64,000 bases of DNA from Cerasicoccus arenae (lineage in GTDB: Bacteria; Verrucomicrobiota; Verrucomicrobiia; Opitutales; Cerasicoccaceae), in NCBI RefSeq assembly GCF_014651635.1, contig NZ_BMXG01000009.1, positions 62,001 through 126,000 on the forward strand. The letters are read 5' to 3'. Below are positions 1 through 64,000 of the stretch, in pieces. Position 1 is the first letter of the stretch. Each line of letters begins with the position of its first letter. Position numbers and translations under genes: made by a program. The notes beneath the pieces are model-generated. The model ran no database searches. It was not told the origin of the DNA and saw nothing but the letters and a program-made list of their open reading frames with translations.

Positions 1-654
1 CTCGAGACAGAAGGCACCAAGCTGCTCTTCGATCCGTTCCTGTCCGGCAACTCCAAATGCACGGTCAAACCCACAGATGTCCAGTGCGACTACATCCTCC
101 TGACGCATGGGCACGACGACCATGTGGGCGACACCGTCGCCATTGCTAATGCCAACGATGCAACCGTGATCGCTAATTTCGAGCTGGCCAGCTACCTCAA
201 CTCCAAATTTGGCGTGAAAATCGAGCCCATGAACATTGGTGGAAGCATTACCCTGCCCTTTGGCCGAGTAAAGTTCACGCTCGCCTTCCATGGCTCCAGC
301 TATCCAGGCGAAGACGGCCAAGCGCTCTACATGGGGATGCCAGCAGGCATCCTCGTGACTTCCGGCAAACGTAGCTTCTACCATGCGGGCGACACCGCGC
401 TATTCGGCGACATGAGACTCATTGGTGACATGAACGACATCGAGCTTGCCATGTTACCCATTGGCGACCGCTTTACCATGGGCCCAGAAGACGCCGTAAA
501 AGCTACGGAATTCCTCCGGCCGCGTTATGTTGTGCCGATTCATTACAATACGTTCCCACTCATTGAGCAGAATCCCGAAGATTTTGCCGACGGCGCAGCC
601 AAACTGGGCGTCGAGGTCTGCATCATGGAGAGCGGCGACGTCATGGAGTTTTAG
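1..654 (+). CDS. UPF0173 metallo-beta-lactamase-fold hydrolase (5' truncated)
   Basis: The reading frame is open from base 1, so the start lies left of the window; 217 codons are visible. It carries the metallo-beta-lactamase motif HGHDDHVGD at codons 36-44, followed by further candidate metal ligands in AFHGSS, YHAGDT and PIHYNTFP. This spacing and the HYNTFP ending match the UPF0173 (YtkL-like) metal-dependent hydrolases, which are about 225-230 aa, so only a handful of N-terminal residues should be missing. The family is presumed cytoplasmic and zinc-dependent; its physiological substrate is not established. The next gene on the same strand starts about 145 nt downstream, so no operon link is evident. 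Confidence 0.85.
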   Translation, partial: LETEGTKLLFDPFLSGNSKCTVKPTDVQCDYILLTHGHDDHVGDTVAIANANDATVIANFELASYLNSKFGVKIEPMNIGGSITLPFGRVKFTLAFHGSSYPGEDGQALYMGMPAGILVTSGKRSFYHAGDTALFGDMRLIGDMNDIELAMLPIGDRFTMGPEDAVKATEFLRPRYVVPIHYNTFPLIEQNPEDFADGAAKLGVEVCIMESGDVMEF

Positions 655-799
655 GAAACAACGGCGAAATGCTGGCCGGAGGACGGAACCATTGAGGATT
701 GGAATAACTTTGCGGAAAACCCCATTTTCCCCACTGTGGTAACACGTATCCACCACGTTAAACTTGCCCTTCGCGCGTGGGACGCTTTACGGTCACTGT

Positions 800-2236
800 A
801 TGAATACCGCGACCGCCGAATCTCTGATTGACGCATTTAAACAGGCCGGACAGGGCCAAGTCTTCCGCTACTGGGAAAAACTCGATGCGGAAGCCCGCAA
901 AACGCTCCTGACACAAGCCTTACAAATCGACCTGAATGAAATTGCACGCCTCAATGAAACGCTCGTGCTCTGCGAAGGGGAACATGGCGTCGATCTGAGT
1001 GACCTGCACCCAGCGCCCTACATTCCACGTCCTGAGCAAGGCGGTGACCCGCAACGATGGCACACTGCGCGCTGCGCAGGTGAAGAAGCGTTGCGCGCTG
1101 GTCGCGTTGCGGCATTCACCGTTGCTGGCGGCCAAGGCACACGACTCGGCTATGATGGCCCAAAGGGCACATTCCCGGTCACTCCAGTACGCAAAGCGAC
1201 GCTCTTTCAGGTATTTGCGGAAAAAGTTCTGGCGGCGCGCCTCCGTTATGAGACCGCAATTCCGTGGTTTTTGATGACGAGCAACCTCAACCACGAGGCC
1301 ACGGTCAATTTTTTCGAGGAAAACGATTACTTCGGGCTCGGCGCAGACACTGTGCATTTCTTCCAGCAGGGCCTGATGCCCGCCGTTGATCTGGAGGGCA
1401 AAATCATGCTCGCAGACAAAGGCGAGATTGCCATGAGCCCGGATGGCCACGGTGGTTCCTTACGTGCACTCGTACGTAGTAGATCGACTGAGATCATGAA
1501 AGCCGCTGGCATCGACATTATCTCCTATTTCCAAGTTGATAACCCACTCGTCCGCAGCATTGACCCGGCCCTGATTGGCTTTCATATACAGTCCAAGAGC
1601 GAGATGTCCTCGAAAATGCTGCCCAAAGCCTATCCAATGGAGAAGGTCGGCCATTTCTGCACGCAGCACGGGCGCACCGTCGTCGTGGAATATAGTGACA
1701 TGACAGACGAGCTCGTGGAGCAGCGCACGCCTGCTGGCGAGCTCCGCTTCATCGCGGGGTCTATTGCCATCCATGTGCTTGACCGTGAGTTTGTGGAACG
1801 CATGGGGGGAGACAACCCCGATGCCGCCCTGCCCTTCCACCGCGCCAATAAGAAGGTGGCCACACTCGACGACCAAGGCCAACCCGTTAAGCCCGAAACG
1901 CCCAACGGTGTGAAATTTGAAATGTTCGTCTTCGATGCCCTTCCCTTTGCCGGACACCCAGTCATCATCGCCACGACCCGCGAAGAAGAATTTTCGCCCG
2001 TTAAAAACGCCGAAGGCCTCGACTCGCCGCAAACCTGCTGTGAAGCGCAATTGGCCGAATATACTCGTTGGGCGCAAGCCGCGGGCGTTGAGATTGAAAC
2101 CAACGAAAACGGCCAACCGCCTTTCGTGTTTGAAGTCACGCCAAAGTTTGCTGACAATCAAGAAAGCTTTGTTCATCGCTGGATGGGTTTTTCCCCTAAA
2201 CCAGAGATATCAGAGGGCATAGTACTTGATGCATAA
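800..2236 (+). CDS. UDP-N-acetylhexosamine/UDP-glucose pyrophosphorylase (UDPGP family)
   Basis: A 478-aa UDPGP-family nucleotidyltransferase forming UDP-sugar from UTP and a sugar-1-phosphate in the cytoplasm. The nucleotide-binding loop is at residues 109-132 (GGQGTRLG...PKGTF). The substrate region contains SPDGHGGSLRAL and YFQVDNPLVRSIDP, the latter characteristic of the eukaryotic-type UDP-GlcNAc pyrophosphorylase (UAP1) branch rather than bacterial GlmU or GalU. Substrate (GlcNAc-1-P, GalNAc-1-P or Glc-1-P) cannot be fixed from sequence. The frame extends upstream to a TTG at 764, but ATG 800 (MNTATAESL) gives the N-terminus expected for the family. Probable role is supply of activated sugar for envelope or exopolysaccharide. 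Confidence 0.88.
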   Translation: MNTATAESLIDAFKQAGQGQVFRYWEKLDAEARKTLLTQALQIDLNEIARLNETLVLCEGEHGVDLSDLHPAPYIPRPEQGGDPQRWHTARCAGEEALRAGRVAAFTVAGGQGTRLGYDGPKGTFPVTPVRKATLFQVFAEKVLAARLRYETAIPWFLMTSNLNHEATVNFFEENDYFGLGADTVHFFQQGLMPAVDLEGKIMLADKGEIAMSPDGHGGSLRALVRSRSTEIMKAAGIDIISYFQVDNPLVRSIDPALIGFHIQSKSEMSSKMLPKAYPMEKVGHFCTQHGRTVVVEYSDMTDELVEQRTPAGELRFIAGSIAIHVLDREFVERMGGDNPDAALPFHRANKKVATLDDQGQPVKPETPNGVKFEMFVFDALPFAGHPVIIATTREEEFSPVKNAEGLDSPQTCCEAQLAEYTRWAQAAGVEIETNENGQPPFVFEVTPKFADNQESFVHRWMGFSPKPEISEGIVLDA

Positions 2237-2278
2237 TCTTCGCTTGCCAGCGACACGACTGGCGTAGACAGTGCCCAC

Positions 2279-2776
2279 ATGTCCGCCAGCGAGAACTTCT
2301 TTCCCATACCCCGCACTGTGCGGAGTGCTTCACGGGCCTTGATCATCCAACATGACAAGCTTCTGGCGATTAAGATGAAGCGCCCGCGCGAAGACGAAAT
2401 TTTTTATATTCTACCCGGCGGTGGCCAGCGCCACGGCGAGACGCTAGTGCAGTCTCTCCTACGCGAATGCCGTGAAGAACTGGGCTTGGAACCTATCGTG
2501 GAAACCGTGGCCTACGTTCGCGAATACATTGGCCGCAATCATTCTTTCGCCAGTCGGCATCGGCATTTCCATCAGCTGGAAGTCGTCTTTAACTGCCGTT
2601 TGCAAGAGAGCGCCCACATCGACGAGAATCTGTCAGGAGACCGCAACCAGATCGGTGTGGAGTGGCTTCCGCTCAAAGAGCTTGCTCAAATGAATTTTTA
2701 CCCACGCAAAATCCTGGAATTCGTCCGCGAAAACTCGCTAACGGTTGATCCGCTCTACCTCGGCGACATTAACTAA
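2279..2776 (+). CDS. Nudix hydrolase
   Basis: A 165-aa Nudix-domain protein. The Nudix box is complete: GGGQRHGE, seven residues, then RECREELGL, fitting GX5EX7REUXEEXGU. The box sits at about residues 47-68, inside a single domain with no transmembrane segment. Members cleave nucleoside diphosphates linked to another moiety; the substrate here is unknown. The gene lies 42 nt after the UDP-sugar pyrophosphorylase on the same strand, so it may share a transcript and could act on nucleotide-sugars, but that is inference from position only. It converges with the next gene; the stops are only 6 nt apart in a small palindrome (AACTAAATTTAGTT, 2771-2784). Confidence 0.85.
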   Translation: MSASENFFPIPRTVRSASRALIIQHDKLLAIKMKRPREDEIFYILPGGGQRHGETLVQSLLRECREELGLEPIVETVAYVREYIGRNHSFASRHRHFHQLEVVFNCRLQESAHIDENLSGDRNQIGVEWLPLKELAQMNFYPRKILEFVRENSLTVDPLYLGDIN

Positions 2777-2782
2777 ATTTAG

Positions 2783-3661
2783 TTAGCGGCGGCGCTTTGG
2801 TGGCCACTCTTCGGTCATTTCCGGAGGATCAAAATACGAATCAAACAGGCCGATGTTCAGATCCGCCTTGTCCAGTGTGATCTCGGTGTTTTTTTTGCCA
2901 TCCACGAACACCTCCACGACGTAGGGGATCATCAGCCAGCTTACCTTGCGGTTATCGCTAAACTTAGTCACCACCTCCTCGCCCGTCGAGCGCTGAGTCA
3001 CCGTTTGACTTTCCAAATAGGTCTCAGGGTTGATCCAGAAAATTGTCGGCGTCTCACCCGGATACGCGAGCTCGACCCGATGATGCATGACGCCATCGAG
3101 CGGTTCATCTGGAAGTAGAGTCAGCACGTCTTTGCGGTCACGCTCCGTCCATAGAGGGCTAAGGATGATGGCGCTCCTTTTAGCGGTTTCGGCCTCATCT
3201 CCACTCACCCGAAAAACCGCTGGATAGTCTTGGTAGATCCGCCACACTTCACTACCATTGGTGTAGGTAGACAAGGTTTGCTCCTCGCTCCCAATGGTGA
3301 TTCGGCTGCGATTAGGTACGCGCTTGACCTGGCTAAATTCATATTCCTTCCCCTCTTGGAGAAGCTTTCCGGACAAGCGAAGGCTCTGAATTTCTTTGAT
3401 TTTTTCAGGCCCACCTTGCACCGCAGCATAGCGCTCCAATAATTGAGCTAAGCTCGTCGGCGGCTTATTATAGGTCAGCTTGGTTTCTACGCTGGAAGAC
3501 CCAAGAGGCTCATCAACGATCTGTTGACTAACATCACCGTTCCACTGGCTTTTCATCCATAAAGCTCCAATGACAACGGCGACCAGCATCACCAAAATAA
3601 TCACCGCCACGAGGGCCGTGAACCATGGTGATTTACGTTTCTTATAGCGAGCGCGTGGCAC
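2783..3661 (-). CDS. Membrane-anchored LolA-like (outer-membrane lipoprotein-sorting type) protein
   Basis: A 292-aa protein from a GTG start (3659-3661). A basic N-terminus (RARYKKRK) precedes one transmembrane helix at about residues 14-36, leaving the rest on the periplasmic side. The exported part opens with a helix (LLERYAAVQGGPEKIKEIQSLR) followed by alternating beta strands, the arrangement of LolA/outer-membrane lipoprotein-sorting-like domains that are common in Verrucomicrobiota. No lipobox is seen. Function is unknown beyond a probable role in handling lipid or lipoprotein in the envelope. It is monocistronic; 180 nt separate its start from the rhamnulokinase stop. Confidence 0.6.
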   Translation of the reverse strand: MPRARYKKRKSPWFTALVAVIILVMLVAVVIGALWMKSQWNGDVSQQIVDEPLGSSSVETKLTYNKPPTSLAQLLERYAAVQGGPEKIKEIQSLRLSGKLLQEGKEYEFSQVKRVPNRSRITIGSEEQTLSTYTNGSEVWRIYQDYPAVFRVSGDEAETAKRSAIILSPLWTERDRKDVLTLLPDEPLDGVMHHRVELAYPGETPTIFWINPETYLESQTVTQRSTGEEVVTKFSDNRKVSWLMIPYVVEVFVDGKKNTEITLDKADLNIGLFDSYFDPPEMTEEWPPKRRR

Positions 3662-3842
3662 GCCAACAAGCTTGCACGCACAACACCAGAGTCAACCCGG
3701 AAGACATAAAACCCACACGCTATCCGAATAAGACAATTAATATGCCGAAATTGAATGAGATTCACTACGGAAAACCACGACGATCCGGCCCTCTCTTCTA
3801 GCATAGGGGGGGATCCAAAGCCTCAATCAACTAGAGATGGCC

Positions 3843-5255
3843 TCAACTGATAGGTCGATAGCTATGCTTCGCAATGTCGCGCGCTACTACTTGGCGGAAT
3901 TCATCCAGCGAATCGATGACGCCCAAGCCAAGCAACTGATAGCCAATATTGCCCACCGTCGTCCCCTCAAGCTTGTAGCTGGTCACCGGAATACCCGCAA
4001 AGTCTGCAATCCGCTGACAAAGCAAACGGTTCTTCGAGCCGCCGCCAACGACGATGATGTTGTCAAAAACTTCCCCCGTCAGCGTGCAGAATTTGTCCAC
4101 GGTATTCGCTACACTGGCACCGAGTGAATCACAAATCAGGCTAACGTAGCCCGGGAGATCGGCAGGAGGCTTACCACCCTGGTGCGCCAAATTAGCGTCG
4201 ATGGCTTCCTTCATATTCTCTGGGTTGAAGAGTGAGCGGTCAACGGTGTCGATGAGTATTTCCGCGCGCCCTACATCATCTGCCCGCTCGATGAGGGCGG
4301 CCCACTCGGCGTCGTTGGTCGGCTTACCACTGAAGTACGGGAGCACTTTTTCCAGCAACCAAAGGCCCAGCAGAATTTTATTAGGACGATAACCGCCCTG
4401 CCCGTCACGCTCGTTGGAAACACCCAACTCGTAGGCAACATCGCCAGATGCAGACTGGGCCGTGAGTCCGCCAGCCAGCAACCAAGTGCCCGCTGAAACG
4501 AACAGGTCGTTGCCAATGCGCGGAATCGCCTCGAACGCGCAAGACGTATCGTGGCCCGGCGCAAGGATCACATCGATATCTTCCAAACCGGTGAGATCGC
4601 GGACCTTGCCCAAACTCATGCCCGCCTTGGCTGGCCCTTGGAACCATTTTTGCGGGATGCCGAAGTAGTCTAGGGTTTCTTGAGAGAAGCCTCCCGTCGT
4701 CAAATCCAGCAATTGGCCGGTACTCGCAATGGAGACCTCGTTCACCATTTTTCCCGACAGCAGGTAGTTAAAGTAATCCGGCAAAAGCAGGCAGCGGTCC
4801 ACTGCTTCGCGCAGGTGCGGAAAAGCAGCCAATGACTCGGAAAGCTGGATGACGGTGTTGTAATTGATCAACGGTAAGCCCGTCCATTCGTAGAGCTTTT
4901 TGTCGTCTCCACTGGCGATAAGCTTGTCACGAAGTGGCTCAGTGCGCGCGTCGCGGTAGGCGTGTACCGGCGTGACAAGCCGTCCGTCTTTATCGAGTAA
5001 TGCATAATCCACGCCCCAGGTATCCACACCACAGGAAACGAGATCGGGGAAAAGTTTTTTGGCCTCTGTCAGGCCTTTGCGGATGTGGCTGACAAAGCCG
5101 CCCAAATCCCAGTATTCATGCTGGTTCAGCCGATGAAAGGCGTTGGGGAAGCGATGCACCTCCGTTAGTTCGAGCGATTCGGCGGTATAGGCACCAACGA
5201 TCACACGCCCACTTGTGGCACCAAGGTCAATGGCGGCGCAATGCGTCTTTTTCAT
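3843..5255 (-). CDS. rhaB: Rhamnulokinase
   Basis: A 470-aa FGGY-family sugar kinase that phosphorylates L-rhamnulose to rhamnulose-1-phosphate with ATP. The N-terminal phosphate motif AAIDLGATSGRV (residues 7-18), the substrate motif GVDTWGVDYALLD and the second-domain motif APGHDTSCAFEA are all present, and length fits RhaB. RhaB-type spacing (NQHEYWDL, HAYRDART) separates it from xylulokinase or fuculokinase. It lies 30 nt downstream of a DeoR-family regulator on the same strand, a two-gene unit. Rhamnose isomerase and the aldolase are not in this window. L-rhamnose is frequent in algal and plant polysaccharides, consistent with the glycan-degrading genes elsewhere. Confidence 0.9.
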   Translation of the reverse strand: MKKTHCAAIDLGATSGRVIVGAYTAESLELTEVHRFPNAFHRLNQHEYWDLGGFVSHIRKGLTEAKKLFPDLVSCGVDTWGVDYALLDKDGRLVTPVHAYRDARTEPLRDKLIASGDDKKLYEWTGLPLINYNTVIQLSESLAAFPHLREAVDRCLLLPDYFNYLLSGKMVNEVSIASTGQLLDLTTGGFSQETLDYFGIPQKWFQGPAKAGMSLGKVRDLTGLEDIDVILAPGHDTSCAFEAIPRIGNDLFVSAGTWLLAGGLTAQSASGDVAYELGVSNERDGQGGYRPNKILLGLWLLEKVLPYFSGKPTNDAEWAALIERADDVGRAEILIDTVDRSLFNPENMKEAIDANLAHQGGKPPADLPGYVSLICDSLGASVANTVDKFCTLTGEVFDNIIVVGGGSKNRLLCQRIADFAGIPVTSYKLEGTTVGNIGYQLLGLGVIDSLDEFRQVVARDIAKHSYRPIS

Positions 5256-5285
5256 AAGGGGTCGGTTACGGGGTTAAGAAAGCAA

Positions 5286-6050
5286 TTACCGGGCAACAAT
5301 TAACTCAGCACCTTGGTCCTTCATTGCCTTAGCCAGAGAAGCGGATGGCGGGGCATCGGTCGCAACAGTGATGTTGGGCTTAAAAGGCGTTGTCAGGTGT
5401 AAAACCCGACGATCATGTTTACTGCTGTCCAAAACAAAAAAAGTGCGATCGGCGGACTCCATCATTCGGTGCTGGAAAGAGACGATGAATGAGTTGGTAT
5501 TCCAAATACCTTGCTCAGTGATGCCCGCTCCACCGCAGATCGCCATGTCCGCATGGACTTGCCCGAGCGCCTGCTCGCAGGTCGGCCCATAGAGTATCCC
5601 CAGCCGCGCATAAACCGTGCCGCCGGTGACAATCGTTTCGCAAGAGCCTACTTCGCTAAACAGCGCCGCGACCGGTAAACTGTTGGTGATGATGACTAAG
5701 CGTTTTTCGGTGAGAAGCTTGGCGACCGCATAACTCGTCGTCCCACCGTCAATAATGACGGTCATCCCTGACTCAATTCGCGAAGCCACGCGCTCAGCGA
5801 TACGGTATTTTTCCTCGGAATGGCGGTCATCTTGCGTGATAAAGTCATAGTCGCTCGAACCGGTGTCCTCATCCACCAAGCTCGCGCCGCCATGATGACG
5901 CCGGATGACGCCGCTGACTTCCAGCTCATTGAGCGCGCGTCGAACAGTCGACAAGCTAATGTCAAACTTGGTCCCTAAAGTATGCAAATCCGCATACTTG
6001 TGTTCACGGATAAATTTCTCGATTTCGTCGAGGCGTTGCTTGTTCGTCAT
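5286..6050 (-). CDS. DeoR-family transcriptional regulator
   Basis: A DeoR/GlpR-type repressor of about 254 aa. An N-terminal helix-turn-helix (LHTLGTKFDISLSTVRRALNEL) with the diagnostic RRHHGGA segment is followed by the DeoR C-terminal sugar-phosphate-sensing domain (IDGGTTSYAVAKLL, FVLDSSKHDRR). I chose the start at ATG 6050 (MTNKQRLDEIEKFI) because it matches the usual family start; an in-frame ATG at 6086 adds 12 atypical residues. Position directly before rhaB suggests that it controls rhamnose use in response to a phosphorylated intermediate. Its operator was not identified. Confidence 0.85.
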   Translation of the reverse strand: MTNKQRLDEIEKFIREHKYADLHTLGTKFDISLSTVRRALNELEVSGVIRRHHGGASLVDEDTGSSDYDFITQDDRHSEEKYRIAERVASRIESGMTVIIDGGTTSYAVAKLLTEKRLVIITNSLPVAALFSEVGSCETIVTGGTVYARLGILYGPTCEQALGQVHADMAICGGAGITEQGIWNTNSFIVSFQHRMMESADRTFFVLDSSKHDRRVLHLTTPFKPNITVATDAPPSASLAKAMKDQGAELIVAR

Positions 6051-6176
6051 GGGATTTTCGTTTTCCAAGCAAACTAGATGGCTCATAGACCAAAATCAAC
6101 CAAAAGCTGGCAAAAGCTTCCAGCGGCACCGATGTCGGTGGAAAAAATTTGAAAGATGGCGATTCAAGCGGATGCC

Positions 6177-6863
6177 TCAGTGGCAAAATTGATCTCCGAA
6201 AGCGCCATCGCTGGCGATCATACGCCAACTGATCAACCCCGCCGCGACAAGCGCGAACCCGCATTGCACCCACCGTAAGACTTTAGGCGAGATCTTGCCT
6301 TGATAGCGGAAGTAGCCGCCTTGGGCCAGCGCGAGCAGCGGAATCGTCCCCAAGGCGAAACCCAGCCCAATCTCTGCCCCACGCACCAAGGAACCCGAAA
6401 ACAGCGCCACCGTAAAAATCAGATAAAGCGGGCCACAGGGCAGCAGCGGAGTCACCGCACCTAAGCCAGCCCCAAGCAGCCAGCGCGGCAAATTGCGAAC
6501 GCGACGGCTGAGCTTTTGAAAAAGCCCCCCCAATCTCTTTGGCTTGGGGAAATAACGATCCAAACGAAAGGCCACGGTTAGCATCATGGCGATCATCAGC
6601 CAAGGCAAGATACGGGCTGGCGCAGCACCAAAAGCCCCTAAAACCGGACTCCCGATGAGGCCCGCCAGTAGGCAAATCGTCATGTAACACAACGCACGGG
6701 TCAGGTGATAGCTGGCAGTTGCCCAGGCCAGCGAGCTTTCTGACTGCCCCAAAGGCAGTGTTGCACAGCCGATCGGTCCACACATGCCCACACAATGCGG
6801 ACTGGTAATCAGGCCAGCAACAAAGGCGGCGGAAGCGCTATCGATCAGGGCGGCAGAAAGCAT
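6177..6863 (-). CDS. TauE/SafE-like (COG2836) multi-pass membrane protein
   Basis: A 228-aa polytopic membrane protein with about six hydrophobic helices. The N-terminal signature LITSPHCVGMCGPIG (residues 18-32) and a second conserved stretch ending TPLLPCGPLYLIF are typical of the COG2836 'sulfite exporter TauE/SafE-like' proteins, which often accompany copper handling or cytochrome oxidase assembly. Paired Cys-containing motifs at equivalent places in the two halves suggest an internal duplication and possibly metal or thiol handling. No oxidase or metal gene is adjacent; the divergent neighbour is the DeoR/rhaB unit. Substrate is unknown. Confidence 0.7.
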   Translation of the reverse strand: MLSAALIDSASAAFVAGLITSPHCVGMCGPIGCATLPLGQSESSLAWATASYHLTRALCYMTICLLAGLIGSPVLGAFGAAPARILPWLMIAMMLTVAFRLDRYFPKPKRLGGLFQKLSRRVRNLPRWLLGAGLGAVTPLLPCGPLYLIFTVALFSGSLVRGAEIGLGFALGTIPLLALAQGGYFRYQGKISPKVLRWVQCGFALVAAGLISWRMIASDGAFGDQFCH

Positions 6864-6927
6864 GACCCCAACGAGAATCTGAAAATCTCGCCTTCAGGCA
6901 ATGGACAAATACAAAAGGCGGAACCTG

Positions 6928-7332
6928 CTACGCGACTTTGCGGACGGGATTGAACTTGGGCTTCGTTGGCTTGGGCTCTGTGACCACAGGGCTTTCCTCC
7001 TGATGTTTTGCCCTGCTTGTCATCAGTTGATCCAATCGCCGATGGAGCCTTATATTTACGCAGATGCTGGCGATCTTATTGTCTTTGAATCCGCCGATCT
7101 GTTCGGCGCAAAGTGCCAATTCGCGCACTAGGTCTGCGTAAACCATGACCACCTTGGTGGGTGCCAATCGTCGTACACGCCATATAGATCGCGCGACAAC
7201 ATCAGGAATCAACCCACAATACGTGCGGATGAAGTCCTCGTTGTCATCCGTTATAACGCAACGGATCTCCTGACCAAGCAGTTCCGAATATGATAAGCTG
7301 TTGATGTGTGGCGCATTCATAACTAGGGTCAT
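6928..7332 (-). CDS. Small protein of unknown family, tandem paralog B
   Basis: A 134-aa soluble protein from ATG 7332 (MTLVMNAPHINSL); the frame also extends to a TTG at 7350. I do not recognise a family. It is clearly related to the next gene upstream (7449-7796): both contain I[ST]DDNE[DS]FI..YC.LIP.V followed by a Y[AV][DS]LV.EL..C block and a helical RL..RL segment. The C-terminus is a charged, proline-rich tail (VVTEPKPTKPKFNP) absent from the paralog. The genes are 116 nt apart on the same strand. No signal peptide or transmembrane segment is seen. Confidence 0.6.
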   Translation of the reverse strand: MTLVMNAPHINSLSYSELLGQEIRCVITDDNEDFIRTYCGLIPDVVARSIWRVRRLAPTKVVMVYADLVRELALCAEQIGGFKDNKIASICVNIRLHRRLDQLMTSRAKHQEESPVVTEPKPTKPKFNPVRKVA

Positions 7333-7448
7333 TATGCCATTTATCGTCAAAATAACCTATCAGGTCTTCGATGTATTCATACCGATTTGATAACCCACTT
7401 ACTCCCCAGGCCAAAAGGTTCTGTTTAGTAGGCAAATATTGGCGCCGA

Positions 7449-7796
7449 TCAGCACAATTGCGTGAGCTTACGGTCAGGATGCTTGATTTCATTCAGCAAA
7501 CGCCATTGCAGCCTTAAACCAATGCATACATCTGCAGTATCATCATCTTGGAAGGACCGGAAATCGACATAGCACTGGACCAGCTCATCCACCAGAGAAG
7601 CGTAATGCTCAGCGATTTCTAGATCGCTGGCATACTTCAGCCGCACTCTGAAACGGTTCAGCACCGACGGAATCAGCTGACAATATTTCCAGATGAAGGA
7701 CTCATTGTCATCCGAAATCACTTCGCGAATGGCTCTCTTATAGTAAGACAGTATCGAAACATCTTCATTAGGTTCATACTGAGGTAAAATAGTCAT
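7449..7796 (-). CDS. Small protein of unknown family, tandem paralog A
   Basis: A 115-aa soluble, mostly helical and acidic protein beginning MTILPQYEPNED. Its core (EVISDDNESFIWKYCQLIPSV, then HYASLVDELVQC) matches the core of the following gene, so the two arose by tandem duplication and then diverged. No known domain is recognised. The DDNE motif and conserved Cys residues are the most constant elements and would be the first candidates for a binding site. It lies 29 nt after the ArsP-like permease stop on the same strand, so it could be the next member of the permease transcript. Confidence 0.6.
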   Translation of the reverse strand: MTILPQYEPNEDVSILSYYKRAIREVISDDNESFIWKYCQLIPSVLNRFRVRLKYASDLEIAEHYASLVDELVQCYVDFRSFQDDDTADVCIGLRLQWRLLNEIKHPDRKLTQLC

Positions 7797-7825
7797 AATA
7801 CCAGTAAGAGACCCCCTGAACTAAT

Positions 7826-8839
7826 TTATTCCCTAACGTCGATTTCCATAACAATGGGCGGATCTTCCGTAGGAGACGCGTTATCGATTAACACGCCCGA
7901 CAAAGCATTGAGCAAGTAGCCCGTTGCCATAATCCCCAACGCGGTGATACCGAAAAACAGTGCGATCAGCGGCAGTTTCATTGTTCGCCGCAACATAATA
8001 GCCTCGGGCAAGCTCAACGCCGCCATCGCCATCATAAAGGATAACGCCGCCCCAAGTGGAATCCCCTTCTCGAAGAGCACCACCGCCACGGGCACAATCG
8101 CTGCGCAACTGCCATACATCGGCACTCCAAGCAGCGTCGCGATCGGCACCGAAAACACGCCCGTCTTCGCAATCAAGTCCTGTATCGCATCTTGCGGGAC
8201 ATAATTGTGGATGAAGGCACCAATGCCCACCCCGACCAGCACCCAAATCCAAATTTGCCGAATGACGCTAATGGCCTCATTGAAGCCAAAACGAACACGG
8301 CTCACGAAAGTAGTGAAAACGGCGGTTTTGGTCTCAACCGTCGAACCGAGAATGTCGTTTTCTAAATAACGCTCCAGCTTCATCCGCCCCAAGATGGCAC
8401 CTGCGGCCACACCGATGATCAACCCCGTAACGACATACGCCACCGTGATTGGAACACCAAATTCGCCGATCATCAGAATCACCAGGTATTCATTGATAAT
8501 GGGCGACGTGATCAGAAAAGAAAATGTCACCCCCAGTGGTGCACCAGCCTTGAGTAAGCTGATGAAAATCGGGATCGACGAGCACGAGCAAAATGGCGTC
8601 AGTGCACCGAAAATCGCCGCGACCATATTGCCCCAGAGCCCGCCTTGGCTCATCCACCGCTTCAACCGATCTTCAGGCAGCCAAGTCCGGATCACTCCAA
8701 TTACAAAGATCATCACCGCCAGCAGCAGGAAGATCTTCAGCGAATCATAAATAAAAAAATGGATCGCCCCGACTAATCGGGATTCCGGGTCGAGGCCGAT
8801 CCATTCGTAAATCAAGACATCGGTTAGCTTTAGCAGCAT
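7826..8839 (-). CDS. DUF318/ArsP-type permease (COG0701)
   Basis: A 337-aa permease with about eight transmembrane helices. The signature [15 protein letters not shown] near residue 98 and the repeated-half motif [13 protein letters not shown] identify the COG0701/DUF318 family, which includes YraQ-like permeases and the organoarsenical exporter ArsP. The FCSCSS cysteines are the likely thiol ligands for a soft metal or metalloid. The gene overlaps the preceding small Cys-rich protein gene by 10 nt, so they are translated from one message. Upstream palindromes could serve an ArsR-type repressor. Substrate (organoarsenical, other metal-thiolate) is not determinable here. Confidence 0.8.
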
Positions 8840-8997
8840 TTTCCGCCGTCTTTACTATCGGAGCAGCAACTGCTCTTAGCTTGGGCATCAGCCTTTGCCT
8901 TCATTTTATCGTCGAGCTTGCTAACGATGCGTTGGAAGACGCTCGGCTTTTCTGGTTTCGAAGCCTTTGCTTGGTCACTTGTTTTTTCCGTCGGCAT
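8830..8997 (-). CDS. Tiny Cys-rich protein coupled to the permease
   Basis: A 55-aa protein from ATG 8997 ([14 protein letters not shown]); the frame continues upstream to 9060 but that extension is unconvincing. The body is Lys/Ala-rich and helical, and the C-terminus is a cysteine cluster, [14 protein letters not shown], with four Cys in two pairs. It resembles the short Cys-rich partners found beside COG0701 permeases, and a role as a metal(loid) chelator that hands cargo to the permease is plausible. Its 3' end overlaps the permease start by 10 nt, implying translational coupling. Confidence 0.6.
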
Positions 8998-9026
8998 GGT
9001 TGTATTGATTGGGTGTGATGAATCGC

Positions 9027-9079
9027 CAGCACAGTGCTGAATCAATTCCAACACATGCATATTCCCACATATGCATATA
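9027..9079 (-). promoter_or_regulatory. Palindrome and repeat cluster upstream of the Cys-rich protein/permease genes
   Basis: Three ordered elements precede the ATG at 8997. CAGCACAGTGCTG (9027-9039) is a perfect palindrome with a central A. ATGCATAT occurs twice in direct orientation at 9055-9062 and 9071-9078, 16 bp apart; each copy contains the palindrome ATGCAT. Paired AT-rich sites about 1.5 helical turns apart suit a dimeric metal-sensing repressor such as ArsR/SmtB, but no such regulator gene is in the window. Confidence 0.45.
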
Positions 9080-9108
9080 CAGTCAAGCGTATTTTTCGCG
9101 TGCCATGA

Positions 9109-9390
9109 TTAAATTCCGTAGCGCGACTTATAAACATGCCAGACATTGAGCAATGGCTGACGGGCGGGCGCTGGGAAACCCATGGAAAACTTAAGGGTCA
9201 ATCCGCCGCGCTGCTTCACGCCATAAATCACCCCTGATTGCAATTCGCCCCGCTCAACTTTTTCCCGAACCGCAGCCAAAAACTCAGACGGTAACGGACA
9301 CGGCGTACTGGTGTGCATGACGCCCCCACTGACCCCCACCGCAAAGACGGCACCAGAGAGCAATCGCTTCACCGTGAGGAGCAAATTCAT
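9109..9390 (-). CDS. Small exported/membrane-anchored protein, DUF3634-like
   Basis: A 93-aa protein. The N-terminus (MNLLLTVKRLLSGAVFAVGVSGGV) is a hydrophobic signal or anchor. The remainder follows the pattern I recall for DUF3634: a G/P-LPSEFL helix, G-V-I-Y-G-V strand, GGLTLKFS strand and a final NVW. That identification is from memory of the pattern, not from a search. Function of DUF3634 is unknown. It sits between the 315-aa membrane protein and the palindrome cluster, with 42 nt to the preceding gene on the same strand. Confidence 0.5.
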   Translation of the reverse strand: MNLLLTVKRLLSGAVFAVGVSGGVMHTSTPCPLPSEFLAAVREKVERGELQSGVIYGVKQRGGLTLKFSMGFPAPARQPLLNVWHVYKSRYGI

Positions 9391-9432
9391 CCCACTACGC
9401 TCGGAAGTTGCCTACAAAAAACACCCATTCTT

Positions 9433-10380
9433 CTAGGCTCCATTAGCAGCGCTCGGGGCCGGGGGATTTTTTGCATTCCAAAGCTTATTGTAGGCTTTGA
9501 CATCTTCGATGAATTTATGCGGTAGCCTTTCCTTCAGGACGGCAAGCGAGGACTTGAGTCTGGACCGGCCCAGCAAAATAGTGTCAGCGCTGGCGTTGCC
9601 CCGGATGTAAACCTCCAGATGCTCGGCACCTTCTTTAGCCTCGACCCCGTAGCCAATGAACTCAGAGCGTGGGTAGATCTTCAACCCGTTATGGAGAAAT
9701 ACGATCCATCGTTCTGAGCAAAAGATGGGATCGTCATCCCAGAACGTTGTGTCAGCCGCCATGTCGGCCTCGATCCCCCGCACGACAGTCATGGGGCTGA
9801 TGCCCGACTTGGCCAGTCGGCGAATGTACGGATGCTTCTCCGGGTTTGGCCCGCGAATGAGTTGCCCCACTAAGAGAATTAATGATACGACAAAGGCCAC
9901 CATCGCTACCAACAGAAATAGATTCGGGCTCAAGGCATAATTCACATAACCATCCAGCATCACGGGGTAGAGCGCTGGCGTCTCAGCAGCCTGCTCCTTA
10001 AAGTCATCTGGAATATCAGTAAGGCGCCCCGATACATGATCCCCCTCAAAATCACTGTCCACATAGACCAGCAACATGCGCGTGCCCACCGGACAAACGA
10101 GGTAGGAGCCCAGCTCCGCACCAGTATCGACCGCACCATCTTTGCCCAGCGCCAGATTTTTTGAGCCAACCTTTAGAAACGGAGCATCCGCCTCCACATA
10201 CTGCACTGCTCCCGGATTACTCAGGTCAACCCTGCCCAGCGAATAAGGCCCCGTTGCCATGTTGTAGAAATACTTCCAGTTGAAGGCAAAAATCACCAGA
10301 CATGCCGCCAAGACGTATAAAGTAGTGCTGCGAGTCGCGCGCAAGTCGTCGCTCGCTTTTTCGATAATGATATGGGCCAT
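9433..10380 (-). CDS. Membrane protein of unknown function, two transmembrane helices
   Basis: A 315-aa protein not assigned to a family. Helix 1 is at about residues 20-40 and helix 2 at about 155-178, so residues 41-154 are predicted outside the cytoplasm and the C-terminal 135 residues inside. The extracytoplasmic part has alternating beta-type pattern (GAVQYVEADAPFLKVGSKN). The cytoplasmic part contains a PH-like beta-rich stretch (RWIVFLHNGLKIYPRSEFIGYGVEAKE) that may bind membrane lipid. The C-terminus is a low-complexity PPAPSAANGA tail. It is followed at 42 nt by the DUF3634-like gene on the same strand. Confidence 0.55.
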   Translation of the reverse strand: MAHIIIEKASDDLRATRSTTLYVLAACLVIFAFNWKYFYNMATGPYSLGRVDLSNPGAVQYVEADAPFLKVGSKNLALGKDGAVDTGAELGSYLVCPVGTRMLLVYVDSDFEGDHVSGRLTDIPDDFKEQAAETPALYPVMLDGYVNYALSPNLFLLVAMVAFVVSLILLVGQLIRGPNPEKHPYIRRLAKSGISPMTVVRGIEADMAADTTFWDDDPIFCSERWIVFLHNGLKIYPRSEFIGYGVEAKEGAEHLEVYIRGNASADTILLGRSRLKSSLAVLKERLPHKFIEDVKAYNKLWNAKNPPAPSAANGA

Positions 10381-10613
10381 GCAAGTAGGTGGTTATCGGC
10401 TGTGTTTTTCGCGAATATTGTCATGAACGAAGCCCTCCAAGCCGTCAATCACTTGATTCTCTACGAACAAGCAATAACCAGAGCCAATGACCGCTATTTT
10501 TTACCACCTAAAGCCATTAAATAACATCGATCAGTCCATAATCAGAAAAAAACCTACCCAACCCAGCCAACTGAACCAGTGGAGCCAACCAAGCCAATGG
10601 AGTCATTGTCAGA

Positions 10614-10720
10614 TGAGACGATACGTGGTATGATTGATGTTCATTCAGAAAATCGTCCGATTAGTCGGCATTGCCTAACTGACGTCTCACCGACGCCGAG
10701 CGGGCTTTTTGTTCTTTGAT
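10614..10720 (+). ncRNA. Candidate structured RNA (unassigned)
   Basis: TGAGACG (10614-10620) can pair with CGTCTCA (10683-10689), closing a loop that holds two further small hairpins: ATAC-GTG-GTAT (10621-10631) and CCGA-TTAG-TCGG (10657-10668). The segment ends in GCCGAGCGGGCTTTTTG, which gives at best a 3-bp stem before the T run. No known riboswitch or RNA family was recognised, and no plus-strand gene follows, so if real it would be a free-standing transcript. Confidence 0.2.
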
Positions 10721-10744
10721 TCATTTTTTTCACTTTCTCCATCT

Positions 10745-10768
10745 CCCCCCCCCCCCCCCCCCCCCCCC
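10745..10768. repeat. C24 homopolymer tract
   Basis: Twenty-four consecutive cytosines, by far the longest homopolymer in the window. It lies 16 nt beyond the T run of the minus-strand terminator at 10785-10820, outside any gene. Such a tract is highly slippage-prone; its exact length should be regarded as uncertain. Confidence 0.95.
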
Positions 10769-10784
10769 GACGGCTCAGCGTTTC

Positions 10785-10820
10785 AAAAAAACGCCCCGGA
10801 CGTAATTCACATCCGGGGCG
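10785..10820 (-). terminator. Rho-independent terminator of the beta-helix gene
   Basis: Perfect 9-bp stem CGCCCCGGA (10792-10800) / TCCGGGGCG (10812-10820) with an 11-nt loop. On the minus strand it is followed by seven T (10785-10791). It begins 24 nt after the stop of the 1126-aa beta-helix protein. Confidence 0.9.
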
Positions 10821-10843
10821 TGTTGAAGAGTTAAAGCCTGGGT

Positions 10844-13800
10844 TTAAGGCACCGTAGCATTGACCGTGATTGGCACCGAGAAGCCATTTTCCAGCTTAAC
10901 GAGGATGGTTGCCTCTAGACGATCACCCGAGCTCAGACCCGCAGTCAGCAGGGTGAAGGTCAAGGTCTTCGTACTACTAGAGGAGAGAGTGCCAGTGGCT
11001 GGAGTCACACTCAACCAGTCAACGGTGTCATTCATCCGGATCACGTAATCCAACGAACCGCCAAGCGCACCAGTCGTCAGCACGACATCCACTGGTGTGG
11101 TCGCACCACCAGCAACACCAGTAAGCTGGACGAAGTATTTATCTGCGGTGATCGCAATCGGACGAATCGGAAACAGCGAACTGTCGCCATACTCAATCGC
11201 ACCTTGATCTGGATTGTCCCCCGCATAAATATCGGCGAAGTTGAACATCGCCAGACCGTCGTCAATGCCAGCAGAGCCACTGGCCAAACGAAAGTCGCCG
11301 ACTGCCTCATTTACAAAGGTCGGAGCATCGTCGAGCGTGCCATTAGCTTCCATTGCAATGCCGCCATACCCAGCTTGTGTCGCCGCGTAGACCACATGCG
11401 CACTGGATAGACCAGCCGAGGAGAGGTTGTCGTAGTCGAAGCTATTCCACGGATCCTGCACGATGTCGGCAATTGGCCGGTCGTAGTTACTATGTGAGGT
11501 AAGGCAGCGAATGATGTTGTTGCGGCTCATCCCTAGGAAGAGTTTGCGCGGTGTGTCACCATCATCCCCAAAGCCAACACCCGTCAGGCCATTGCCTCGT
11601 GCATTAATGGTGTTGTTGAAGAAGAAGCTCTTACCTTTTGAATAGGTCGGCCCCCCCCCCAGCTTCACCACGGCATAACAGCTATCACGATCATCACCCG
11701 AGTTGAAAAGAAGGTTTTGATAGACATAGGACGGACCCACACTACATGGAGCCAAACTCAGGCCGACGAAGCAGCTCTCAATCCGGTTTCCGAAGTAACG
11801 GGTATTCATTTGACCGCCATCCATCTCCGTCCCGTCGTCATTAGCGAAGGCCAGCATGTTGCCATAGACATCGGTGTCGCGGTAGAAAGAGCCGTATTGG
11901 CTGTTATTGTTTTCACCTTCAATGACATCGTTCCAGCGAATTTCGTCACTTCCGATCATGTCATTATAGCGGACCACGAAGTTGCCCTTCATAATCTTGG
12001 CATAAGTACCTGAGACATTCTGCACATAGATCGCACTGGGGCCCATCGGGTGCTTGTTACCTTCCCAATTGTTCGCCATCGCCCGGGGATCGTGCATATA
12101 GCAGCGTTCCACAGTAACACGCGAACTCTGGTAAAGGTGGACTGCGGCATCCTTGTTGATCGCCTTCTTCTTACCCGCATTTTTGTCGGCCAAGGTCTCA
12201 TAATAATAGACCCCTCCCTGATAATTAGGCTCACGCGCCCAACCAGACATTTCGCAATTAACCAAGCGAATATTGTCCGACATAAGCACCTGAACGGCAT
12301 GGCGACGTCCGCCCACAATGTCGATGTTCTCTAGGATAAGATAGCTGCTGTTCTTGATCAGCACGGCAATATTCTTGGCATAACCGCCATCAATATCGCT
12401 TGAACCTGTGCCAGTGATTTTGATCCATCCGTCAGGCTCACCATGAAGGTCTTCAATCAACAACTGGCCGCTGGAGTAAAGGCTCGCCACGGTAATGGTC
12501 TCGGCAATGGGAGGTGTCGAGGACCAAGTCGTCACTGCCGATCCAGCTTCTTCCAGAACAGTCCCGTTTGCTTCGAGAACCACCTGAATTTCGTAATCGG
12601 TATCTTCTTCAAGGCCGACTACACTGCCACGGTATTCACCGCGAGTATCGTCATAGACCGGCTCAAAAGCTTCGTTCCATATCGTTTCCCCCGCCGCACG
12701 ATAGTAGATGTGAGCGACCTCATCGCTCACCTGCGCCTCACGGCTTACATATACGCTCACCGACTGATAAGTTGGCACCGTACGGACAGGCAGGTTTTGC
12801 GATTCATAAACATGAACCTCATCCAAGAAGAGCTTGCTGCTCGGGTTGTCCTTCGGCATCGAAATGCCGATCTTGATGTAAACTGTGCCTGTAGGCGCGA
12901 GTTCATAGGGACTGGAAAATTTCCGATATGGCATAGTGCCCTCAATATCGAAAATTGTGCTCGTGCCACCCAATCTAGTCGTGCCGTCAGCCGCATAGAA
13001 CCCGATGTTCATCGTCGGGCTAACCACGATGTTATCAATGGATGCTAAAACAGACAGCGAGTAATATTTACCCTCAGTGGCCGGAATCAAGTCGTGGTCA
13101 TATGACTTGTAAAAGCTAGCGCCATTAAACTTCCCAGCCTGCGCCCCGACAGCGACGGCCGTTGTTTCCACAATTACACCGCCATTCCAATCTGACACAC
13201 CGCCTTCGAAGCCGGCATCAGGCGTAATACTCGTCAATTGCTGGTTAATGAATGAGGGTGAAACAAGCCCCGTGGCGTCCGTTGTTATCAGCACGTCGTC
13301 CAGATAAGACATGCCGGTTCCCGGCTGAGCTGCTGCGAAATAAAACCGTGCAGTCGTCGCACCTGAAGGAGGGTAGATACCATCCGCATAATAGACAGTG
13401 TAGGGATTGGTGCCCGTCAGTGTAAGAAAATGATCGGTGCTCATTTGCGTACCGCTGCTATCATAATAGCGCATTTGGATCAGCCCACTAGAAGTCGCGG
13501 AATCAGAGGCTGCCGCGAAAGATAAGGCATACTCCTTGGCTGGGTCACAGGAGAATTCATACCAGGACTGTTTCCAGAATGTTCCATGTGTGATGGCTGA
13601 GGCATTGTTGCCCTCATAAGCATCTGCTCCGGTAACGAGACTCGCGTGTCCCTTATACCAACCGGAATGACCATTCTCGAATCCGCCATTGGAGTTCACC
13701 GTCACAGCCTTATGTGCGAAAATATCGAAGTAAAGTTCGTCGAAATAGGCAACACCGTACGTCGATGTGCTTTTACCAACATATAGTTGCAAGCTGGCGT

Positions 13801-14221
13801 AATCGGTATCGACCGGCACAAGCACGCCACCACTGTCGCAAGACGTATAGCTCGTAGTTCCGGAAACTCCTCCAGCCCCAACAGTCGAAATCTCTTGATC
13901 ACTGGCGTCATAAAATTTCACACGAATGCCAGCGCCACCCATCACGATGTCTTCGCACTTCACATAGCCACCGAAAGAAACAATCTGGCCAGGCTCACAA
14001 TCAATATATTGTATGATCTGTTTGAAGTAAAAAGTCTGATTAATGCGACCAGACTGGGTTCCGGCGTAGACCTCAGTGGTCTCTAAAGAAATCCCAGGCC
14101 AATTCGAAGTGCCACCTTCAAAGCCGGGATTAACTAATACATCGACGGCGGAGCATACCACCGGAGATAACAACACACAACAAGCAACCGCCATCAGGCG
14201 ACGTGGTATCATTTGATTCAT
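10844..14221 (-). CDS. Secreted right-handed beta-helix protein with three N-terminal CBM-like repeats
   Basis: An 1125-residue secreted protein. I start at ATG 14221 (MNQMIPRRLMAVACC) rather than a TTG two codons upstream. A signal peptide (to about residue 26, VVCSA) is followed by three divergent ~150-aa repeats, each beginning with N.GFE.G.S.W (about residues 30, 180 and 335), the layout of CBM4/9-like sugar-binding beta-sandwiches. Then come an FN3-like module (about 480-570), a pectate-lyase-type parallel beta-helix (about 575-1000, with SSYLILENIDIVGG and DNIRLVNCEMSG coils) and a C-terminal beta-sandwich (VDWLSVTPATGTLSSSS) resembling BACON/Ig domains. Likely a polysaccharide lyase or hydrolase; exact family not assigned. 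A G10 tract lies in frame at 11651-11660. Confidence 0.75.
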   Translation of the reverse strand: MNQMIPRRLMAVACCVLLSPVVCSAVDVLVNPGFEGGTSNWPGISLETTEVYAGTQSGRINQTFYFKQIIQYIDCEPGQIVSFGGYVKCEDIVMGGAGIRVKFYDASDQEISTVGAGGVSGTTSYTSCDSGGVLVPVDTDYASLQLYVGKSTSTYGVAYFDELYFDIFAHKAVTVNSNGGFENGHSGWYKGHASLVTGADAYEGNNASAITHGTFWKQSWYEFSCDPAKEYALSFAAASDSATSSGLIQMRYYDSSGTQMSTDHFLTLTGTNPYTVYYADGIYPPSGATTARFYFAAAQPGTGMSYLDDVLITTDATGLVSPSFINQQLTSITPDAGFEGGVSDWNGGVIVETTAVAVGAQAGKFNGASFYKSYDHDLIPATEGKYYSLSVLASIDNIVVSPTMNIGFYAADGTTRLGGTSTIFDIEGTMPYRKFSSPYELAPTGTVYIKIGISMPKDNPSSKLFLDEVHVYESQNLPVRTVPTYQSVSVYVSREAQVSDEVAHIYYRAAGETIWNEAFEPVYDDTRGEYRGSVVGLEEDTDYEIQVVLEANGTVLEEAGSAVTTWSSTPPIAETITVASLYSSGQLLIEDLHGEPDGWIKITGTGSSDIDGGYAKNIAVLIKNSSYLILENIDIVGGRRHAVQVLMSDNIRLVNCEMSGWAREPNYQGGVYYYETLADKNAGKKKAINKDAAVHLYQSSRVTVERCYMHDPRAMANNWEGNKHPMGPSAIYVQNVSGTYAKIMKGNFVVRYNDMIGSDEIRWNDVIEGENNNSQYGSFYRDTDVYGNMLAFANDDGTEMDGGQMNTRYFGNRIESCFVGLSLAPCSVGPSYVYQNLLFNSGDDRDSCYAVVKLGGGPTYSKGKSFFFNNTINARGNGLTGVGFGDDGDTPRKLFLGMSRNNIIRCLTSHSNYDRPIADIVQDPWNSFDYDNLSSAGLSSAHVVYAATQAGYGGIAMEANGTLDDAPTFVNEAVGDFRLASGSAGIDDGLAMFNFADIYAGDNPDQGAIEYGDSSLFPIRPIAITADKYFVQLTGVAGGATTPVDVVLTTGALGGSLDYVIRMNDTVDWLSVTPATGTLSSSSTKTLTFTLLTAGLSSGDRLEATILVKLENGFSVPITVNATVP
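11651..11660 (-). repeat. In-frame G10 tract in the beta-helix gene
   Basis: Ten cytosines on the plus strand, read on the minus strand as CTG GGG GGG GGG (Leu-Gly-Gly-Gly) near residue 855 of the beta-helix protein. A one-base change in length would truncate the C-terminal quarter. Confidence 0.9.
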
Positions 14222-14281
14222 GATCAACTAGGGTTAACAATGGTGACGCCTTACAGGGGAGTAGCGCCAAGTTACGAGAAG

Positions 14282-14332
14282 TCCCACAAGTGGGATACAT
14301 GGCTGATCAAATATGATATTCTGACTAAGTCA
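14282..14332 (-). promoter_or_regulatory. Two palindromes upstream of the beta-helix gene
   Basis: TCCCACAAGTGGGA (14282-14295) is a perfect inverted repeat around AA, and TGACTAAGTCA (14322-14332) is a 5-bp inverted repeat around a central A. They lie 60-110 nt upstream of the ATG at 14221. The second sequence recurs exactly at 19106-19116 before the GH36 gene, so it is a candidate operator shared by two carbohydrate genes. Confidence 0.5.
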
Positions 14333-14483
14333 AACTAAATACTATCTTATACAGTCGCATCTGAGGATTTCATAATTATTTCACCATCCTGAATTAGTCA
14401 GAGACAAAGCGAATTAAAATGACCGCAGCTACAAGTTGCCAATCACTGGGAGCAGGGCGAACTTACCAATGACAAAAGCTCAA

Positions 14484-16325
14484 TCAGAAATTTGGGTATG
14501 GCTCACCAGGATGAACGTTACGCCACATATTCCTCAAATGCACACCGTCATCTATTGTAAGACTTCGATAAAACAACGTACGTTCGCGCTGGGCCGCTTC
14601 TTCATCCGGCGCAACTAGTTGGTTAAACTCTTCAACAGCCAATGTGCGATCTAGGGCACGTGATCTATCGATACTCGATAGCAATTCTTCGAACCAATAT
14701 CCCTTCACACCAATCCTTGGTGTATTAAAATGCGATGACATTTCTTCATTAAAATCTTCGTATGTGATATCGCCAGTCATCACTAGCTTCGACTGACCAT
14801 CCCATTTGCTGCGAACAGAGGCCCTCATCCCCCCAGGACTAAAGCTATATGTGGCCGGAAATCCTTCAGTGATGGGCATAAAATCGACCATCATTTCAGC
14901 TGGTTTTCCACCGACAACGGCTGGTAGCCAATTCGCCTGTTGGTTGAACGACTCGTTCACCGGTTGCGACGAAATATACATAAGAAAATCCAAGGCCCAA
15001 TCAAAATTCGGGCTCTGCTTATTGATGCCCATTGGAACACCAGCCTTGAAGTTGGCCTCCGATTCACGATATGGAATGTACTTCGCCCAACGCTCCCCTT
15101 CTACTGGTAAGGGTGCCGGTGTCAAAATGACTTCGAAGCGATCTTCTTCACGATCACGGCTAGCAACACCTTTAAAAATGCCCGAGGCATCCCAACCACC
15201 AGATGAAATAATCGCTGCATTACCAAGCACAAAACGTCTCTGAGCTTGTTCACGGTCTAATCCCAAATAGCCCATCGGAAAGAAATCGGAAATCGTTCGC
15301 GCAAAATTATAAAACTCGCGAATCTCGGGGGAATTGAAACTCCATACACCAAGATCCCAGCCTGATATTGCTTCCAAGCCAGACATCTGCGTAATGCCAT
15401 CAATATCTAACTCGTCACTATAGTGAGAGAAAAATGCGGGTTGATAGAGATTGGCTAGGTTACTAACAAAATAGTTGCTCCCGGAAATAGCTGCGAGATA
15501 TTTGAGATCCTGCTCCACCGCCATTTCCTGAATAGCATTACAATAGAGTAAGAACTGCCCCAATGTTTCAGGAGGCTGATCATTCGCCAACCAATCGCGC
15601 AGGCGCTGATTATCAGGCAAATAGCCGAATGTTTGGCCTCCTTCTTCACGGATCCACATATCCTGCAACCATTCGGGCTGGGGAGATAAGGATATGTTAT
15701 GCCGCAAAAACGCTTTCCCATCCTTAAGTATAGTACCGTTATAGAAAAGGCGCAGTTTACCAAAGTTACTCACTGGCACGGAATAATAATCGCTCAAGTC
15801 GTCATTCCAACCGCCCTCCATACCGTCCATGAATGTATCTTTCCAAGGAGATTTAGCGAGGTAATCGCGCAAGTCAGCATCGAGTTCCGGCGAAGTAAAT
15901 TCCTTAGCGTTGTAGGGATTAGGCTTCCCTACATACTCTCCCAATGCAGTAAAGAACCGAGCGACCCCGCTCCCCTGAATCAGTTGTGTTTTCCCTGTAA
16001 CAGCAATATCTGGCGCAGTGCCACTAATCAAGTGCACGTTCATGAACTGACTATAAACGCGCTCAGTGATCGGCGTTTGCATCACCGTCACATTGGCCTC
16101 TTTTACACGCGGTAAAGCATTGTAATCATCAATCACCTTACCCAGCGCCTCTCTGTAACCAGGTTCTAATTGCCAATGGGCGACACGAATAATCCGCTGA
16201 CCATTCTCTCCGCCATCACCCAAGGTACGTTGAAGCACAAAGAATCTTACGGCGCTTGCCAAATACGCGGCCAGCAACAGACCAAGTGCGATATAATTCC
16301 AGTTAATTTTCTTTTTTTTCTCCAT
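14484..16325 (-). CDS. ABC-type sugar solute-binding protein, membrane-anchored
   Basis: A 613-aa extracellular solute-binding protein family 1 member. A KKKK-containing N-terminus and one hydrophobic segment (residues 11-31, no lipobox) suggest an uncleaved anchor. The mature part shows the maltose/oligosaccharide-binding pattern: VAHWQLEPGYREAL, TAPDIAVTG, YYSVPVSNFG, FVLGNAAIISSGGWD and PMGINKQSPN. It is longer than typical (about 430 aa), with an extended C-terminal helical region. It starts 4 nt after the stop of a TPR lipoprotein gene, so the two are an operon. No ABC permease or ATPase for it is in the window. Confidence 0.8.
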   Translation of the reverse strand: MEKKKKINWNYIALGLLLAAYLASAVRFFVLQRTLGDGGENGQRIIRVAHWQLEPGYREALGKVIDDYNALPRVKEANVTVMQTPITERVYSQFMNVHLISGTAPDIAVTGKTQLIQGSGVARFFTALGEYVGKPNPYNAKEFTSPELDADLRDYLAKSPWKDTFMDGMEGGWNDDLSDYYSVPVSNFGKLRLFYNGTILKDGKAFLRHNISLSPQPEWLQDMWIREEGGQTFGYLPDNQRLRDWLANDQPPETLGQFLLYCNAIQEMAVEQDLKYLAAISGSNYFVSNLANLYQPAFFSHYSDELDIDGITQMSGLEAISGWDLGVWSFNSPEIREFYNFARTISDFFPMGYLGLDREQAQRRFVLGNAAIISSGGWDASGIFKGVASRDREEDRFEVILTPAPLPVEGERWAKYIPYRESEANFKAGVPMGINKQSPNFDWALDFLMYISSQPVNESFNQQANWLPAVVGGKPAEMMVDFMPITEGFPATYSFSPGGMRASVRSKWDGQSKLVMTGDITYEDFNEEMSSHFNTPRIGVKGYWFEELLSSIDRSRALDRTLAVEEFNQLVAPDEEAAQRERTLFYRSLTIDDGVHLRNMWRNVHPGEPYPNF

Positions 16326-16329
16326 GGCC

Positions 16330-17226
16330 TCACCAAGTTTTTATAACGGGTATCTCTACAGCTTCATCCGGATGGCTGCTCGCGTAATCCTTCAGATGAT
16401 CACGCGCCATTGTACCATAGATGCTGCGTGGATGATCATTGATGATTCGCTGCCAAAGCTTTACCGCGAGCGCATCCTTGCTTAATTGAGCGGCCCACAT
16501 CGACATTCCCCAAAGATAAACATCTGCGCGCGATGCGTTTGCCATACCGATTTCGTCCGCCTTCAAATAGCAATCCAATGCAGTCGAGATATCATTTAAA
16601 TAATAGGCATAAAGATCACCAGAATACTGATATGCCACTGCCGCCCAAGGGTCAACGGGGTCTTTTTCAATCTGCGCTGCAATAATAACCAAGCCTTGCT
16701 GAATAGACTCAGGGGTCAGTAACTGCACATAGCTCTGTGCGAGGCGCAGGCTTGCTTGGTAACCAGCTTTCCCTGTCGGGTGCTCCTTTTGGACAGACTC
16801 GTAGAGGGCGCGTGCTTGTTCTAAATCAGTAACACCGTCACCGTCGGAAGAGCTAACTTCTTTAATGCGCGCCAAGGCCATTGTTGAAAGTGTCTTATAG
16901 CCATCATTTGCATCAGAGTTAAGTATTTCCCTAAACAAATCTACCGCAATTTTGGTTTTCTCTGGATCGGGCGGTGTGGCGTGCCAACACGAAATCGCAT
17001 AGGCGAATGTAATTTCCTCCCAGCGTGGATTCGTTTGGGGTAACTCTGGCTGGATGCGAGAAAGAGATTTATATGCAGATGTAAAATCGAATATGCGGAG
17101 CGCAGCCAACCCCTCGTCGGCAACAACCTCGATCTGATCATCATTTACTTTGGACGGGGCACACCCAAACAAAGTTAAAAGGCTCATGACGAGCGCAAAG
17201 GCAAAGAGATGAAAACTGCGACTCAT
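16330..17226 (-). CDS. TPR-type lipoprotein
   Basis: A 298-aa helical lipoprotein. I start at ATG 17226 (MSRSFHLFAFALVMSLLTLFGCAPS), which places a proper signal peptide and lipobox LFGC; a frame extension to 17262 is discarded. The rest is alpha-helical with tetratricopeptide-like periodicity (AYKSLSRIQPELP, ALYESVQKEHPTGKAGYQASLRLAQSY, AVKLWQRIINDHPRSIYG). It is the first gene of a pair with the solute-binding protein 4 nt downstream, suggesting that it scaffolds or presents substrate to that protein at the periplasmic face. It follows the GH36 gene by 54 nt on the same strand. Confidence 0.75.
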   Translation of the reverse strand: MSRSFHLFAFALVMSLLTLFGCAPSKVNDDQIEVVADEGLAALRIFDFTSAYKSLSRIQPELPQTNPRWEEITFAYAISCWHATPPDPEKTKIAVDLFREILNSDANDGYKTLSTMALARIKEVSSSDGDGVTDLEQARALYESVQKEHPTGKAGYQASLRLAQSYVQLLTPESIQQGLVIIAAQIEKDPVDPWAAVAYQYSGDLYAYYLNDISTALDCYLKADEIGMANASRADVYLWGMSMWAAQLSKDALAVKLWQRIINDHPRSIYGTMARDHLKDYASSHPDEAVEIPVIKTW

Positions 17227-17280
17227 AGAAATAAATGCAGAGGTGTGGGGTTCATATTGCAAGCAGTGTTTTAAATTGAT

Positions 17281-19080
17281 TTAGCTCGTGATAGTAACTT
17301 TGGCATAACCTGAACAAGGCGTCACGATTGTCACGATCCCCGAGATGCCATCCATTACTCTTGTTGATAGAAGTATTCCGCAGCAATCGTAAACTGTAAT
17401 CTTGGCATTCTTCGTTGAGTTACCGAATGCGGCATGAATTACGCCCATCTCCGTGGCGTTCACGAGGGTTGCCGAACGTTCCTTCAGCGGTGGCAGTGTC
17501 ATGATGCAATCTTCCTGATACACAACGGCGCAAAGTTCGGTGTCATTTTCAGCGATAACGACCGGATAGAGACACAGTGGGTTGAGCGGCGTTAGCTTGC
17601 CATGCATCAATAGGTCTTTCCGTTCGAGCCAGAAACGTAGATAAAAAGCCAGCATACGCTGATGCGCCTCGCCAATAGCATCCTTCTCAACCGAGATTTG
17701 CGGGACAGAAAACAGGATTGCCCATAGTTGTAATGCCGCGCGCTCAACGGATTCACCTGCATTCCACATCACCATGTCGGAATGCACGGCGGTATTGCCG
17801 GACAAAAGCCGTAAATCAATCGTTCGGACTCGATTGCTCAACGCGTCGTTGGGGCAGTCTTGTGCACGGAAAATATTACCATATTTCCGCATAGCTGGCC
17901 CGATATAGCGTTGGCGAAACTCAATCAGCACGTCGGGATTCAACGTGCGCAGCTCCGCCATGATATCAGTAAAGAGCCGGTCCGTCGCAGCCGGCACAGA
18001 TACCATGTCAGCTTCCTCTGAATCACTTTTTACGGCAACTTCAGCTGTAAATTGATCCACGAAGTCCAACTTGAGCCCGTCTAGGCCCCATTCGCCAATC
18101 GCGCGACGGTAGCAATCAATCAGCATGCCGCGCACAGACGGAAAACGCGGGTCCAGGCAATCGGCATTGCGATGCGGCTTAGGTAAAACACGGTCTCGAA
18201 AACACTGCCATGCCTCGCTTTTGTTTCCGACATAGGGAACCGAATACCACAGGAGATATCGCATATCCAGCGCTTTGATGCGCGCCACATGAGCGGTAAA
18301 ATCAGGAAACTTCGATTCCGCAATTTCCCAGTCACCACAATAGGCGTAGCCCTTGTTGCTGTCGTCGGTCTGCCAGCCGTCGTCAAGAATCAGCGTCCGG
18401 CAACCCAGATCGCGCGACCAAGCGCAATTTGCCTCAATCCCCTCTTCGCTAAGTTCCTGATGAAAGCTATACCATGAGGAATAAACAGGATCGTAAGCCG
18501 CCTCCGGGACGGGCGCTGGCCGATATTCATCCATGCCTGCCCACCAATCGCTAACCCCAGCCAAAGCCTCATTATACGCGATTGCACGCTCATCAATACG
18601 CAGGATGAAGGAATACTTATCCATCTCGGGCCAAGGCGCATCGAACAGGACCAGTGTGCATTTGAAGGCAGCGACATCTTCTTCCACCTGCACGCGGATT
18701 CCGACTGGGTTTATGGCATCCGACAGGGCAAAGGTGTGGCGGTTCTCACCACTGCCAGAATACAGCGCATACACAGGTGCGCCAAGCGTGGCGTAATTGT
18801 TGATCGTTTGTACCCAACCAGAGCTTAGTGAGCGGTCGCTGCCAATGGTGGGATGCCATTTTCCAGCAATATCAACCAGCGGGATGAGCCACTCCAGCAC
18901 AATGGGGCTTGGTGCCTGTCTTTGTGCAAACTGAATACGTATATCGTATTCCTTAAGCCCCGGTGCGCATGTCTTCACCACGCTACTCGCGGTAAATTCC
19001 TGTTCCGCATCAACCGAACGGATCGTGGCCGATGGGATGAAAAACGGGCTAAAGGGGGGGGGGGAGGAAACACTGACCAT
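17281..19080 (-). CDS. GH36-like alpha-galactosidase
   Basis: A 599-aa glycoside hydrolase of the GH36/clan GH-D type. Residues 203-208 (WYSFHQ), 232-237 (LDDGWQ) and 331-340 (WGLDGLKLDF) mark the TIM barrel; D339 is the expected nucleophile. An N-terminal beta-sandwich and a C-terminal beta domain are present. No signal peptide is evident, so it is probably cytoplasmic and acts on imported oligosaccharides. This fits its position immediately before the TPR lipoprotein and solute-binding genes on the same strand. Residues 7-9 are Pro-Pro-Pro encoded by a C11 tract (19054-19064) only nine codons from the start, so a single-base slip would abolish the protein. A family palindrome lies 26 nt upstream. 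Confidence 0.85.
   Translation of the reverse strand: MVSVSSPPPFSPFFIPSATIRSVDAEQEFTASSVVKTCAPGLKEYDIRIQFAQRQAPSPIVLEWLIPLVDIAGKWHPTIGSDRSLSSGWVQTINNYATLGAPVYALYSGSGENRHTFALSDAINPVGIRVQVEEDVAAFKCTLVLFDAPWPEMDKYSFILRIDERAIAYNEALAGVSDWWAGMDEYRPAPVPEAAYDPVYSSWYSFHQELSEEGIEANCAWSRDLGCRTLILDDGWQTDDSNKGYAYCGDWEIAESKFPDFTAHVARIKALDMRYLLWYSVPYVGNKSEAWQCFRDRVLPKPHRNADCLDPRFPSVRGMLIDCYRRAIGEWGLDGLKLDFVDQFTAEVAVKSDSEEADMVSVPAATDRLFTDIMAELRTLNPDVLIEFRQRYIGPAMRKYGNIFRAQDCPNDALSNRVRTIDLRLLSGNTAVHSDMVMWNAGESVERAALQLWAILFSVPQISVEKDAIGEAHQRMLAFYLRFWLERKDLLMHGKLTPLNPLCLYPVVIAENDTELCAVVYQEDCIMTLPPLKERSATLVNATEMGVIHAAFGNSTKNAKITVYDCCGILLSTRVMDGISGIVTIVTPCSGYAKVTITS
19054..19064 (-). repeat. In-frame C11 tract at codons 6-9 of the GH36 gene
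   Basis: Eleven G on the plus strand, read on the coding strand as TCC CCC CCC CCC (Ser-Pro-Pro-Pro) very near the N-terminus. This is the position typical of slippage-driven phase-variable ON/OFF switches. Confidence 0.9.
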
Positions 19081-19105
19081 AGCGCTTCATTCATTATTCA
19101 GCCTC

Positions 19106-19116
19106 TGACTAAGTCA
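19106..19116 (-). promoter_or_regulatory. TGACTAAGTCA palindrome before GH36
   Basis: An 11-bp palindrome located 26-36 nt upstream of the GH36 start, identical to that at 14322-14332 before the beta-helix gene. Overlap with the probable promoter would suit repression. Confidence 0.5.
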
Positions 19117-19163
19117 ACAACAATTCATGGATGGCTTGTGAGAGCGGCAAAGCTTTTAAGAGG

Positions 19164-20315
19164 TCAATTAGCCCGCGACAGTGCTGCTAAGGTCCATTGA
19201 TATTCGGCTATCAATTGTTCGTCCACATTGGAACGGTGCAGGTCGGCAGGGAGAACGTCCCAAGTGTAAGTTTCCATCTCCAGGTGGTGACAAGCTGCTG
19301 GGTGACGCGCTAACCAGTCCAAGGCCCCTTCCAGGTGGTCACGGGTTGACTGCAAAGGTACCGCGGGTTCGTCACTCAGGGGAATATGAAAATGCACGCG
19401 CCATTCTTCGCCAAGCTCGTCACCGCGCTGGGCGGCAGCCAAGGCCTCGGGCAGGTCAATAATGCGGCGAAGTTCGGTGCCTTGTTTGACGATAACCTGG
19501 TGCAGGTACGTTTCGTCCGCAAACGGCGTGAGCGCTTGCCAGGCATCATTCCGCGGGTCGAGCTTGAGCGCGGAGCTCAGGTGCAGTTTGCTTAAGCGGA
19601 TGCCAGCCCGCGAAAGGCGGTCCAAGGCCATGGCGGGTTCTTCATATTCCACCGCAAGGTGGCAGGTATCGTAATTAACGCCGACAAAGGGCCGAAGCCA
19701 ATCGCCGTGGCTATCAACGAGTGCGTCAAAAAAGTCTACAGTCTCGGGCGTGGTCTCGAAGAGGCCAAGGGGCTCCGGCTCCAAGCCAAGATGCAGGTCC
19801 TTGCCCGTTCGATCCACCAGATCGGCGATGTGACGCCCGCAATTTGTGACATTGCGCCGCAAGGCCCGGATAGCCTCTGGTGTGAGATCAAAGCGCTTGA
19901 ACGAGCCAGGCAAGGTGCTAACACTGCCCTCTAAGATATCGGCTGGTAGCAACTCGGCCAAGATGTCGAACAGGCGATTGGTATAATCGAGGCGCTCCGG
20001 CGTCGTCCAATCTGGCCGGTAAACATTCTCCTTCACTCGCGTCCCGTGAAAATCGCCGTAGGGGAAACCGTTGATCGTGAAAACATAGCAATCCGCACCG
20101 TCGAGCCAGCGGCGAAAGGCTTGCATCGCGGTGGCGTCGAGTTGCTGCGCAGCTTGGGCGCTCAGGCGCAGGCCAATGCCAAATCGCTCATCCGGCGCGA
20201 CGCGTTGCTTGATTACGGGGATATGCGTTTGCAGCTGGCGAAAAGTATCCTCCCACGTCTCCGCCGGATGGATATTCGTGCAATAACCGAGATGCCTGTC
20301 GCCACGTAGCTGCAT
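19164..20315 (-). CDS. eboE: EboE-like TIM-barrel protein (metabolite traffic)
   Basis: A 383-aa xylose-isomerase/AP-endonuclease-like TIM barrel matching EboE: opening YCTNIHPAETWEDTF, FGIGLRLSAQAA, then the metal-site motifs GLEPEPLGLFETT, NYDTCHLAVEYEEP, SKLHLSSAL and HFHIPLSDEP. Ebo proteins are known from clusters needed for trafficking or maturation of secondary metabolites; the reaction of EboE is undefined. It is the last gene of the long operon that starts with MoxR at 36661; its start lies 2 nt after the eboB stop. EboA, EboC (UbiA-like) and EboD are not in the window. Confidence 0.78.
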   Translation of the reverse strand: MQLRGDRHLGYCTNIHPAETWEDTFRQLQTHIPVIKQRVAPDERFGIGLRLSAQAAQQLDATAMQAFRRWLDGADCYVFTINGFPYGDFHGTRVKENVYRPDWTTPERLDYTNRLFDILAELLPADILEGSVSTLPGSFKRFDLTPEAIRALRRNVTNCGRHIADLVDRTGKDLHLGLEPEPLGLFETTPETVDFFDALVDSHGDWLRPFVGVNYDTCHLAVEYEEPAMALDRLSRAGIRLSKLHLSSALKLDPRNDAWQALTPFADETYLHQVIVKQGTELRRIIDLPEALAAAQRGDELGEEWRVHFHIPLSDEPAVPLQSTRDHLEGALDWLARHPAACHHLEMETYTWDVLPADLHRSNVDEQLIAEYQWTLAALSRAN

Positions 20316-20317
20316 GA

Positions 20318-21124
20318 CTAGGATTCGACGCGAAACTTCTCACACTGACGGAGAAAGCGGCAGGGGTTTGCGAAGAGGAAATCGTCTAGGTCCTGTTCGG
20401 AAAACCCGCGGGCGCGCAGTTCCAAGGCCAGCCGCGGCACCGCGAGTGGATCACTCGGCCCCCAGTCGCAAGCGGAGTTCGCCCAGAGACGTTCACGTCC
20501 ATGGATTTCCAGAATATCCGCCGCGCGCTCAGGCGTGCATTTGGAAATCGGATAAAGCGTAATGCCTGCCCAAAAACCCGCATCGAGCACCTCGCGCACG
20601 GTGTGCTCCTCGACATGGTCAATGATCACGCACTCGGGGCGAATCCGTGGATTATTTTGCAATGCTGAAAGAATCAAACGTGTGCCCTTCAGTTTATCTT
20701 CGAGATGCGGCGTGTGGACGAGGATTAGCTGTTCATGCTGCACCGCTAAATCGATATGCTCCTCAAGAATCGCAAGCTCGTTGCGGGTGTTTTTGTTAAG
20801 GCCGATTTCGCCGATTCCCAAGACATTTTCCGCCGCCAAAAATTCTGGAATCAATTGCATGACCTCACGTGCGAATCCAGGGTCTTCGGCTTCCTTCGGG
20901 TTAATGCAAAGCCAGCAATAATGAGGCAGGTGATACTTCGCCGCCCGACGCGGCTCGTACTCGGTGAGCTGCTTGAAATAGTCGTAGAAGCCCTGCGGTG
21001 ATGAGCGGTCAAAGCCCGCCCAGAAAGCCGGTTCGCAAACCGCACGACAGCCCGCCATGACAAGACGTTCGTAGTCGTCCGTCACTCGGCTGACCATGTG
21101 CGCGTGTGGTTCGATATAACGCAT
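20318..21124 (-). CDS. TatD-family hydrolase, EboB-like
   Basis: A 268-aa TatD-like metal-dependent hydrolase. I use ATG 21124 (MRYIEPHAHMVSRV); the frame runs on to 21148. Metal ligands are visible as EPHAHM, GIGEIGLN, LVHTPH, IIDHVEE and NSACDWG. Within ebo clusters the TatD-type member is EboB, and adjacency to eboE (2-nt gap) supports this; the letter assignment is from memory of the cluster nomenclature. Probably cytoplasmic. The preceding small gene stops 2 nt upstream, so all three are co-translated. Confidence 0.75.
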   Translation of the reverse strand: MRYIEPHAHMVSRVTDDYERLVMAGCRAVCEPAFWAGFDRSSPQGFYDYFKQLTEYEPRRAAKYHLPHYCWLCINPKEAEDPGFAREVMQLIPEFLAAENVLGIGEIGLNKNTRNELAILEEHIDLAVQHEQLILVHTPHLEDKLKGTRLILSALQNNPRIRPECVIIDHVEEHTVREVLDAGFWAGITLYPISKCTPERAADILEIHGRERLWANSACDWGPSDPLAVPRLALELRARGFSEQDLDDFLFANPCRFLRQCEKFRVES

Positions 21125-21126
21125 GA

Positions 21127-21405
21127 TTATTCGGTCGATTGTTGCCAAGCACCCGCAGCGGGCCCAGTGGTTGCACGGTCCAACGGCTGCTCAGTGGGGT
21201 CACTCATCGCGCGCAAAAAGGCATCCGCTCGTTGGCTGGCCGATGCGGAATCGGAGAGCGTGGCCAAGGCTTTTTTCAGCGCGACGACACGGTAATCATC
21301 CGCCCGGCCATAACGCTCGGCACGGTCGAGAAACGCCGCCACTTCAAGCAGCTTGCCCCGTGCTTCCAAAAAACCGCGGTCGACAATATCTTCCGGATTA
21401 GGCAT
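21127..21405 (-). CDS. Small conserved-looking protein between the cyclase-fold gene and eboB
   Basis: A 92-aa acidic, helical protein starting MPNPEDIVDRGFLEARGKLL at ATG 21405. That ATG overlaps the TGA of the preceding gene (TGATG), implying translational coupling. A longer frame to 21501 lies wholly inside the upstream gene and is rejected. The first 70 residues form amphipathic helices (FLDRAERYGRADDYRVVALKKAL), followed by a disordered tail. I do not recognise a family. Its fixed place before eboB suggests a partner role. Confidence 0.6.
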   Translation of the reverse strand: MPNPEDIVDRGFLEARGKLLEVAAFLDRAERYGRADDYRVVALKKALATLSDSASASQRADAFLRAMSDPTEQPLDRATTGPAAGAWQQSTE

Positions 21406-22520
21406 CAGAGATCCGGGTAAATTTTGTTGAGCGAGAGCAGGACGTAAGCCGTGACAAGGTTCGGGTCTTGCTCCATCCAACGACCGTTTTTGTTCTGCCA
21501 ACTGCCATCCTTTTCTTGAATTTCAAGCAGGTGCACAACCAGCTCTTCGCGCCAGTTGATTTCCCCACGATTGGCGACGTCCAGCATCTTGATGTGGGCG
21601 GCATCCAGTCCGATGGCCATCGTCATGTAATAGAAAAACAGCCCTTGCTGATCCATGCCGGGATTCTCATCAAGCGTGTAATGAATTTGCAGCCAATCGA
21701 GCACACCTTCGACGCGTGGATCGTCGGCGGACACATCCGCATAGGTATAACTGAGCAGACCTGCGTAACTGACGCTGCCATAGGAGCGCAAAGCGGTCTC
21801 GCCGTTCTCAAGCTCGATGCTGCCCGCCTTGGAATCATTGGGGGCGTAGACGAAGCCACCGCGGTTGCTCGAGTCCTCTGGCTCATCGAGGTTTTGGCAG
21901 CGCGAAAGGAACGTAATTGCGGCCTCCCAGTCGAGCCGCGCGTCGTCCTTGACTCCTTCGACCAACTCGCGCGTTTCGGCTAAGCTTTGTATCGCAAAAG
22001 TTGTGTTAACCATGTCCGAGTGCGTGTGCGAATTCCCATAACCCACGCCACCGTAGTAGTCATACGCCTCGGTGCCCGGCTCATAACCAAGCTGTTGGCC
22101 ACGGATCACAAACTCACGCGCACGGAGCACGGTGTCTTCGTAATCACCAATTGCGTGGAGCGCCATCATGCTGATAGCCGTATTGTAATTGGCCAGACCC
22201 TCCCCTTCTGTATAAATACCGCCATCTTTTTGCACGCGAGAGAGCAGGTAAAGCGCTCCCTTCTCAACAGCAGGATTTTCACGACCAACTGCGGAGGACA
22301 CTGGACTGGTGGCGAACGCCTTGATGGCTAACGCGCTCAGGCCCGGATGATCAGCCGTGGACCAATAACCGGCTTCGTTTTGCTGGCTCGCTAAGAACGT
22401 CAGGGCGCGCTTCATCGCAAGCCCAGTTTCAATTTTCAAAGAGACATTCTCCGCCAAGGCGGTTGCGGCGGTTAGCATCGCCAGCGTCAGGCTAAGCCCA
22501 AGGGTCATTTTTCTAATCAT
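21405..22520 (-). CDS. Secreted squalene-cyclase/prenyltransferase-fold protein (second copy)
   Basis: A 371-aa exported protein with a signal peptide (cleavage near TALAEN). The body is an alpha/alpha barrel of repeats like those of squalene cyclases and complement thioester proteins: ALTFLASQQNEAGYWSTADHPGLSALAIKAF, ALYLLSRVQKDGGIYTEGEGLANYNTAISMMAL. No DxDD cyclase acid motif is seen, so it is probably a binding rather than a terpene-forming protein. It shares this fold with the gene at 24477-25532 in the same operon. Overlaps: 4 nt with the gene before, 1 nt with the gene after. Confidence 0.75.
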   Translation of the reverse strand: MIRKMTLGLSLTLAMLTAATALAENVSLKIETGLAMKRALTFLASQQNEAGYWSTADHPGLSALAIKAFATSPVSSAVGRENPAVEKGALYLLSRVQKDGGIYTEGEGLANYNTAISMMALHAIGDYEDTVLRAREFVIRGQQLGYEPGTEAYDYYGGVGYGNSHTHSDMVNTTFAIQSLAETRELVEGVKDDARLDWEAAITFLSRCQNLDEPEDSSNRGGFVYAPNDSKAGSIELENGETALRSYGSVSYAGLLSYTYADVSADDPRVEGVLDWLQIHYTLDENPGMDQQGLFFYYMTMAIGLDAAHIKMLDVANRGEINWREELVVHLLEIQEKDGSWQNKNGRWMEQDPNLVTAYVLLSLNKIYPDL

Positions 22521-23305
22521 TGTGCTGGGTGGGTTAATTTTTCAGGTGACAACTTAAGCGCGTCAGCGCTGGCGTCAACCGGTTCAGGCAAAAGGGCTAT
22601 TTCCAGCAAAACCGTCTCGTCGGCCTTCGGCAAGGAGGAAGCTTGAGCATTGATGTACCAATTGTCGTCCACCGTTCGGCGCGGGTCTCCGCTGTTGATG
22701 AGCGAGGCGGGATCGGTGATCAGCGATGCAAACGAGCCATCGACCTCTGCGATAAAATTCACACCCTGAAAGTATGAACCTGTGTAAACCCAATTGGCAG
22801 GCAGCATGGCTGATTGACGCGCCTCATCCCAGACCCAGGTCTCGACCGGGATACGTTCTTCGCCGGCGATAATTGCGATTGAGACACCGGGCCCCAAAGG
22901 CGACGGGGCCAGCGCCAGGTATTCATCGTCAATGTTTTCCGGCGGTGCGACGGCGTGCTGCGCCGCGGCGCGGGAGACACCAAGCAAGAGCATGGCCGTG
23001 TGCAAATGAAAGGGCTGGATGCTGGTCTTGAGTAAGCTCTCGTGCGTCTTGCCGTTCTCATGCACCAGCAAGTATTCGATCTGTTCCCCGTCATTACTTT
23101 GATTCAGGCGCACTGGCAACGTGGCCGTGCGGCGGTCAGGATCGACAATGACGCCACCCACATCCAGCCGCCCGTCTTCCAGCTGTTTGACTTCGGGCTT
23201 GATCGCGGGTCGCCATTCCAGGGGCGGAGGTTCCTCCCCCCGAGTAATGGGCACCAGCGTCAACATGCACAACAGTGCGCACACAATTTTGCCTCGATAA
23301 ATCAC
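22517..23305 (-). CDS. Secreted YdjY-domain-like protein
   Basis: A 262-aa exported protein from a GTG start at 23305, with signal peptide MIYRGKIVCALLCMLTLVPITRG. The segment around residue 77 (IEYLLVHENGKTHESLLKT) and following helix IQPFHLHTAMLLLG are typical of YdjY-domain proteins, a domain of unknown function common in Planctomycetes and Verrucomicrobia. It overlaps its neighbours by GTGA (before) and 4 nt (after), showing tight coupling inside the Bat/Ebo operon. Confidence 0.65.
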   Translation of the reverse strand: MIYRGKIVCALLCMLTLVPITRGEEPPPLEWRPAIKPEVKQLEDGRLDVGGVIVDPDRRTATLPVRLNQSNDGEQIEYLLVHENGKTHESLLKTSIQPFHLHTAMLLLGVSRAAAQHAVAPPENIDDEYLALAPSPLGPGVSIAIIAGEERIPVETWVWDEARQSAMLPANWVYTGSYFQGVNFIAEVDGSFASLITDPASLINSGDPRRTVDDNWYINAQASSLPKADETVLLEIALLPEPVDASADALKLSPEKLTHPAQ

Positions 23306-24480
23306 TCTCGCACCATCATAGGCTCGATCCAGAGGCCCGGTGCCTCCCGGGTGTTTTCGTTAACGGGGAGCACCTCAAGGATCACGTATTGGCGAATGGG
23401 ATCGCGGACGGAAACCACCTGAACCGGGCTGGATGAATTCATCGGCTTACTGCGGAAGGCGACACGCCGGTCAGCCCGCACTTGGAAAATCACTTGTTGA
23501 TCAGGTGGATACCCTTCGGGCACGCCAATGCGCGAGACGAAGCCGCGGTAGGATTCGTCTGCCATGACCGCCATCGCGTTGCCAGCCGGCATGCGCACAA
23601 TACGCTCCACGGGATCGACTACCAGCGGCTCGGCCGTGGTCGGATTGGTACGAATGGCCAAGCTGTCTTCGTCTCCTGAGACCGGAGCCCGGCGGATATA
23701 GGACATATCCGTCAAGGATCGCAGACGGCGACTGCCCACCGTGATCGAAGCCAGCTCATCGCTTTTAAACGTCATTTCTCCGAAAAAGGGGTCTTTCGCC
23801 TTCACGTCATTGCCACTCAAGTCAATGTCATTGGCCAAGAGCCGGCCGCCGTTCCTCGCGGTCACAATATAAGCACTGGAGACAGTCGCGTAATCTTGGA
23901 GCACCAAGCCGTGGAGCTGCTTTTTCTCGAACGACTTGGGCCCAAAAATGAGCGAATCGATGTAGATGCGGTCCCCCACCATCTTCACGAACTCGCCCTC
24001 CACAAAGCTGCCATTTTTCATTACCACGCCTTGAGCACCGGGGGGGATGATCGCATTGACGACTGGAGCCAAAGTAAAATTGATGCGGGAAACATCGCGC
24101 AGCGGCACCCTTTTCTCCTTGTCCTCACCATAGGCAACGGTGACCTCTTCGGTCGTAAATTCCTTAATCTGCCCGGCCAGAAAACTGCCATTAACCATCA
24201 ACACGCCTGCATGGGTGAAATTTTCTTGGTAATGCGCCTCCAGCGGTCCAGGCTCACCAGCATAACCAGCTGGCTGAAAGTCTGCATGCCAAAGCTCGAA
24301 ATCGCTCACCGTTCGGTCGACACCCGCTCCCTGAACAGTGATGCGCCCACGCTCAAGGCCCACCTCGCCGTCGATAATCTCTCCGGTTAAAAGCACCACC
24401 GTGCCCGCGTGGGCGACCGTAAGTATGAACCCGGCCAATGCGATTAATGTCGGCCACCTTTTTCCTGTCATAACACTCAT
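23302..24480 (-). CDS. Secreted beta-rich protein, NPCBM-like C-terminus
   Basis: A 392-aa exported protein (signal peptide to about HAGTV). Two short repeats, DGEVGLERGRITVQG and EGEFVKMVGDRIYIDSL, have the beta pattern used for recording 'what is drawn from the envelope' modules in verrucomicrobial secreted proteins; the last 120 residues (YRGFVSRIGVPEGYPPDQQVIFQVRADRRVAFRS) resemble an NPCBM sugar-binding beta-sandwich. Function unknown. Translationally coupled on both sides (ATGA overlaps). Confidence 0.5.
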   Translation of the reverse strand: MSVMTGKRWPTLIALAGFILTVAHAGTVVLLTGEIIDGEVGLERGRITVQGAGVDRTVSDFELWHADFQPAGYAGEPGPLEAHYQENFTHAGVLMVNGSFLAGQIKEFTTEEVTVAYGEDKEKRVPLRDVSRINFTLAPVVNAIIPPGAQGVVMKNGSFVEGEFVKMVGDRIYIDSLIFGPKSFEKKQLHGLVLQDYATVSSAYIVTARNGGRLLANDIDLSGNDVKAKDPFFGEMTFKSDELASITVGSRRLRSLTDMSYIRRAPVSGDEDSLAIRTNPTTAEPLVVDPVERIVRMPAGNAMAVMADESYRGFVSRIGVPEGYPPDQQVIFQVRADRRVAFRSKPMNSSSPVQVVSVRDPIRQYVILEVLPVNENTREAPGLWIEPMMVRE

Positions 24481-25532
24481 CGTTGATAGAGAGGCAGGTA
24501 ATTATAAGGCATCGCAAGCACCGTCGTATAAACCGACGTCATGTAAACGGGGCCACTGTCTGCCCGGCCAACGCCTGCACCCAACTTCCCCCAATAACAA
24601 TATTTTCCGTCTCGATTCACGCTGCCCATAAACTTTTTGTGGGCTGCTTCATACCAGCGAACCCAAGTATCACCGCCAATCATGTACTGAGCCGGAGCCG
24701 CGTAATAATTGCCGTAGGCAGCCCAGCTAGCTTCCTTTTTATCAAAGAGATACTGCGAGCCAGGCGGGATCAGCGGGTCGTCGTAATTACCTAAAACCTG
24801 AAGCGAATAAATTGCCGCCGCCGTGCGGGCAAAGCCCGGCCGGTCCTGCCCCGCCTGATACGCGAAACCCGCAGAATCAGCCACCTTGCAGGCACGAATA
24901 TACTCCACCGCCTTGTCAAAAACGTCCTGCGGTACATCAACCCCTACATTGCGCGCGGCGCGAATCGCAACCGCCTGGACCACCGTAACGGAAATGTCCG
25001 CCCCTGACGGACGCGGCTGGTAGCGCCAACCGCCCGAACGATCCTGTGCCTGCATAATGACCTTCACCATGCGCTCGAGCGCAGGCCGGATTTCCGGATT
25101 TTGCGTCTGCCCATAAAGCTCCGCCAGCACCAGCGTCACGATGCCGTGGCTATACATGTAATGGCGTTGGTTATTGGTGCGAATCTGGCCATCGGGCAGG
25201 ACAATGCTAAGCAAATAATCCACGCCCTTTTCCACCGTTTTCCCATGCGGGCCTTCCCCAGGAAGATTACCTGCCGCCATGTAAGCAATAAGCGTATAGG
25301 CCGTCATGGCACCATAATATTGATCCCGCCCCGGTGCGCCTTTGCCCCACGAACCGTTGGGCTGCTGTTGCGATGTCAACCAAGCCAACGCGCCGTCGAT
25401 TACGTCCTGCGTGGCAGGATCGATCTCGGGCATTTCCAACACGACTTCAACTACAGGTGGTTCCTGCGCAGCAAGGCCAACCACACTGGCGAGTAAAAAG
25501 AGGCAGCAACGAAATGGCTGAAATAAAGTCAT
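24477..25532 (-). CDS. Secreted squalene-cyclase/prenyltransferase-fold protein (first copy)
   Basis: A 351-aa exported protein. ATG 25532 (MTLFQPFRCCLFLLASVVG) gives a clear signal peptide and lies 1 nt after the stop of the preceding gene; an upstream extension to 25574 is rejected. Alpha/alpha-barrel repeats are obvious (GALAWLTSQQQPNGSWGKGAPG, VDYLLSIVLPDGQIRTNNQRHYMYSHGIVTLVLAEL, MVKVIMQAQDRSGGWRYQPRPSGADISV). Proteins of this fold are a regular companion of MoxR/Bat operons in Planctomycetes and Verrucomicrobia. No cyclase DxDD motif is seen. Confidence 0.75.
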   Translation of the reverse strand: MTLFQPFRCCLFLLASVVGLAAQEPPVVEVVLEMPEIDPATQDVIDGALAWLTSQQQPNGSWGKGAPGRDQYYGAMTAYTLIAYMAAGNLPGEGPHGKTVEKGVDYLLSIVLPDGQIRTNNQRHYMYSHGIVTLVLAELYGQTQNPEIRPALERMVKVIMQAQDRSGGWRYQPRPSGADISVTVVQAVAIRAARNVGVDVPQDVFDKAVEYIRACKVADSAGFAYQAGQDRPGFARTAAAIYSLQVLGNYDDPLIPPGSQYLFDKKEASWAAYGNYYAAPAQYMIGGDTWVRWYEAAHKKFMGSVNRDGKYCYWGKLGAGVGRADSGPVYMTSVYTTVLAMPYNYLPLYQR

Positions 25533-25533
25533 A

Positions 25534-28059
25534 CTAACGGGAACCGGATGCAAGATTACGACGGTACTGCTCAATCATAGAACGATATTCATCGGGATAA
25601 GATTCGGCTAAAGATTGGCGGATAGCTTCGCGTTCGCGGGCGGGTAATCCCGTAAATTCGCCTTCGCCAAGGATGTCTTCGCCCGAGGTGGTAGACTTTT
25701 CTCCATCAGAGGCCAGTTTGCCAGTGCCTTTGGGATCACTGGAGTCCGAGGACTCCTCGCTACTTTCACTGGGTTCGCCTTCGCCAGATTCCGAAGAGGC
25801 CATATCGCCGGGTTGTGTGGGCTGACCTGTATTCTCGCCTTCTTGTGGTTCCCCAGGTTGTTCACCGCCACTAGCCTGCTGGGCTTCAATTTCAGCGACA
25901 AGGTCACCAGAACCAGCTTCAGCTTTGGCCTCGGCAATGGCTTTCTTAGCACCGTGCAACGCATCAAGGGCCTCTTCGGCCTTCGCTTTGGCGGACTGAG
26001 TGTTGCCCCTCTCTAAACTTTTCTTAGCGGCGTCTAATGCAGCTTCAGCGGCGGCAACTGCGTCCTTGGCTTGCTGAGGTAGGTCGCCGATGGCCTTGTC
26101 CTTGGATTCTTCCCCTTTTTTGTCTTCGGCATCGGCTTGCATTTCTTCTCCAGGTATTTCGCCCGTCTCAGTCTTATCACCGGCTTCACCCTTCTCGGCA
26201 GCATCATTAGTAGCCTGGGCCTTCTGGGCCTGTTGGGCTTCCTGACCAGCGTCATTGGTGGCTTGAGGCTCGGCATCCGCGCCATTCAGAGCATCAAGAG
26301 CGTCCGCAATATCATCAAGCGCCTCGGCTTGATTGCCTTGGTCTAATTCGTTGAGTGCGTCATTCGTGGCCTGTTCGGCTTGGTTCAAAGAGGCATCGGC
26401 TTGGGCGAGTTGTTCTTCGTTGGCGGCAGGTTCGGCATTTTGGTCTGCCACTTCGGCCTGCTGATCCGCTTGCTCACTGGCAGTCTGTCGACCTGCGAGC
26501 AACAGTAATTCCAGCGCTTCATCTTGTGCATTAAGCACGAGAGCGCCGCGGCCCTGAAAAGCCATATTGTTGCTGGCACCCTCCATTTTTCGGGCAGCAC
26601 GACCAAGAATTTCCGCGGGTTCAGGAGTGGCCTCCCACGCTTCTTTCTGCAAAAACTCAGTAGAGTGGCGAATGCGTTCCTGTTCTGCAACAAGGCTACT
26701 AAGATCCGAACCGGACTTCTCACGCTTGCGAGCTTGGATGTTGAGCGCGGTCTGCCACTGGATCAGCTTTTGCAGCTTCTCGGCGAATGAGGCCAACGCC
26801 TCCTGTTGATTTTCCGGCTCGGCATTCTGTTGCTGTTTTTCCTGTTGAGCGGCTTTCTCTGCATCTTTTTGAAGAGTAGCGAGGGCCTGCTCCAACGAAG
26901 TAATTGCCTGTAATGCGGTCCCTGCCGCTTCAGTACGCTTCTCGAGATCCTTTGATGGCATCTGCGAACGAGCGGCACGCATCCGCATCATGGACTGTTG
27001 CAGATCAGGGACAGCCTCCGGGGCCTCATTGCGAGCAGTTTCAAAAATCCCGACGACATCCTGAAGAATCACGCCTTGGTAGCTGGCTAAACTGCGCATA
27101 CTGTTCAAATCCTTCACTTTCTTGACACTGTCGCGGTGTAACAGCGTTTGCTCCTGAATAGCTTTCTGCAACCGCTCTGCCAGCTCCAGAAGACGCTCTG
27201 AACGGGGGGATTTGGGCGTCAAGTAGCCGATGAGCTCCTGCATGGCGGTTAAGGCGTTTTTTTCAAAAGAAACCGCGCTGTAGACCTGCTCTTGGTCCAA
27301 CGCCTCACGGGCGCTAGAGAGCTGCCCAACAATCCGCTTTTGCTGGATGAGTGCTAATGCCCCCTTGTAAAGTGCTGAAGACTCAGGATCGCCACTTGAG
27401 GCAATGATTTCGATCGTCGAGATGACATAGTTAAACTGATCGCTGAGATCGCGCTGCTCTTCGTATTGAGAGTCCACCGAGGCGGATTGAATTTCCGACA
27501 ATGCGCTTCCGGCCTTCACGTGCTGCGCTAGCCCAATGCCAGCTTCCAGATTGCCTTGTTGACGCTGAACGAGCTCTTGCAAGATCGCTGGGACGGCGGA
27601 AACGTCTCGCTTCTGGTTGTATTCGTTGACGAGGTCGCGCAACTGTACAAGCACCGAGAGCTGCCCGCTGTAGGCGCTCATGAGAAATGCGCGGGCCTCT
27701 GACTCCGAACCAGCCTGTTGTGCTTGGTCCAGCTTGTTGAGGATCTTGGCCATCTCATCGAGGCTGCTATTGGACAAGAGTAGGCGCGTGCGCTTCAAAT
27801 CTTCGACTTGCTGGCCACCCAGTCCGTTGCGCTCGTATTCGAGAATGATCGAATCCAACTGGCTAATGATCTGCTGGGTGCGCTCACGCAGCCTTGCCTG
27901 CTCAGCCTTTTTGTCTCCCAAAGCCATTTTTCCGTCCGATGAGGCAATTGAGGGGGGGGGGGCTGACTTCACCGATTGGCCTATTGCGCCAGTGCTAAAT
28001 AGGACGCTGGTGAGGACGAGGAGAACGAGGCGGGGTAAATATTTCACTGTGTCTAACAT
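25534..28059 (-). CDS. Large Ala/Glu/Gln-rich coiled-coil envelope protein
   Basis: An 841-aa protein with a signal peptide (VLFSTGAIGQS), then long coiled-coil helices (residues 50-480: ARLRERTQQIISQLDSII..., EKAAQQEKQQQNAEPENQQEALASFAEKLQ) and a highly acidic, low-complexity region (about 540-790) of Ala/Gln/Glu/Asp and Ser/Gly-rich repeats. It ends with a short folded segment (AREREAIRQSLAESYPDEYRSMIEQYRRNLAS). This composition resembles the large DUF4175-associated proteins of Bat operons. Residues 34-37 are encoded by a C11 tract. The gene starts 62 nt after the preceding stop, the largest gap in the operon. Confidence 0.65.
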   Translation of the reverse strand: MLDTVKYLPRLVLLVLTSVLFSTGAIGQSVKSAPPPSIASSDGKMALGDKKAEQARLRERTQQIISQLDSIILEYERNGLGGQQVEDLKRTRLLLSNSSLDEMAKILNKLDQAQQAGSESEARAFLMSAYSGQLSVLVQLRDLVNEYNQKRDVSAVPAILQELVQRQQGNLEAGIGLAQHVKAGSALSEIQSASVDSQYEEQRDLSDQFNYVISTIEIIASSGDPESSALYKGALALIQQKRIVGQLSSAREALDQEQVYSAVSFEKNALTAMQELIGYLTPKSPRSERLLELAERLQKAIQEQTLLHRDSVKKVKDLNSMRSLASYQGVILQDVVGIFETARNEAPEAVPDLQQSMMRMRAARSQMPSKDLEKRTEAAGTALQAITSLEQALATLQKDAEKAAQQEKQQQNAEPENQQEALASFAEKLQKLIQWQTALNIQARKREKSGSDLSSLVAEQERIRHSTEFLQKEAWEATPEPAEILGRAARKMEGASNNMAFQGRGALVLNAQDEALELLLLAGRQTASEQADQQAEVADQNAEPAANEEQLAQADASLNQAEQATNDALNELDQGNQAEALDDIADALDALNGADAEPQATNDAGQEAQQAQKAQATNDAAEKGEAGDKTETGEIPGEEMQADAEDKKGEESKDKAIGDLPQQAKDAVAAAEAALDAAKKSLERGNTQSAKAKAEEALDALHGAKKAIAEAKAEAGSGDLVAEIEAQQASGGEQPGEPQEGENTGQPTQPGDMASSESGEGEPSESSEESSDSSDPKGTGKLASDGEKSTTSGEDILGEGEFTGLPAREREAIRQSLAESYPDEYRSMIEQYRRNLASGSR
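27952..27962 (-). repeat. In-frame C11 tract near the N-terminus of the coiled-coil protein
   Basis: Eleven G on the plus strand, coding GCC CCC CCC CCC (Ala-Pro-Pro-Pro) around residues 33-36, just after the signal peptide. Same arrangement as in the GH36 gene: a slip would remove 95% of the protein. Confidence 0.9.
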
Positions 28060-28121
28060 AACGGGAAAAGCGGCTGAAGGTCAAGTAAGCAGCGGGCTTA
28101 CAGCATATAGGACAACTAGGA

Positions 28122-29873
28122 TCATTCCTTGCGATCGATGAGTTTCCCGAGGTCCTGATTGACCGTTCGCTGGCTTGAGGCGACGCCGGAAATCTGATTA
28201 AACTTGTCTAGGACACGGTTAACCAGCTCAGCCTGCTTTTCCTCCGGTGTAACGACGCGAGCGACATAACGACGGGTTGAGCCGGAACCCGGCCCTGTGA
28301 TGTCATTCGTGTCTTCAGCCACGATCCAATATTCGACGATGTCGCCAATCTCCAGCAGGGGCGACATCTTGCCCAACGGCCAATCATACCGATTGTGCAA
28401 CGCCGCCCCGGGATTCTCGCCGATATCCAATTCAAAGGACTGCTCTTGGCCGCGGTTGATGGAATAATGCAAAGAAACATTGCCAATAAGGTTGTCGTCC
28501 GTGGCCTTGAAGCTCAGGAGCATATCCGCATCGGGTGTCACCAACTGCTGGATTTCGACCGGAAAAACAATCTCTACGGTCGGCGCTTGGTCCTCGATTA
28601 TTCGCACTGGGTAGGCGGGCGACGCCGTGGATCGCACGCCGTCTTCGTCCTTCACTCGGACACTGATTCCCGTCAGGCCTTCGAGGGGAATTTCAACGGT
28701 TCCCCCAGCCTGCTCAACATTACCCGTAAGAACGGACATTTCTTGCGTTTTCCCCAAACCAGCGAGATGCAGCGTGCCGCCGGAAAGCTCCTGATTCGAA
28801 TGGGCAACGAGCATCAGCTTACCACCCGGCAGGACATCGAGCGCTTGCAAGGAAATGGATTTCGCGGCCCGCCCCGTGTAACTCGGTGGCTGATAACGCG
28901 CGTCCACCTTGAGCAAGACAGGCTTTTCACGGGTGGAAACCGTGTAACGCTCACTACGCCCATCACCCAGATAAACGCTGTATTCAAAGGTCTCTGGCAC
29001 AGCTTCGATCAGCCGATGAAACACCTTCGGGTCATCGCTATACACGCTAACTGGGAACTCCTGACTGCGGCCCGACTCGTAATCAATCTCCACGCGGCCT
29101 TCCTTCGGGATGATCCCCTCCGTGCGAACCAGCAGGTCGATATCGTCACCAAAGCCAATGATCACGTCACCCGTAATGCCGTAGACCATCGTCTTGCGGG
29201 GAACGGGTTCCCAAGAAAGCAGAGCACGGCGCATCAGCGCCAACCCAGTGTCACCCGCCAGCAAAAAACCAGTCACCGCAGCGGCAGTAATGAACAGCCC
29301 ACGCACGAACATTTTGCTCGCGCGTTTAAGCGGGACTGCGGTGCCAAAACGCGTTTCCCGCGAAACAGTCTCGGTCTCCTCGGCCAATGCCTGCACCATA
29401 CTTGGGGCGGTGTTGCCAGCGATCACGCCCGGCTGCATCAGCTGCAACGTGGAAATCAGCCGGGTCTTTAAACTCGGATGAGCACGCTCGATCATAAGCG
29501 CGGTTTCCTCGTCGGACGGCGGGTGCCGATACGGCCAGAACACATAACGGTAAAACGCACCGCCGATGAAAAGTACCTCGGCGACCAATGCGAAAAAACG
29601 CAGGAACCAAGGCATGACCAGCCACCAGTCGATGAAACAACGCAATGCGAAAAACGCCAAGAACGTCGTTGCAATCAACGACAGCCCGAACAATGCCCGC
29701 TCAAACAGATAACGCCTCCGCACCCCGTCGACTTTTCGCATGAAGTCGAAATCGCGCTTTTCCAGATGGACCGGACGTGCTGGCACAGGCGGCGTCAAAC
29801 GCGGACGCGCCGCCCACTTGCGCTTGAGGGTAGCAAGCGATTCGTGCAGCAGAGCCTGTAATTTTCCCTTCAT
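28122..29873 (-). CDS. Bat-operon membrane protein with large beta-rich extracytoplasmic region
   Basis: A 583-aa protein with two or three N-terminal transmembrane helices (about residues 60-110 and 190-212: FGLSLIATTFLAFFALRCFIDWWLVMPWF, FVRGLFITAAAVTGFLLAG). Between them is a cytoplasmic loop (PSDEETALMIERAHPSLKTRLISTLQL). The C-terminal two thirds are beta-rich with Ig-like repeats (TVEIVFPVEIQQLVTPDADMLLSFKATDDN, VEYWIVAEDTNDITGPG). This is the layout of DUF4175-type proteins accompanying MoxR-DUF58-VWA operons. It lies 4 nt after the VWA/GATase gene. Confidence 0.65.
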   Translation of the reverse strand: MKGKLQALLHESLATLKRKWAARPRLTPPVPARPVHLEKRDFDFMRKVDGVRRRYLFERALFGLSLIATTFLAFFALRCFIDWWLVMPWFLRFFALVAEVLFIGGAFYRYVFWPYRHPPSDEETALMIERAHPSLKTRLISTLQLMQPGVIAGNTAPSMVQALAEETETVSRETRFGTAVPLKRASKMFVRGLFITAAAVTGFLLAGDTGLALMRRALLSWEPVPRKTMVYGITGDVIIGFGDDIDLLVRTEGIIPKEGRVEIDYESGRSQEFPVSVYSDDPKVFHRLIEAVPETFEYSVYLGDGRSERYTVSTREKPVLLKVDARYQPPSYTGRAAKSISLQALDVLPGGKLMLVAHSNQELSGGTLHLAGLGKTQEMSVLTGNVEQAGGTVEIPLEGLTGISVRVKDEDGVRSTASPAYPVRIIEDQAPTVEIVFPVEIQQLVTPDADMLLSFKATDDNLIGNVSLHYSINRGQEQSFELDIGENPGAALHNRYDWPLGKMSPLLEIGDIVEYWIVAEDTNDITGPGSGSTRRYVARVVTPEEKQAELVNRVLDKFNQISGVASSQRTVNQDLGKLIDRKE

Positions 29874-29877
29874 ACAG

Positions 29878-32325
29878 TTACTTCAGCCCGGAGAGTTTGC
29901 GGATGATCCACTCCGTGGTCATCAGGCCGATTAAAATGATAAAAAAGAGCGGCGAAGACCAAATATCGAGGTCCACGTGGGATTCGACCGTCTCGGATTC
30001 GGCATCGAGAATATCCGGCAGGCCAGCAAGATCTTCTTCACGGAAGAAACGCCCACCCGAAGCGTCTGCCATTTTCTTCATTAAGGACGCATTCATCGCG
30101 GTTTCACCAAGCTCAAATTGGGCGTCGGTCACCAGCGCATCAACCTTCGCCGAAGGGTCGTGGTCAAGCGTCAACGAGTAGGAACCCGGTCGCGCGGCCA
30201 AGAATGAGACTTCGTAAAATCCCTCCTGCTCAGAAGCAGGCTGCAAGATAACTTGCGACGTGCTTGGCTGGTCAGCAATCTCCGCGTCGGCCAACGGCTC
30301 GTAGCGCAGCGTCGCAGGAACGGATTCCTCGGTGTAGGGGCGGTAACCCGGCTTGAACAAGCGGCCAAAGACCTTAACCCGATCGCCCGCCACATAGTCA
30401 TTACGCTCCACATTAAGCTGGCTGAGAGAGGACGAGGTGAGCAAGCGGCTTAGGGCCATGCGCTGGACCACTTGGCTCCAGAAATTCCAATATGGATTGC
30501 CGCCGCGCAGCGCACGCCAACGCCAAAAATTGTCCGTGCCCAGATAAAGACAGGAGCCCAAGCCAAAACCTTGCAGCGCGATAACGGGCAATTTGCCAAA
30601 GCGCGTCGCCCGCAGCAGAGAGGGGTCCACCGCCAACACTTCCGTGGTCGCTTTGGCCTGCGTGACGGGCGCGACCCAGTAAATTGGCGGCAATGCCTGC
30701 CAATATTCTGCGTTCTCCTCTGGGTCAGGCTCAAGCTGCATCATTGGATTACGCGACCCCGCAGGCGTGATTTCCAAATTGACCGGCTGGTCGTAGTAGT
30801 TGCCGATGCCCGACGTTGTGACGCCCGACTGGAACTCCACCGGAATCAAGTCGGCCAGCGGACTCTGGAGATATTTCCAGGGCATGTTTTCGCGCCCGGC
30901 CAGTAGGATCAATCCGCCACCAAACTGCGAAACCCAGTCAACCATAGCCTCCATCGCGGGTTTGCCAATGAGCTCCGGCGGAAGATCACCAAGGATAATA
31001 ATGTCGTATTCAAACAGCTTTTCCCGCTCGCGTGGGAAATCCTTAATGTAATGTGAGCCTTCGCCCTCAGCCATGGCGGGTGAGGCACCGTTGAGGAAGA
31101 CATTCAGCTCGATCCGACGGTCACGACCCAAAGCGGCCTCAAGGTAGCGGAATTCCCAGCGCGGCGTATTCTCAGCCAGCAGTACATTGATCTTGGAATC
31201 GATGACCCGGATGCGCTGCTTGCGCGAGTTGTTTTCCTGGCTGGTTTCATCACTACGCGGGTCGATACGGGCCTCAACGGTGTATTCACCCACTACGGTA
31301 GGCAGAAAACTCAACGTGGCAGTCTGTTCATTGCCAGTAAATGTGACCGATTCGCTGTCAACAATTTGCCCATCAACAAAGAGCGTAAGATTGGCGCGTT
31401 GCCCCGCCAGACCTTGCCCACGGAAGCGGATCGTGGCATTGACTTCGTCTTCCACCGTGACCACCTCGGGCATGTAAAGATTGTTGACGACAATATCCAG
31501 CGGCTCGGTGATCCCAACGCCGAAGAAATAGAGCGGTGCCTTGTCTTGGCCGGCCTGAGTCGCCGCAGCCATGGGCGGCATACCGCCGTTGCTGGCACCA
31601 TCGGTCAAGAGCAGCATCCCGGCGAGTGGTTGCCCGCGCTTACGGTCGAGAATTTCGCGGACCGCGTTGCCCAACTGCGTGCGCGGGCTAGTCGCAGTGA
31701 GGTCGGTCAGCTTCTTGTTCTCGCCACTCTCAGGCACTTCAAGCGGATTAGAAATCTCGGAGACTTCCTCGTTGAAAGTGAAAAACACCAAGTCGAATTT
31801 ATCGTTGAGCCGCGGAATCAGATCGATGTCCGTATTGCCCAGCACCGCGCGCATGATGTCCAGCCGAGGCACCGAAGAATACTGGTCAGCGTTGCCTGTA
31901 AGGCCTTGTTTGAGGCCACGGTCAGCAGGTAAATCCCCCTTGGCAATGGCAGCGCGCACGAGGTCTTCCTGACGCTGACGCACGTCGGCAATGTTGCTCG
32001 ATGAGCTGGTGTCCAAGCCGATGAGCAGCGTGCGGCGAATCGTGCCCTCCACCGTCAACTGGAGCACCGGACGCTGGATCAGCAGCAACATGGCCGCGAT
32101 CACGCCAATGCGCAGCAAAATCAGGAAAATACGACGCCCTTTGCTAATTTTGCGCGCAGTATAGCGATAAAGCCAGATCACACCGCCAAAGAGAAAAATT
32201 GACAGAAAAATCAGCGTCCAGTCACCCAATGGACTGCGCAAAATCAGCTCAGCCCCGGAGAGATCCCCCGATTGCGCCGAGGAAAGCCCGAGTAAGAATG
32301 CAATGACTTTGTTGACAATATCCAC
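29878..32325 (-). CDS. VWA / glutamine-amidotransferase-like membrane protein
   Basis: An 815-aa membrane protein from a GTG start, 3 nt after the preceding stop. Two N-terminal helices (residues 35-55, 65-85) precede a von Willebrand A domain whose metal site DTSSSSN (about residue 105) fits DxSxS. A class-I glutamine amidotransferase-like region follows (IIILGDLPPELIGKPAMEAMVDWVSQFGGGLILLAGRENMPW, about 450-500), then beta-rich segments and a final transmembrane helix near the C-terminus. Such proteins are the third partner in MoxR-DUF58-BatA systems. The role is inferred as envelope surveillance or assembly; no enzymatic activity is assigned because a Gln-amidotransferase Cys is not evident. 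Confidence 0.7.
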   Translation of the reverse strand: MDIVNKVIAFLLGLSSAQSGDLSGAELILRSPLGDWTLIFLSIFLFGGVIWLYRYTARKISKGRRIFLILLRIGVIAAMLLLIQRPVLQLTVEGTIRRTLLIGLDTSSSSNIADVRQRQEDLVRAAIAKGDLPADRGLKQGLTGNADQYSSVPRLDIMRAVLGNTDIDLIPRLNDKFDLVFFTFNEEVSEISNPLEVPESGENKKLTDLTATSPRTQLGNAVREILDRKRGQPLAGMLLLTDGASNGGMPPMAAATQAGQDKAPLYFFGVGITEPLDIVVNNLYMPEVVTVEDEVNATIRFRGQGLAGQRANLTLFVDGQIVDSESVTFTGNEQTATLSFLPTVVGEYTVEARIDPRSDETSQENNSRKQRIRVIDSKINVLLAENTPRWEFRYLEAALGRDRRIELNVFLNGASPAMAEGEGSHYIKDFPREREKLFEYDIIILGDLPPELIGKPAMEAMVDWVSQFGGGLILLAGRENMPWKYLQSPLADLIPVEFQSGVTTSGIGNYYDQPVNLEITPAGSRNPMMQLEPDPEENAEYWQALPPIYWVAPVTQAKATTEVLAVDPSLLRATRFGKLPVIALQGFGLGSCLYLGTDNFWRWRALRGGNPYWNFWSQVVQRMALSRLLTSSSLSQLNVERNDYVAGDRVKVFGRLFKPGYRPYTEESVPATLRYEPLADAEIADQPSTSQVILQPASEQEGFYEVSFLAARPGSYSLTLDHDPSAKVDALVTDAQFELGETAMNASLMKKMADASGGRFFREEDLAGLPDILDAESETVESHVDLDIWSSPLFFIILIGLMTTEWIIRKLSGLK

Positions 32326-32328
32326 GAC

Positions 32329-34521
32329 TTAACGAGATCGACTAAAGCGTTGAGCCAGAATGGTTTCTGATATAATTAACACAAAGGCCAAGAGAATGAA
32401 AATTGAGGTCAGCTCGGTGCCGGCACGGTTGGTGTCCATCTGGCCCCGTAATGATGCGCCTTGCTCCCAAGTGACGACTTGGGCGGATTTTGCCAGCAGC
32501 TCCTTTTGGGCATCGGGGAGCAGCTCAGGGCGCGATTCAGAGGGATCAAACTGGGCGGCAAACTTGATAATCGTCTCCGGCTGGGTGTCCAAAGTAATCT
32601 GATACCCCCCCCCCTGCCGGACGTTGGGGATGCGCAAACGCGCCTGCCCCTCGACCAACTCCACCGTGGTGCTTTCCTGGTAAGGAACATCACGCTTATC
32701 AATGCTCTCCACCGTCGCCGTGGCGTCGGCGTAGCTGTCACTCATGTTGAGCATGAAGGGCTGACCCGCGCGAATATTCAGGCGGTCATCCTGACTCTGG
32801 ATGATGTAGCCAATCGTCCGGTGTAGGAACGGCAAATAAATCGCGCGCAAGGGGAAATCGTTCCAGCGAGTATCCGCCGTGCTACCAAACAGAACCACGC
32901 GACCATCGCCATAAGCACGCTCCATGATTGCGGGCGTGCCGTCGCTGTAGTTGAGCACCGATACTGGCGGACCAGCGAGACGAAGCGCCTCCGGGCGCAG
33001 GCGGGGAGTTTCTTCTTCTGGCGGCCATTGAGTTGGCAGCAATTCAGCGCGTTCGTAGATTAACGCCGTGCCGAGGGACCCCTCCGAGGAACCTGTAAAA
33101 ATCGCCGGAATCGGGTGCTCTGGTGCCCGCGCATCGAAGCTGAAGACCTCGTTGGGAATCGCGCCTGGCATGTAGAGCGCGGCAGGCAGCATCGCGTATT
33201 CGTCGAAAAGCACGTCATTATAAAAGGCCGTGTCGGTCTTGGGACCAGGGAATATCAACAGCCCCCCCCCGTTGCGCAGGAAGTCCGCCAAACTGGCCAC
33301 CATCGAGCTTGAGAGTCGTTCGACATCGGAGATGACCACGATGTCCGCTCGGGCAAGATTGGCGGCGCGAAATTGCGATGCGTTGACGTCTTCCACCTGG
33401 ATATAGAACTCACTCCGACGCGACTCCGGCACCGGCTGAAGGGCACCTTTTAAGAAGAACAACGAACGGTCCTTTTCTTCCTTAGCCTCGGAGCCATCGA
33501 CGAGGAGCACGTTAATCGTGTTGTGGGCCTGGATGGCGATGGTCCGCTGGTCGTCCGCCTTCAGACGATCATTCGGGATCGAGGCCGTGACCGTGTGGTA
33601 GCCATCTTCAGCCAAGCGCGCGTCCATGGACACCGTCTTGGATTGGCCGGGCTCGATCAGCTCAATGTTGGCGTCGTTGATCGGCGCCCCACCGTCCAGC
33701 GCAAGGAACACTTTGACATTGTGCGCCTCGGTGTTGCCGTAGTTCGTGACTTCAACGTAGAAGCGGACTGGACGGCGGGTCGAAACAAGTTCTGAGTCCG
33801 GCCGTAAAAGGCTGACGCCCAAGTTCGGCTCAGTCCCCTGCCCCAGAAAAATCATGGTCGCGGGAAAACGCGAGGCCGCCGTCTCCAGTGTGTTGACGAC
33901 CTGCGTTAAGTCGCGAAAACCGAGGCTCTGACCGTCGGTCAGCACGTAGAGTTCGCCCTTGGCCCCTTGGTCCGAGGTGATCAGATCCACCGCACTTTGC
34001 AACGGCCCAGCAAGATTCGTCGACTGGTCCGATGGCTCGAAATTCCGCAGTGTGCTCCGCACCAGAGACATATCCTGAGTTGGCACGGAAATGGCCGGAT
34101 CGAGATTGTCCGAAATCAAAAACACCGCCACTTTGGAGCCCGTCGGCAAAGAGTCGACAATGGCCTCTCCAGCGGCGCGAGCGCGGTCACGACGCGTGTC
34201 CACCCCGTTACTCGTACTCATGCTATAGGAGTTATCGATCAGCAGAACGGCGCTGGTGCTCGACAGGCCCATAAAGTTATCTCCCGGCAAAATCGGGCGA
34301 GCCAGCGCCAGCGCCAGCATTATGATGATCAGACAGCGAATGAGCAGCAGCAGCAGGTCCTCAATACGAAGTTTTTTCTGATGCTGCTGGATGCTCTTTT
34401 GCAGAAACTGCATGGCTGCCCACTTCGTATACTCGACGCGGGTGCGGTTTAGCAATTCCAGGAGAATGGGGATGGCGATCGCCGAAGCTCCGAACAGCAA
34501 TGCGCCATTGAGAAATGTCAT
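32329..34521 (-). CDS. BatA-domain / VWA membrane protein
   Basis: A 730-aa protein beginning with the BatA (aerotolerance regulator N-terminal) signature: a helix, LLELLNRTRVEYTKWAAMQFLQKS, and a second helix (residues 55-75, LLLLLIRCLIIIMLALALARPIL). A VWA domain has its metal site at residues 96-100 (DNSYS). A middle region resembles an amidotransferase-like fold (ADFLRNGGGLLIFPGPK), and a C-terminal transmembrane helix (SIFILLAFVLIISETILAQ) closes the protein. Two in-frame G tracts are present (33262-33270, GGG; 32605-32614, GGG). 16 nt after DUF58. Confidence 0.75.
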   Translation of the reverse strand: MTFLNGALLFGASAIAIPILLELLNRTRVEYTKWAAMQFLQKSIQQHQKKLRIEDLLLLLIRCLIIIMLALALARPILPGDNFMGLSSTSAVLLIDNSYSMSTSNGVDTRRDRARAAGEAIVDSLPTGSKVAVFLISDNLDPAISVPTQDMSLVRSTLRNFEPSDQSTNLAGPLQSAVDLITSDQGAKGELYVLTDGQSLGFRDLTQVVNTLETAASRFPATMIFLGQGTEPNLGVSLLRPDSELVSTRRPVRFYVEVTNYGNTEAHNVKVFLALDGGAPINDANIELIEPGQSKTVSMDARLAEDGYHTVTASIPNDRLKADDQRTIAIQAHNTINVLLVDGSEAKEEKDRSLFFLKGALQPVPESRRSEFYIQVEDVNASQFRAANLARADIVVISDVERLSSSMVASLADFLRNGGGLLIFPGPKTDTAFYNDVLFDEYAMLPAALYMPGAIPNEVFSFDARAPEHPIPAIFTGSSEGSLGTALIYERAELLPTQWPPEEETPRLRPEALRLAGPPVSVLNYSDGTPAIMERAYGDGRVVLFGSTADTRWNDFPLRAIYLPFLHRTIGYIIQSQDDRLNIRAGQPFMLNMSDSYADATATVESIDKRDVPYQESTTVELVEGQARLRIPNVRQGGGYQITLDTQPETIIKFAAQFDPSESRPELLPDAQKELLAKSAQVVTWEQGASLRGQMDTNRAGTELTSIFILLAFVLIISETILAQRFSRSR
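32605..32614 (-). repeat. In-frame G10 tract in the BatA/VWA gene
   Basis: Ten C on the plus strand, read as GGG GGG GGG plus one G (Gly-Gly-Gly in RQGGGYQ). It lies in the C-terminal part of the 730-aa BatA/VWA protein. Confidence 0.9.
33262..33270 (-). repeat. In-frame G9 tract in the BatA/VWA gene
   Basis: Nine C on the plus strand, read as GGG GGG GGG (Gly-Gly-Gly in RNGGGLL) in the amidotransferase-like region. It is the second such tract in this gene. Confidence 0.9.
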
Positions 34522-34537
34522 AGCAAAGCGTTCGGGG

Positions 34538-35509
34538 TTAGTAGCGGCCAGTCACGCGCAAGCGTGTCGCCAGATAGCGGTTTAGGACCTCGCCCACGGG
34601 TTCCGCCGTGTTGCAGAGGATATAGTTGATATCGAATTGTTCGCAGCCATTGCGAATCTGCCTCAGAAATTTTTGAACTTCCTCCTGATAACTTTTGCGA
34701 ATAGCATGGGGTTGCAGGGTCAGTTTTTCCGCCACTTCCAGTCCCTCAAACTCGACCGTTCCATCGAAGGGAAAATCAATCTCGTAGGGGTCCATAACGT
34801 GGAAGACCACCACCTCGTGCTTGCGAAAGGCCAAATGACGCAGCCCATCTAGAATGACTTCCGGGTCGTCAAAAAGGTCGCTGATGACAAACGTGATCCC
34901 CGCCGCTTTGAGCTGGTTGGCAAACGAATGAAGCACATCGCCAATCTTCGTTTGTTCCGCAGGCTCGAAGTCCATGAGCATCTTGCAGATGTTGGTCATC
35001 GCACGCGGGTTACTCGTCTTGGGATACATCGAGCGGGACTCGGTGTCAAAAATGCTCATCGTCAGACTATTGCGCTCGTGGACGATCAGGTAGGAGAAAA
35101 CCGCCGCAATGATGCGTCCGTAGTCGAGCTTAGACGTCTCGCCCGAGCCATATTGCATGGACTTGGAGCCGTCTAGAAGCACACAGCCGTCGAAGTTCGT
35201 CTCCTGCTCATACTGCTTGATCAAATAACGTTCCGTGCGGCCAAAAACCTTCCAGTCCATATGACGCATATCGTCACCAGCGACGTATTCGCGGTGCTGA
35301 TGGAACTCAATCGCAAAGCCCGTGAACGGTGACTTGTAACGGCCCGCCATGGCACCCTCTACGACCTTACGCGCATGCAGGCCCAAGGCCTCGGCCTTGG
35401 TCAGGGTCGACGGCTCGAGCAATTTGCCCTCTGGTGTATCAGCGTTGGAGCGCTTAGGCTCCGACAATCTGATGGGTGAACGTTTTCGTTTGCGCTTGGA
35501 AAAAGCCAT
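34538..35509 (-). CDS. DUF58 domain protein
   Basis: A 323-aa cytoplasmic DUF58 protein. A basic N-terminus (KRKRKRS) is followed by the DUF58 core: GLHARKVVEGAMAGRYKSPFTGFAIEFHQHREYVAGDDMRHMDWKVF (about residues 40-90), then a VWA-like sheet (VLLDGSKSMQYGS, FVISDLFDDPE). DUF58 proteins act with the MoxR ATPase and Bat proteins. It is 27 nt from the MoxR stop, with a G7 run in the spacer. Confidence 0.9.
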   Translation of the reverse strand: MAFSKRKRKRSPIRLSEPKRSNADTPEGKLLEPSTLTKAEALGLHARKVVEGAMAGRYKSPFTGFAIEFHQHREYVAGDDMRHMDWKVFGRTERYLIKQYEQETNFDGCVLLDGSKSMQYGSGETSKLDYGRIIAAVFSYLIVHERNSLTMSIFDTESRSMYPKTSNPRAMTNICKMLMDFEPAEQTKIGDVLHSFANQLKAAGITFVISDLFDDPEVILDGLRHLAFRKHEVVVFHVMDPYEIDFPFDGTVEFEGLEVAEKLTLQPHAIRKSYQEEVQKFLRQIRNGCEQFDINYILCNTAEPVGEVLNRYLATRLRVTGRY

Positions 35510-35536
35510 ACTGGTCGCGCCAGGGGGGGTTACAGA

Positions 35537-36661
35537 TTAGGCGCGAGGCACGGTTTTCAGGATGTGCTCGATCAACGATTCAGAGGTAATCCCCTCGCTT
35601 TGCGCCTGGAAATTCGGCGAAATACGGTGACGCATAACTGGCAAAGCAACGGCGGCAACATCGTCGCAACTCACGTAGAAGTTACCATGGAGCAGTGCGT
35701 AGGCCTTGGCAGCGGCGATCAAACTGATGCTCGCGCGAGGGCCAGCCCCCCAGCCAAGGTATTTCCTCGCCCAATCATCTTTAATGGACAGGTCTTTTGA
35801 GGCACGCGTCATGCGGACAATCTTTTCAGCGTAGGAAAAAACATGGTCGGCGACAGGCACGCGCTTAACCGTCTTCTGAAGCTGCAAAATGGTCTCCTCG
35901 TCAAGGATCGCGTGAACCTCCTCGCTGGAGGGGCTGGAAGCACGCTTCATGATTTCGATTTCCTCGTCGGTGTCGGGGTAATCGACATTGATCAAGAACA
36001 TGAAACGGTCCAACTGCGCTTCTGGCAGCGTATAGGTGCCTTCTTGGTCGAGCGGGTTCTGTGTGGCCAGTACGAAAAATGGGCTGGGCAGCTTATGAAC
36101 GGTCCCACCAACAGTCACCTGACGCTCTTGCATCGCTTCGAGCAACGCAGCCTGCGTCTTGGGGGGGGTTCGGTTAATTTCGTCCGCCAGCACAATATTC
36201 GCGAAAATCGGGCCGTGCATGAAGCGGAAGTTGCGCTCACCCGTTTCGGGGTTTGTCGCCATGATCTCGGTGCCAGTGATGTCGGACGGCATCAAGTCCG
36301 GCGTGAACTGCACGCGCTTAAAGGAAAGATGGAGCGTTTGGGCGAGTGTCGAGATTAACAAGGTCTTCGCCAGCCCCGGCACGCCGACCAGCAGCGCGTG
36401 GTTCTTGGTGAAGATCGCCATAAGCACCTGGTCGATCACATCTTCCTGACCAACAATGACCTTGGCCAATTCCTGCTTAATGGCACCATAGCCATTGCGG
36501 AGGACTTCCAACGCCTCCATATCTTCGTCCGTCGCCTGCTGCATTGCCGCCTCAGCGTAGGCGGCCTCATCAATTGCCGCGGGCTCTTCGTATTGAACTT
36601 CTTCGGTTTCTTCCCAAACAGGTTCATTTTCGGAGCCAATTTCATCAGAATGTCTAGCCAT
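35537..36661 (-). CDS. MoxR-family AAA+ ATPase
   Basis: A 374-aa MoxR ATPase, first gene of the 13-gene operon. After an acidic N-terminal region (residues 10-50) the AAA+ domain carries Walker A GVPGLAKT (93-100), Walker B IVLADEINRTPP (156-167), sensor motif FFVLATQNPLDQEGTYTLPEAQLDRFMF and the MoxR C-terminal helical lid. MoxR proteins chaperone the insertion of metal or assembly of VWA-containing complexes; the VWA genes downstream are the probable clients. A C8 tract (36161-36168) codes Pro-Pro in the Walker B region. Confidence 0.93.
   Translation of the reverse strand: MARHSDEIGSENEPVWEETEEVQYEEPAAIDEAAYAEAAMQQATDEDMEALEVLRNGYGAIKQELAKVIVGQEDVIDQVLMAIFTKNHALLVGVPGLAKTLLISTLAQTLHLSFKRVQFTPDLMPSDITGTEIMATNPETGERNFRFMHGPIFANIVLADEINRTPPKTQAALLEAMQERQVTVGGTVHKLPSPFFVLATQNPLDQEGTYTLPEAQLDRFMFLINVDYPDTDEEIEIMKRASSPSSEEVHAILDEETILQLQKTVKRVPVADHVFSYAEKIVRMTRASKDLSIKDDWARKYLGWGAGPRASISLIAAAKAYALLHGNFYVSCDDVAAVALPVMRHRISPNFQAQSEGITSESLIEHILKTVPRA
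36161..36168 (-). repeat. In-frame C8 tract in moxR
   Basis: Eight G on the plus strand, coding ACC CCC CCC (Thr-Pro-Pro) immediately after the Walker B motif. Confidence 0.85.
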
Positions 36662-36791
36662 GGGGTACTATTAGTTAAACGTTAATCAAAGCGATAAGTA
36701 GTCAGTGTCATAAACCCAATACGGTCAAGCAGCGTTTATATCACTTGATAGACCCGTCTGCTAAGCTCTAAAATAGATCTGCCTCAAATCA

Positions 36792-36803
36792 GCAACTAGT
36801 TGC
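36792..36803. promoter_or_regulatory. GCAACTAGTTGC palindrome between moxR and the PEGA gene
   Basis: A perfect 12-bp palindrome in the 247-nt divergent region, 131-142 nt upstream of the MoxR start and 106-117 nt upstream of the PEGA gene start. The same sequence occurs at 53643, with variants at 50761, 53772 and 58523. Which side it controls is unknown. Confidence 0.6.
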
Positions 36804-36908
36804 GAAAGATTATGGCGATACTTTGCCCAATTTCGAATCGGTGGCCGGAAAGTAAATGGTGAGTAATTTGCCTTTGAAACGAAGGGGAAGTTGATTACGC
36901 TGTAATTC

Positions 36909-38021
36909 ATGCGGACATCGTTTTTTCGTTTTCTAAGTCTCTGTTTACTCAGCCTCGCCACCACGACCTTCGGACAAACCGAAGGGCGGCGAACTGCTGT
37001 CTTTGTCAACAACTTGGCTGGGGTCGAGCTAGCCGACAAAGCCAATGCTCTGGAGTCCCTGCTCGCGGCAAATCTCAATGGACAAGGCTTCTCCGTCATC
37101 AGCCGACAGGAGGTGGCCAATTCACTGGAGAACGACCCTGCCCAGACCAATCTAGGCCGCGCACTGGCGTCGAGTTCCTCCGCGCTGCGGCTCGCGCAGA
37201 CGCTGGATGCTGATTACCTGCTAGTGGCCAACCTAGTCTCCTTCGGCAGCAAACAAATTGCCTATCGCGGGTATGACGTTGCCACGGCCAACACCACCTA
37301 TGTCCTTCGCGTATCCTATGGCCTACTGGAAGCCAGTGGCGGCGCAGGGCTGGTTGGCGAAGAAATCACCGTCTCCGAAATGCTTCGCCAGGATGAGAGC
37401 ATCAACATTGTGGACACCGACCTGCTCAACGGGCTGATTACCCAAGCCGCCGCGCTCATTGCCAAGAATGCCCGCGAGGAAGCCCAACTCGGCAATATTC
37501 CCGTCGCTCCCGCACTCGCAGCGCCAGTTAGTTTCGCCATCACCCCTCGCCTTCAGGACATCGCACTGCCCAACGTCATTATCGACGAAAACAACGTCGT
37601 CACCCTGACCGCCGAGAAGTTTCCCATCGAGGCAACCGGAGTGGACATTGAGCTAGACGGCGTGGTCTTAGGGAGCGCGCCAGGCACCTTCACCGCCCGC
37701 CCTGGCCTGCACCAACTTCGCCTGACCCGCGACGGCTTCGTCTCCTGGGAGCGCAACGTGAACCTCTACGACGGCTTCGTCCTCGTCGCGCAATTGAACT
37801 TTTCCGCTGATGGCCAGCAACAATGGCAGGAGCTCTCCGGCTTCCTCCAAGAACTGCAAACCGGTCGCGAACTCAATGACGCCGAAGCTGAGAAACTCCG
37901 CGGCGAAGCCGAAGCGCTGCGCCAGAGCGGTTTCCGCGTAGACACCAATCAAGCGCCGTCGTTCATCTATGAGAACAGCCTCTGGGGGAACCCATTTCCC
38001 GTTCCCATGGTCAATGAGTAA
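36909..38021 (+). CDS. Secreted PEGA-domain protein, CsgG/LpoB-like N-terminal domain
   Basis: A 370-aa exported protein (signal peptide ending TTTFGQT). Residues 25-195 follow the pattern of CsgG/LpoB-type proteins that report on the state of a bound partner (RRTAVFVNNLAGVELADKANALESLLAANL, ADYLLVANLVSFG). A PEGA beta domain is at about 240-300 (VTLTAEKFPIEATGVDIELDGVVLG...GLHQLRLTRDGFVSWERNV). The C-terminus is acidic and helical. It heads a plus-strand unit with the DUF4177-like and second CsgG-like gene, at 22- and 27-nt spacings. Function inferred as envelope protein; no catalytic motif. Confidence 0.65.
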   Translation: MRTSFFRFLSLCLLSLATTTFGQTEGRRTAVFVNNLAGVELADKANALESLLAANLNGQGFSVISRQEVANSLENDPAQTNLGRALASSSSALRLAQTLDADYLLVANLVSFGSKQIAYRGYDVATANTTYVLRVSYGLLEASGGAGLVGEEITVSEMLRQDESINIVDTDLLNGLITQAAALIAKNAREEAQLGNIPVAPALAAPVSFAITPRLQDIALPNVIIDENNVVTLTAEKFPIEATGVDIELDGVVLGSAPGTFTARPGLHQLRLTRDGFVSWERNVNLYDGFVLVAQLNFSADGQQQWQELSGFLQELQTGRELNDAEAEKLRGEAEALRQSGFRVDTNQAPSFIYENSLWGNPFPVPMVNE

Positions 38022-38043
38022 TCATACATAACGATAAGCCACC

Positions 38044-38361
38044 ATGAAACTGTTTCCCATCTTTCTGATTTCAATAGCCAGCACGCTCCTCTTCGCCCAA
38101 GAAGAGTATCCAATCCCAGTTTCGTCTTACCACGAACCGATCCAACGAACCAGAGAGGTACCGACCAAGTGGGAATATAAGATTGTTCAAAATCAGATGA
38201 CTGAGGAATCCATGAATGCTTTGGGTGAGCAGGGATGGGAACTCGTCAGTTTATCAGTCACAGAATCCAGTTCAGCCAGGGGGAATAGTCTCCTATACAA
38301 CTATGTCTTCAAACGGCAAAAAAACACCCTGTTACTTCGAAAAAGAGTAACAGCCGAATAA
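38044..38361 (+). CDS. Small secreted DUF4177-like protein
   Basis: A 105-aa protein with a signal peptide (STLLFAQEEY). The sequence WEYKIVQNQMTEESMNALGEQGWELVSL is typical of DUF4177, followed by NYVFKRQ. The start context CCACCATGAAACT is the same as that of the next gene at 38389, the two possibly sharing a translation signal. Part of the plus-strand unit with the PEGA and CsgG-like genes. Function unknown. Confidence 0.7.
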   Translation: MKLFPIFLISIASTLLFAQEEYPIPVSSYHEPIQRTREVPTKWEYKIVQNQMTEESMNALGEQGWELVSLSVTESSSARGNSLLYNYVFKRQKNTLLLRKRVTAE

Positions 38362-38388
38362 ATTCGCCCCTTCCATCGTTTAACCACC

Positions 38389-39261
38389 ATGAAACTCGCT
38401 CTATCCGCCCTCGCCTTCCTCAGTCTCGCTCTCACCACGCAGGCGGACAAGCCCACACTGGCCATCACACCGGTAAATGTCTCGCCCGCCGTCGCCCAGT
38501 CCAAAGCCAACCCAGATGAAAAGGTGGCTCTACCACAAGTCGTCGAGGCACTCCAAGGCCAGCTCATCAACGCATTCGGGCAGACAGGCAAATTCACTGT
38601 CGTCAGTCGGACGGACCTCCCCCCTGTCATCTCAGAGCAAGTCCTTGGGCAATCCGGCAACCTCGACTCAAGCAGCGCCGCCAAACAGGGTAAAATCGCT
38701 GGCGCGAGCTACGTGCTCGTCGTCGGCATTGACTTTTTTAACCTCTACACCGAGCGCGCTAATTTTGCCTCCATTGCCCGATCACAGGTGAGCAGTATCC
38801 TGCGAATCAATGCAGTGTCTCGCCTCTATGACGCCACCACCGGCGCGCTAATCGCCAGCGACAGCACCACCGTCAACGACCAAGACTTCCAGCAGTACTT
38901 TGCCTTTGCTGAACGCGAAGGGAATCTGGAGACCGTCGTCTATCTCCAAGCCGCGCGAGCTCTTGCCGAGCAAATCGCCACCAATCTGACCAACGACCTC
39001 TACCCAGCCAAAGTCGTCGCTAAATCGGGCAAACAGATCACCATCAATCAGGGCTCGGCCAACGGTCTTACCTTCGATAATTCCCTAGTCGTTTACGCCG
39101 TTGGTGCCCCCATGACGGACCCCGACACCGGGGCCGCGCTTGGTCAGGAAGAAATCTTACTTGGCTATGCGGACCTCGTCCGTATCGACGAACGCACCTC
39201 CATTGCAATGCTCAAGGAAGACAACGGCGTCGAGCGCGGTCACATCGTCCGCTTTGAATAG
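38389..39261 (+). CDS. Secreted CsgG-like (curli-assembly-type) protein
   Basis: A 290-aa exported protein (signal peptide ending TTQADK) with the CsgG-like pattern: GQLINAFGQTGKFTVVSRTDLPPVISEQ, GASYVLVVGIDFFNLY, RLYDATTGALIASDST. The C-terminal quarter is a beta-rich extension with a GSANGLTFDNSLVVYAVG motif. It is the last gene of the plus-strand trio and stops 18 nt from the pyruvate kinase stop (convergent). No lipobox is present, unlike true CsgG, so an outer-membrane pore role is unlikely. Confidence 0.65.
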   Translation: MKLALSALAFLSLALTTQADKPTLAITPVNVSPAVAQSKANPDEKVALPQVVEALQGQLINAFGQTGKFTVVSRTDLPPVISEQVLGQSGNLDSSSAAKQGKIAGASYVLVVGIDFFNLYTERANFASIARSQVSSILRINAVSRLYDATTGALIASDSTTVNDQDFQQYFAFAEREGNLETVVYLQAARALAEQIATNLTNDLYPAKVVAKSGKQITINQGSANGLTFDNSLVVYAVGAPMTDPDTGAALGQEEILLGYADLVRIDERTSIAMLKEDNGVERGHIVRFE

Positions 39262-39279
39262 CCCCCCCTGGGCCCTAAA

Positions 39280-40713
39280 TTAGTGCACTTGGCGCATTTG
39301 GACAGAGTCGATGGAGCGCTCCCCAACGATAACATTGGTGATGACAACCATCCAATCCCCCGGTGCAGCCCAGCGGAAACGGCTGTTTTTGAGCCGCTCG
39401 AAGCTGTTCAAAATCGTAGTTTCCGTGTTGTCAGAGAATTCCATTAAAAATGGCTCGACCCCGCGCAGCAACAGCATTTGCTTAAAGAGCAGCGGCTCGT
39501 CGGTGAAGCAGAATATGGGGCTGTAGCCTGGTCGTAGGGCACTGAGCACCTCCGCAAGATACCCCTTGCGCGAGAAGACGATAATGCCAGCATTGAGATC
39601 CTGCGCCAATTGAGTCGATGCTTTCAGCATTTGAGCTTTGGGCGTCTTAAGCTGCACTTCAGGCATCAACGGATCGTTGCGTAGTTCCCGCTCAATCTGG
39701 CGAGCAATACGATCCATCACCTCGACGCATTCCGCCGGATAGTTGCCGGTGGTGGTCTCTCCCGAAAGCATGATGGCGTCCGCCTTTTCAAAGACGGCAT
39801 TGGCAATGTCGGAAACTTCTGCCCGAGTAGGCAACGGGTTTTCGATCATGGATTCCAGCATATGCGTAGCAATGATCACTGGCTTTTTCTGCTCAATACA
39901 CTTTTTAACGATCCGACGCTGAATGACCGGTAATTGTTCGTAAGGGCACTCGATACCCAGATCGCCACGGGCAACCATAACGGCGTCTGACGCGGTCACA
40001 ATGCTGTCCAGATTGCTAATCGCCGTCTGGTCCTCAATCTTTGCGATGATGCGTGCCTGTGAACCCAGCGACGCCAAATGACGGCGCAAGATGTCTAAGT
40101 CTTCTGCCTCACGGACAAAGGATAAGGCAAAGAAATCGACCCCTTCCTCAACGCCCAAGGCAATGTCGGCCCGGTCTTTATCCGTCAACGCAGGCAGACT
40201 GATCTGTGTGCCCGGCAAATTAATATGGCGGCGGTTTCCCATGGGGCCAGGAATGACCACTTCGCAGCGTACACGATCTTCCAGCACTTCCAAAATCTTC
40301 ATCCGCACTAAGCCACTGTCGACGAGTAATGTCCCGCCGGGGCTCACATCATCGACGAACTTTGGGTAATTGACTGTAACGCCACGAATCCCCTCCTCCA
40401 GATTATCGAAAATGTTACCCTTGACCAAAAAGTCGAACCGCTCTCCCGCCTCAAGCATGATTTTCTCCGGCAGATCGCCAGTGCGAATCTCCGGTCCCTT
40501 AACGTCCATCATGATGGCGATGTGCCGATTGACGCGTTCACAGACCTCACGAACACGGCGGATAGAATTACGGGTCCACTCGTGACTGGCGTGTGCCATA
40601 TTGAGCCGACAGACGTCCACTCGGGCATGGATAAGTTCTTCGAGCCGCTCCTCGCTTTCGCTGGCAGGCCCGAGGGTGAAGACGATTTTCGTATGTCGAT
40701 AGCTGATGTTCAT
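39280..40713 (-). CDS. pyk: Pyruvate kinase
   Basis: A 477-aa pyruvate kinase, the final ATP-yielding step of glycolysis (PEP + ADP to pyruvate + ATP). The diagnostic segments are all present: TKIVFTLGPAS at the N-terminus, MDVKGPEIRTG, KIEDQTAISNLDSI, MVARGDLGIE and SGETTTGNYP. Barrel, B and C domains are all represented and the length is normal. It is monocistronic, divergent from the CBS-hybrid kinase gene 247 nt away. Confidence 0.95.
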   Translation of the reverse strand: MNISYRHTKIVFTLGPASESEERLEELIHARVDVCRLNMAHASHEWTRNSIRRVREVCERVNRHIAIMMDVKGPEIRTGDLPEKIMLEAGERFDFLVKGNIFDNLEEGIRGVTVNYPKFVDDVSPGGTLLVDSGLVRMKILEVLEDRVRCEVVIPGPMGNRRHINLPGTQISLPALTDKDRADIALGVEEGVDFFALSFVREAEDLDILRRHLASLGSQARIIAKIEDQTAISNLDSIVTASDAVMVARGDLGIECPYEQLPVIQRRIVKKCIEQKKPVIIATHMLESMIENPLPTRAEVSDIANAVFEKADAIMLSGETTTGNYPAECVEVMDRIARQIERELRNDPLMPEVQLKTPKAQMLKASTQLAQDLNAGIIVFSRKGYLAEVLSALRPGYSPIFCFTDEPLLFKQMLLLRGVEPFLMEFSDNTETTILNSFERLKNSRFRWAAPGDWMVVITNVIVGERSIDSVQMRQVH

Positions 40714-40960
40714 AGGCAGACGCGTTTGGGTTGCATGGTTCTAAAGCATGCAATGCGCCAACTGCCAGCCAAGATTCAAGCCCACCAACATAGATTCAGT
40801 AATTGTGCCCACAAAAGAAGGAAATGTTTACCCTGGCGTAACAGGCAGGCTAGACATTTGGTTGGCAATTTTTAATAGCTATGGCAATTTATGCGCTGTA
40901 ATTTCAGTGTAGAAAGCAGGCAATGTCTGCTTATCCACCCACATTTTTTCTAATTTCCCA

Positions 40961-43072
<2,112 letters not shown>

Positions 43073-43241
43073 AATCAGCTCAGATCATTACCTCAATGCC
43101 TGCAGGGTATCTGCGAATCCTCGCCACTTCATTTTTTACGGATAAAAAGATCAATGGACACTCATTCAGGAGTATAGTATTTCCTAACTTCGTCCTTGAC
43201 CAGCAAAGCCCAAAATGATGTTTGTTTCAGCTTTACTGGAT

Positions 43242-43317
43242 GCCGGGCTAGCTCAGTTGGTAGAGCAGCTCATTCGTAATGAGCAGGTCGACGGTTCGAA
43301 TCCGTTGCCCGGCTCCA
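43242..43317 (+). tRNA. tRNA-Thr (anticodon CGT)
   Basis: A 76-nt cloverleaf. The acceptor stem pairs GCCGGGC (43242-43248) with GCCCGGC (43307-43313); the discriminator is T and CCA is encoded (43315-43317). The anticodon stem GCTCA/TGAGC encloses the loop TTCGTAA, giving anticodon CGT (reads ACG). The T-arm contains GGTTCGAATCC. Confidence 0.95.
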
Positions 43318-43343
43318 CTAAATAGCCCCCCGAAACCCGCATC

Positions 43344-43377
43344 AGCCCGCACGCCTAAACGCACCGCGGGCTTTTTT
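43344..43377 (+). terminator. Rho-independent terminator after tRNA-Thr
   Basis: A 7-bp stem AGCCCGC (43344-43350) / GCGGGCT (43366-43372) with a 15-nt loop and six T (43372-43377), 27 nt after the tRNA. Confidence 0.85.
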
Positions 43378-43397
43378 ATGCCCTAAGCCTTATCCAA

Positions 43398-43405
43398 GGG
43401 GGGGG
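43398..43405. repeat. G8 tract between tRNA terminator and PEP-CTERM gene
   Basis: Eight G immediately beyond the stop codon of the minus-strand PEP-CTERM gene (stop at 43407) and 20 nt after the tRNA terminator's T run. Confidence 0.9.
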
Positions 43406-43406
43406 C

Positions 43407-44144
43407 TTATGTGCTTTGACGGCGACGCCAGATCATTACGCCGCTGAGGATCAATACTGCCATGCCCGCTGCTGTCGATCCTGGCTCAGGAACAAAGTTG
43501 ATCTGGCCAGTACTGCTGAAAGTCGCTGGGTCGACCCCTGAGAGTGAATTAAAGTCATTGGCAACAAAATCGAGGTCAAACGTGCCGCCAGTCAATATCG
43601 CGATTTCATCCATAAAGGCTTGACCAGCAACGGAATTGGCAGTCAAAACTGCAGATCCAGAACCGACTGCACTGGGGTCCGCATTATTCGGCACTTCAAT
43701 GAGGAACTCGGTGATATAGCCAGTGGCCCACTCAACGCCATTGTATGAAAATGTCAAATTAGTTGGTGCCGTAAGACCAAGATCGTCGTAACGATAATCT
43801 TCGTAACCGGGCGATGCTGGGCCAGGAGACTGCGTCACTGAGTCGCCCACTCCTACACCAAGTAGATCCATCGGACCAAAACTCCAAGTCAACAATGTGA
43901 TATCTAGGCCACCACCGCCCGGATCAAATAGGCTGAAACCCGTTTGAGTAGCACCAGATGCGCCACTCTCACTCGGAGCGCCCGCATAGTCGTTGATAAT
44001 CTCTTTGAACATCACCGTTGGGCCGACCCAAGCTGGGCCACTTCCATCGTTTACGTTGGTGATCCCGTCCGTGTAGGTAATGAATGCAGCCGACGCTGAT
44101 AGCGAAGATAAACAGATGAAGCAGGTAGTTAGCAGTGTTTTCAT
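43407..44144 (-). CDS. PEP-CTERM secreted protein
   Basis: A 245-aa secreted protein with an N-terminal signal peptide (LSASAAF) and a PEP-CTERM tail: FVPEPGST, a hydrophobic helix (AAGMAVLILSGVMIW) and RRRQ. PEP-CTERM proteins are processed by exosortase and typically associate with exopolysaccharide. The middle domain is beta-rich and acidic without a recognised family. No exosortase gene is in the window. Confidence 0.85.
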   Translation of the reverse strand: MKTLLTTCFICLSSLSASAAFITYTDGITNVNDGSGPAWVGPTVMFKEIINDYAGAPSESGASGATQTGFSLFDPGGGGLDITLLTWSFGPMDLLGVGVGDSVTQSPGPASPGYEDYRYDDLGLTAPTNLTFSYNGVEWATGYITEFLIEVPNNADPSAVGSGSAVLTANSVAGQAFMDEIAILTGGTFDLDFVANDFNSLSGVDPATFSSTGQINFVPEPGSTAAGMAVLILSGVMIWRRRQST

Positions 44145-44238
44145 GGTGCCAAGACGTATAAGGAATACACTCCATCAAGACAAGGTTTTTATACTAGATT
44201 TTATAAATATGCCCAGCTAAGTCCCTTTGCTTTCCACA

Positions 44239-45000
44239 TTATTTGCGTTGCCCACTCAGATGCACCATAAGCAACATGCCACTCAGGATTATGCCCGGCA
44301 ACAAGACCAACCAAGGAGCATTCGTCAGGTAGGCTTGATTCTGCCTGAGCATGGCCCCGAGCTCGGGGAAATCCGGATCGCCAATTACACCCAAAAACGC
44401 CAGCCCGCTCAACTCTAACGCGCTCAGTGCAAAAACCAACCGTGCCAGTGCAACAACGTCAGGCATGAGATTCGGCCAAAGCGTCCAACGAAAGAGTTTC
44501 CATCCCGTCACTCCCAGCGCGGAACTCGCCTCAACATAAGCCATGCGGCGCTGCTCGCGCCACGTTACCCGCAGTTGGCGATAGCTGACCGGTGTGTTAC
44601 CCAGCGCGACCGCGAGCACTACCGTGCCGCCAGCTGGTGGCAGGAACATCAGTAGGATCAGACTCAAAAAAACAACAGGAAATCCCAGCCAAACTGCTGC
44701 CACCAAGGGGATCAGTGTGCGGCCTATTATGGGGACTTTCTCTTCAATTACAAGCATCATCGAAGCCACAGCAAAATTCAAAACTAAAGCAATCAGGCTA
44801 AGCGCGACAGTGTTACCCAAGCCTCGCCAGAGCCGGCTAAGTACATCGCGGCCCAAGCCATCAATACCGAGCAAATGCGGCGGACTAAAGCCTCCCAAGC
44901 GCAGTTCGCGGAAGTCTTGTGCCAAAGGATCGTATGGCGTCCATAGGAGACCCAGAGCTGCGATCAGCGCCACGCACACCAGCAGCCAATTAATGCGCAT
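44239..45000 (-). CDS. Oligopeptide-type ABC transporter permease (DppC-like)
   Basis: A 253-aa polytopic permease of the DppC/OppC type: an N-terminal helix, YDPLAQDFRELRLGGFSPPHLLGIDGLGRDVLSRLWRG motif, then five more helices including the EAA-type loop region (EASSALGVTGWKLFRWTLWPNL). I choose ATG 45000 because a GGAGGT Shine-Dalgarno (45006-45011) is correctly spaced; an adjacent ATG at 45003 is less well placed. Its start overlaps the DppB-like gene stop by 11 nt. No ATPase or binding protein accompanies it here. Confidence 0.85.
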   Translation of the reverse strand: MRINWLLVCVALIAALGLLWTPYDPLAQDFRELRLGGFSPPHLLGIDGLGRDVLSRLWRGLGNTVALSLIALVLNFAVASMMLVIEEKVPIIGRTLIPLVAAVWLGFPVVFLSLILLMFLPPAGGTVVLAVALGNTPVSYRQLRVTWREQRRMAYVEASSALGVTGWKLFRWTLWPNLMPDVVALARLVFALSALELSGLAFLGVIGDPDFPELGAMLRQNQAYLTNAPWLVLLPGIILSGMLLMVHLSGQRK

Positions 45001-46009
45001 CATCGACCTCCGAATTTGCCAGTTGCGGGTTAAGGGCAACAGCTAAAAGTTCAGCGCCCCAAACCACCACAAAAATTAAAAACATCACGAACAGCAGCGC
45101 ATACTGAATAACAAAAACATCTCGGTCGAGCACTGCACCAACAAGGTACCGGCCCATCCCCGGCCAAGCGAACACAGTCTCAGTCAACACCGAACCACCC
45201 AACAACAGGCCAAAGCTCGTTCCCAAAGCGATAATCAACGGAGCTCCGAGCAGCCGTAAACCATGCCTGAGCCAGATGGCCGCGTGGGAAAGCCCCTTGG
45301 CCCGCAAAGCAATAACCAACCGCTGCCAGCGTGGCTCGTGCAACCGTGCACGCAACAATCCGCTAACCACTGCTGCCGGAAAAAATGACAGGCAAAACGC
45401 TGGTAACGCTAAATGATGCAGCGCCGAAACAAGTGCCGCACCATCCCCCGATCGAATTGAGTCGATAACTAAAAAGCCCGTACCACTCGGCCGATCGAGC
45501 ATAAAGTTGAATTGCCCCGAGACCGGAAACGCCCCACACCAGACGGCCCCCACGATGATCATCAGAAGACCGAGCCAGAAGATCGGCACGGTGAGGCCCA
45601 GTGCCCCGAGTACCGCGGGCATTTTTTTCGCCCAGCCCCATGGTAACGCCTCCCCCAAAAGTGTCGTCGCCAAGCCCATCAGCGTCCCGAGAACCAGCGC
45701 AATAAGGCTAAGTTCCAAGGTTGCGGGTAGTCGATTGGAGACCTCATCAGCAACAGGCCTCTGGTTAAGAATGCTCGCCCCCCAATCGCCTCTCAGGAAG
45801 TTGCCAAGGTAGTTCAGGTATTGAGTGCGCCAAGGCAAGTCCAGACCGAGCGCCGTTTCGATCTCCCTTGTTCGCTCGGGGTCTGGTGCTTTTTGCGCGA
45901 GCAGCACTCCATCGCCCAACGCCAACCGTGATGCGCCAAACAGCAAAGCACTCGCCGTCAGAAACAGCGCCAGCAACAGCAAAGACTTGCGCAGCACGTA
46001 AGCGACCAT
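44990..46009 (-). CDS. Oligopeptide-type ABC transporter permease (DppB-like)
   Basis: A 339-aa permease from ATG 46009 (MVAYVLRKSLLLLAL; a GTG at 46030 is an alternative). Six transmembrane helices with DppB signatures: LGLDLPWRTQYLNYLGNFLRGDWGASILNQRPV and VLTETVFAWPGMGRYLVGAVLDRDVFVIQYALL. It overlaps the next permease gene by 11 nt, so the pair is a heterodimeric permease. The ligand is unknown; partners may be elsewhere. Confidence 0.88.
   Translation of the reverse strand: MVAYVLRKSLLLLALFLTASALLFGASRLALGDGVLLAQKAPDPERTREIETALGLDLPWRTQYLNYLGNFLRGDWGASILNQRPVADEVSNRLPATLELSLIALVLGTLMGLATTLLGEALPWGWAKKMPAVLGALGLTVPIFWLGLLMIIVGAVWCGAFPVSGQFNFMLDRPSGTGFLVIDSIRSGDGAALVSALHHLALPAFCLSFFPAAVVSGLLRARLHEPRWQRLVIALRAKGLSHAAIWLRHGLRLLGAPLIIALGTSFGLLLGGSVLTETVFAWPGMGRYLVGAVLDRDVFVIQYALLFVMFLIFVVVWGAELLAVALNPQLANSEVDDAH
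45006..45011 (-). promoter_or_regulatory. Strong Shine-Dalgarno (GGAGGT) before the second permease
   Basis: GGAGGT on the minus strand lies 5 nt upstream of ATG 45000. Most other starts in the window show no comparable site, which decides between the two tandem ATGs here. Confidence 0.75.
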
Positions 46010-46068
46010 CTCGCTATGCCAACCGCGCACGTCTCCTTGTCAAGCCAGCGTCCCGCTAAATCGGAGAG

Positions 46069-46087
46069 AATTCCACATTCTGGAATT
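46069..46087 (-). promoter_or_regulatory. AATTCCA-N5-TGGAATT inverted repeat upstream of the permease pair
   Basis: A perfect 7-bp inverted repeat with 5-nt spacer, 60-78 nt upstream of ATG 46009, in the position expected for an operator of the permease operon. The binding protein is unknown. Confidence 0.5.
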
Positions 46088-46127
46088 TAAAAGCGGGATC
46101 AAAATAATGCAGAGCAGGGTCAGCTTA

Positions 46128-46138
46128 GGGGGGGGGGG
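46128..46138. repeat. G11 tract upstream of the permease pair
   Basis: Eleven G (plus strand) between the 248-aa protein stop and the permease inverted repeat, about 120 nt before the first permease start. It could tune promoter spacing by slippage. Confidence 0.9.
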
Positions 46139-46292
46139 AGCTGGCAATAGCGACCGATGGCTTCGGGCATAAAGACGATGTGCAGCTGGGCAACAGGCGA
46201 TCAAATTAGCATTGAGCATACAAATCCGCCACAACAAAAGAATAGCCATCAACTAAAACTTTTCCGAGGATGATTAACTCGGATACCTACAG

Positions 46293-47039
46293 CTATAGCT
46301 TCTCGGTGTAAGTTAGCCAAACATGCCCCGGCGGAGGCTCACCGAACACCTTGATTTCATCTTCTGTATAAGTGTGTCGCATGCCACTGGGCGAAAAAAC
46401 CAAAACACCAGTTACTCGCTCGCTTGGTCGCAGCATCGCCACACTTTGATAAAGCATTTGCCAACCAGTAGATCCACTCTCAGCAACTTGAACTGAAACT
46501 CTGTTCTTTCGATCAGGTTCCGGTTGTAGTATTTTTGCCTCCCCCGGATCGACGGTTGCGCGAATATCATCCAAAGCAATTGCCATTGAGCGTTGGCCGA
46601 GATTCAACACACGAAATGACCGCTCGGGAAATTCTCGTGTGTCATCATCATAATAAACGTTTTGAAAGCCGCTTTCACCTCCGGTAAGCCGGATCACCGA
46701 GAGAACGGAGGTCGAGTCATCTTCCGTCGGAGATGGTGCCGTGAGCGTTGCTACCTTTACTCGGGTAAGTTTCTGCTCAGGATCAACAGAAGAAACGTTC
46801 TTATAGATTTCCAATCGTTCCCCCGGACTGACTTGAACAGGACTACTGATTGAGTAAGGAACGTTACTTATCTGCTTGTATTGATTGCCATCTTTCAAGA
46901 AAAGCGCTCCGCCGGATTCATCAATAAAGACGAATCGCATGCTCACCTTATTCCCAATTGGCGCAGCATTCAAAGCGACAGTAGGACATAAGCACAGCAA
47001 TGCCTGAAAAGTCAAAAATATTAATAATTTACGATTCAT
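46293..47039 (-). CDS. Secreted protein of unknown function, coupled to the prepilin-like protein
   Basis: A 248-aa exported protein (signal peptide ending ALNAAPI). It is beta-rich throughout (SMRFVFIDESGGALFLKDG, VLSVIRLTGGESGFQNVYYDDD, FRVLNLGQRSMAIALDDIRATVDPGEAKI) with no family I recognise. The ATGA overlap (47036-47039) with the prepilin-like 1179-aa gene indicates coupled translation, so it is likely a partner in the same surface assembly. Downstream on the same strand only intergenic sequence follows before the permease operon. Confidence 0.55.
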   Translation of the reverse strand: MNRKLLIFLTFQALLCLCPTVALNAAPIGNKVSMRFVFIDESGGALFLKDGNQYKQISNVPYSISSPVQVSPGERLEIYKNVSSVDPEQKLTRVKVATLTAPSPTEDDSTSVLSVIRLTGGESGFQNVYYDDDTREFPERSFRVLNLGQRSMAIALDDIRATVDPGEAKILQPEPDRKNRVSVQVAESGSTGWQMLYQSVAMLRPSERVTGVLVFSPSGMRHTYTEDEIKVFGEPPPGHVWLTYTEKL

Positions 47040-50000
47040 AACTCATCATGATCAAGCCACCTGAAAGAGACGATTTGGTAGCGGCGACCAAAAGCAATAT
47101 TCTTAGAATCAGTGGGATCACTATATGCATCATCAACTGACGACACATAATCTGGAAGTCTCTGCACGACCGCCTCGCACCAAGATTGAGATTCAACTTT
47201 TTGGCTGATCGGATTGACCACGTCCCCATAAGCGCGGATTCGAAAAGTATCAGATCGCGCTGTAAGATATGGCCCCAGAGCCGAGAGCACATCTGCTTGA
47301 AGTAGATAGCCAGGAGAGCCAACCATTGTGGACACCTTCATGTAATCTCTCTCAGCGTAGCGATTTGCATCAAACTTGGGCTTAATCTTATCGAAACTAT
47401 GGCTGATGGTGTTGATTTGAGATTCAAAATCGTCGCTATGGATGGTCGCATCGATTGCGGACTGCAACGCGCCACTCAGTCCGAGACCATAGACATCATA
47501 ATTTCCGGGTATAAGGCGGCGGTTAACGAAATCAGACATTGATAGAAATGGTCCACGAAGTCGCACCTGCAAAACAATCTCATTGGCGAGCTGATCGATC
47601 TGATCGGTTGTTAAATTACGAAACCCTCTCCATGAGTCCTCAGTGGTCACTGTATCTACGACATTTGTCGCTCCTGACCGATGAATTGTCCGCGTGAAAG
47701 GTGCCGTCAAATTTTCGGTGTCAATTTCACTTCCGATCTTGATATCACGCAGACTCGATAGAACCGCTTTCCATGCTTCTGGTGAGGTGGAATTCACATT
47801 GAATGCACCTTCGCTAATAAGGTTCTTAGCCGCCATACGGCTATTTTCTTGTTTAGTGGCAGACCCACTTCCACGGTAGAGTGACTCGTCAGCCTTTGAT
47901 TCATCATCCAGTGAACGAAATGGCCTATATCGTGCGTTGACTAAGGTATCGGTGTTGAAATCGAATTCGCCGGAAGCTGGATAAGAAGATAAATAAAACC
48001 GGTCCCAAAGTATTTCATTCCAAATATAAGAACCATCGTAGTGCGTACCTGAATACGGCGACTCGAAGAGCTTATCTCGACTGACTAAGTAATGAGGATA
48101 TGAATTGGAAATCGGGTAATTGACCTGCCAAGACTGAACCGATGTCTTATCACTTCCGGTCGTCCGGAGATCTACTCGGTCAATGAATGCGTTGGTATTT
48201 AAGTGCTGGAGCTGCCCAAGCGACGTCAACGGATTTTTAGGATCTGGTATCGAATAGAGTAGGTTTTCAAAACCAACGTCAGAATCCAAAAATGGTGACG
48301 GTGCCAAGGTATTATAACTACCCGTTCCCGTAGCGATCGGCCCCCAACGAACGTTTGTATAATTACCGGGCTTCATTAGCAGGTGCGAATGGTAATACCC
48401 TTCGTTACCCGGATATCCCTTTTTCTGATGAACCGCACCCCATTCCGTCAGGTGATTTCTCGAGGTCGCACTATGATACCCAGTGATGTAATTCGTTCGA
48501 TAATTTCGCTCATAAAACAAACCAGTTCGCGTAATGTTATGGACGATATCCGAAAGCGAGCAGGTCAGCCCTGTACCTTTCATCTCATTCCCATTTATGG
48601 GATTATCCGCATTCATGGGGTAAACATATATGCCATCAAAGTCCGTAGTCCCGCCCGGATCAGCTACGTAATGACCTGTAACAATCTGGAGTAATTTGCG
48701 GTCCCTTTCGTTTGGATCATAATCCATGTAAAGCTTGGTCGTATAACTCGAGCTACCATATAAAATGGCGTGAGTATTGGGTGGCGTGATGCTGACCTCC
48801 GTATTATAGGTCAAGTGAGCATCCGGTGAGAAATCATTAACCATGATTACTTCGAATTCACGCTGGGCGGCAGTAGATTTTGGAATTGGAACGGTGGCTA
48901 AAAACTCTTCAACAGTAAAAATTTGAGCTACACCTGCTTCCATGCCAGAACTTCTCAATACGAGCTTGATCTCTCCAAGCCCACCATTCGGCAACAGACT
49001 TATACTATTCTCTTTGAAATCATCAGGTTCAGGATCCAGCGGGTCATCCGTAGGTTCTAATTCGTCAAACCCGATCTTCGGCTGATTGCTAGCGAAACGT
49101 ATCGTATAGTCAGACGGACCAAGCGGTACGCTGTAGGGATTGGCCAAAACTACGAGTGGATAAAAATTGACCCAAATTTGACCGTCCTGAATTCGTAATC
49201 CATAATACAACTTCGAGTGAACCACAATGGGATGAATCCCGTGCTGTGTCGACGTTAACAGCCTTGGGACTGCCTGCCCCCGGTCATTAAAAACACCGGC
49301 TGGCACATCCCCAACTTGATTACCCATATTGTTAAAAGACCACAGCATTTCCCAGGTCGGAGTATATGCCAGAATGCCCGGCGCTACATAAGGGTCTACC
49401 TTAACGAACGGCATACCAGTGGGGACTTCCGCCAGCGGCGACACCTCCTCATTCAGCACGCGGTTATAATCAGCAGATGGATCAATGACCGGCCCATCAT
49501 ATACAGCAGCAACCGCTGATCGAAGTGAGTTGATATCTGATTGGCCCAAAATATAGGAAAGGTCACGCTTTAGCCCGCCATGCTTTACATCTGCGAGCAC
49601 GCCTCGTGAATATACCGTCACATCATGAATGTTTTCATCGATTTCATCCCGAAAGTTGTCGTCGCTATAAAGTAGCCCCAGTTGATCCAACTCAAAAATG
49701 CCACTTAGCTTTGCGTCATTCGGCTGATAGATCGCAGCAAAACCGTCGTCCTTGCTTGTCGCAATCGCCTCAGCTGCGACCCGCTGAGCCGAAGCAATAC
49801 GGCGAAAGTAAGTGTCACTCGACGCCAGCTCTCCAGCATAGGGATCAACCAGATTAACGCGCGCTTTAACACCTTCGTCACCAACCCAATAAGCGTAGTG
49901 GCCAGTCGTTAACCCGGAATCAGTGGTTAAAGAAACTTCGGGAGCCGTCACCGCACGATTCATCGCATTCAAGTCAGTTCCGTTTCCAGGGCTAACCAGT

Positions 50001-50575
50001 ATTCGATGCGGCTTACCGTTGATATCGAGCACAGACTCACGAGGAGAACTCGTCAAAGTGAGACCTGTAATTTGATCGATGGGGTCAAAGGTAACTCCAT
50101 TCTCGTTGCCGCTGACCAGCCAGGATTTAAGGTCGGGCAAGGCATTTGCTGTCGTTGGGTTTTGCGGATCAAAATCATCCTCATTACCATTGCTCCATGC
50201 CCCAACCCAATGACGGTTTCGGCGATCATTCCAATAGTCATCAAACTTCACCATCTCAGCAGTTGAGTCCATATCCACTCCCACATCGACGCTCTCCGGT
50301 ATGAGAATATCAGCCTGACCAGTCACTCGTTGATCCGGCCCAGTATGACGCTGTAATTCGCCAATCGCAACGCTCAGTGCGAGTATCGCATTTTGTCGCG
50401 CTTCACTATTTCGGGCCGCATTGGTTGCTGCATGTACCTCTACTTTAGTTAAAGTTGCCATTGAAAGCAGCAATAACAGAATAAAAGCGGCCAGTGACAT
50501 TGCCACGATGATAGCGAAACCTCGCTTGTTTTGGGATAAGTACCTTCTATGTACGATTCTGCTGTTAGTCTTCAT
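47036..50575 (-). CDS. Giant PilX/prepilin-like protein (verrucomicrobial type)
   Basis: An 1179-aa protein with a prepilin-like N-terminus: NKRGF followed by a hydrophobic helix (AIIVAMSLAAFILLLLLSMATL, residues 21-42) and a long helix ending ALSVAIGELQRHTGPDQRVTGQADI (about 66-90). This start is a recurring one in Verrucomicrobia (Verru_Chthon-cassette-A-like), related to type IV pilus PilX/GspK pseudopilins. The remaining ~1100 aa are beta-rich with no clear domain; a helical segment (FRNLTTDQIDQLANEIVLQVRLRGPFLSMSDFVNRRL) near 970-1010 resembles GspK-type SAM regions. Followed directly by the 248-aa protein. Minor pseudopilins B, C, D of such cassettes are not adjacent. Confidence 0.65.
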   Translation of the reverse strand: MKTNSRIVHRRYLSQNKRGFAIIVAMSLAAFILLLLLSMATLTKVEVHAATNAARNSEARQNAILALSVAIGELQRHTGPDQRVTGQADILIPESVDVGVDMDSTAEMVKFDDYWNDRRNRHWVGAWSNGNEDDFDPQNPTTANALPDLKSWLVSGNENGVTFDPIDQITGLTLTSSPRESVLDINGKPHRILVSPGNGTDLNAMNRAVTAPEVSLTTDSGLTTGHYAYWVGDEGVKARVNLVDPYAGELASSDTYFRRIASAQRVAAEAIATSKDDGFAAIYQPNDAKLSGIFELDQLGLLYSDDNFRDEIDENIHDVTVYSRGVLADVKHGGLKRDLSYILGQSDINSLRSAVAAVYDGPVIDPSADYNRVLNEEVSPLAEVPTGMPFVKVDPYVAPGILAYTPTWEMLWSFNNMGNQVGDVPAGVFNDRGQAVPRLLTSTQHGIHPIVVHSKLYYGLRIQDGQIWVNFYPLVVLANPYSVPLGPSDYTIRFASNQPKIGFDELEPTDDPLDPEPDDFKENSISLLPNGGLGEIKLVLRSSGMEAGVAQIFTVEEFLATVPIPKSTAAQREFEVIMVNDFSPDAHLTYNTEVSITPPNTHAILYGSSSYTTKLYMDYDPNERDRKLLQIVTGHYVADPGGTTDFDGIYVYPMNADNPINGNEMKGTGLTCSLSDIVHNITRTGLFYERNYRTNYITGYHSATSRNHLTEWGAVHQKKGYPGNEGYYHSHLLMKPGNYTNVRWGPIATGTGSYNTLAPSPFLDSDVGFENLLYSIPDPKNPLTSLGQLQHLNTNAFIDRVDLRTTGSDKTSVQSWQVNYPISNSYPHYLVSRDKLFESPYSGTHYDGSYIWNEILWDRFYLSSYPASGEFDFNTDTLVNARYRPFRSLDDESKADESLYRGSGSATKQENSRMAAKNLISEGAFNVNSTSPEAWKAVLSSLRDIKIGSEIDTENLTAPFTRTIHRSGATNVVDTVTTEDSWRGFRNLTTDQIDQLANEIVLQVRLRGPFLSMSDFVNRRLIPGNYDVYGLGLSGALQSAIDATIHSDDFESQINTISHSFDKIKPKFDANRYAERDYMKVSTMVGSPGYLLQADVLSALGPYLTARSDTFRIRAYGDVVNPISQKVESQSWCEAVVQRLPDYVSSVDDAYSDPTDSKNIAFGRRYQIVSFRWLDHDEL

Positions 50576-50720
50576 GCTAACATTGGGGTAAATGGTGTGT
50601 CATTATTCTACTTCTTAATCGGAGTACATTTTTCAAGGGGGGAGATTTGATCTGGGTAGCCACGGCTGCGAAAGCAACTAAGCATCTTAAATGGCTTAAT
50701 ATATTAAAGCCATGTTGATA

Positions 50721-50772
50721 ACATATGGCATGCCCATATGTGTTTCAACTCCGCCGCTATGCAATTAGTTGC
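50721..50772 (-). promoter_or_regulatory. Two palindromes upstream of the prepilin-like gene
   Basis: ACATATGG-N5-CCATATGT (50721-50741) is an 8-bp inverted repeat, and GCAATTAGTTGC (50761-50772) is one of the five GCAA-N4-TTGC palindromes of the window. They lie about 150-200 nt upstream of the 50575 start in a 286-nt spacer. Confidence 0.55.
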
Positions 50773-50861
50773 GTAGGCGAGATCGGTGAGGCCGTTTTTG
50801 CTACTAATGAGTGGTCGACGTTAACGTCTTTGATACCTCGGCAAATACCTCGTTCATGAGA

Positions 50862-51749
50862 TTATTGGTATTTATGGAAATCTTGGAGGTCAAAAATCTT
50901 CCATGACTTTTCATCAGTGCGTCGATATTCCAGCACCAGCCCAATACTCTTGGCTGGTCCTTGATAGTAGGCTAAGTGAAAACGCTGCTTTCCTGCCTTA
51001 AGCACAGCTTTCCCAGTTTTAGCCTGCATGCCATGGTTACCGTCGTTGTCGATAATTTCTTTGCCGTTGATTTCAAGGATTGAACCGTCATCGGAACTGA
51101 GGCGAAACTCATATTCACCCGCCAATTCTTGTGGCCATTCCAGCACCGCTTTGAAGTCGATGGCAAACCACTCAAACTGATCGGTGACTCCGGGAAATCC
51201 ATCGGTAAAATCCCGGACAGTCAGATTGAATGCGTAACTATAAATCTTTTGAGTTTGCCGACGCTTCTTCTTCACATCCTTGAACCATTCGTTATCTGAA
51301 CGTAATCGACTGATGTGATCGAAGGTATAGATCGTGCCGACCCAAGAATGATCAAGTTGTTTAACGGTTCCGAATGAATCGATGTTTAAGGATTGTTTTT
51401 TAAGCATCCCTTGTAATTGGCCAATTCCACCTGCTCCCGAAATTTTGCCAATTCCGATACTATCGCTGGATTGAATTACCGGGACTTCCATATCCAGCGG
51501 CATTATCTCAGCCATACTCACTACCGATCGCGTCATAACGGGCGCACTAGCCGTACTGGAAAGCTGAACTTTAATTTCGGGTGGCGGTGGTGGAATAGCC
51601 GAAGGAATGTCTGGGGCAACTAATTCTGGCTCTGTTGCCCGTAAGGACTGAAAGATAGTAAATCCGCCCAGCGCGAATAAGGCGACGAAGTGCGCAATCA
51701 AACTGACAACTAGCACTTCAACTAGTGGTAAGTTTACTTTACGTCGCAT
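50862..51749 (-). CDS. Membrane-anchored PA14-like protein
   Basis: A 295-aa protein with a TonB-like N-terminus: a basic start, one transmembrane helix (residues 12-35, VVSLIAHFVALFALGGFTIF), then a Pro-rich linker (IPSAIPPPPPEIKV). The C-terminal 140 residues show a PA14-type beta barrel (AVLEWPQELAGEYEFRLSSDDGSILEINGKEIID, FHLAYYQGPAKSIGLVLEYRR), a carbohydrate-binding module in many secreted glycosidases. It follows the GH5 gene at 27 nt on the same strand, so the two are likely an operon. Role inferred: sugar-sensing or enzyme anchoring at the envelope. Confidence 0.7.
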   Translation of the reverse strand: MRRKVNLPLVEVLVVSLIAHFVALFALGGFTIFQSLRATEPELVAPDIPSAIPPPPPEIKVQLSSTASAPVMTRSVVSMAEIMPLDMEVPVIQSSDSIGIGKISGAGGIGQLQGMLKKQSLNIDSFGTVKQLDHSWVGTIYTFDHISRLRSDNEWFKDVKKKRRQTQKIYSYAFNLTVRDFTDGFPGVTDQFEWFAIDFKAVLEWPQELAGEYEFRLSSDDGSILEINGKEIIDNDGNHGMQAKTGKAVLKAGKQRFHLAYYQGPAKSIGLVLEYRRTDEKSWKIFDLQDFHKYQ

Positions 51750-51776
51750 ACTGATATGTCCGTTTGAAAGTAATAA

Positions 51777-53408
51777 TTAGCGCATTTTTTGAGATTTAAA
51801 TTTTTTGCCAGAAAACGCTTCGATGACTTGCTCGCCCCAGAATGGCGTAGGCGTGTAGTTCCAATCAAGAAGAAGGCGGGGTGAAGCACGCGGATGAAAG
51901 CACCACGCAGTCCAATTGAGCCGGTAATCTTGAATCACTGCCAACATTGCCGGCACCCAAGTCTCGGCATCCTCCTGTGCACTGGCTGCCATCCATTCCA
52001 TCTTATTAATGTCGGCCCCGACTTCACCAACGAAGATCGGGTATTTATCAGCGACTTTAAGGAATTTGTTCACCCAGCCCTTTTTCCATGGATAGACATG
52101 CGTCGAATACATGACTCCGTTAGCTTGTGGGTCATCCTTAACCGCATAGCCATCAAGAATACCAGAAAGGTCATAGGCCCAATCCAACCCACCGATAACA
52201 ACAATATTTTTGGCACCCGTGGCGCGGACTGTATCGACCATAGCCTGCATTCCGGGCGACTCAAATCCCTGGGCATTCTTAACCTTTTCATCCGCAGTTA
52301 GAAATGCGTCCTCATCGGCCTTTTTGCCTTTTTCCGCCACAAATCCCCCATTAAGCCAAACATCCCAAGTAATGCCATGCGGCTCATTAATCAGATCAAA
52401 TAGGACGGCTGGGTGGTTCGAATAGCGAGTCGCAGCATCCTTCCAAAACGTTAAATACTCGTCCTTGGGAGCACGATAGCGGTGGAGGTCCAGCACGACA
52501 TACGCGCCACGATTTGCAGCGAGTGTAATGACGTTGTCTACAAGCTTACGGTAACTCTCACCATCATCATCGAACCAATAGGAATCCTTGACCGGTAGCC
52601 GGATGACATTCGCACCCCACTTATCAATAGCAACTTCTGTCGATTTTAATACATTTTCGCCGCGCGCACTCCATTCGAGACTGGCAACATTAACACCTTG
52701 GAGCCAAACTTCCTTGCCTTCAGGATTGTGTAGACGATTCCCGACAACTTTCAGCATCGGTGGCCATTGGTTAGTCTTGGGTGCTTCGACAGCAACGGTG
52801 AGGCGCGCCTTTTCGGCAGCTTTAGCATCAGCCTTAGCACGAACAGCTGTGGGATCAACTGGCTCCAGTCTGATATCGTCCAAGTCCATAACCCCTTGTT
52901 TGACCTGAAAGAGGCTGGGCATATATTCGAGGGCAACTGCGTCCTCTGGAACCAGAAACACGACTGATTTTTCCTGCCACTCATTTGTTGATTTCCTCAA
53001 ATAAGGATGAGGAGGAGAAGTCGATGCCTTGCCGCCACTGGCGTTCTTAAAGTTCATCATAATGCGGGCGTCGTACCATGCTTTGCTGCCTGGTTTTAAA
53101 TTTGTTGTCCGCCAGCGCCAGCTAAGTTTGAGCGCTTGAACTCCCGCAGGGATATCGACCACTCGATAAAGCATCGCGGTTTTACCCGGCTCCAAAGAAG
53201 TCAGCCGAGCATAAGTATTCCCGCCGTCTTTTTCGTAACTAAGCGATCCACCGGGGCCACTCCAATCAGCGGGACCGCTAGTGCCATTTCTCTCAAAGTC
53301 ACCGTTGGATATTAAGCTGTCCGAAGCATGGAGGCCTGTCACAAAAATCGATCCGAAGCCCACTGAGAACAAGATTAAGAATAAGGATATTTTTCTTTTA
53401 ATATTCAT
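51777..53408 (-). CDS. Secreted GH5-family glycoside hydrolase with N-terminal CBM
   Basis: A 543-aa enzyme. A signal peptide (to about HASDS) precedes a CBM-like beta-sandwich (residues 33-190: LISNGDFERNGTSGPADWSGPG). The GH5 barrel runs about 215-535: WLQGVNVASLEW, catalytic acid/base E342 in FDLINEPHG, H437 in STHVYPW and nucleophile E462 in IFVGEVGAD. Substrate is a beta-glucan or mannan; sub-family not assigned. A PA14 gene follows at 27 nt. The start faces the second GH5 gene (54016) across a 607-nt region holding two palindromic operators. Confidence 0.85.
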   Translation of the reverse strand: MNIKRKISLFLILFSVGFGSIFVTGLHASDSLISNGDFERNGTSGPADWSGPGGSLSYEKDGGNTYARLTSLEPGKTAMLYRVVDIPAGVQALKLSWRWRTTNLKPGSKAWYDARIMMNFKNASGGKASTSPPHPYLRKSTNEWQEKSVVFLVPEDAVALEYMPSLFQVKQGVMDLDDIRLEPVDPTAVRAKADAKAAEKARLTVAVEAPKTNQWPPMLKVVGNRLHNPEGKEVWLQGVNVASLEWSARGENVLKSTEVAIDKWGANVIRLPVKDSYWFDDDGESYRKLVDNVITLAANRGAYVVLDLHRYRAPKDEYLTFWKDAATRYSNHPAVLFDLINEPHGITWDVWLNGGFVAEKGKKADEDAFLTADEKVKNAQGFESPGMQAMVDTVRATGAKNIVVIGGLDWAYDLSGILDGYAVKDDPQANGVMYSTHVYPWKKGWVNKFLKVADKYPIFVGEVGADINKMEWMAASAQEDAETWVPAMLAVIQDYRLNWTAWCFHPRASPRLLLDWNYTPTPFWGEQVIEAFSGKKFKSQKMR

Positions 53409-53642
53409 TACTAATTAAATTCAATAAATTCAAAATCAGCAAAACAGACGCTAAATCCGAACAGAATACTCGCAGCGCGAATTACCGAATGATGCATTGA
53501 TCAAAAAGGGTTGTTTTTTTGGGAGGGGGGGAGGTTGTGCGCTCAGCAGTTAAGAAACAGGACAAGCACTGAGCTAACGGATTTCCTTTTGTCTTGGCTT
53601 TAATCGATTCCAGAAAGATGGAACGAGCAACACATACAGCCC

Positions 53643-53654
53643 GCAACTAGTTGC
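53643..53654. promoter_or_regulatory. GCAACTAGTTGC palindrome (GH5 divergent region, site 1)
   Basis: Perfect 12-bp palindrome, 235-246 nt upstream of the minus-strand GH5 and 362-373 nt upstream of the plus-strand GH5. Same sequence as at 36792. Confidence 0.6.
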
Positions 53655-53771
53655 ACAGACCAAGGCACAGATAGATGAAAACAGAATTATTTTGATTACT
53701 TATATCCCAAAATACATGAGTTTTAATTATCATTTTCTGACTAAAATCCATTAGCCTACTGGCATGATCCT

Positions 53772-53783
53772 GCAATCAATTGC
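53772..53783. promoter_or_regulatory. GCAATCAATTGC palindrome (GH5 divergent region, site 2)
   Basis: A GCAA-N4-TTGC element, the exact complement of the one at 58523. It lies 233-244 nt upstream of the plus-strand GH5 gene and 129 bp from site 1, a spacing that would permit looping between two bound dimers. Confidence 0.6.
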
Positions 53784-54015
53784 GCAATGCTGACGTTGAT
53801 CAGTAGCGACGTGTGTGCTTATCTGCTGGCACTAAGCAATCATTGTATTGCAATCCCCCGCCTCTCCCACTCGCCCCCCTACTAGCCTCACGTGCTCCCC
53901 TACTCATCCGTGCTCAATTCGCACCTCTCTACGCGTACCCCGAGCACTGGACACGAGAAGCTACTCCATTTTTTAGTATATTAACCCTAATAATAACAAC
54001 TAAAAACAACAAGAT

Positions 54016-57015
54016 ATGTCCCCCCTATCTAAAATAAAAACGCGCGCTTTGCTCATCGTGATTACGATGTTCATGGCTTCTTGGCTACACGCCGAAACTG
54101 TCTATCTAGGTTCCCCGCACATACTACAATACTTCCATCAAGGTCCTTGGAATGTACAAGGTGGCGAATCCACAGTCGCCCATACATTCACCTTGCCAGA
54201 CAATGGTGGCACACAGGTGAATTTCTCATTCGAGAATGCCCTGAAAGGGGTAGATGTCACGGATCCAAATGCTCCTGACACCACAGGTGCCCTACCCGCA
54301 ACTTGGAGTCATCATGGCACCAACGGTATGGCGGCTGGTGAAGCGACGGTTGCCCGCTTCGATAGCGGCGACCAATTCTCACTCGTTGTAGACCATCAGA
54401 TTGCGATTGAGGCATTCACCATGCATGAATACCAAGGCGGTGAAGAAGTTCGCATTACCTGGACCGACGAGGGTATCGCCAAATCTCTGAATCTCATTAT
54501 GACCACCGCAAACGGTGTCATCACAATTGGAGGCAGAAGAGGCAATTACCCCCTATCCGATCCCATCATCGCTGATGCTAACACGCCGATTATATTCACA
54601 AATGTGACTCCTCCAAGCTCTGACCACTTGAGGCTCTGCAGCATCGCGTGCTCGTTGGTTCTCAATGCACCGCCTTACTACGAACCAAGTGATGACGGAT
54701 TTGTCCAAATGTTTGGCGTCAACATTGCTGGAGCTGAATTCAATTCCGGCAATTTACCAGGAACTCATGGATACAACTACTTCTATCCCAATGAGGACGA
54801 AGTGGAGTATTATCACAGCAAGGGACTGAACTTAATTCGCCTGCCCTTCAAATGGAAGCGCCTACAGAATTCACTCTATGCGCCACTAAGCACCAACGAA
54901 CTGGCTTTAATCGATGGCGTCCTTGCGCTCGCGGCAGCACGCGATATGAAGGTCATCCTCGATATGCATGACTATGGTCATTATGATGATGATGACATTA
55001 AAATCGGGAACCCTGCTCTGCCCCACAGTGCTTATGCTGACGTATGGCTGAAAATCGCAGATCACTTCAAGAATAACGATGCCATCTATGGCTACGGCTT
55101 AATGAATGAACCAGTCGGAATGGCCGCCGGAGGCGGCAACTGGCCAGTCGCTGCACAAACAGCAACGGACGCTATTCGTTCCGTGGATGCAAAAACATGG
55201 ATCATCGTTGGAGGTGAAAACTGGAGTAGCGCCACTAAATGGCGTGCATCAAACCCCAATCTCGATGTGATCGATCCATCAGACAAACTGATCTATGAAG
55301 CCCACTGCTATTTTAGCAATGCAGGAAACGATAATTACGGCTCCTGGAGTGCAGAGCAAGTCTACCCCTATGAAGCCATCCACCGCGTGGAGCCATTCGT
55401 CCAATGGCTTAAGGAACGTGACGCACGCGGTTTCGTCGGAGAATATGGTATTCCCGGAAACGAGCCGCGCTGGAACGACGTCTTGGAAAACTTTATGGAG
55501 TACCTAGGTGCTAATGGCTTGAGCGCCACATACTGGGCAGGTGGCCGCTACTGGAACAACTATTCTCTCGGTGTCCATCCCTCAAGCAACTATACGGTCG
55601 ACCGCCCACAGATGGCCGTTCTGACAAAAGACTTCGCCTACACCGTCACGCAGGAAGAGGTAGATATCGCCTATGCCAAGATCGCAGTCGCCAGCTCCAT
55701 TCAAAATAGCTCCAAGAGTGCAGACAAGGCAGTCGATGGTGATGATGCCACATTCTGGAGCAGTTCATTTGCTGACGACGAATGGATCTACGTCGACCTT
55801 GAGCAGTCCTACGGCTTCGATCGCGTCGAAATCGTTTGGGAAAATGCCTATGCCAGTGAATATCGCATTCAGGTATCCAATGACGCCGCAAGCTGGACCG
55901 ACATTTATTCGACCACCACAGGAAACGGAGGCACAGACACCCTCACTGCACTTGCTGGCAATGGTCGCTACGTTCGGCTTTACTGTGATGTCCGTGGCAC
56001 AGGCTGGGGCAATGGTGTCCGTAGTTTTAGAATATACAGCAGTGAGTCCGGTGTTCCCGTAGCAAGTAACCTAACTGGAACGGACATTGGATCTACCGGC
56101 GCAGCTGGAAATAATAGCGAGAGTGGAGACAGCTACACCATTCAAGCGAGTGGCTACGATATCTATGGCACTGCCGATAGCTTCCGCTTCCTTCATCAAA
56201 CAATGACAGGAGACGGAGAGATTACAGCTCTTGTATCGAGCTTGACCGCCACCCACAGTTGGGCCAAAGCAGGCTTGATGATGCGAGAATCTACCGATGC
56301 CAATGCAAGGAACGTCTTTGTCTTAGCAACCAACGGTACCGCAACAAACATGCAATACCGCTCGACCACCGGTGGCTCAACCGCGAACATATCTGGCACC
56401 GGAACCATCCCACACTGGCTTAGACTAAGCCGCAGCGGGGACACATTTACGGGCTATCACTCAAGTGACGGTGTCAACTGGACGACCATTGGCGCTCAAA
56501 CCATCGCTGGCATGCCTACGAACTTGGAGATTGGCCTCGCTGCCACCTCCCATAACAACAGCGTGCTAACGACTGCAGTCTTCGATAACGTCACTCTACC
56601 CGGAGACACGACACCCACTGTGCCAACAAACCTCACTGAAGGCAAAACAGCCACCGCCAGTACTGAACAAAACTCGTCACGGTCTGCCGACATGGCCGTT
56701 GATGGAGATGGTGTTACTCGGTGGAGTAGCATATATGCCGACAACGAATGGATTTACGTGGATCTCGGACAAAGCTACGACATCGACGAAGTTGTCCTTT
56801 CTTGGGAAGCAGCCTATGCTAGCGGCTATCGAATCCAAGTCTCGGATAATGCATCAACCTGGACAGACATCTATACCACGACGACCGGCAACGGCGGTAC
56901 GGATCAACTCACGAACCTCAGCGGCAACGGGCGCTACGTGCGCATTCTCTGCGAGACACGTGGGACGTCATGGGGCAACTCCCTCTATGAAATCGAAGTT
57001 TATGGCAGCCTCTAG
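54016..57015 (+). CDS. Modular secreted GH5 enzyme: GH5 - CBM32 - beta-sandwich - CBM32
   Basis: A 999-aa secreted enzyme. Signal peptide 1-26; a beta-sandwich (27-215); a GH5 barrel (about 230-540) with catalytic acid/base E365 in GYGLMNEPVG and nucleophile E476 in RGFVGEYGIP; a first F5/8-type-C (CBM32-like) domain (about 555-682); a DUF1349-like laminin-G-type sandwich (about 685-860); and a second F5/8-type-C domain (about 872-998). The two CBM32 domains are close duplicates: both contain DEWIYVDL/NEWIYVDL, WTDIY and TTTGNGGTD. A terminator follows at 57107. Gene divergent from the other GH5; likely hydrolyses a beta-glucan or mannan, with CBMs binding polymer. Confidence 0.85.
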   Translation: MSPLSKIKTRALLIVITMFMASWLHAETVYLGSPHILQYFHQGPWNVQGGESTVAHTFTLPDNGGTQVNFSFENALKGVDVTDPNAPDTTGALPATWSHHGTNGMAAGEATVARFDSGDQFSLVVDHQIAIEAFTMHEYQGGEEVRITWTDEGIAKSLNLIMTTANGVITIGGRRGNYPLSDPIIADANTPIIFTNVTPPSSDHLRLCSIACSLVLNAPPYYEPSDDGFVQMFGVNIAGAEFNSGNLPGTHGYNYFYPNEDEVEYYHSKGLNLIRLPFKWKRLQNSLYAPLSTNELALIDGVLALAAARDMKVILDMHDYGHYDDDDIKIGNPALPHSAYADVWLKIADHFKNNDAIYGYGLMNEPVGMAAGGGNWPVAAQTATDAIRSVDAKTWIIVGGENWSSATKWRASNPNLDVIDPSDKLIYEAHCYFSNAGNDNYGSWSAEQVYPYEAIHRVEPFVQWLKERDARGFVGEYGIPGNEPRWNDVLENFMEYLGANGLSATYWAGGRYWNNYSLGVHPSSNYTVDRPQMAVLTKDFAYTVTQEEVDIAYAKIAVASSIQNSSKSADKAVDGDDATFWSSSFADDEWIYVDLEQSYGFDRVEIVWENAYASEYRIQVSNDAASWTDIYSTTTGNGGTDTLTALAGNGRYVRLYCDVRGTGWGNGVRSFRIYSSESGVPVASNLTGTDIGSTGAAGNNSESGDSYTIQASGYDIYGTADSFRFLHQTMTGDGEITALVSSLTATHSWAKAGLMMRESTDANARNVFVLATNGTATNMQYRSTTGGSTANISGTGTIPHWLRLSRSGDTFTGYHSSDGVNWTTIGAQTIAGMPTNLEIGLAATSHNNSVLTTAVFDNVTLPGDTTPTVPTNLTEGKTATASTEQNSSRSADMAVDGDGVTRWSSIYADNEWIYVDLGQSYDIDEVVLSWEAAYASGYRIQVSDNASTWTDIYTTTTGNGGTDQLTNLSGNGRYVRILCETRGTSWGNSLYEIEVYGSL

Positions 57016-57106
57016 GTTACCAGAGACCATTCCGGTTGAATCCTACTGAGCGTTAATCAATGGCTGAGAGAGGCCATTGAAACGTAGAGAAACAATAGTT
57101 TATAGA

Positions 57107-57142
57107 GGGTGCACGGCTTATTTGCCGTGCACCCTTTTTTTT
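57107..57142 (+). terminator. Rho-independent terminator after the GH5 gene
   Basis: An 11-bp perfect stem GGGTGCACGGC (57107-57117) / GCCGTGCACCC (57124-57134), 6-nt loop, then eight T (57135-57142). It follows the stop by 91 nt. Confidence 0.92.
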
Positions 57143-57152
57143 CATTTTTCTT

Positions 57153-57160
57153 CCCCCCCC
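57153..57160. repeat. C8 tract after the GH5 terminator
   Basis: Eight C, 10 nt after the T run of the terminator. Another of the G/C tracts found just outside terminators. Confidence 0.9.
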
Positions 57161-57283
57161 TCCCTCCCCGCCAGAGGCGAACGCATTTAAAGCCCACGTG
57201 TACCAAGCCCAAGTTTCACATCTGCTTGACCCACGTTCTGAGCAAATGGTTTAACGGCATGAAACGCCCAACAGAGTATCGAC

Positions 57284-57317
57284 AAAAAAGCGGCTTCCTG
57301 AATTCAGGAAGCCGCTT
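57284..57317 (-). terminator. Terminator of the PEP-CTERM gene (30-nt palindrome)
   Basis: A perfect palindrome of 30 nt centred on GAATTC (57288-57317) followed, on the minus strand, by six T (57284-57289). It lies 62 nt after the stop of the gene at 57379. The stem is unusually long and loopless. Confidence 0.85.
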
Positions 57318-57378
57318 ACTAAATTATTCTTTTAGAAAAGCCAGTGACTTTCTATGAGAATCAGTAAACCGAGGTACC

Positions 57379-58404
57379 TTATTTAGTTTGACGACGACGG
57401 ATTAATCCGACGGCCAGAACTGCAAAGCCGAAGCCAATTGCATAGTGTGATGACTCGGGGATCAGCGAAATGCTCGATCCGCCAATGCCAAAATCAGCAA
57501 CTGCGAATGCGCCGGCATTCACTGCACCATCAAGTCGAATACGATCGGTGAGAAGCGATGCAGCAAGACCCGAATCCACATTCTCAAGAATCAGTTGGCC
57601 GGAACTACCGGTTAGGAAGTTCAGATAGCCGTCAGCACCTGCAGTGATCCCATTGTCCGTCGTGCCGGAAATGGTTATGGTGCCAGCAGTGAAATTAATC
57701 GTGCTTGCCGCCGCGAGACTTAACAGCGTCGCACTGACGTCGCTACCAGAAATCGTTAAGTCAGCCCCTGCTTGTTGGAGCTGACCAGTGATATCCACCG
57801 AACCGCCACTAAAGGTCAGTATGCCAGCTGTAGGGGCATAGGTTTGACTGAAATTAACCGTGCCACCTTCAATCTGAAAATTGCCCAAGGACTCGATAAA
57901 AGCTGCTGTGATGTTGAGCTCACCCGAGCTTACTTTTATCGTTCCTGGAGCTCTCAGGTTAATGGCATTAGTCGTAACCGTACCACCATTGACATGAAAC
58001 AGCGTATTTCGATTGAAATCTCCTATCATCATTCTCGCAGAAGTTCCTGCATTGAAGCTACTACCCGAGTTGAAAATAAGAGTTGCGTCGCCGACCGTGT
58101 TGGTTCCGAACTTCATCCAATTGTTTCCAGTCGCTTGAATGAAGCTACCGCCATTCATGGTATATGTGGCACCACCACCAACAAGAAAATCCCCACCCGG
58201 AGTATAGACGACATCGCCAGAGTCGATAGTCACGCTGGTGCCCGATGTGGAGGTAGGAACGCCCGATGGGCTCCAGTTTCCAGCAGTTTGATAGCTGGTG
58301 TCAATGGCACCTGTCCAAACAGCTTGACCAAAAGCAGAGCTCGAACAAGCCACGCCTGCGACAAGGCATGCGATGGCTGGGGGGATAGAAGACTTTATTT
58401 TCAT
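57379..58404 (-). CDS. PEP-CTERM secreted beta-repeat protein (autotransporter-associated type)
   Basis: A 341-aa exported protein: signal peptide (SSSAFGQA), then repeated beta-coil segments characteristic of autotransporter-associated beta-strand proteins (AVWTGAIDTSYQTAGNWSPSGVPTS, GGSFIQATGNNWMKFGTNTV, GGTVTTNAINLRAPGTIKVSSGELNITA). It ends IPESSHYAIGFGFAVLAVGLIRRRQ, the Opitutae variant of the PEP-CTERM sorting tail. Probably surface-exposed via exosortase. The GCAA-N4-TTGC element at 58523 is 119-130 nt upstream. Confidence 0.8.
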   Translation of the reverse strand: MKIKSSIPPAIACLVAGVACSSSAFGQAVWTGAIDTSYQTAGNWSPSGVPTSTSGTSVTIDSGDVVYTPGGDFLVGGGATYTMNGGSFIQATGNNWMKFGTNTVGDATLIFNSGSSFNAGTSARMMIGDFNRNTLFHVNGGTVTTNAINLRAPGTIKVSSGELNITAAFIESLGNFQIEGGTVNFSQTYAPTAGILTFSGGSVDITGQLQQAGADLTISGSDVSATLLSLAAASTINFTAGTITISGTTDNGITAGADGYLNFLTGSSGQLILENVDSGLAASLLTDRIRLDGAVNAGAFAVADFGIGGSSISLIPESSHYAIGFGFAVLAVGLIRRRQTK

Positions 58405-58522
58405 GTAATTTTGGGGGTTATGGGATGTATCGTCGATTTAAACTAGCATTCAGTATAAATAAGCTAACTGAATTGTCAAAAAAACTATAAAACCACAGTT
58501 CGCAACGCAATAGGTCTGTCAT

Positions 58523-58534
58523 GCAATTGATTGC
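58523..58534 (-). promoter_or_regulatory. GCAATTGATTGC palindrome upstream of the PEP-CTERM gene
   Basis: Embedded in the longer inverted repeat ATGCAATTGATTGCAT (58521-58536), 119-130 nt upstream of the 58404 start. Complement of the 53772 site. Confidence 0.6.
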
Positions 58535-58591
58535 ATCGAGATACATTTACAGTGTTTTTCAAATGCAGTTTGTGCTACTGCGAGCAAATGA

Positions 58592-59722
58592 TCAGCTTGT
58601 CCGCGCGATCAGTCCATCGACAAGAGTCAGAGCAATGTCCACTCGGTCGTGCACCGTGGTAGTATAGCAGATATAGCGATCATCGAAACAGAATTGCGGA
58701 TGCGGATGCAGGTGGCCGCACTGGGTAAGGTCTCCCCGAAGCGGACCGCGGTTTACTATTTCAATTTCCTTTCCGGTCACCGTGTTCTGGAAAATGACAT
58801 GACAATCCGGCGTACCCGGATGGTCCATCCGGTCGGCCACAAGATAACGATTCGTGCGGTCAGAATGTGCATGCGAAAGCGCACCAGGCCAAATGAGAGT
58901 CTCTTCTCGACTTACCACATCTACTTTTTTAACACCAACACCATAATGCAAATACCAGATATGCCGCCCATCGGCAGACCACCATTCATGCCCGCTATGG
59001 CTGACGGGCGTGCGAAGGAGTGGTTCCGCTTGTTCACCACGGCGAATTAACCAAATGCGGTGATATGGAAGTTCGTGGTCGAATGGTTCGTGGTCCTGCC
59101 AATATTCGTGGGCAAATAATTGAAGATCAGAATCGTGGGGACTGAAGCAACCATGGTCATAGTATTCTCCCTCATACTTGTTCCAAAGCTCAAAGGGAGA
59201 TCCATCTAGCGGCAGTGCTCCGATGTAGCAAATTGGTGTGCCGTCGCGCTGAATAAAGCGAGCATCCACGTTCAAGTTTCGGCGATCTGCTGAAAATGTT
59301 GGGTGGGTTGCGAGTAACGCCAGTCGGCCAGTTGCCAGTTCAGACGGAAAGCTGTTTACCAACTCTGCACAGTCGTTCGCACCGGTGCCACGCTTCCATA
59401 TGTCGAGGTGATTGCTCCAGTAAGCTTCACCCGTGGTTTGATCGACCATAGCTGATTCAGCGGGAAACTGAGTTTCCGGAAACACTCGAACTTGCTCTTC
59501 ATGAAAATCAACGACGCCCAGCACCTGCTGCGAATGCCTCCCTCCTGGCGGTGGAAATCCGCAGCGCAGCCAGAGGAAGCGCCCGTCGCTACTAAAGCTT
59601 GGGTGCGTATAATAGAACGACTGTTGTACCGGCGCAGGGCGCTCCGTCAGAATAAAGCTCTCAACCCCATTGGCTGGGTTCTCCCAAGATGTAAAAAGCT
59701 TCGAGGTCTCAGGTGTGGTCAT
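58592..59722 (-). CDS. Oligogalacturonate lyase-like (PL22-type) beta-propeller protein
   Basis: A 376-aa beta-propeller protein resembling oligogalacturonate lyase (PL22): repeated blade motifs (THPSFSSDGRFLWLR, HPTFSADRRNLNVDARF, HEWWSADGRHIWYLHYG), and a His-rich putative metal site GHLHPHPQFCFDDRYICYT near the C-terminus, similar in spacing to the Mn-binding histidines of PL22. No signal peptide, so it is cytoplasmic, as expected for degradation of imported oligomers. Distinct substrate in this host possible. Confidence 0.65.
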   Translation of the reverse strand: MTTPETSKLFTSWENPANGVESFILTERPAPVQQSFYYTHPSFSSDGRFLWLRCGFPPPGGRHSQQVLGVVDFHEEQVRVFPETQFPAESAMVDQTTGEAYWSNHLDIWKRGTGANDCAELVNSFPSELATGRLALLATHPTFSADRRNLNVDARFIQRDGTPICYIGALPLDGSPFELWNKYEGEYYDHGCFSPHDSDLQLFAHEYWQDHEPFDHELPYHRIWLIRRGEQAEPLLRTPVSHSGHEWWSADGRHIWYLHYGVGVKKVDVVSREETLIWPGALSHAHSDRTNRYLVADRMDHPGTPDCHVIFQNTVTGKEIEIVNRGPLRGDLTQCGHLHPHPQFCFDDRYICYTTTVHDRVDIALTLVDGLIARTS

Positions 59723-59809
59723 TCAATATAAGTTAAAAACCACTGAGGAATTTTCAACCGCTATCACAATCAATAGGTTGCGGTGGGCCAGCTTACGTAA
59801 CGCCGTCAC

Positions 59810-59847
59810 GGGGGGGGGCATTGCCCTCAAATCCTGAGAGCAATGCC
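59810..59847 (-). terminator. Terminator-like hairpin followed by C tract instead of T run
   Basis: On the minus strand GGCATTGCTCTC / GAGGGCAATGCC (59836-59847 / 59817-59828) forms a 12-bp stem with one G-T pair and a 7-nt loop, beginning 9 nt after the stop at 59857. It is followed directly by seven C where a T run is expected; the G9 tract (59810-59818, plus strand) overlaps the stem end. Intrinsic termination would be weak; it may be an mRNA-stabilising hairpin. Confidence 0.6.
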
Positions 59848-59856
59848 AAATCTCTA

Positions 59857-62800
59857 TTATTGCACCGGCAAAAGTTCCAAGTAAACTGACTCTCCATACA
59901 ACTGTACTTGATTATCAATAATCAGTGGTGTCGGTACAGTGACATTGGCCGACTCCTTGTAGCTCATCCACATGCGAGTGTTCCAAGTCGGCTCATAAGC
60001 AGTAACACCACTCACATCGACCTGAGCACTGCCTTTTAAATAAACTTGAGACATCCCATTATCCCACGCACTAATATCATTCAGAACCGCAGAGCAATTC
60101 GTCAACCATAGTCCCCATCCCAAATTATTAAAAACATCAACATTGCTTGCAACCATCTCACTGGCACCAACATTCCCAATTCCATTATCATTTTCGTAAA
60201 AGGCAGCCGTATGGATTTCACATGACATATTGTCGTGCGCTGAAAAACCTTCATCTGCATTTTGAAATGCTTCAACATATTCAAAAACAAGCCCTTCGCC
60301 GGAGCCATGCAGATTAAAACCGTCATTGGTCGCACCACTCGCTCGAATATTACGATAGATATGATGAGAGGCATTCTGAATTCGAACAGCGAAATATCGC
60401 GTTGAGATTTCCCACCCATGTCGGCTGACCCCGGGCAAAAGCTCCAGTTGGCTATTCCCTTCTGTGAGAAGTGCGTATTTTGTAAACTGGCCGTTATTAG
60501 CATCCTGAAGCAACCTCTCGCCTTGAAAACGAATGACAAACGGGAACGGCACGTTGATATCGCACACATATTTGCCACCTTCGATTCTAAAATCATCCAG
60601 TGGCTCGAAGCCAGTAATCGTTTCATCGTTCCCCTCAACGACAATCGGCTTTCCGAGTAACCCCGATTTATTGACATAAAGCGGTTCGCGGTAAGGGCCA
60701 CTGCCTGGGGCTATGTTAATCACATCACCTGGCAGTGCATCTGCAACCGCCGACGAGAGGCTTGCATAAATGCTTCCGCCACGTTGGTCCACTTTGAGCA
60801 TCCGTGGAGCGACTCCCCCACTGCCCCCCTGCGACATCTCGATGCCCGACAGAATAAAGTTGATCGGGCGACCGTACTTCCACTCATTCAAGGAATTACC
60901 GGGAGACTGAATACCCTTCCCACCAGAATAAGCGTCTACAGCAGAACCGACATTCAGCACGATTGAGCGTCCTGAAAACCCTGACTTCACAAACTCGATT
61001 GTGAAACAGTAATTCCCCACTCCCAAATTCAGTTCCGGAAACTCCAAGCACAGCCACTGATTACTGTGAATATTGCTTCCTTCAGGAATCACTCCGTAGT
61101 AAGTGGCAATCTCCTCGCGAGGCTCAGGGCTACCCTGACTGCACCGCGAAAAGGTTAAACGCAACGGGCATGCTAGATCTGAATTACTAGTAGAAGAATT
61201 AATTTCCAAGGCCAACTGCGTTGCAGTCAAAGCATTTTCCACTTGAAACTGCTGTCCCAAAGCACGCCGCCCATCGCCCTCGATCCAGTAGAAACGCAGC
61301 CCATTTGTATCTGCGGGGTTCACATAAGCAATGTCTTCGCTGATATTTGGCTTTCCGGAAGTCACACTGACCTCAAGCATGTCCTCTAGTTCCGTGATCG
61401 CATTACTCTCAATAATGGCATCTGACTGAATGACCGCGATAGGCTGCCCAAAGCCCAATCCATAGGAACTACCGGCAGTGGAGGAATCAATCGAATTAAC
61501 GTCAGAGATATTGTTATCGCGAATGATCACATCCTTACTCGCGACAATACTGATCGCATCGATTGCGCATTTTTGAATCACATTTCCTTCGATCAAGATA
61601 TTCTCATTTCCCTTGAAATACTGCGTCTGTTCTCCATCCGGTATAACACGGGCATAAAGAGAAATCGCTCCGAGAGTATAGCTGTTAACCGAAAAAACAT
61701 CAGCCCCCTGCCCCACATTCGAAATCTCGTTGTTCTTAATCGTCAAATCATGAACCCAGCCCGCTTCTTTCCAGTATGCGAATTCGGGACCCGCGCTAAT
61801 TGCTACACCCTTCAATCGCTCAAAACGATTATTTTCAACCACACCATTGCCGGCCATTAAGCGAAGCCCCCGTGCACGATGGTCATGGAAATAAGAATTC
61901 TCAATCACGTATCCAGAAGCAGCGCTCGCAAAAAACTCACAAAAAGCACCCTCGGCAGGGACATTCAAAACCGGTTCTTCAAACCGTATTCGAAAGAAGG
62001 TTGCATTGGTAAACGTCTGAAAGCTGGGCCAGATCTCATGAGCCACAGAAAACCAATCCTCAACCGACCCAGCAACCTGCTCAATACTCTCAATTACCGC
62101 AGTTTCTACCAATTGGAAATTCGGCTCTAAGATAAAACGAGCTTCATCCCCAGGACGTAGCACTTGATCAAATACTTGACCACCATATGGACGCATTGAA
62201 AGACATGTCCTTGAATCTTCCCACTCTAGAACAGGCAGCACGACTCCATGGAGATTCACCCCGTCATCGCCCATGTAGGCAAACTCGCACCCACTAATGA
62301 TCGGCCCAATTCGCGTGTATGCTGCATTAAATCCGTCCGCAGAAGTGGACAGCAGTCGAGCTTCAGTTGCCCCATCAGGAATCGGGCCGGGAACCACTCG
62401 CAAGCGTTCGTAAATGCCAGCATCTTCTGCAAACCGAACCAAGATGCCTACGCCAGGGGAGGCATGAAGCGTGCAATCCTCTAAAACCAACCCCTCTGTT
62501 CGGTCTTTTATCATCACCCCTGCAACAGATCTAATATTGAAAGCGACTCGATCGCCAACTTCCACATGGTTAAACCCAGCGTCAGATGATCGAAAATGAA
62601 CTCTACCATGCCGTTCATCCAAGGCCTCAAAGTCCTCTAGGTAGTAGTCAGGAGCGCCCACTTTCCACCGGTGATCCGTTTCCTCAAAGAGATTCATTCG
62701 CTTAACAAGGTAATCCGCAGTCAGGTCTGGATAACCGGTATGTATGGTGACATCAGCAGTCCGGTTCACGCTATTGACCGCAGTGATACTCCCTTGAGTA

Positions 62801-63117
62801 AATGGCAACGGATCATAGTCGATTGTCAGACCTCGTATCGTCAGGTTTCTACAGTTCTTAATGACCAGTGCACTTGCCTTTGGGTTCGTCGCAATAAGAG
62901 AAACGCCATGCGCATTAATTGTCACATCAGTCAGATCCTCAAGCAAAAGTCCATCAGTCGGAAGTTCATAACGACCCGGCGTTAAATCCACAACAGACGC
63001 CTGGGCGGGCGGAATTGATTGTAAAACAAGAAGTGCATCTGAAGGTTCACTACCTTGCACGAACTGGCCAGCCACTGCTGCCAAGATTATAGAAACGTAG
63101 AAGCGCGTGTTATTCAT
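59857..63117 (-). CDS. Two-module secreted right-handed beta-helix protein
   Basis: A 1086-aa exported protein (signal peptide ending FVQGSEP). Module 1 (about residues 40-580) is a parallel beta-helix with coils such as LVIKNCRNLTIRGLTIDYDPLPFTQGSI, GCEFAYMGDDGVNLHGV and FDVIIRDNNISD-type turns. The GDDGVNLHG loop resembles GH110-type alpha-1,3-galactosidases, but the family is uncertain. Residues about 620-750 are a beta-sandwich (FCFTIEFVKSGFSGRSIVLNVG). Module 2 (about 760-1070) is a second beta-helix starting VDQRGGSIYASLSSAVADALPGDVINIAPG. A G10 tract lies 14 nt upstream of its ATG. Glycan-cleaving role inferred from fold and neighbours. Confidence 0.65.
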   Translation of the reverse strand: MNNTRFYVSIILAAVAGQFVQGSEPSDALLVLQSIPPAQASVVDLTPGRYELPTDGLLLEDLTDVTINAHGVSLIATNPKASALVIKNCRNLTIRGLTIDYDPLPFTQGSITAVNSVNRTADVTIHTGYPDLTADYLVKRMNLFEETDHRWKVGAPDYYLEDFEALDERHGRVHFRSSDAGFNHVEVGDRVAFNIRSVAGVMIKDRTEGLVLEDCTLHASPGVGILVRFAEDAGIYERLRVVPGPIPDGATEARLLSTSADGFNAAYTRIGPIISGCEFAYMGDDGVNLHGVVLPVLEWEDSRTCLSMRPYGGQVFDQVLRPGDEARFILEPNFQLVETAVIESIEQVAGSVEDWFSVAHEIWPSFQTFTNATFFRIRFEEPVLNVPAEGAFCEFFASAASGYVIENSYFHDHRARGLRLMAGNGVVENNRFERLKGVAISAGPEFAYWKEAGWVHDLTIKNNEISNVGQGADVFSVNSYTLGAISLYARVIPDGEQTQYFKGNENILIEGNVIQKCAIDAISIVASKDVIIRDNNISDVNSIDSSTAGSSYGLGFGQPIAVIQSDAIIESNAITELEDMLEVSVTSGKPNISEDIAYVNPADTNGLRFYWIEGDGRRALGQQFQVENALTATQLALEINSSTSNSDLACPLRLTFSRCSQGSPEPREEIATYYGVIPEGSNIHSNQWLCLEFPELNLGVGNYCFTIEFVKSGFSGRSIVLNVGSAVDAYSGGKGIQSPGNSLNEWKYGRPINFILSGIEMSQGGSGGVAPRMLKVDQRGGSIYASLSSAVADALPGDVINIAPGSGPYREPLYVNKSGLLGKPIVVEGNDETITGFEPLDDFRIEGGKYVCDINVPFPFVIRFQGERLLQDANNGQFTKYALLTEGNSQLELLPGVSRHGWEISTRYFAVRIQNASHHIYRNIRASGATNDGFNLHGSGEGLVFEYVEAFQNADEGFSAHDNMSCEIHTAAFYENDNGIGNVGASEMVASNVDVFNNLGWGLWLTNCSAVLNDISAWDNGMSQVYLKGSAQVDVSGVTAYEPTWNTRMWMSYKESANVTVPTPLIIDNQVQLYGESVYLELLPVQ

Positions 63118-63498
63118 AGGGGTATTTTTAGGGGGGGGGGAGGGAAATCGAAAAAGTTTAAAGCGATGCCTTTAACTTCTCCGATCAAGCAAAACGTAAT
63201 GAGATAAAGCCCAATACGTATTAGGTGAATATTGACACTTCAAACTCCTTTGCAAGAATAATCGTAAACATCCGAGTTGCGTCCCGTCTTAACTCGGTGA
63301 TTCATACGCATGTCGCAACGGGATCTACATCCATGGCTTAGTCGCCCTTAAGAAGGGCAGACTAAAATTACTTGGCCATTATTAAATAACTTTTCTTCTG
63401 CAGATACGTGATGAGTATTGAATATACTGGCCTGATATGAAAATCCTTAAACGCCCACAACTAAAGAATCAAAATCAATAGCGTCTGCTTAGCTTTTT
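63118..63498. other. 381-nt divergent region before the alpha-mannosidase
   Basis: Holds a G10 tract (63131-63140), a 6-bp inverted repeat GCCCTT-AAG-AAGGGC (63344-63358), and a GTTGCG ... CGCAAC pair (about 63275-63318) that are half-site variants of the GCAA/TTGC elements. No gene fits; the minus-strand frame at 63475-63678 lies over the alpha-mannosidase start and is a shadow. Confidence 0.6.
63131..63140 (-). repeat. G10 tract just upstream of the beta-helix gene
   Basis: Ten G on the plus strand (C10 on the sense strand), 14-23 nt before ATG 63117, the position of the leader or promoter-proximal region. No Shine-Dalgarno is seen between tract and start. Confidence 0.9.
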
Positions 63499-64000
63499 AT
63501 GCTCCCACAACAACACCTTCCCCAACTGATCCCCAATCGAATAAATAGCGCGATCAAACGCCTTTCCAGCCAAGTTTGGTTTAATCGCCGCCCGGTTCAG
63601 GTTGAAGCTTCCAACCCTCAGGCTGAGCAAATAACACTTCAAAAAGGCAAGGCGCTCGTACTTAATCCGATAAAACATTGTTCGTTCTGGGGAAAGCTAT
63701 TTGACCAGCGCTGGTGCCGTATCATTTTGCCTACCCCTGCTGATAATAATACTTGGCTTGAGTGGCAGGACCAAGGGGAGGCCACACTCTATATCGACGA
63801 TAAGCCATATTATGGCTACAATGTCGCCCACCCATCTTGTCGTTTGCCTGAAGGAGCTACTGAGCTATGGGTACAATCCAGTTGTATTCAAAGCGCCATC
63901 TGGCATCCCAAGGCCGATGGGATGGAGGAAAGTGGCAGTTTTTTCCAAGGTGCCTTTATCGTTCAACGCAATGATGCCGCATGGGAGGCCTACCACGACC
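63499..64000 (+). CDS. Alpha-mannosidase (GH38-like), N-terminal part
   Basis: The frame opens at ATG 63499 (MLPQQHLPQLIPNRIN), preceded in frame by TAG at 63490, and runs off the right edge; 167 codons are visible. The sequence matches the N-terminal beta domain of bacterial alpha-mannosidases: WLEWQDQGEATLYIDDKPYYGYNVAHPSCRLPEGATELWVQSSCIQSAIWHP, then FFQGAFIVQRNDAAWEAYHD. The catalytic domain lies outside the window. No signal peptide is evident, so it is presumably cytoplasmic and acts on imported mannosides. Divergent from the beta-helix gene. Confidence 0.8.
   Translation, partial: MLPQQHLPQLIPNRINSAIKRLSSQVWFNRRPVQVEASNPQAEQITLQKGKALVLNPIKHCSFWGKLFDQRWCRIILPTPADNNTWLEWQDQGEATLYIDDKPYYGYNVAHPSCRLPEGATELWVQSSCIQSAIWHPKADGMEESGSFFQGAFIVQRNDAAWEAYHD

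Follow-up and report, generated by a model that had tools for sequence, protein, structure and literature searches.

In Haemophilus genes of the lic1 type, a slippable repeat is preceded by several ATG codons that do not all share one frame, and expression levels of these genes have been measured. Among Campylobacter genomes, 1944 poly-G/C tracts of 7 or more nucleotides were counted over 77 genomes with PhasomeIt; tracts may have arisen there, among other ways, by consecutive glycine codons turning into a G run (PMC6321876, excerpt). Variable homopolymers at meningococcal SSR loci are predominantly of 8 or more nucleotides; 49% of the variable clusters lie upstream of genes, and 59 of the 324 variable repeat clusters are G/C (PMC5084427, excerpt). 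Poly(A) and poly(T) tracts of up to 7 nucleotides crowd at the 5' ends of prokaryotic genes (Orsi et al. 2010, PMC2831843, excerpt). Titles and abstract openings of the matches listed for Verrucomicrobi* with phase variation, SSR or poly-C/G, and for the Cerasicoccus genome, contained no such report.

The locus considered here is a C11 tract in a GH36-like gene, for which the initial annotation had proposed phase-variable expression. It lies in a window of 64 kb, the whole stretch of DNA that was analysed, which belongs to the 4.13-Mb genome G000; G-numbers denote genomes and L-numbers sampled loci. Features of the window are listed in Table 1.

Table 1. Tracts, start codons and related features of the 64-kb window
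Feature	Position	Strand	Context
C24 tract	10745..10768	+	intergenic
C10 tract	11651..11660	+	within ORF 10844-14227(-); homologous stretch in G002 is TGGTGGTGGC
GH36/Melibiase-like ORF	17281..19080	-	599 aa; four closest orthologs align from residues 11-20
C11 homopolymer	19054..19064	-	G11 on + strand; codons 6-9 of the GH36-like ORF
ATG(0)	19078..19080	-	enzyme frame at C8, C11, C14
ATG(-10)	19088..19090	-	enzyme frame at C10, C13
ATG(-14)	19092..19094	-	enzyme frame at C9, C12, C15; GAGG 7 nt upstream
TTGACTTAGTCA near-palindrome	19106..19117	-	26-37 nt upstream of the GH36-like ORF; possible operator
G11 tract (coding strand C11)	27952..27962	+	codons 33-36 of ORF 25534-28059(-)
C10 tract	32605..32614	+	within ORF 32329-34521(-)
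C9 tract	33262..33270	+	within ORF 32329-34521(-); G002 has GGTGGCGGG
G11 tract	46128..46138	+	about 100 nt upstream of ORF 44990-46030(-)
G9 tract	59810..59818	+	87 nt upstream of ORF 58592-59722(-)
G10 tract	63131..63140	+	13 nt upstream of ORF 59857-63117(-)

The C11 tract and the start region of the GH36-like gene

The C11 run is present in the assembly at exactly 19054-19064, as had been claimed. Its description as an in-frame run near the start was right, but the distance of eight codons was loose: the run begins in codon 6, 16 nt into the ORF. The tract is longer than the hypermutability threshold of 8 or more G/C nucleotides (PMC6321876, excerpt), and a one-base change shifts the reading frame near the 5' end, counted from the annotated ATG. 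The short frameshifted peptides foreseen for a one-base slip were recovered from this ATG, with 34 aa at C10 and 10 aa at C12.

The predicted protein matches the Pfam Melibiase profile PF02065 with 43.1 bits (cut-off 27), which upholds the GH36 assignment at the level of the family, the activity being predicted. The four closest orthologs are 63% (G004), 58% (G002), 58% (G030) and 51% (G009) identical, and the homolog L051, on which the description of the bacterium as Puniceicoccaceae-like is based, is 60% identical. None of the 12 distinct GH36 homologs inspected, all from other species and with a best identity of 63%, has an N-terminal tract; these comprise the four closest orthologs and eight further distinct homologs, 13 loci being counted as 12 because L035 and L054 are apparently the same sequence. 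The homolog L118 has a G8 located 396 nt ahead of the aligned part, thus not N-terminal. Since the alignments with the orthologs begin at the end of the tract or beyond it, the tract encodes an unconserved tail.

Three ATG codons lie within 14 nt upstream, represent all three frames and are each open up to the tract; therefore, every length from C8 to C15 retains an in-frame ATG. ATG codons in both other frames within 30 nt were found in 2 of 942 genes, the GH36 gene among them, and this gene is the only one with three such ATGs among the 13 listed genes with a near-start tract; the feature was spotted after the fact, in one gene. Translation from ATG(-14) through the assembled C11 would give a 39-aa peptide. 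The spacing from GAGG to ATG(-14) is among the commonest for SD-like motifs in this genome (7-9 nt), but such motifs are scarce: of 651 genes starting with ATG, 39 carry one at a spacing of 4-10 nt, compared to 25 at 21-27 nt, so the motif is no guide to the ATG used by GH36. Slippage might accordingly swap start codons and not turn the enzyme off. An extended form of this idea, in which a lineage trait homogenises G-rich stretches longer than about 8 nt into several hundred slippable tracts and the GH36 tract acts as a start-codon selector grading expression or the N-terminus, each length class framing a different one of the clustered ATGs with no OFF state, appears quite improbable to us.

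The proposed phase switch was thus sustained in part: length and place of the tract fit hypermutable tracts and a one-base slip breaks the annotated frame, but the tract is one of 455, is absent from the 12 homologs and has ATGs in three frames upstream. A dedicated ON/OFF switch of GH36 is possible, and the only features suggesting it are the length and place of the tract. We regard as unlikely the broader reading that the tract is a selected contingency locus, by which slippage would switch GH36 expression, possibly within a very large phasome. The length and 5' place of the tract are those of known phase-variable genes, as far as the excerpted reports describe them; the lack of the tract in GH36 homologs and the three-frame ATGs, which would defeat a clean OFF state, count against it. 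Evidence from the rest of the genome that bears on this reading is given below.

Inspection of positions 18950-19300 for a sigma-70 promoter or terminator consensus found none. The TTGACTTAGTCA near-palindrome is common to the upstream regions of the G004 and G030/L054 orthologs, occurs as a variant in L051 and was not seen upstream of the remaining GH36 homologs compared. Its occurrence upstream of GH36 and of orthologs makes ordinary transcriptional control plausible. A second near-palindrome of this type is located in the window at 14322-14333(-), upstream of the large ORF 10844-14227, and four others were observed upstream of genes in a 1.26-Mb sample (L174:12714, L326:13795, L344:2977 and L344:5927). 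These sites are a possible candidate for the operator of a regulon.

Tract abundance in the genome and its relatives

The window contains 45 overlapping C8 matches, whereas 100 shuffles averaged 1.94. Its nine runs of at least 9 nucleotides comprise one C24, three G11 and five with lengths of 9-10. For length 11, at most 0.02 per base is expected from first-order composition, and an 11-base run in 64 kb is not a chance product; by the same window counts, the C11 is one among many tracts. The tract at 27952-27962 comes after a stretch that by eye resembles a signal peptide.

Genome G000 contains 455 G/C runs of 9 or more nucleotides. The highest counts in a search of 222 other genomes of relatives were 94 in G001, of the same genus, and 89 in G061; the remaining two genus mates have 52 and 5 runs, the latter being G002. 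A phylum-level draw of 288 genomes, partly overlapping the set of relatives, contained only one genome exceeding G000, namely G283, with 556 runs in 3.0 Mb. In 134 kb sampled from G283 (L351-L360), long stop-to-stop ORFs make up 94% of the sequence and contain all 29 runs, unlike in G000. As one of about 450 long G/C runs, the GH36 tract is likelier to reflect a genome-wide peculiarity than a purpose-built switch.

The excess is confined to long G/C runs. A 1.264-Mb sample of G000 contains 68, 67, 39, 51 and 33 G/C runs of 7, 8, 9, 10 and 11 nucleotides, respectively, with a second mode at 10; the longest run in the length table is 28, with one further case of 33. Lengths of 5-7 are without excess and lengths of 8 or more are in excess; since runs of 5-6 fall below the Markov expectation in G000 and in relatives alike, the excess begins at about 8. 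A/T runs stop at 9 in the same sample, and the 31 that reach at least this length in the whole genome are an ordinary number by comparison with 53 relatives. The G/C tracts of 8 or more also cluster, with 21 neighbouring pairs less than 500 nt apart among 81 tracts (null mean 6.6), 17 of the 21 pairs being of the same base. An effect of replication strand or orientation was rejected, as the strand bias of tracts (51:30) equals that of G-rich seeds (205:111).

Mononucleotide tracts build up in repair-poor bacteria, and loss of mismatch repair would yield a mutator genome with growth of all homopolymers. MutS (open frame of 889 aa) and MutL (668 aa) are encoded in G000, both above the family cut-offs, and missing or broken copies of these genes were thereby rejected as a cause; A/T runs, moreover, show no growth. 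Among 6 MutS and 7 MutL family members, however, G000 differs at 8 and 2 otherwise invariant columns, respectively, in MutS on C29 (L142) and MutL on C5 (L147), and a C8 is located close to the 3' end of mutS, so the presence of the genes does not prove repair function. Repair loss is nevertheless a highly improbable explanation of the tracts.

Placement of tracts and alignment with genus mates

The first sample contains 81 tracts of 8 or more, of which 13 had alignable counterparts in genus mates and were sorted by eye. The length of the tract equals that of the relative in 12 of the 13 cases, and the counterpart is interrupted G-rich text in 11, for example GGGGCGGCGG or the G002 stretch given in Table 1 for the C9 tract; of the other two, one has weakly G-rich text and one a tract in G001. 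The exception in length is a GcvP-like gene (L162:2603-5549), the frame of which is broken at G13 and intact in three genus mates; a split pair of the GcvP type was also observed on contig 5 of G000. Several tract-forming changes are synonymous, in Gly or Pro codons, and a nonsynonymous one converts EGEG to EGGG in a GatB-like gene on which the mates agree by eye. Conversion of sites with a single interruption into pure runs of 8 or more was counted 40 times toward G000 and not once toward the mates, compared to 19 and 15 times, respectively, for runs of 5-7; these counts come from four stretches chosen for their G000 tracts, are taken per mate and are not independent.

Length kept and interruptions replaced by G are what an artefact of base calling or assembly would produce, in which reads of one direction would show stretches like GGCGGTGG as pure G and this erroneous version would win the assembly. 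The C11 of GH36 may then be interrupted text of equal length. We consider such an artefact unlikely. Apart from the alignments, the one-way conversion and the broken GcvP-like gene, it is favoured by contig ends, 8 of the 20 sampled (L175-L194) having a G/C run of 9 or more no farther than 100 bp away, with about 0.2 expected; by enrichment of A on the two flanks, which reaches 46 and 47% at runs of 8 or more but 22 and 31% at runs of 4; and by contig numbers, the two run-rich genus mates having about 70 contigs each and G002, with its 5 runs, about 10. Some other contig ends of G000 carry repeated sequence in common. Illumina errors triggered by GGC also fit this explanation (PMC4381044, citing Nakamura et al.); the available part of the same source, on the other hand, describes systematic errors as likely in a single read direction. 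A further point against the artefact is the tract at a homologous place in two species (L159:8598 in G000 and L203:3015 in G001), in a gene that by eye is glycosyltransferase-like. Two of 28 G001/G003 tracts had an ortholog compared, and these stretches were preselected for tracts, so no rate of sharing can be derived.

The placement of the tracts departs from that of G-rich text. The noncoding share is 28.8% for tracts of 9 or more (45 of 156), compared to 13.0% for runs of 5-7 (137 of 1053), 5.7% for GGxGGxGG/CCxCCxCC stretches (42 of 740) and 8.8%, 12.6% and 12.0% for three sorts of G/C-rich windows (322 of 3660, 60 of 478 and 50 of 418, respectively); the odds of a noncoding position are 2.7 to 6.7 times those of these five control sets. 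Long tracts shun coding DNA, 9 of the 45 noncoding tracts being of 14 or more, against 3 of the 111 coding ones. The start-proximal region (-150 to +130) contains 53 of the 156 tracts, compared to 192 of the 1053 short runs and 115 of the 740 GGxGGxGG/CCxCCxCC stretches. Miscalls that track G-rich text everywhere would not be expected to give so many noncoding tracts; the surplus of tracts outside coding DNA and around gene starts thus speaks against plain misreading, and on this placement we favour real tracts under purifying selection over an artefact.

Near starts, the coding-strand ratio of C to G is 43:10 for tracts and 107:85 for short runs, which also speaks against an artefact. This preference for C had been noticed by eye in sample 1, with ratios of 16:3 near starts and 12:17 in gene interiors, and was then checked on held-out 800 kb, where it was confirmed against short runs (27:7 vs 74:60, p 0.011) and was not significant against gene interiors (27:7 vs 36:21, p 0.16). 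A possible cause is that G runs around start sites are selected against. The crowding near starts and the C bias could likewise reflect selection for switching and so support a contingency locus, as do near-start tracts in other genes: among those with a tract at most 8 nt from the start codon are genes for an amylase, for a rhamnosidase and for a regulator of the LacI type. Enrichment at starts is, however, also expected because N-termini are less constrained, and the held-out comparison with gene interiors tells against switching as well. C9-C12 tracts immediately or almost immediately after a start codon were observed at L168:15486, L330:11545, L335:7968(-), L313:17978 and L315:8885, where they encode MPPP-type N-termini.

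Tracts occur in conserved genes, noncoding DNA and variable N-termini. Tract-bearing ORFs include some that, judged by their sequences, appear to resemble GatB, GcvP, RarA, Nth and topoisomerase; Pfam matches among 10 tract-bearing proteins were Dus, LacI, ABC-3 and amylase. Such hundreds of tracts, with housekeeping-like genes included, are a further argument against a contingency locus. Codon-model checks of the reading frame around tracts, a weak test, gave the same frame in 14, another in 3 and an undecided or edge result in 38 of 55 cases with a span of 150 nt; a stricter version, also weak, gave 9 same and 2 changed of 156, with p 0.12 against short runs and p 0.04 against control words, one of the two changes being a false alarm by eye.

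Favoured explanation and comparison with known systems

We judge it somewhat probable that G:C tracts have built up across the whole genome, specifically in this lineage and subject to purifying selection, and that the C11 is one of them. A lineage trait of replication or repair, other than absence of MutS or MutL, would allow G-rich stretches to turn into pure runs, and to remain so, once they are about 8 nt long; purifying selection would leave them mostly in low-cost places, such as DNA outside genes, N-termini that are not conserved, linkers rich in proline and Gly-Gly or Pro-Pro codons in frame with the run. The unconserved N-terminal tail of the GH36 enzyme would be one such place; its tract can probably slip, and a slip would mainly shift the start site and perhaps the expression level. 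We know of no mutational mechanism that purifies interruptions at constant length and only past a threshold, and this counts against the favoured explanation.

If real, the tracts provide a test case for the formation and purging of homopolymers with mutS and mutL genes in place, and a warning that a tract beside a start codon is in itself no evidence for selection of a switch. Otherwise, the assembly contains hundreds of errors at G/C-rich text, and similar genomes, e.g., G283, are suspect.

The lic1-type genes resemble the GH36 gene in having multi-frame starts before the repeat, a tetranucleotide in the former and a mononucleotide in the latter. Campylobacter is similar to G000 in having G/C tracts of at least 7-8 nucleotides, most of them within ORFs, and the glycine-codon origin named for it matches several G000 alignments (PMC6321876, excerpt). 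By division, Campylobacter has about 25 tracts per genome and G000 has 455 of 9 or more, which, if the tracts are real, is about 18 times as many, with cut-offs and genome sizes differing; unlike in Campylobacter, as far as that survey describes it, many tract-bearing genes of G000 look like housekeeping or carbohydrate genes. Homopolymers crowded toward 5' ends are shared with the tracts of Orsi et al., but those are A/T of up to 7, whereas those of G000 are G/C of 8 or more, with no A/T excess (PMC2831843, excerpt). Meningococcal SSR variation was measured, whereas the G000 tracts are known from one assembly (PMC5084427, excerpt). The G000 tracts are thus a known kind of element, far more numerous and with another gene profile as far as examined.

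What the first reader, a model, noticed from the sequence alone, without database searches (positions are those of the whole stretch)
36792..58534. Five GCAA-N4-TTGC palindromes, all intergenic, likely a shared regulator's operators
Seen: GCAACTAGTTGC at 36792 and 53643, GCAATTAGTTGC at 50761, GCAATCAATTGC at 53772 and its complement at 58523. All five are in non-coding spacers (roughly 5 kb of the window), where fewer than one would be expected by chance from 8 fixed bases. Four of five flank the prepilin-like gene, the two GH5 genes and the PEP-CTERM gene; the fifth lies between MoxR and the PEGA genes. Inference: a LacI-type or similar dimeric regulator co-ordinates surface and polysaccharide functions. 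No LacI gene is in the window.
Basis: partly seen in the sequence, partly recalled or inferred. Interest (0 to 1): 0.7.

Follow-up and report, generated by a model that had tools for sequence, protein, structure and literature searches.

The report
Operators of a LacI-type polysaccharide regulon
Four of the five short mirror-image DNA sites are very probably the docking sites of one sugar-sensing repressor, whose gene lies elsewhere in this Opitutales (Verrucomicrobia) genome and which probably controls cellulase-like enzymes together with surface proteins; it is a new but ordinary kind of regulon in a poorly charted phylum.

Summary
All five palindromes exist at the stated coordinates; a sixth exact match (45979) is inside a gene. 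About 0.19 were expected in the window's 5.7 kb of intergenic DNA. Genome-wide the bare 12-mer is at chance level (129 places), but the refined class GCAAYNNRTTGC (34 places) is clustered: 10 lie in this window and in a 6.3-kb stretch of contig C14. That stretch holds a LacI-family gene with a site 46 bp upstream. Its orthologues (53-74% identity) in six related genomes are all surrounded by the same sites, and homologues of the window's GH5 genes and pseudopilin-like gene pair lie inside those LacI loci. A weight matrix trained only on relatives ranks 50761, 53643, 53772 and 58523 high. Genomes with the regulator have 1-15 GCAAYTARTTGC sites; 13 of 14 without it have none. Elsewhere in this genome the site precedes two more GH5 genes and an ExbB operon. 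The fifth site (36792, MoxR/PEGA) scores lowest of the promoter sites and is not conserved. Conclusion: a LacI-family regulon for polysaccharide breakdown and surface functions, undescribed as far as I could find, with an unusual non-CG operator centre. Binding and effector are untested.

The parts
50761..50772 (.). operator GCAATTAGTTGC, about 190 bp upstream of the 1179-aa pseudopilin-like gene (47036-50575, -)
   Evidence: exact match; score 24.2 with a matrix trained on relatives only, second highest in 339 kb scanned; homologous gene pairs in G001, G002 and G030 lie in the LacI locus, with sites just upstream in G001 and G002
53643..53654 (.). operator GCAACTAGTTGC in the divergent GH5/GH5 intergenic region, about 240 bp upstream of GH5 51777-53408
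   Evidence: matrix score 21.9
53772..53783 (.). operator GCAATCAATTGC in the same region, about 240 bp upstream of GH5 54016-57015
   Evidence: matrix score 19.8
58523..58534 (.). operator GCAATTGATTGC, about 120 bp upstream of the PEP-CTERM protein gene 57379-58404
   Evidence: matrix score 18.6
36792..36803 (.). GCAACTAGTTGC between MoxR (35537-36661) and the PEGA gene (36909-38021); doubtful member
   Evidence: lowest score of the window sites, 15.7; absent upstream of PEGA orthologues in G001, G002 and G003
45979..45990 (.). GCAAAGACTTGC inside a BPD_transp_1 permease gene; chance match, not part of the system
47036..50575 (-). 1179-aa pseudopilin-like protein (weak hits to GspK and Verru_Chthon cassette protein A), probable target
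   Evidence: 43-46% identical homologues in the LacI loci of G030, G002 and G001
46293..47039 (-). 248-aa partner protein overlapping the previous gene by 4 bp, probable same operon
   Evidence: homologues 35-43% identical in the same position in G001, G002 and G030
50862..51749 (-). 295-aa protein with N-terminal membrane segment, proline-rich stretch and PA14 domain, probable operon with the GH5 gene 28 bp upstream
51777..53408 (-). GH5 (cellulase family) glycosidase, probable target
   Evidence: PF00150 119.8 bits; 49-55% identical homologues in the LacI loci of relatives
54016..57015 (+). GH5 glycosidase with two F5/8 type C modules, probable target
   Evidence: closest solved relatives are endo-1,4-beta-glucanases; N-terminal half 44-47% identical to GH5 genes beside LacI, including C14
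57379..58404 (-). PEP-CTERM-like surface protein, probable target
   Evidence: C-terminus PESSHYAIGFGFAVLAVGLIRRRQTK; LacI loci of relatives also hold a PEP-CTERM gene with the site in front
58592..59722 (-). 376-aa protein weakly similar to oligogalacturonate lyase; membership in the regulon unclear, as its own promoter has no exact site
   Evidence: two homologues (64-73%) beside LacI in G057

Best explanation
The four sites at 50761, 53643, 53772 and 58523 are operators of a LacI-family repressor encoded on another contig (G000:C14:87886-88968, 360 aa). Shown computationally: the regulator has a LacI helix-turn-helix and a periplasmic-binding-protein-like effector domain; the same palindrome (consensus YGCAAYTARTTGCR) lies before its own gene and before the neighbouring GH5, GH-A-like, MFS sugar transporter and PEP-CTERM genes; site and regulator are conserved together in related genera. 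Inferred: a dimer binds the palindrome and represses the promoters; an oligosaccharide released from the target polysaccharide binds the effector domain and releases it, so that GH5 hydrolases, PEP-CTERM and pseudopilin-like surface proteins, ExbB/ExbD energy units and a sugar importer are made together. The substrate is probably a beta-linked glucan or mannan; this is a guess from GH5 relatives.
For: Regulator found between the C14 sites, with a site 46 bp upstream of its start. Five sites within 6.3 kb on C14 and four within 7.8 kb here; random placement of the 34 YNNR places gives such clusters in 0.005% and 0.12% of simulations. Orthologues in G001, G002, G003, G030, G056 (three copies) and G057 all have sites nearby; 16 of 39 GCAAYTARTTGC places in seven genomes lie within 15 kb of the regulator gene, 0.3 expected. 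Genomes with the regulator have 7, 2, 9, 2, 3, 15 and 1 such sites; 13 of 14 without it have 0, including congeners of G056 (G041) and of G030 (G076); Mann-Whitney p = 1e-4, not corrected for phylogeny. A matrix trained only on relatives puts the four window sites among its top 12 hits in 339 kb of this genome. Window GH5 genes and the pseudopilin-like pair have homologues inside relatives' LacI loci. Stray intergenic sites precede GH5 genes on C7 and C13, an ExbB-ExbD operon on C21 and a prepilin-like gene on C1; the GH5 and ExbB genes have homologues inside relatives' LacI loci.
Against: No binding or expression data. The regulator is not linked to the window on the assembly. The genome has about 35 LacI-family hits, so a paralogue could share the motif. 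Sites at 50761, 53643 and 53772 are 190-240 bp from the start codons, further than the 30-140 bp usual for the family (PMC4052901). The operator centre is not CG. Relatedness inflates the statistics.
Confidence: 0.88

Rival explanations
1. The sites belong to a different LacI-family paralogue, for example one of the two on contig C9 outside the window (C9:138205, C9:148841), and the C14 neighbourhood is itself only a target.
For: About 35 LacI-family hits in the genome. A paralogue on C16 (39% identical) shares the same hinge sequence SAFAS.
Against: No matrix hit above threshold in the sequence around the two C9 genes (L029, L030). No GCAAN4TTGC near the C16 paralogue. In all nine loci of the C14-type regulator the sites lie beside that gene.
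Confidence: 0.05
2. The five sites are a chance cluster or a non-regulatory repeat.
Against: Held-out matrix ranking, co-occurrence with the regulator, homologous targets and intergenic position. Among YNNR places, 10 of 10 in the two clusters are in promoter regions, against 6 of 24 elsewhere (for one of the ten the ORF start was moved downstream to match orthologues).
Confidence: 0.03
3. The regulator activates rather than represses, so the sites are activator sites upstream of the promoters.
For: Several window sites are far upstream (190-240 bp) of the start codons.
Against: Most LacI-family members are repressors that leave DNA on binding a sugar (PMC4052901). The site before the regulator gene itself is only 46 bp from the start.
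Confidence: 0.1

Closest known systems
LacI-family local sugar regulons in RegPrecise (Ravcheev et al. 2014, PMC4052901)
   Same: LacI HTH plus Peripla_BP_3 domain, even palindrome in promoters, autoregulation, control of glycosidases and a sugar transporter
   Different: Operator centre mostly TA, not the CG found for 1173 of 1251 TFs with even motifs in that study; that survey covered seven phyla and its text does not mention Verrucomicrobia; targets include PEP-CTERM, pseudopilin-like and ExbB/ExbD genes
PurR / PUR box of E. coli (from memory: ACGCAAACGTTTGCGT)
   Same: Half-site CGCAA with the same four-base spacer
   Different: Centre CG in PurR, TA or related here; purine genes versus polysaccharide genes; only a weak HTH-level match to the PurR family model
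CcpA of Bacillus (PDB 1zvv, 1rzr)
   Same: Best solved relative over the HTH and hinge
   Different: Phe stands where CcpA has the hinge Leu that intercalates at the operator centre (role of the Leu from PMC5809078); no evidence for an HPr co-repressor here

Membership tests
LacI-family transcription factor and its regulon | LacI-type helix-turn-helix at the N-terminus of the regulator | tested here: met
   PF00356 53.6 bits, above cut-off
LacI-family transcription factor and its regulon | periplasmic-binding-protein-like effector domain | tested here: met
   PF13377 28.2 bits, cut-off 26.5
LacI-family transcription factor and its regulon | palindromic operators in promoters, conserved with the regulator | tested here: met
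LacI-family transcription factor and its regulon | CG pair at the centre of even operators (typical, not obligatory) | tested here: not met
   39 GCAAN4TTGC places in nine LacI loci: TA 15, AG/CT 11, AA/TT 7, AT 3, CA/TG 2, CG 1 (the CG one is inside a gene)
LacI-family transcription factor and its regulon | hinge-helix Leu that intercalates at the operator centre | tested here: not met
   Phe in all nine orthologues at the aligned position
LacI-family transcription factor and its regulon | autoregulation (common) | tested here: met
   site 46 bp upstream of the lacI start, at the sequence level only
LacI-family transcription factor and its regulon | DNA binding released by a sugar effector | not testable with these tools
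   needs binding assays
Verru_Chthon cassette (47036-50575) | score above the TIGR02600 cut-off | tested here: not met
   16.8 bits against 332.3, N-terminal 61 positions only

The most novel reading that the evidence does not exclude
A subfamily of LacI-type regulators in Opitutales carries a hinge Phe instead of Leu and reads operators with a TA-type centre instead of CG, a co-varying change in how the family recognises the middle of its site, and uses it to couple polysaccharide hydrolases to exosortase-sorted, pseudopilin and ExbB/ExbD surface machinery.
Probability: 0.35. Interest if true: 0.5.

Novelty: new member of a known kind. Interest (0 to 1): 0.42.

Why it matters
I found no paper describing a LacI regulon in Verrucomicrobia, in open-access text only, and the main comparative study sampled seven phyla without naming it. 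The regulon links otherwise unassigned surface genes (pseudopilin-like, PEP-CTERM, PA14, ExbB/ExbD operons) to polysaccharide breakdown, which gives them a testable role. The Phe hinge with a non-CG centre is a simple, testable case of co-variation between a LacI-family hinge and its operator.

Tried and rejected
Bare GCAAN4TTGC count as a test: uninformative, at chance level genome-wide. Site 36792 as a regulon member: not supported. Site 45979: coding, chance. C1:57216 GCAATCAGTTGC: set aside, because it sits inside a G-run/C-run hairpin that looks like a terminator. C18:20263 and C9/C16 LacI genes as alternatives: coding, or without matrix hits. Paper search for PEP-CTERM palindromes: nothing relevant. 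'Verru_Chthon' in papers: none held. Structure prediction of the conserved 352-aa neighbour of LacI gave a poor model (pLDDT 54), so no fold search was made; it has only weak GH53/GH113 matches.

Full report
OBSERVATION. A sixth exact match, 45979, is within a permease gene. The window holds 5,688 bases outside ORFs of 90 aa or more after overlap removal, and 0.19 matches were expected there. The whole-genome count of the bare 12-mer is 129, about what composition predicts, so counting alone proves nothing.

REFINING THE MOTIF. Requiring the central bases seen in the window (GCAAYYARTTGC) leaves ten places in 4.13 Mb. Five are in this window (G000:C9:62001-126000) and two are on contig C14. 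The symmetric class GCAAYNNRTTGC has 34 places: 5 here, 5 on C14 within 6.3 kb, 24 elsewhere. I classified all 34 against ORFs. All ten in the two clusters are in promoter regions, against 6 of 24 elsewhere (Fisher p = 6e-5, clusters chosen post hoc). One C14 site (8725 in L025) overlaps a mechanical ORF start, but orthologues of that protein begin about 35 residues later, which puts the site about 100 bp upstream.

THE REGULATOR. Between the C14 sites lies a LacI-family gene (L025:11886-12968, C14:87886-88968) with HTH and Peripla_BP_3 domains. GCAATATGTTGC is 46 bp upstream of its start. Its neighbours are a GH5 glycosidase, a GH-A-like protein, a GDSL-like protein, an MFS_2 sugar transporter and a PEP-CTERM-like protein, with sites in the divergent regions between them.

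CONSERVATION. The regulator has clear orthologues in three congeneric genomes (68-74% identity) and in G056 (three copies), G030 and G057, from three other families of the order. Matches in the remaining genomes are at 39% or less. Every one of the eight loci taken around these orthologues contains GCAAN4TTGC, mostly intergenic, with the same central preference. Homologues of the window's 1179-aa/248-aa gene pair lie in the LacI loci of G001, G002 and G030; homologues of window GH5 51777-53408 in six loci; and homologues of the N-terminal half of GH5 54016-57015 in the GH5 genes beside LacI, including C14. So genes that are split between C9 and C14 here are together in relatives. Across 21 genomes the site GCAAYTARTTGC occurs 1-15 times in the seven with the regulator, and not at all in 13 of 14 without it; G041 and G076, congeners of G056 and G030 that lack the regulator, have none. 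G022 has three without an orthologue and is the exception.

HELD-OUT TEST. A matrix built from 28 sites of the relatives only was run over 339 kb of this genome. The top 12 hits are all promoter sites, in C7, C9 (this window), C13, C14 and C21, and include 50761 (24.2), 53643 (21.9), 53772 (19.8) and 58523 (18.6). Site 36792 scores 15.7, below two coding hits. The matrix core was defined by the same 12-mer, so the test ranks centre and flanks rather than the core. The scanned set was not random: it includes the loci around known matches.

OTHER TARGETS. Outside the two clusters, intergenic sites precede a GH5 gene on C7 and another on C13, an ExbB-ExbD-ExbD operon on C21 and a prepilin-like gene on C1. 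The C7 and C13 GH5 genes have 71-79% identical counterparts, and the C21 ExbB 67-73% ones, inside relatives' LacI loci. These independent finds make a coherent set.

THE FIFTH SITE. PEGA orthologues (81-83% identity) in G001, G002 and G003 have no GCAAN4TTGC upstream. I count 36792 as unproven, probably chance.

MECHANISM. Inferred, not shown: a dimeric repressor released by an oligosaccharide. The hinge sequence DPLLSAFA.RRRG is constant in nine orthologues, with Phe where CcpA has Leu. In CcpA the hinge Leu intercalates at the operator centre (PMC5809078). The operators here almost never have CG at the centre, whereas 1173 of 1251 TFs with even LacI-family motifs do (PMC4052901); 78 do not, so this is a known minority. 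The link between Phe and the centre is a hypothesis. The substrate is a guess: the closest solved relatives of window GH5 54016-57015 are endo-1,4-beta-glucanases, and one relative's locus has a GH125 alpha-mannosidase.

VERDICT. The finding is real for four of five sites. It is a LacI-family regulon, new as far as I could find, and ordinary in kind.

Noticed in passing
L099:9890-11008 (G056:C84): The third lacI copy of G056 is interrupted by an in-frame TAG, while its operators remain; a possible decaying paralogue or sequencing error.
   Followed up: no
window 47036-50575 with 46293-47039: A 1179-aa pseudopilin-like protein and an overlapping 248-aa partner with no family above cut-off are conserved as a pair in four genomes beside polysaccharide genes; possibly a surface or secretion module.
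   Followed up: partly
L025:8828-9859 and orthologues: A 343-aa GH-A-like protein (weak GH53/GH113 similarity, no PDB sequence match) is conserved near lacI in eight of the nine loci; possibly a new glycosidase family.
   Followed up: partly
L123:109-3929 (G000:C21): ExbB-ExbD-ExbD operon followed by a 696-aa coiled protein, with the same operator in front.
   Followed up: partly
G022:C22:258953, C24:574861, C24:655124: Three GCAAYTARTTGC sites in a genome without a close orthologue of the regulator; unexplained.
   Followed up: no
window 43407-44144: A second PEP-CTERM-like protein gene (TIGR02595 16.8 bits) without the operator.
   Followed up: no
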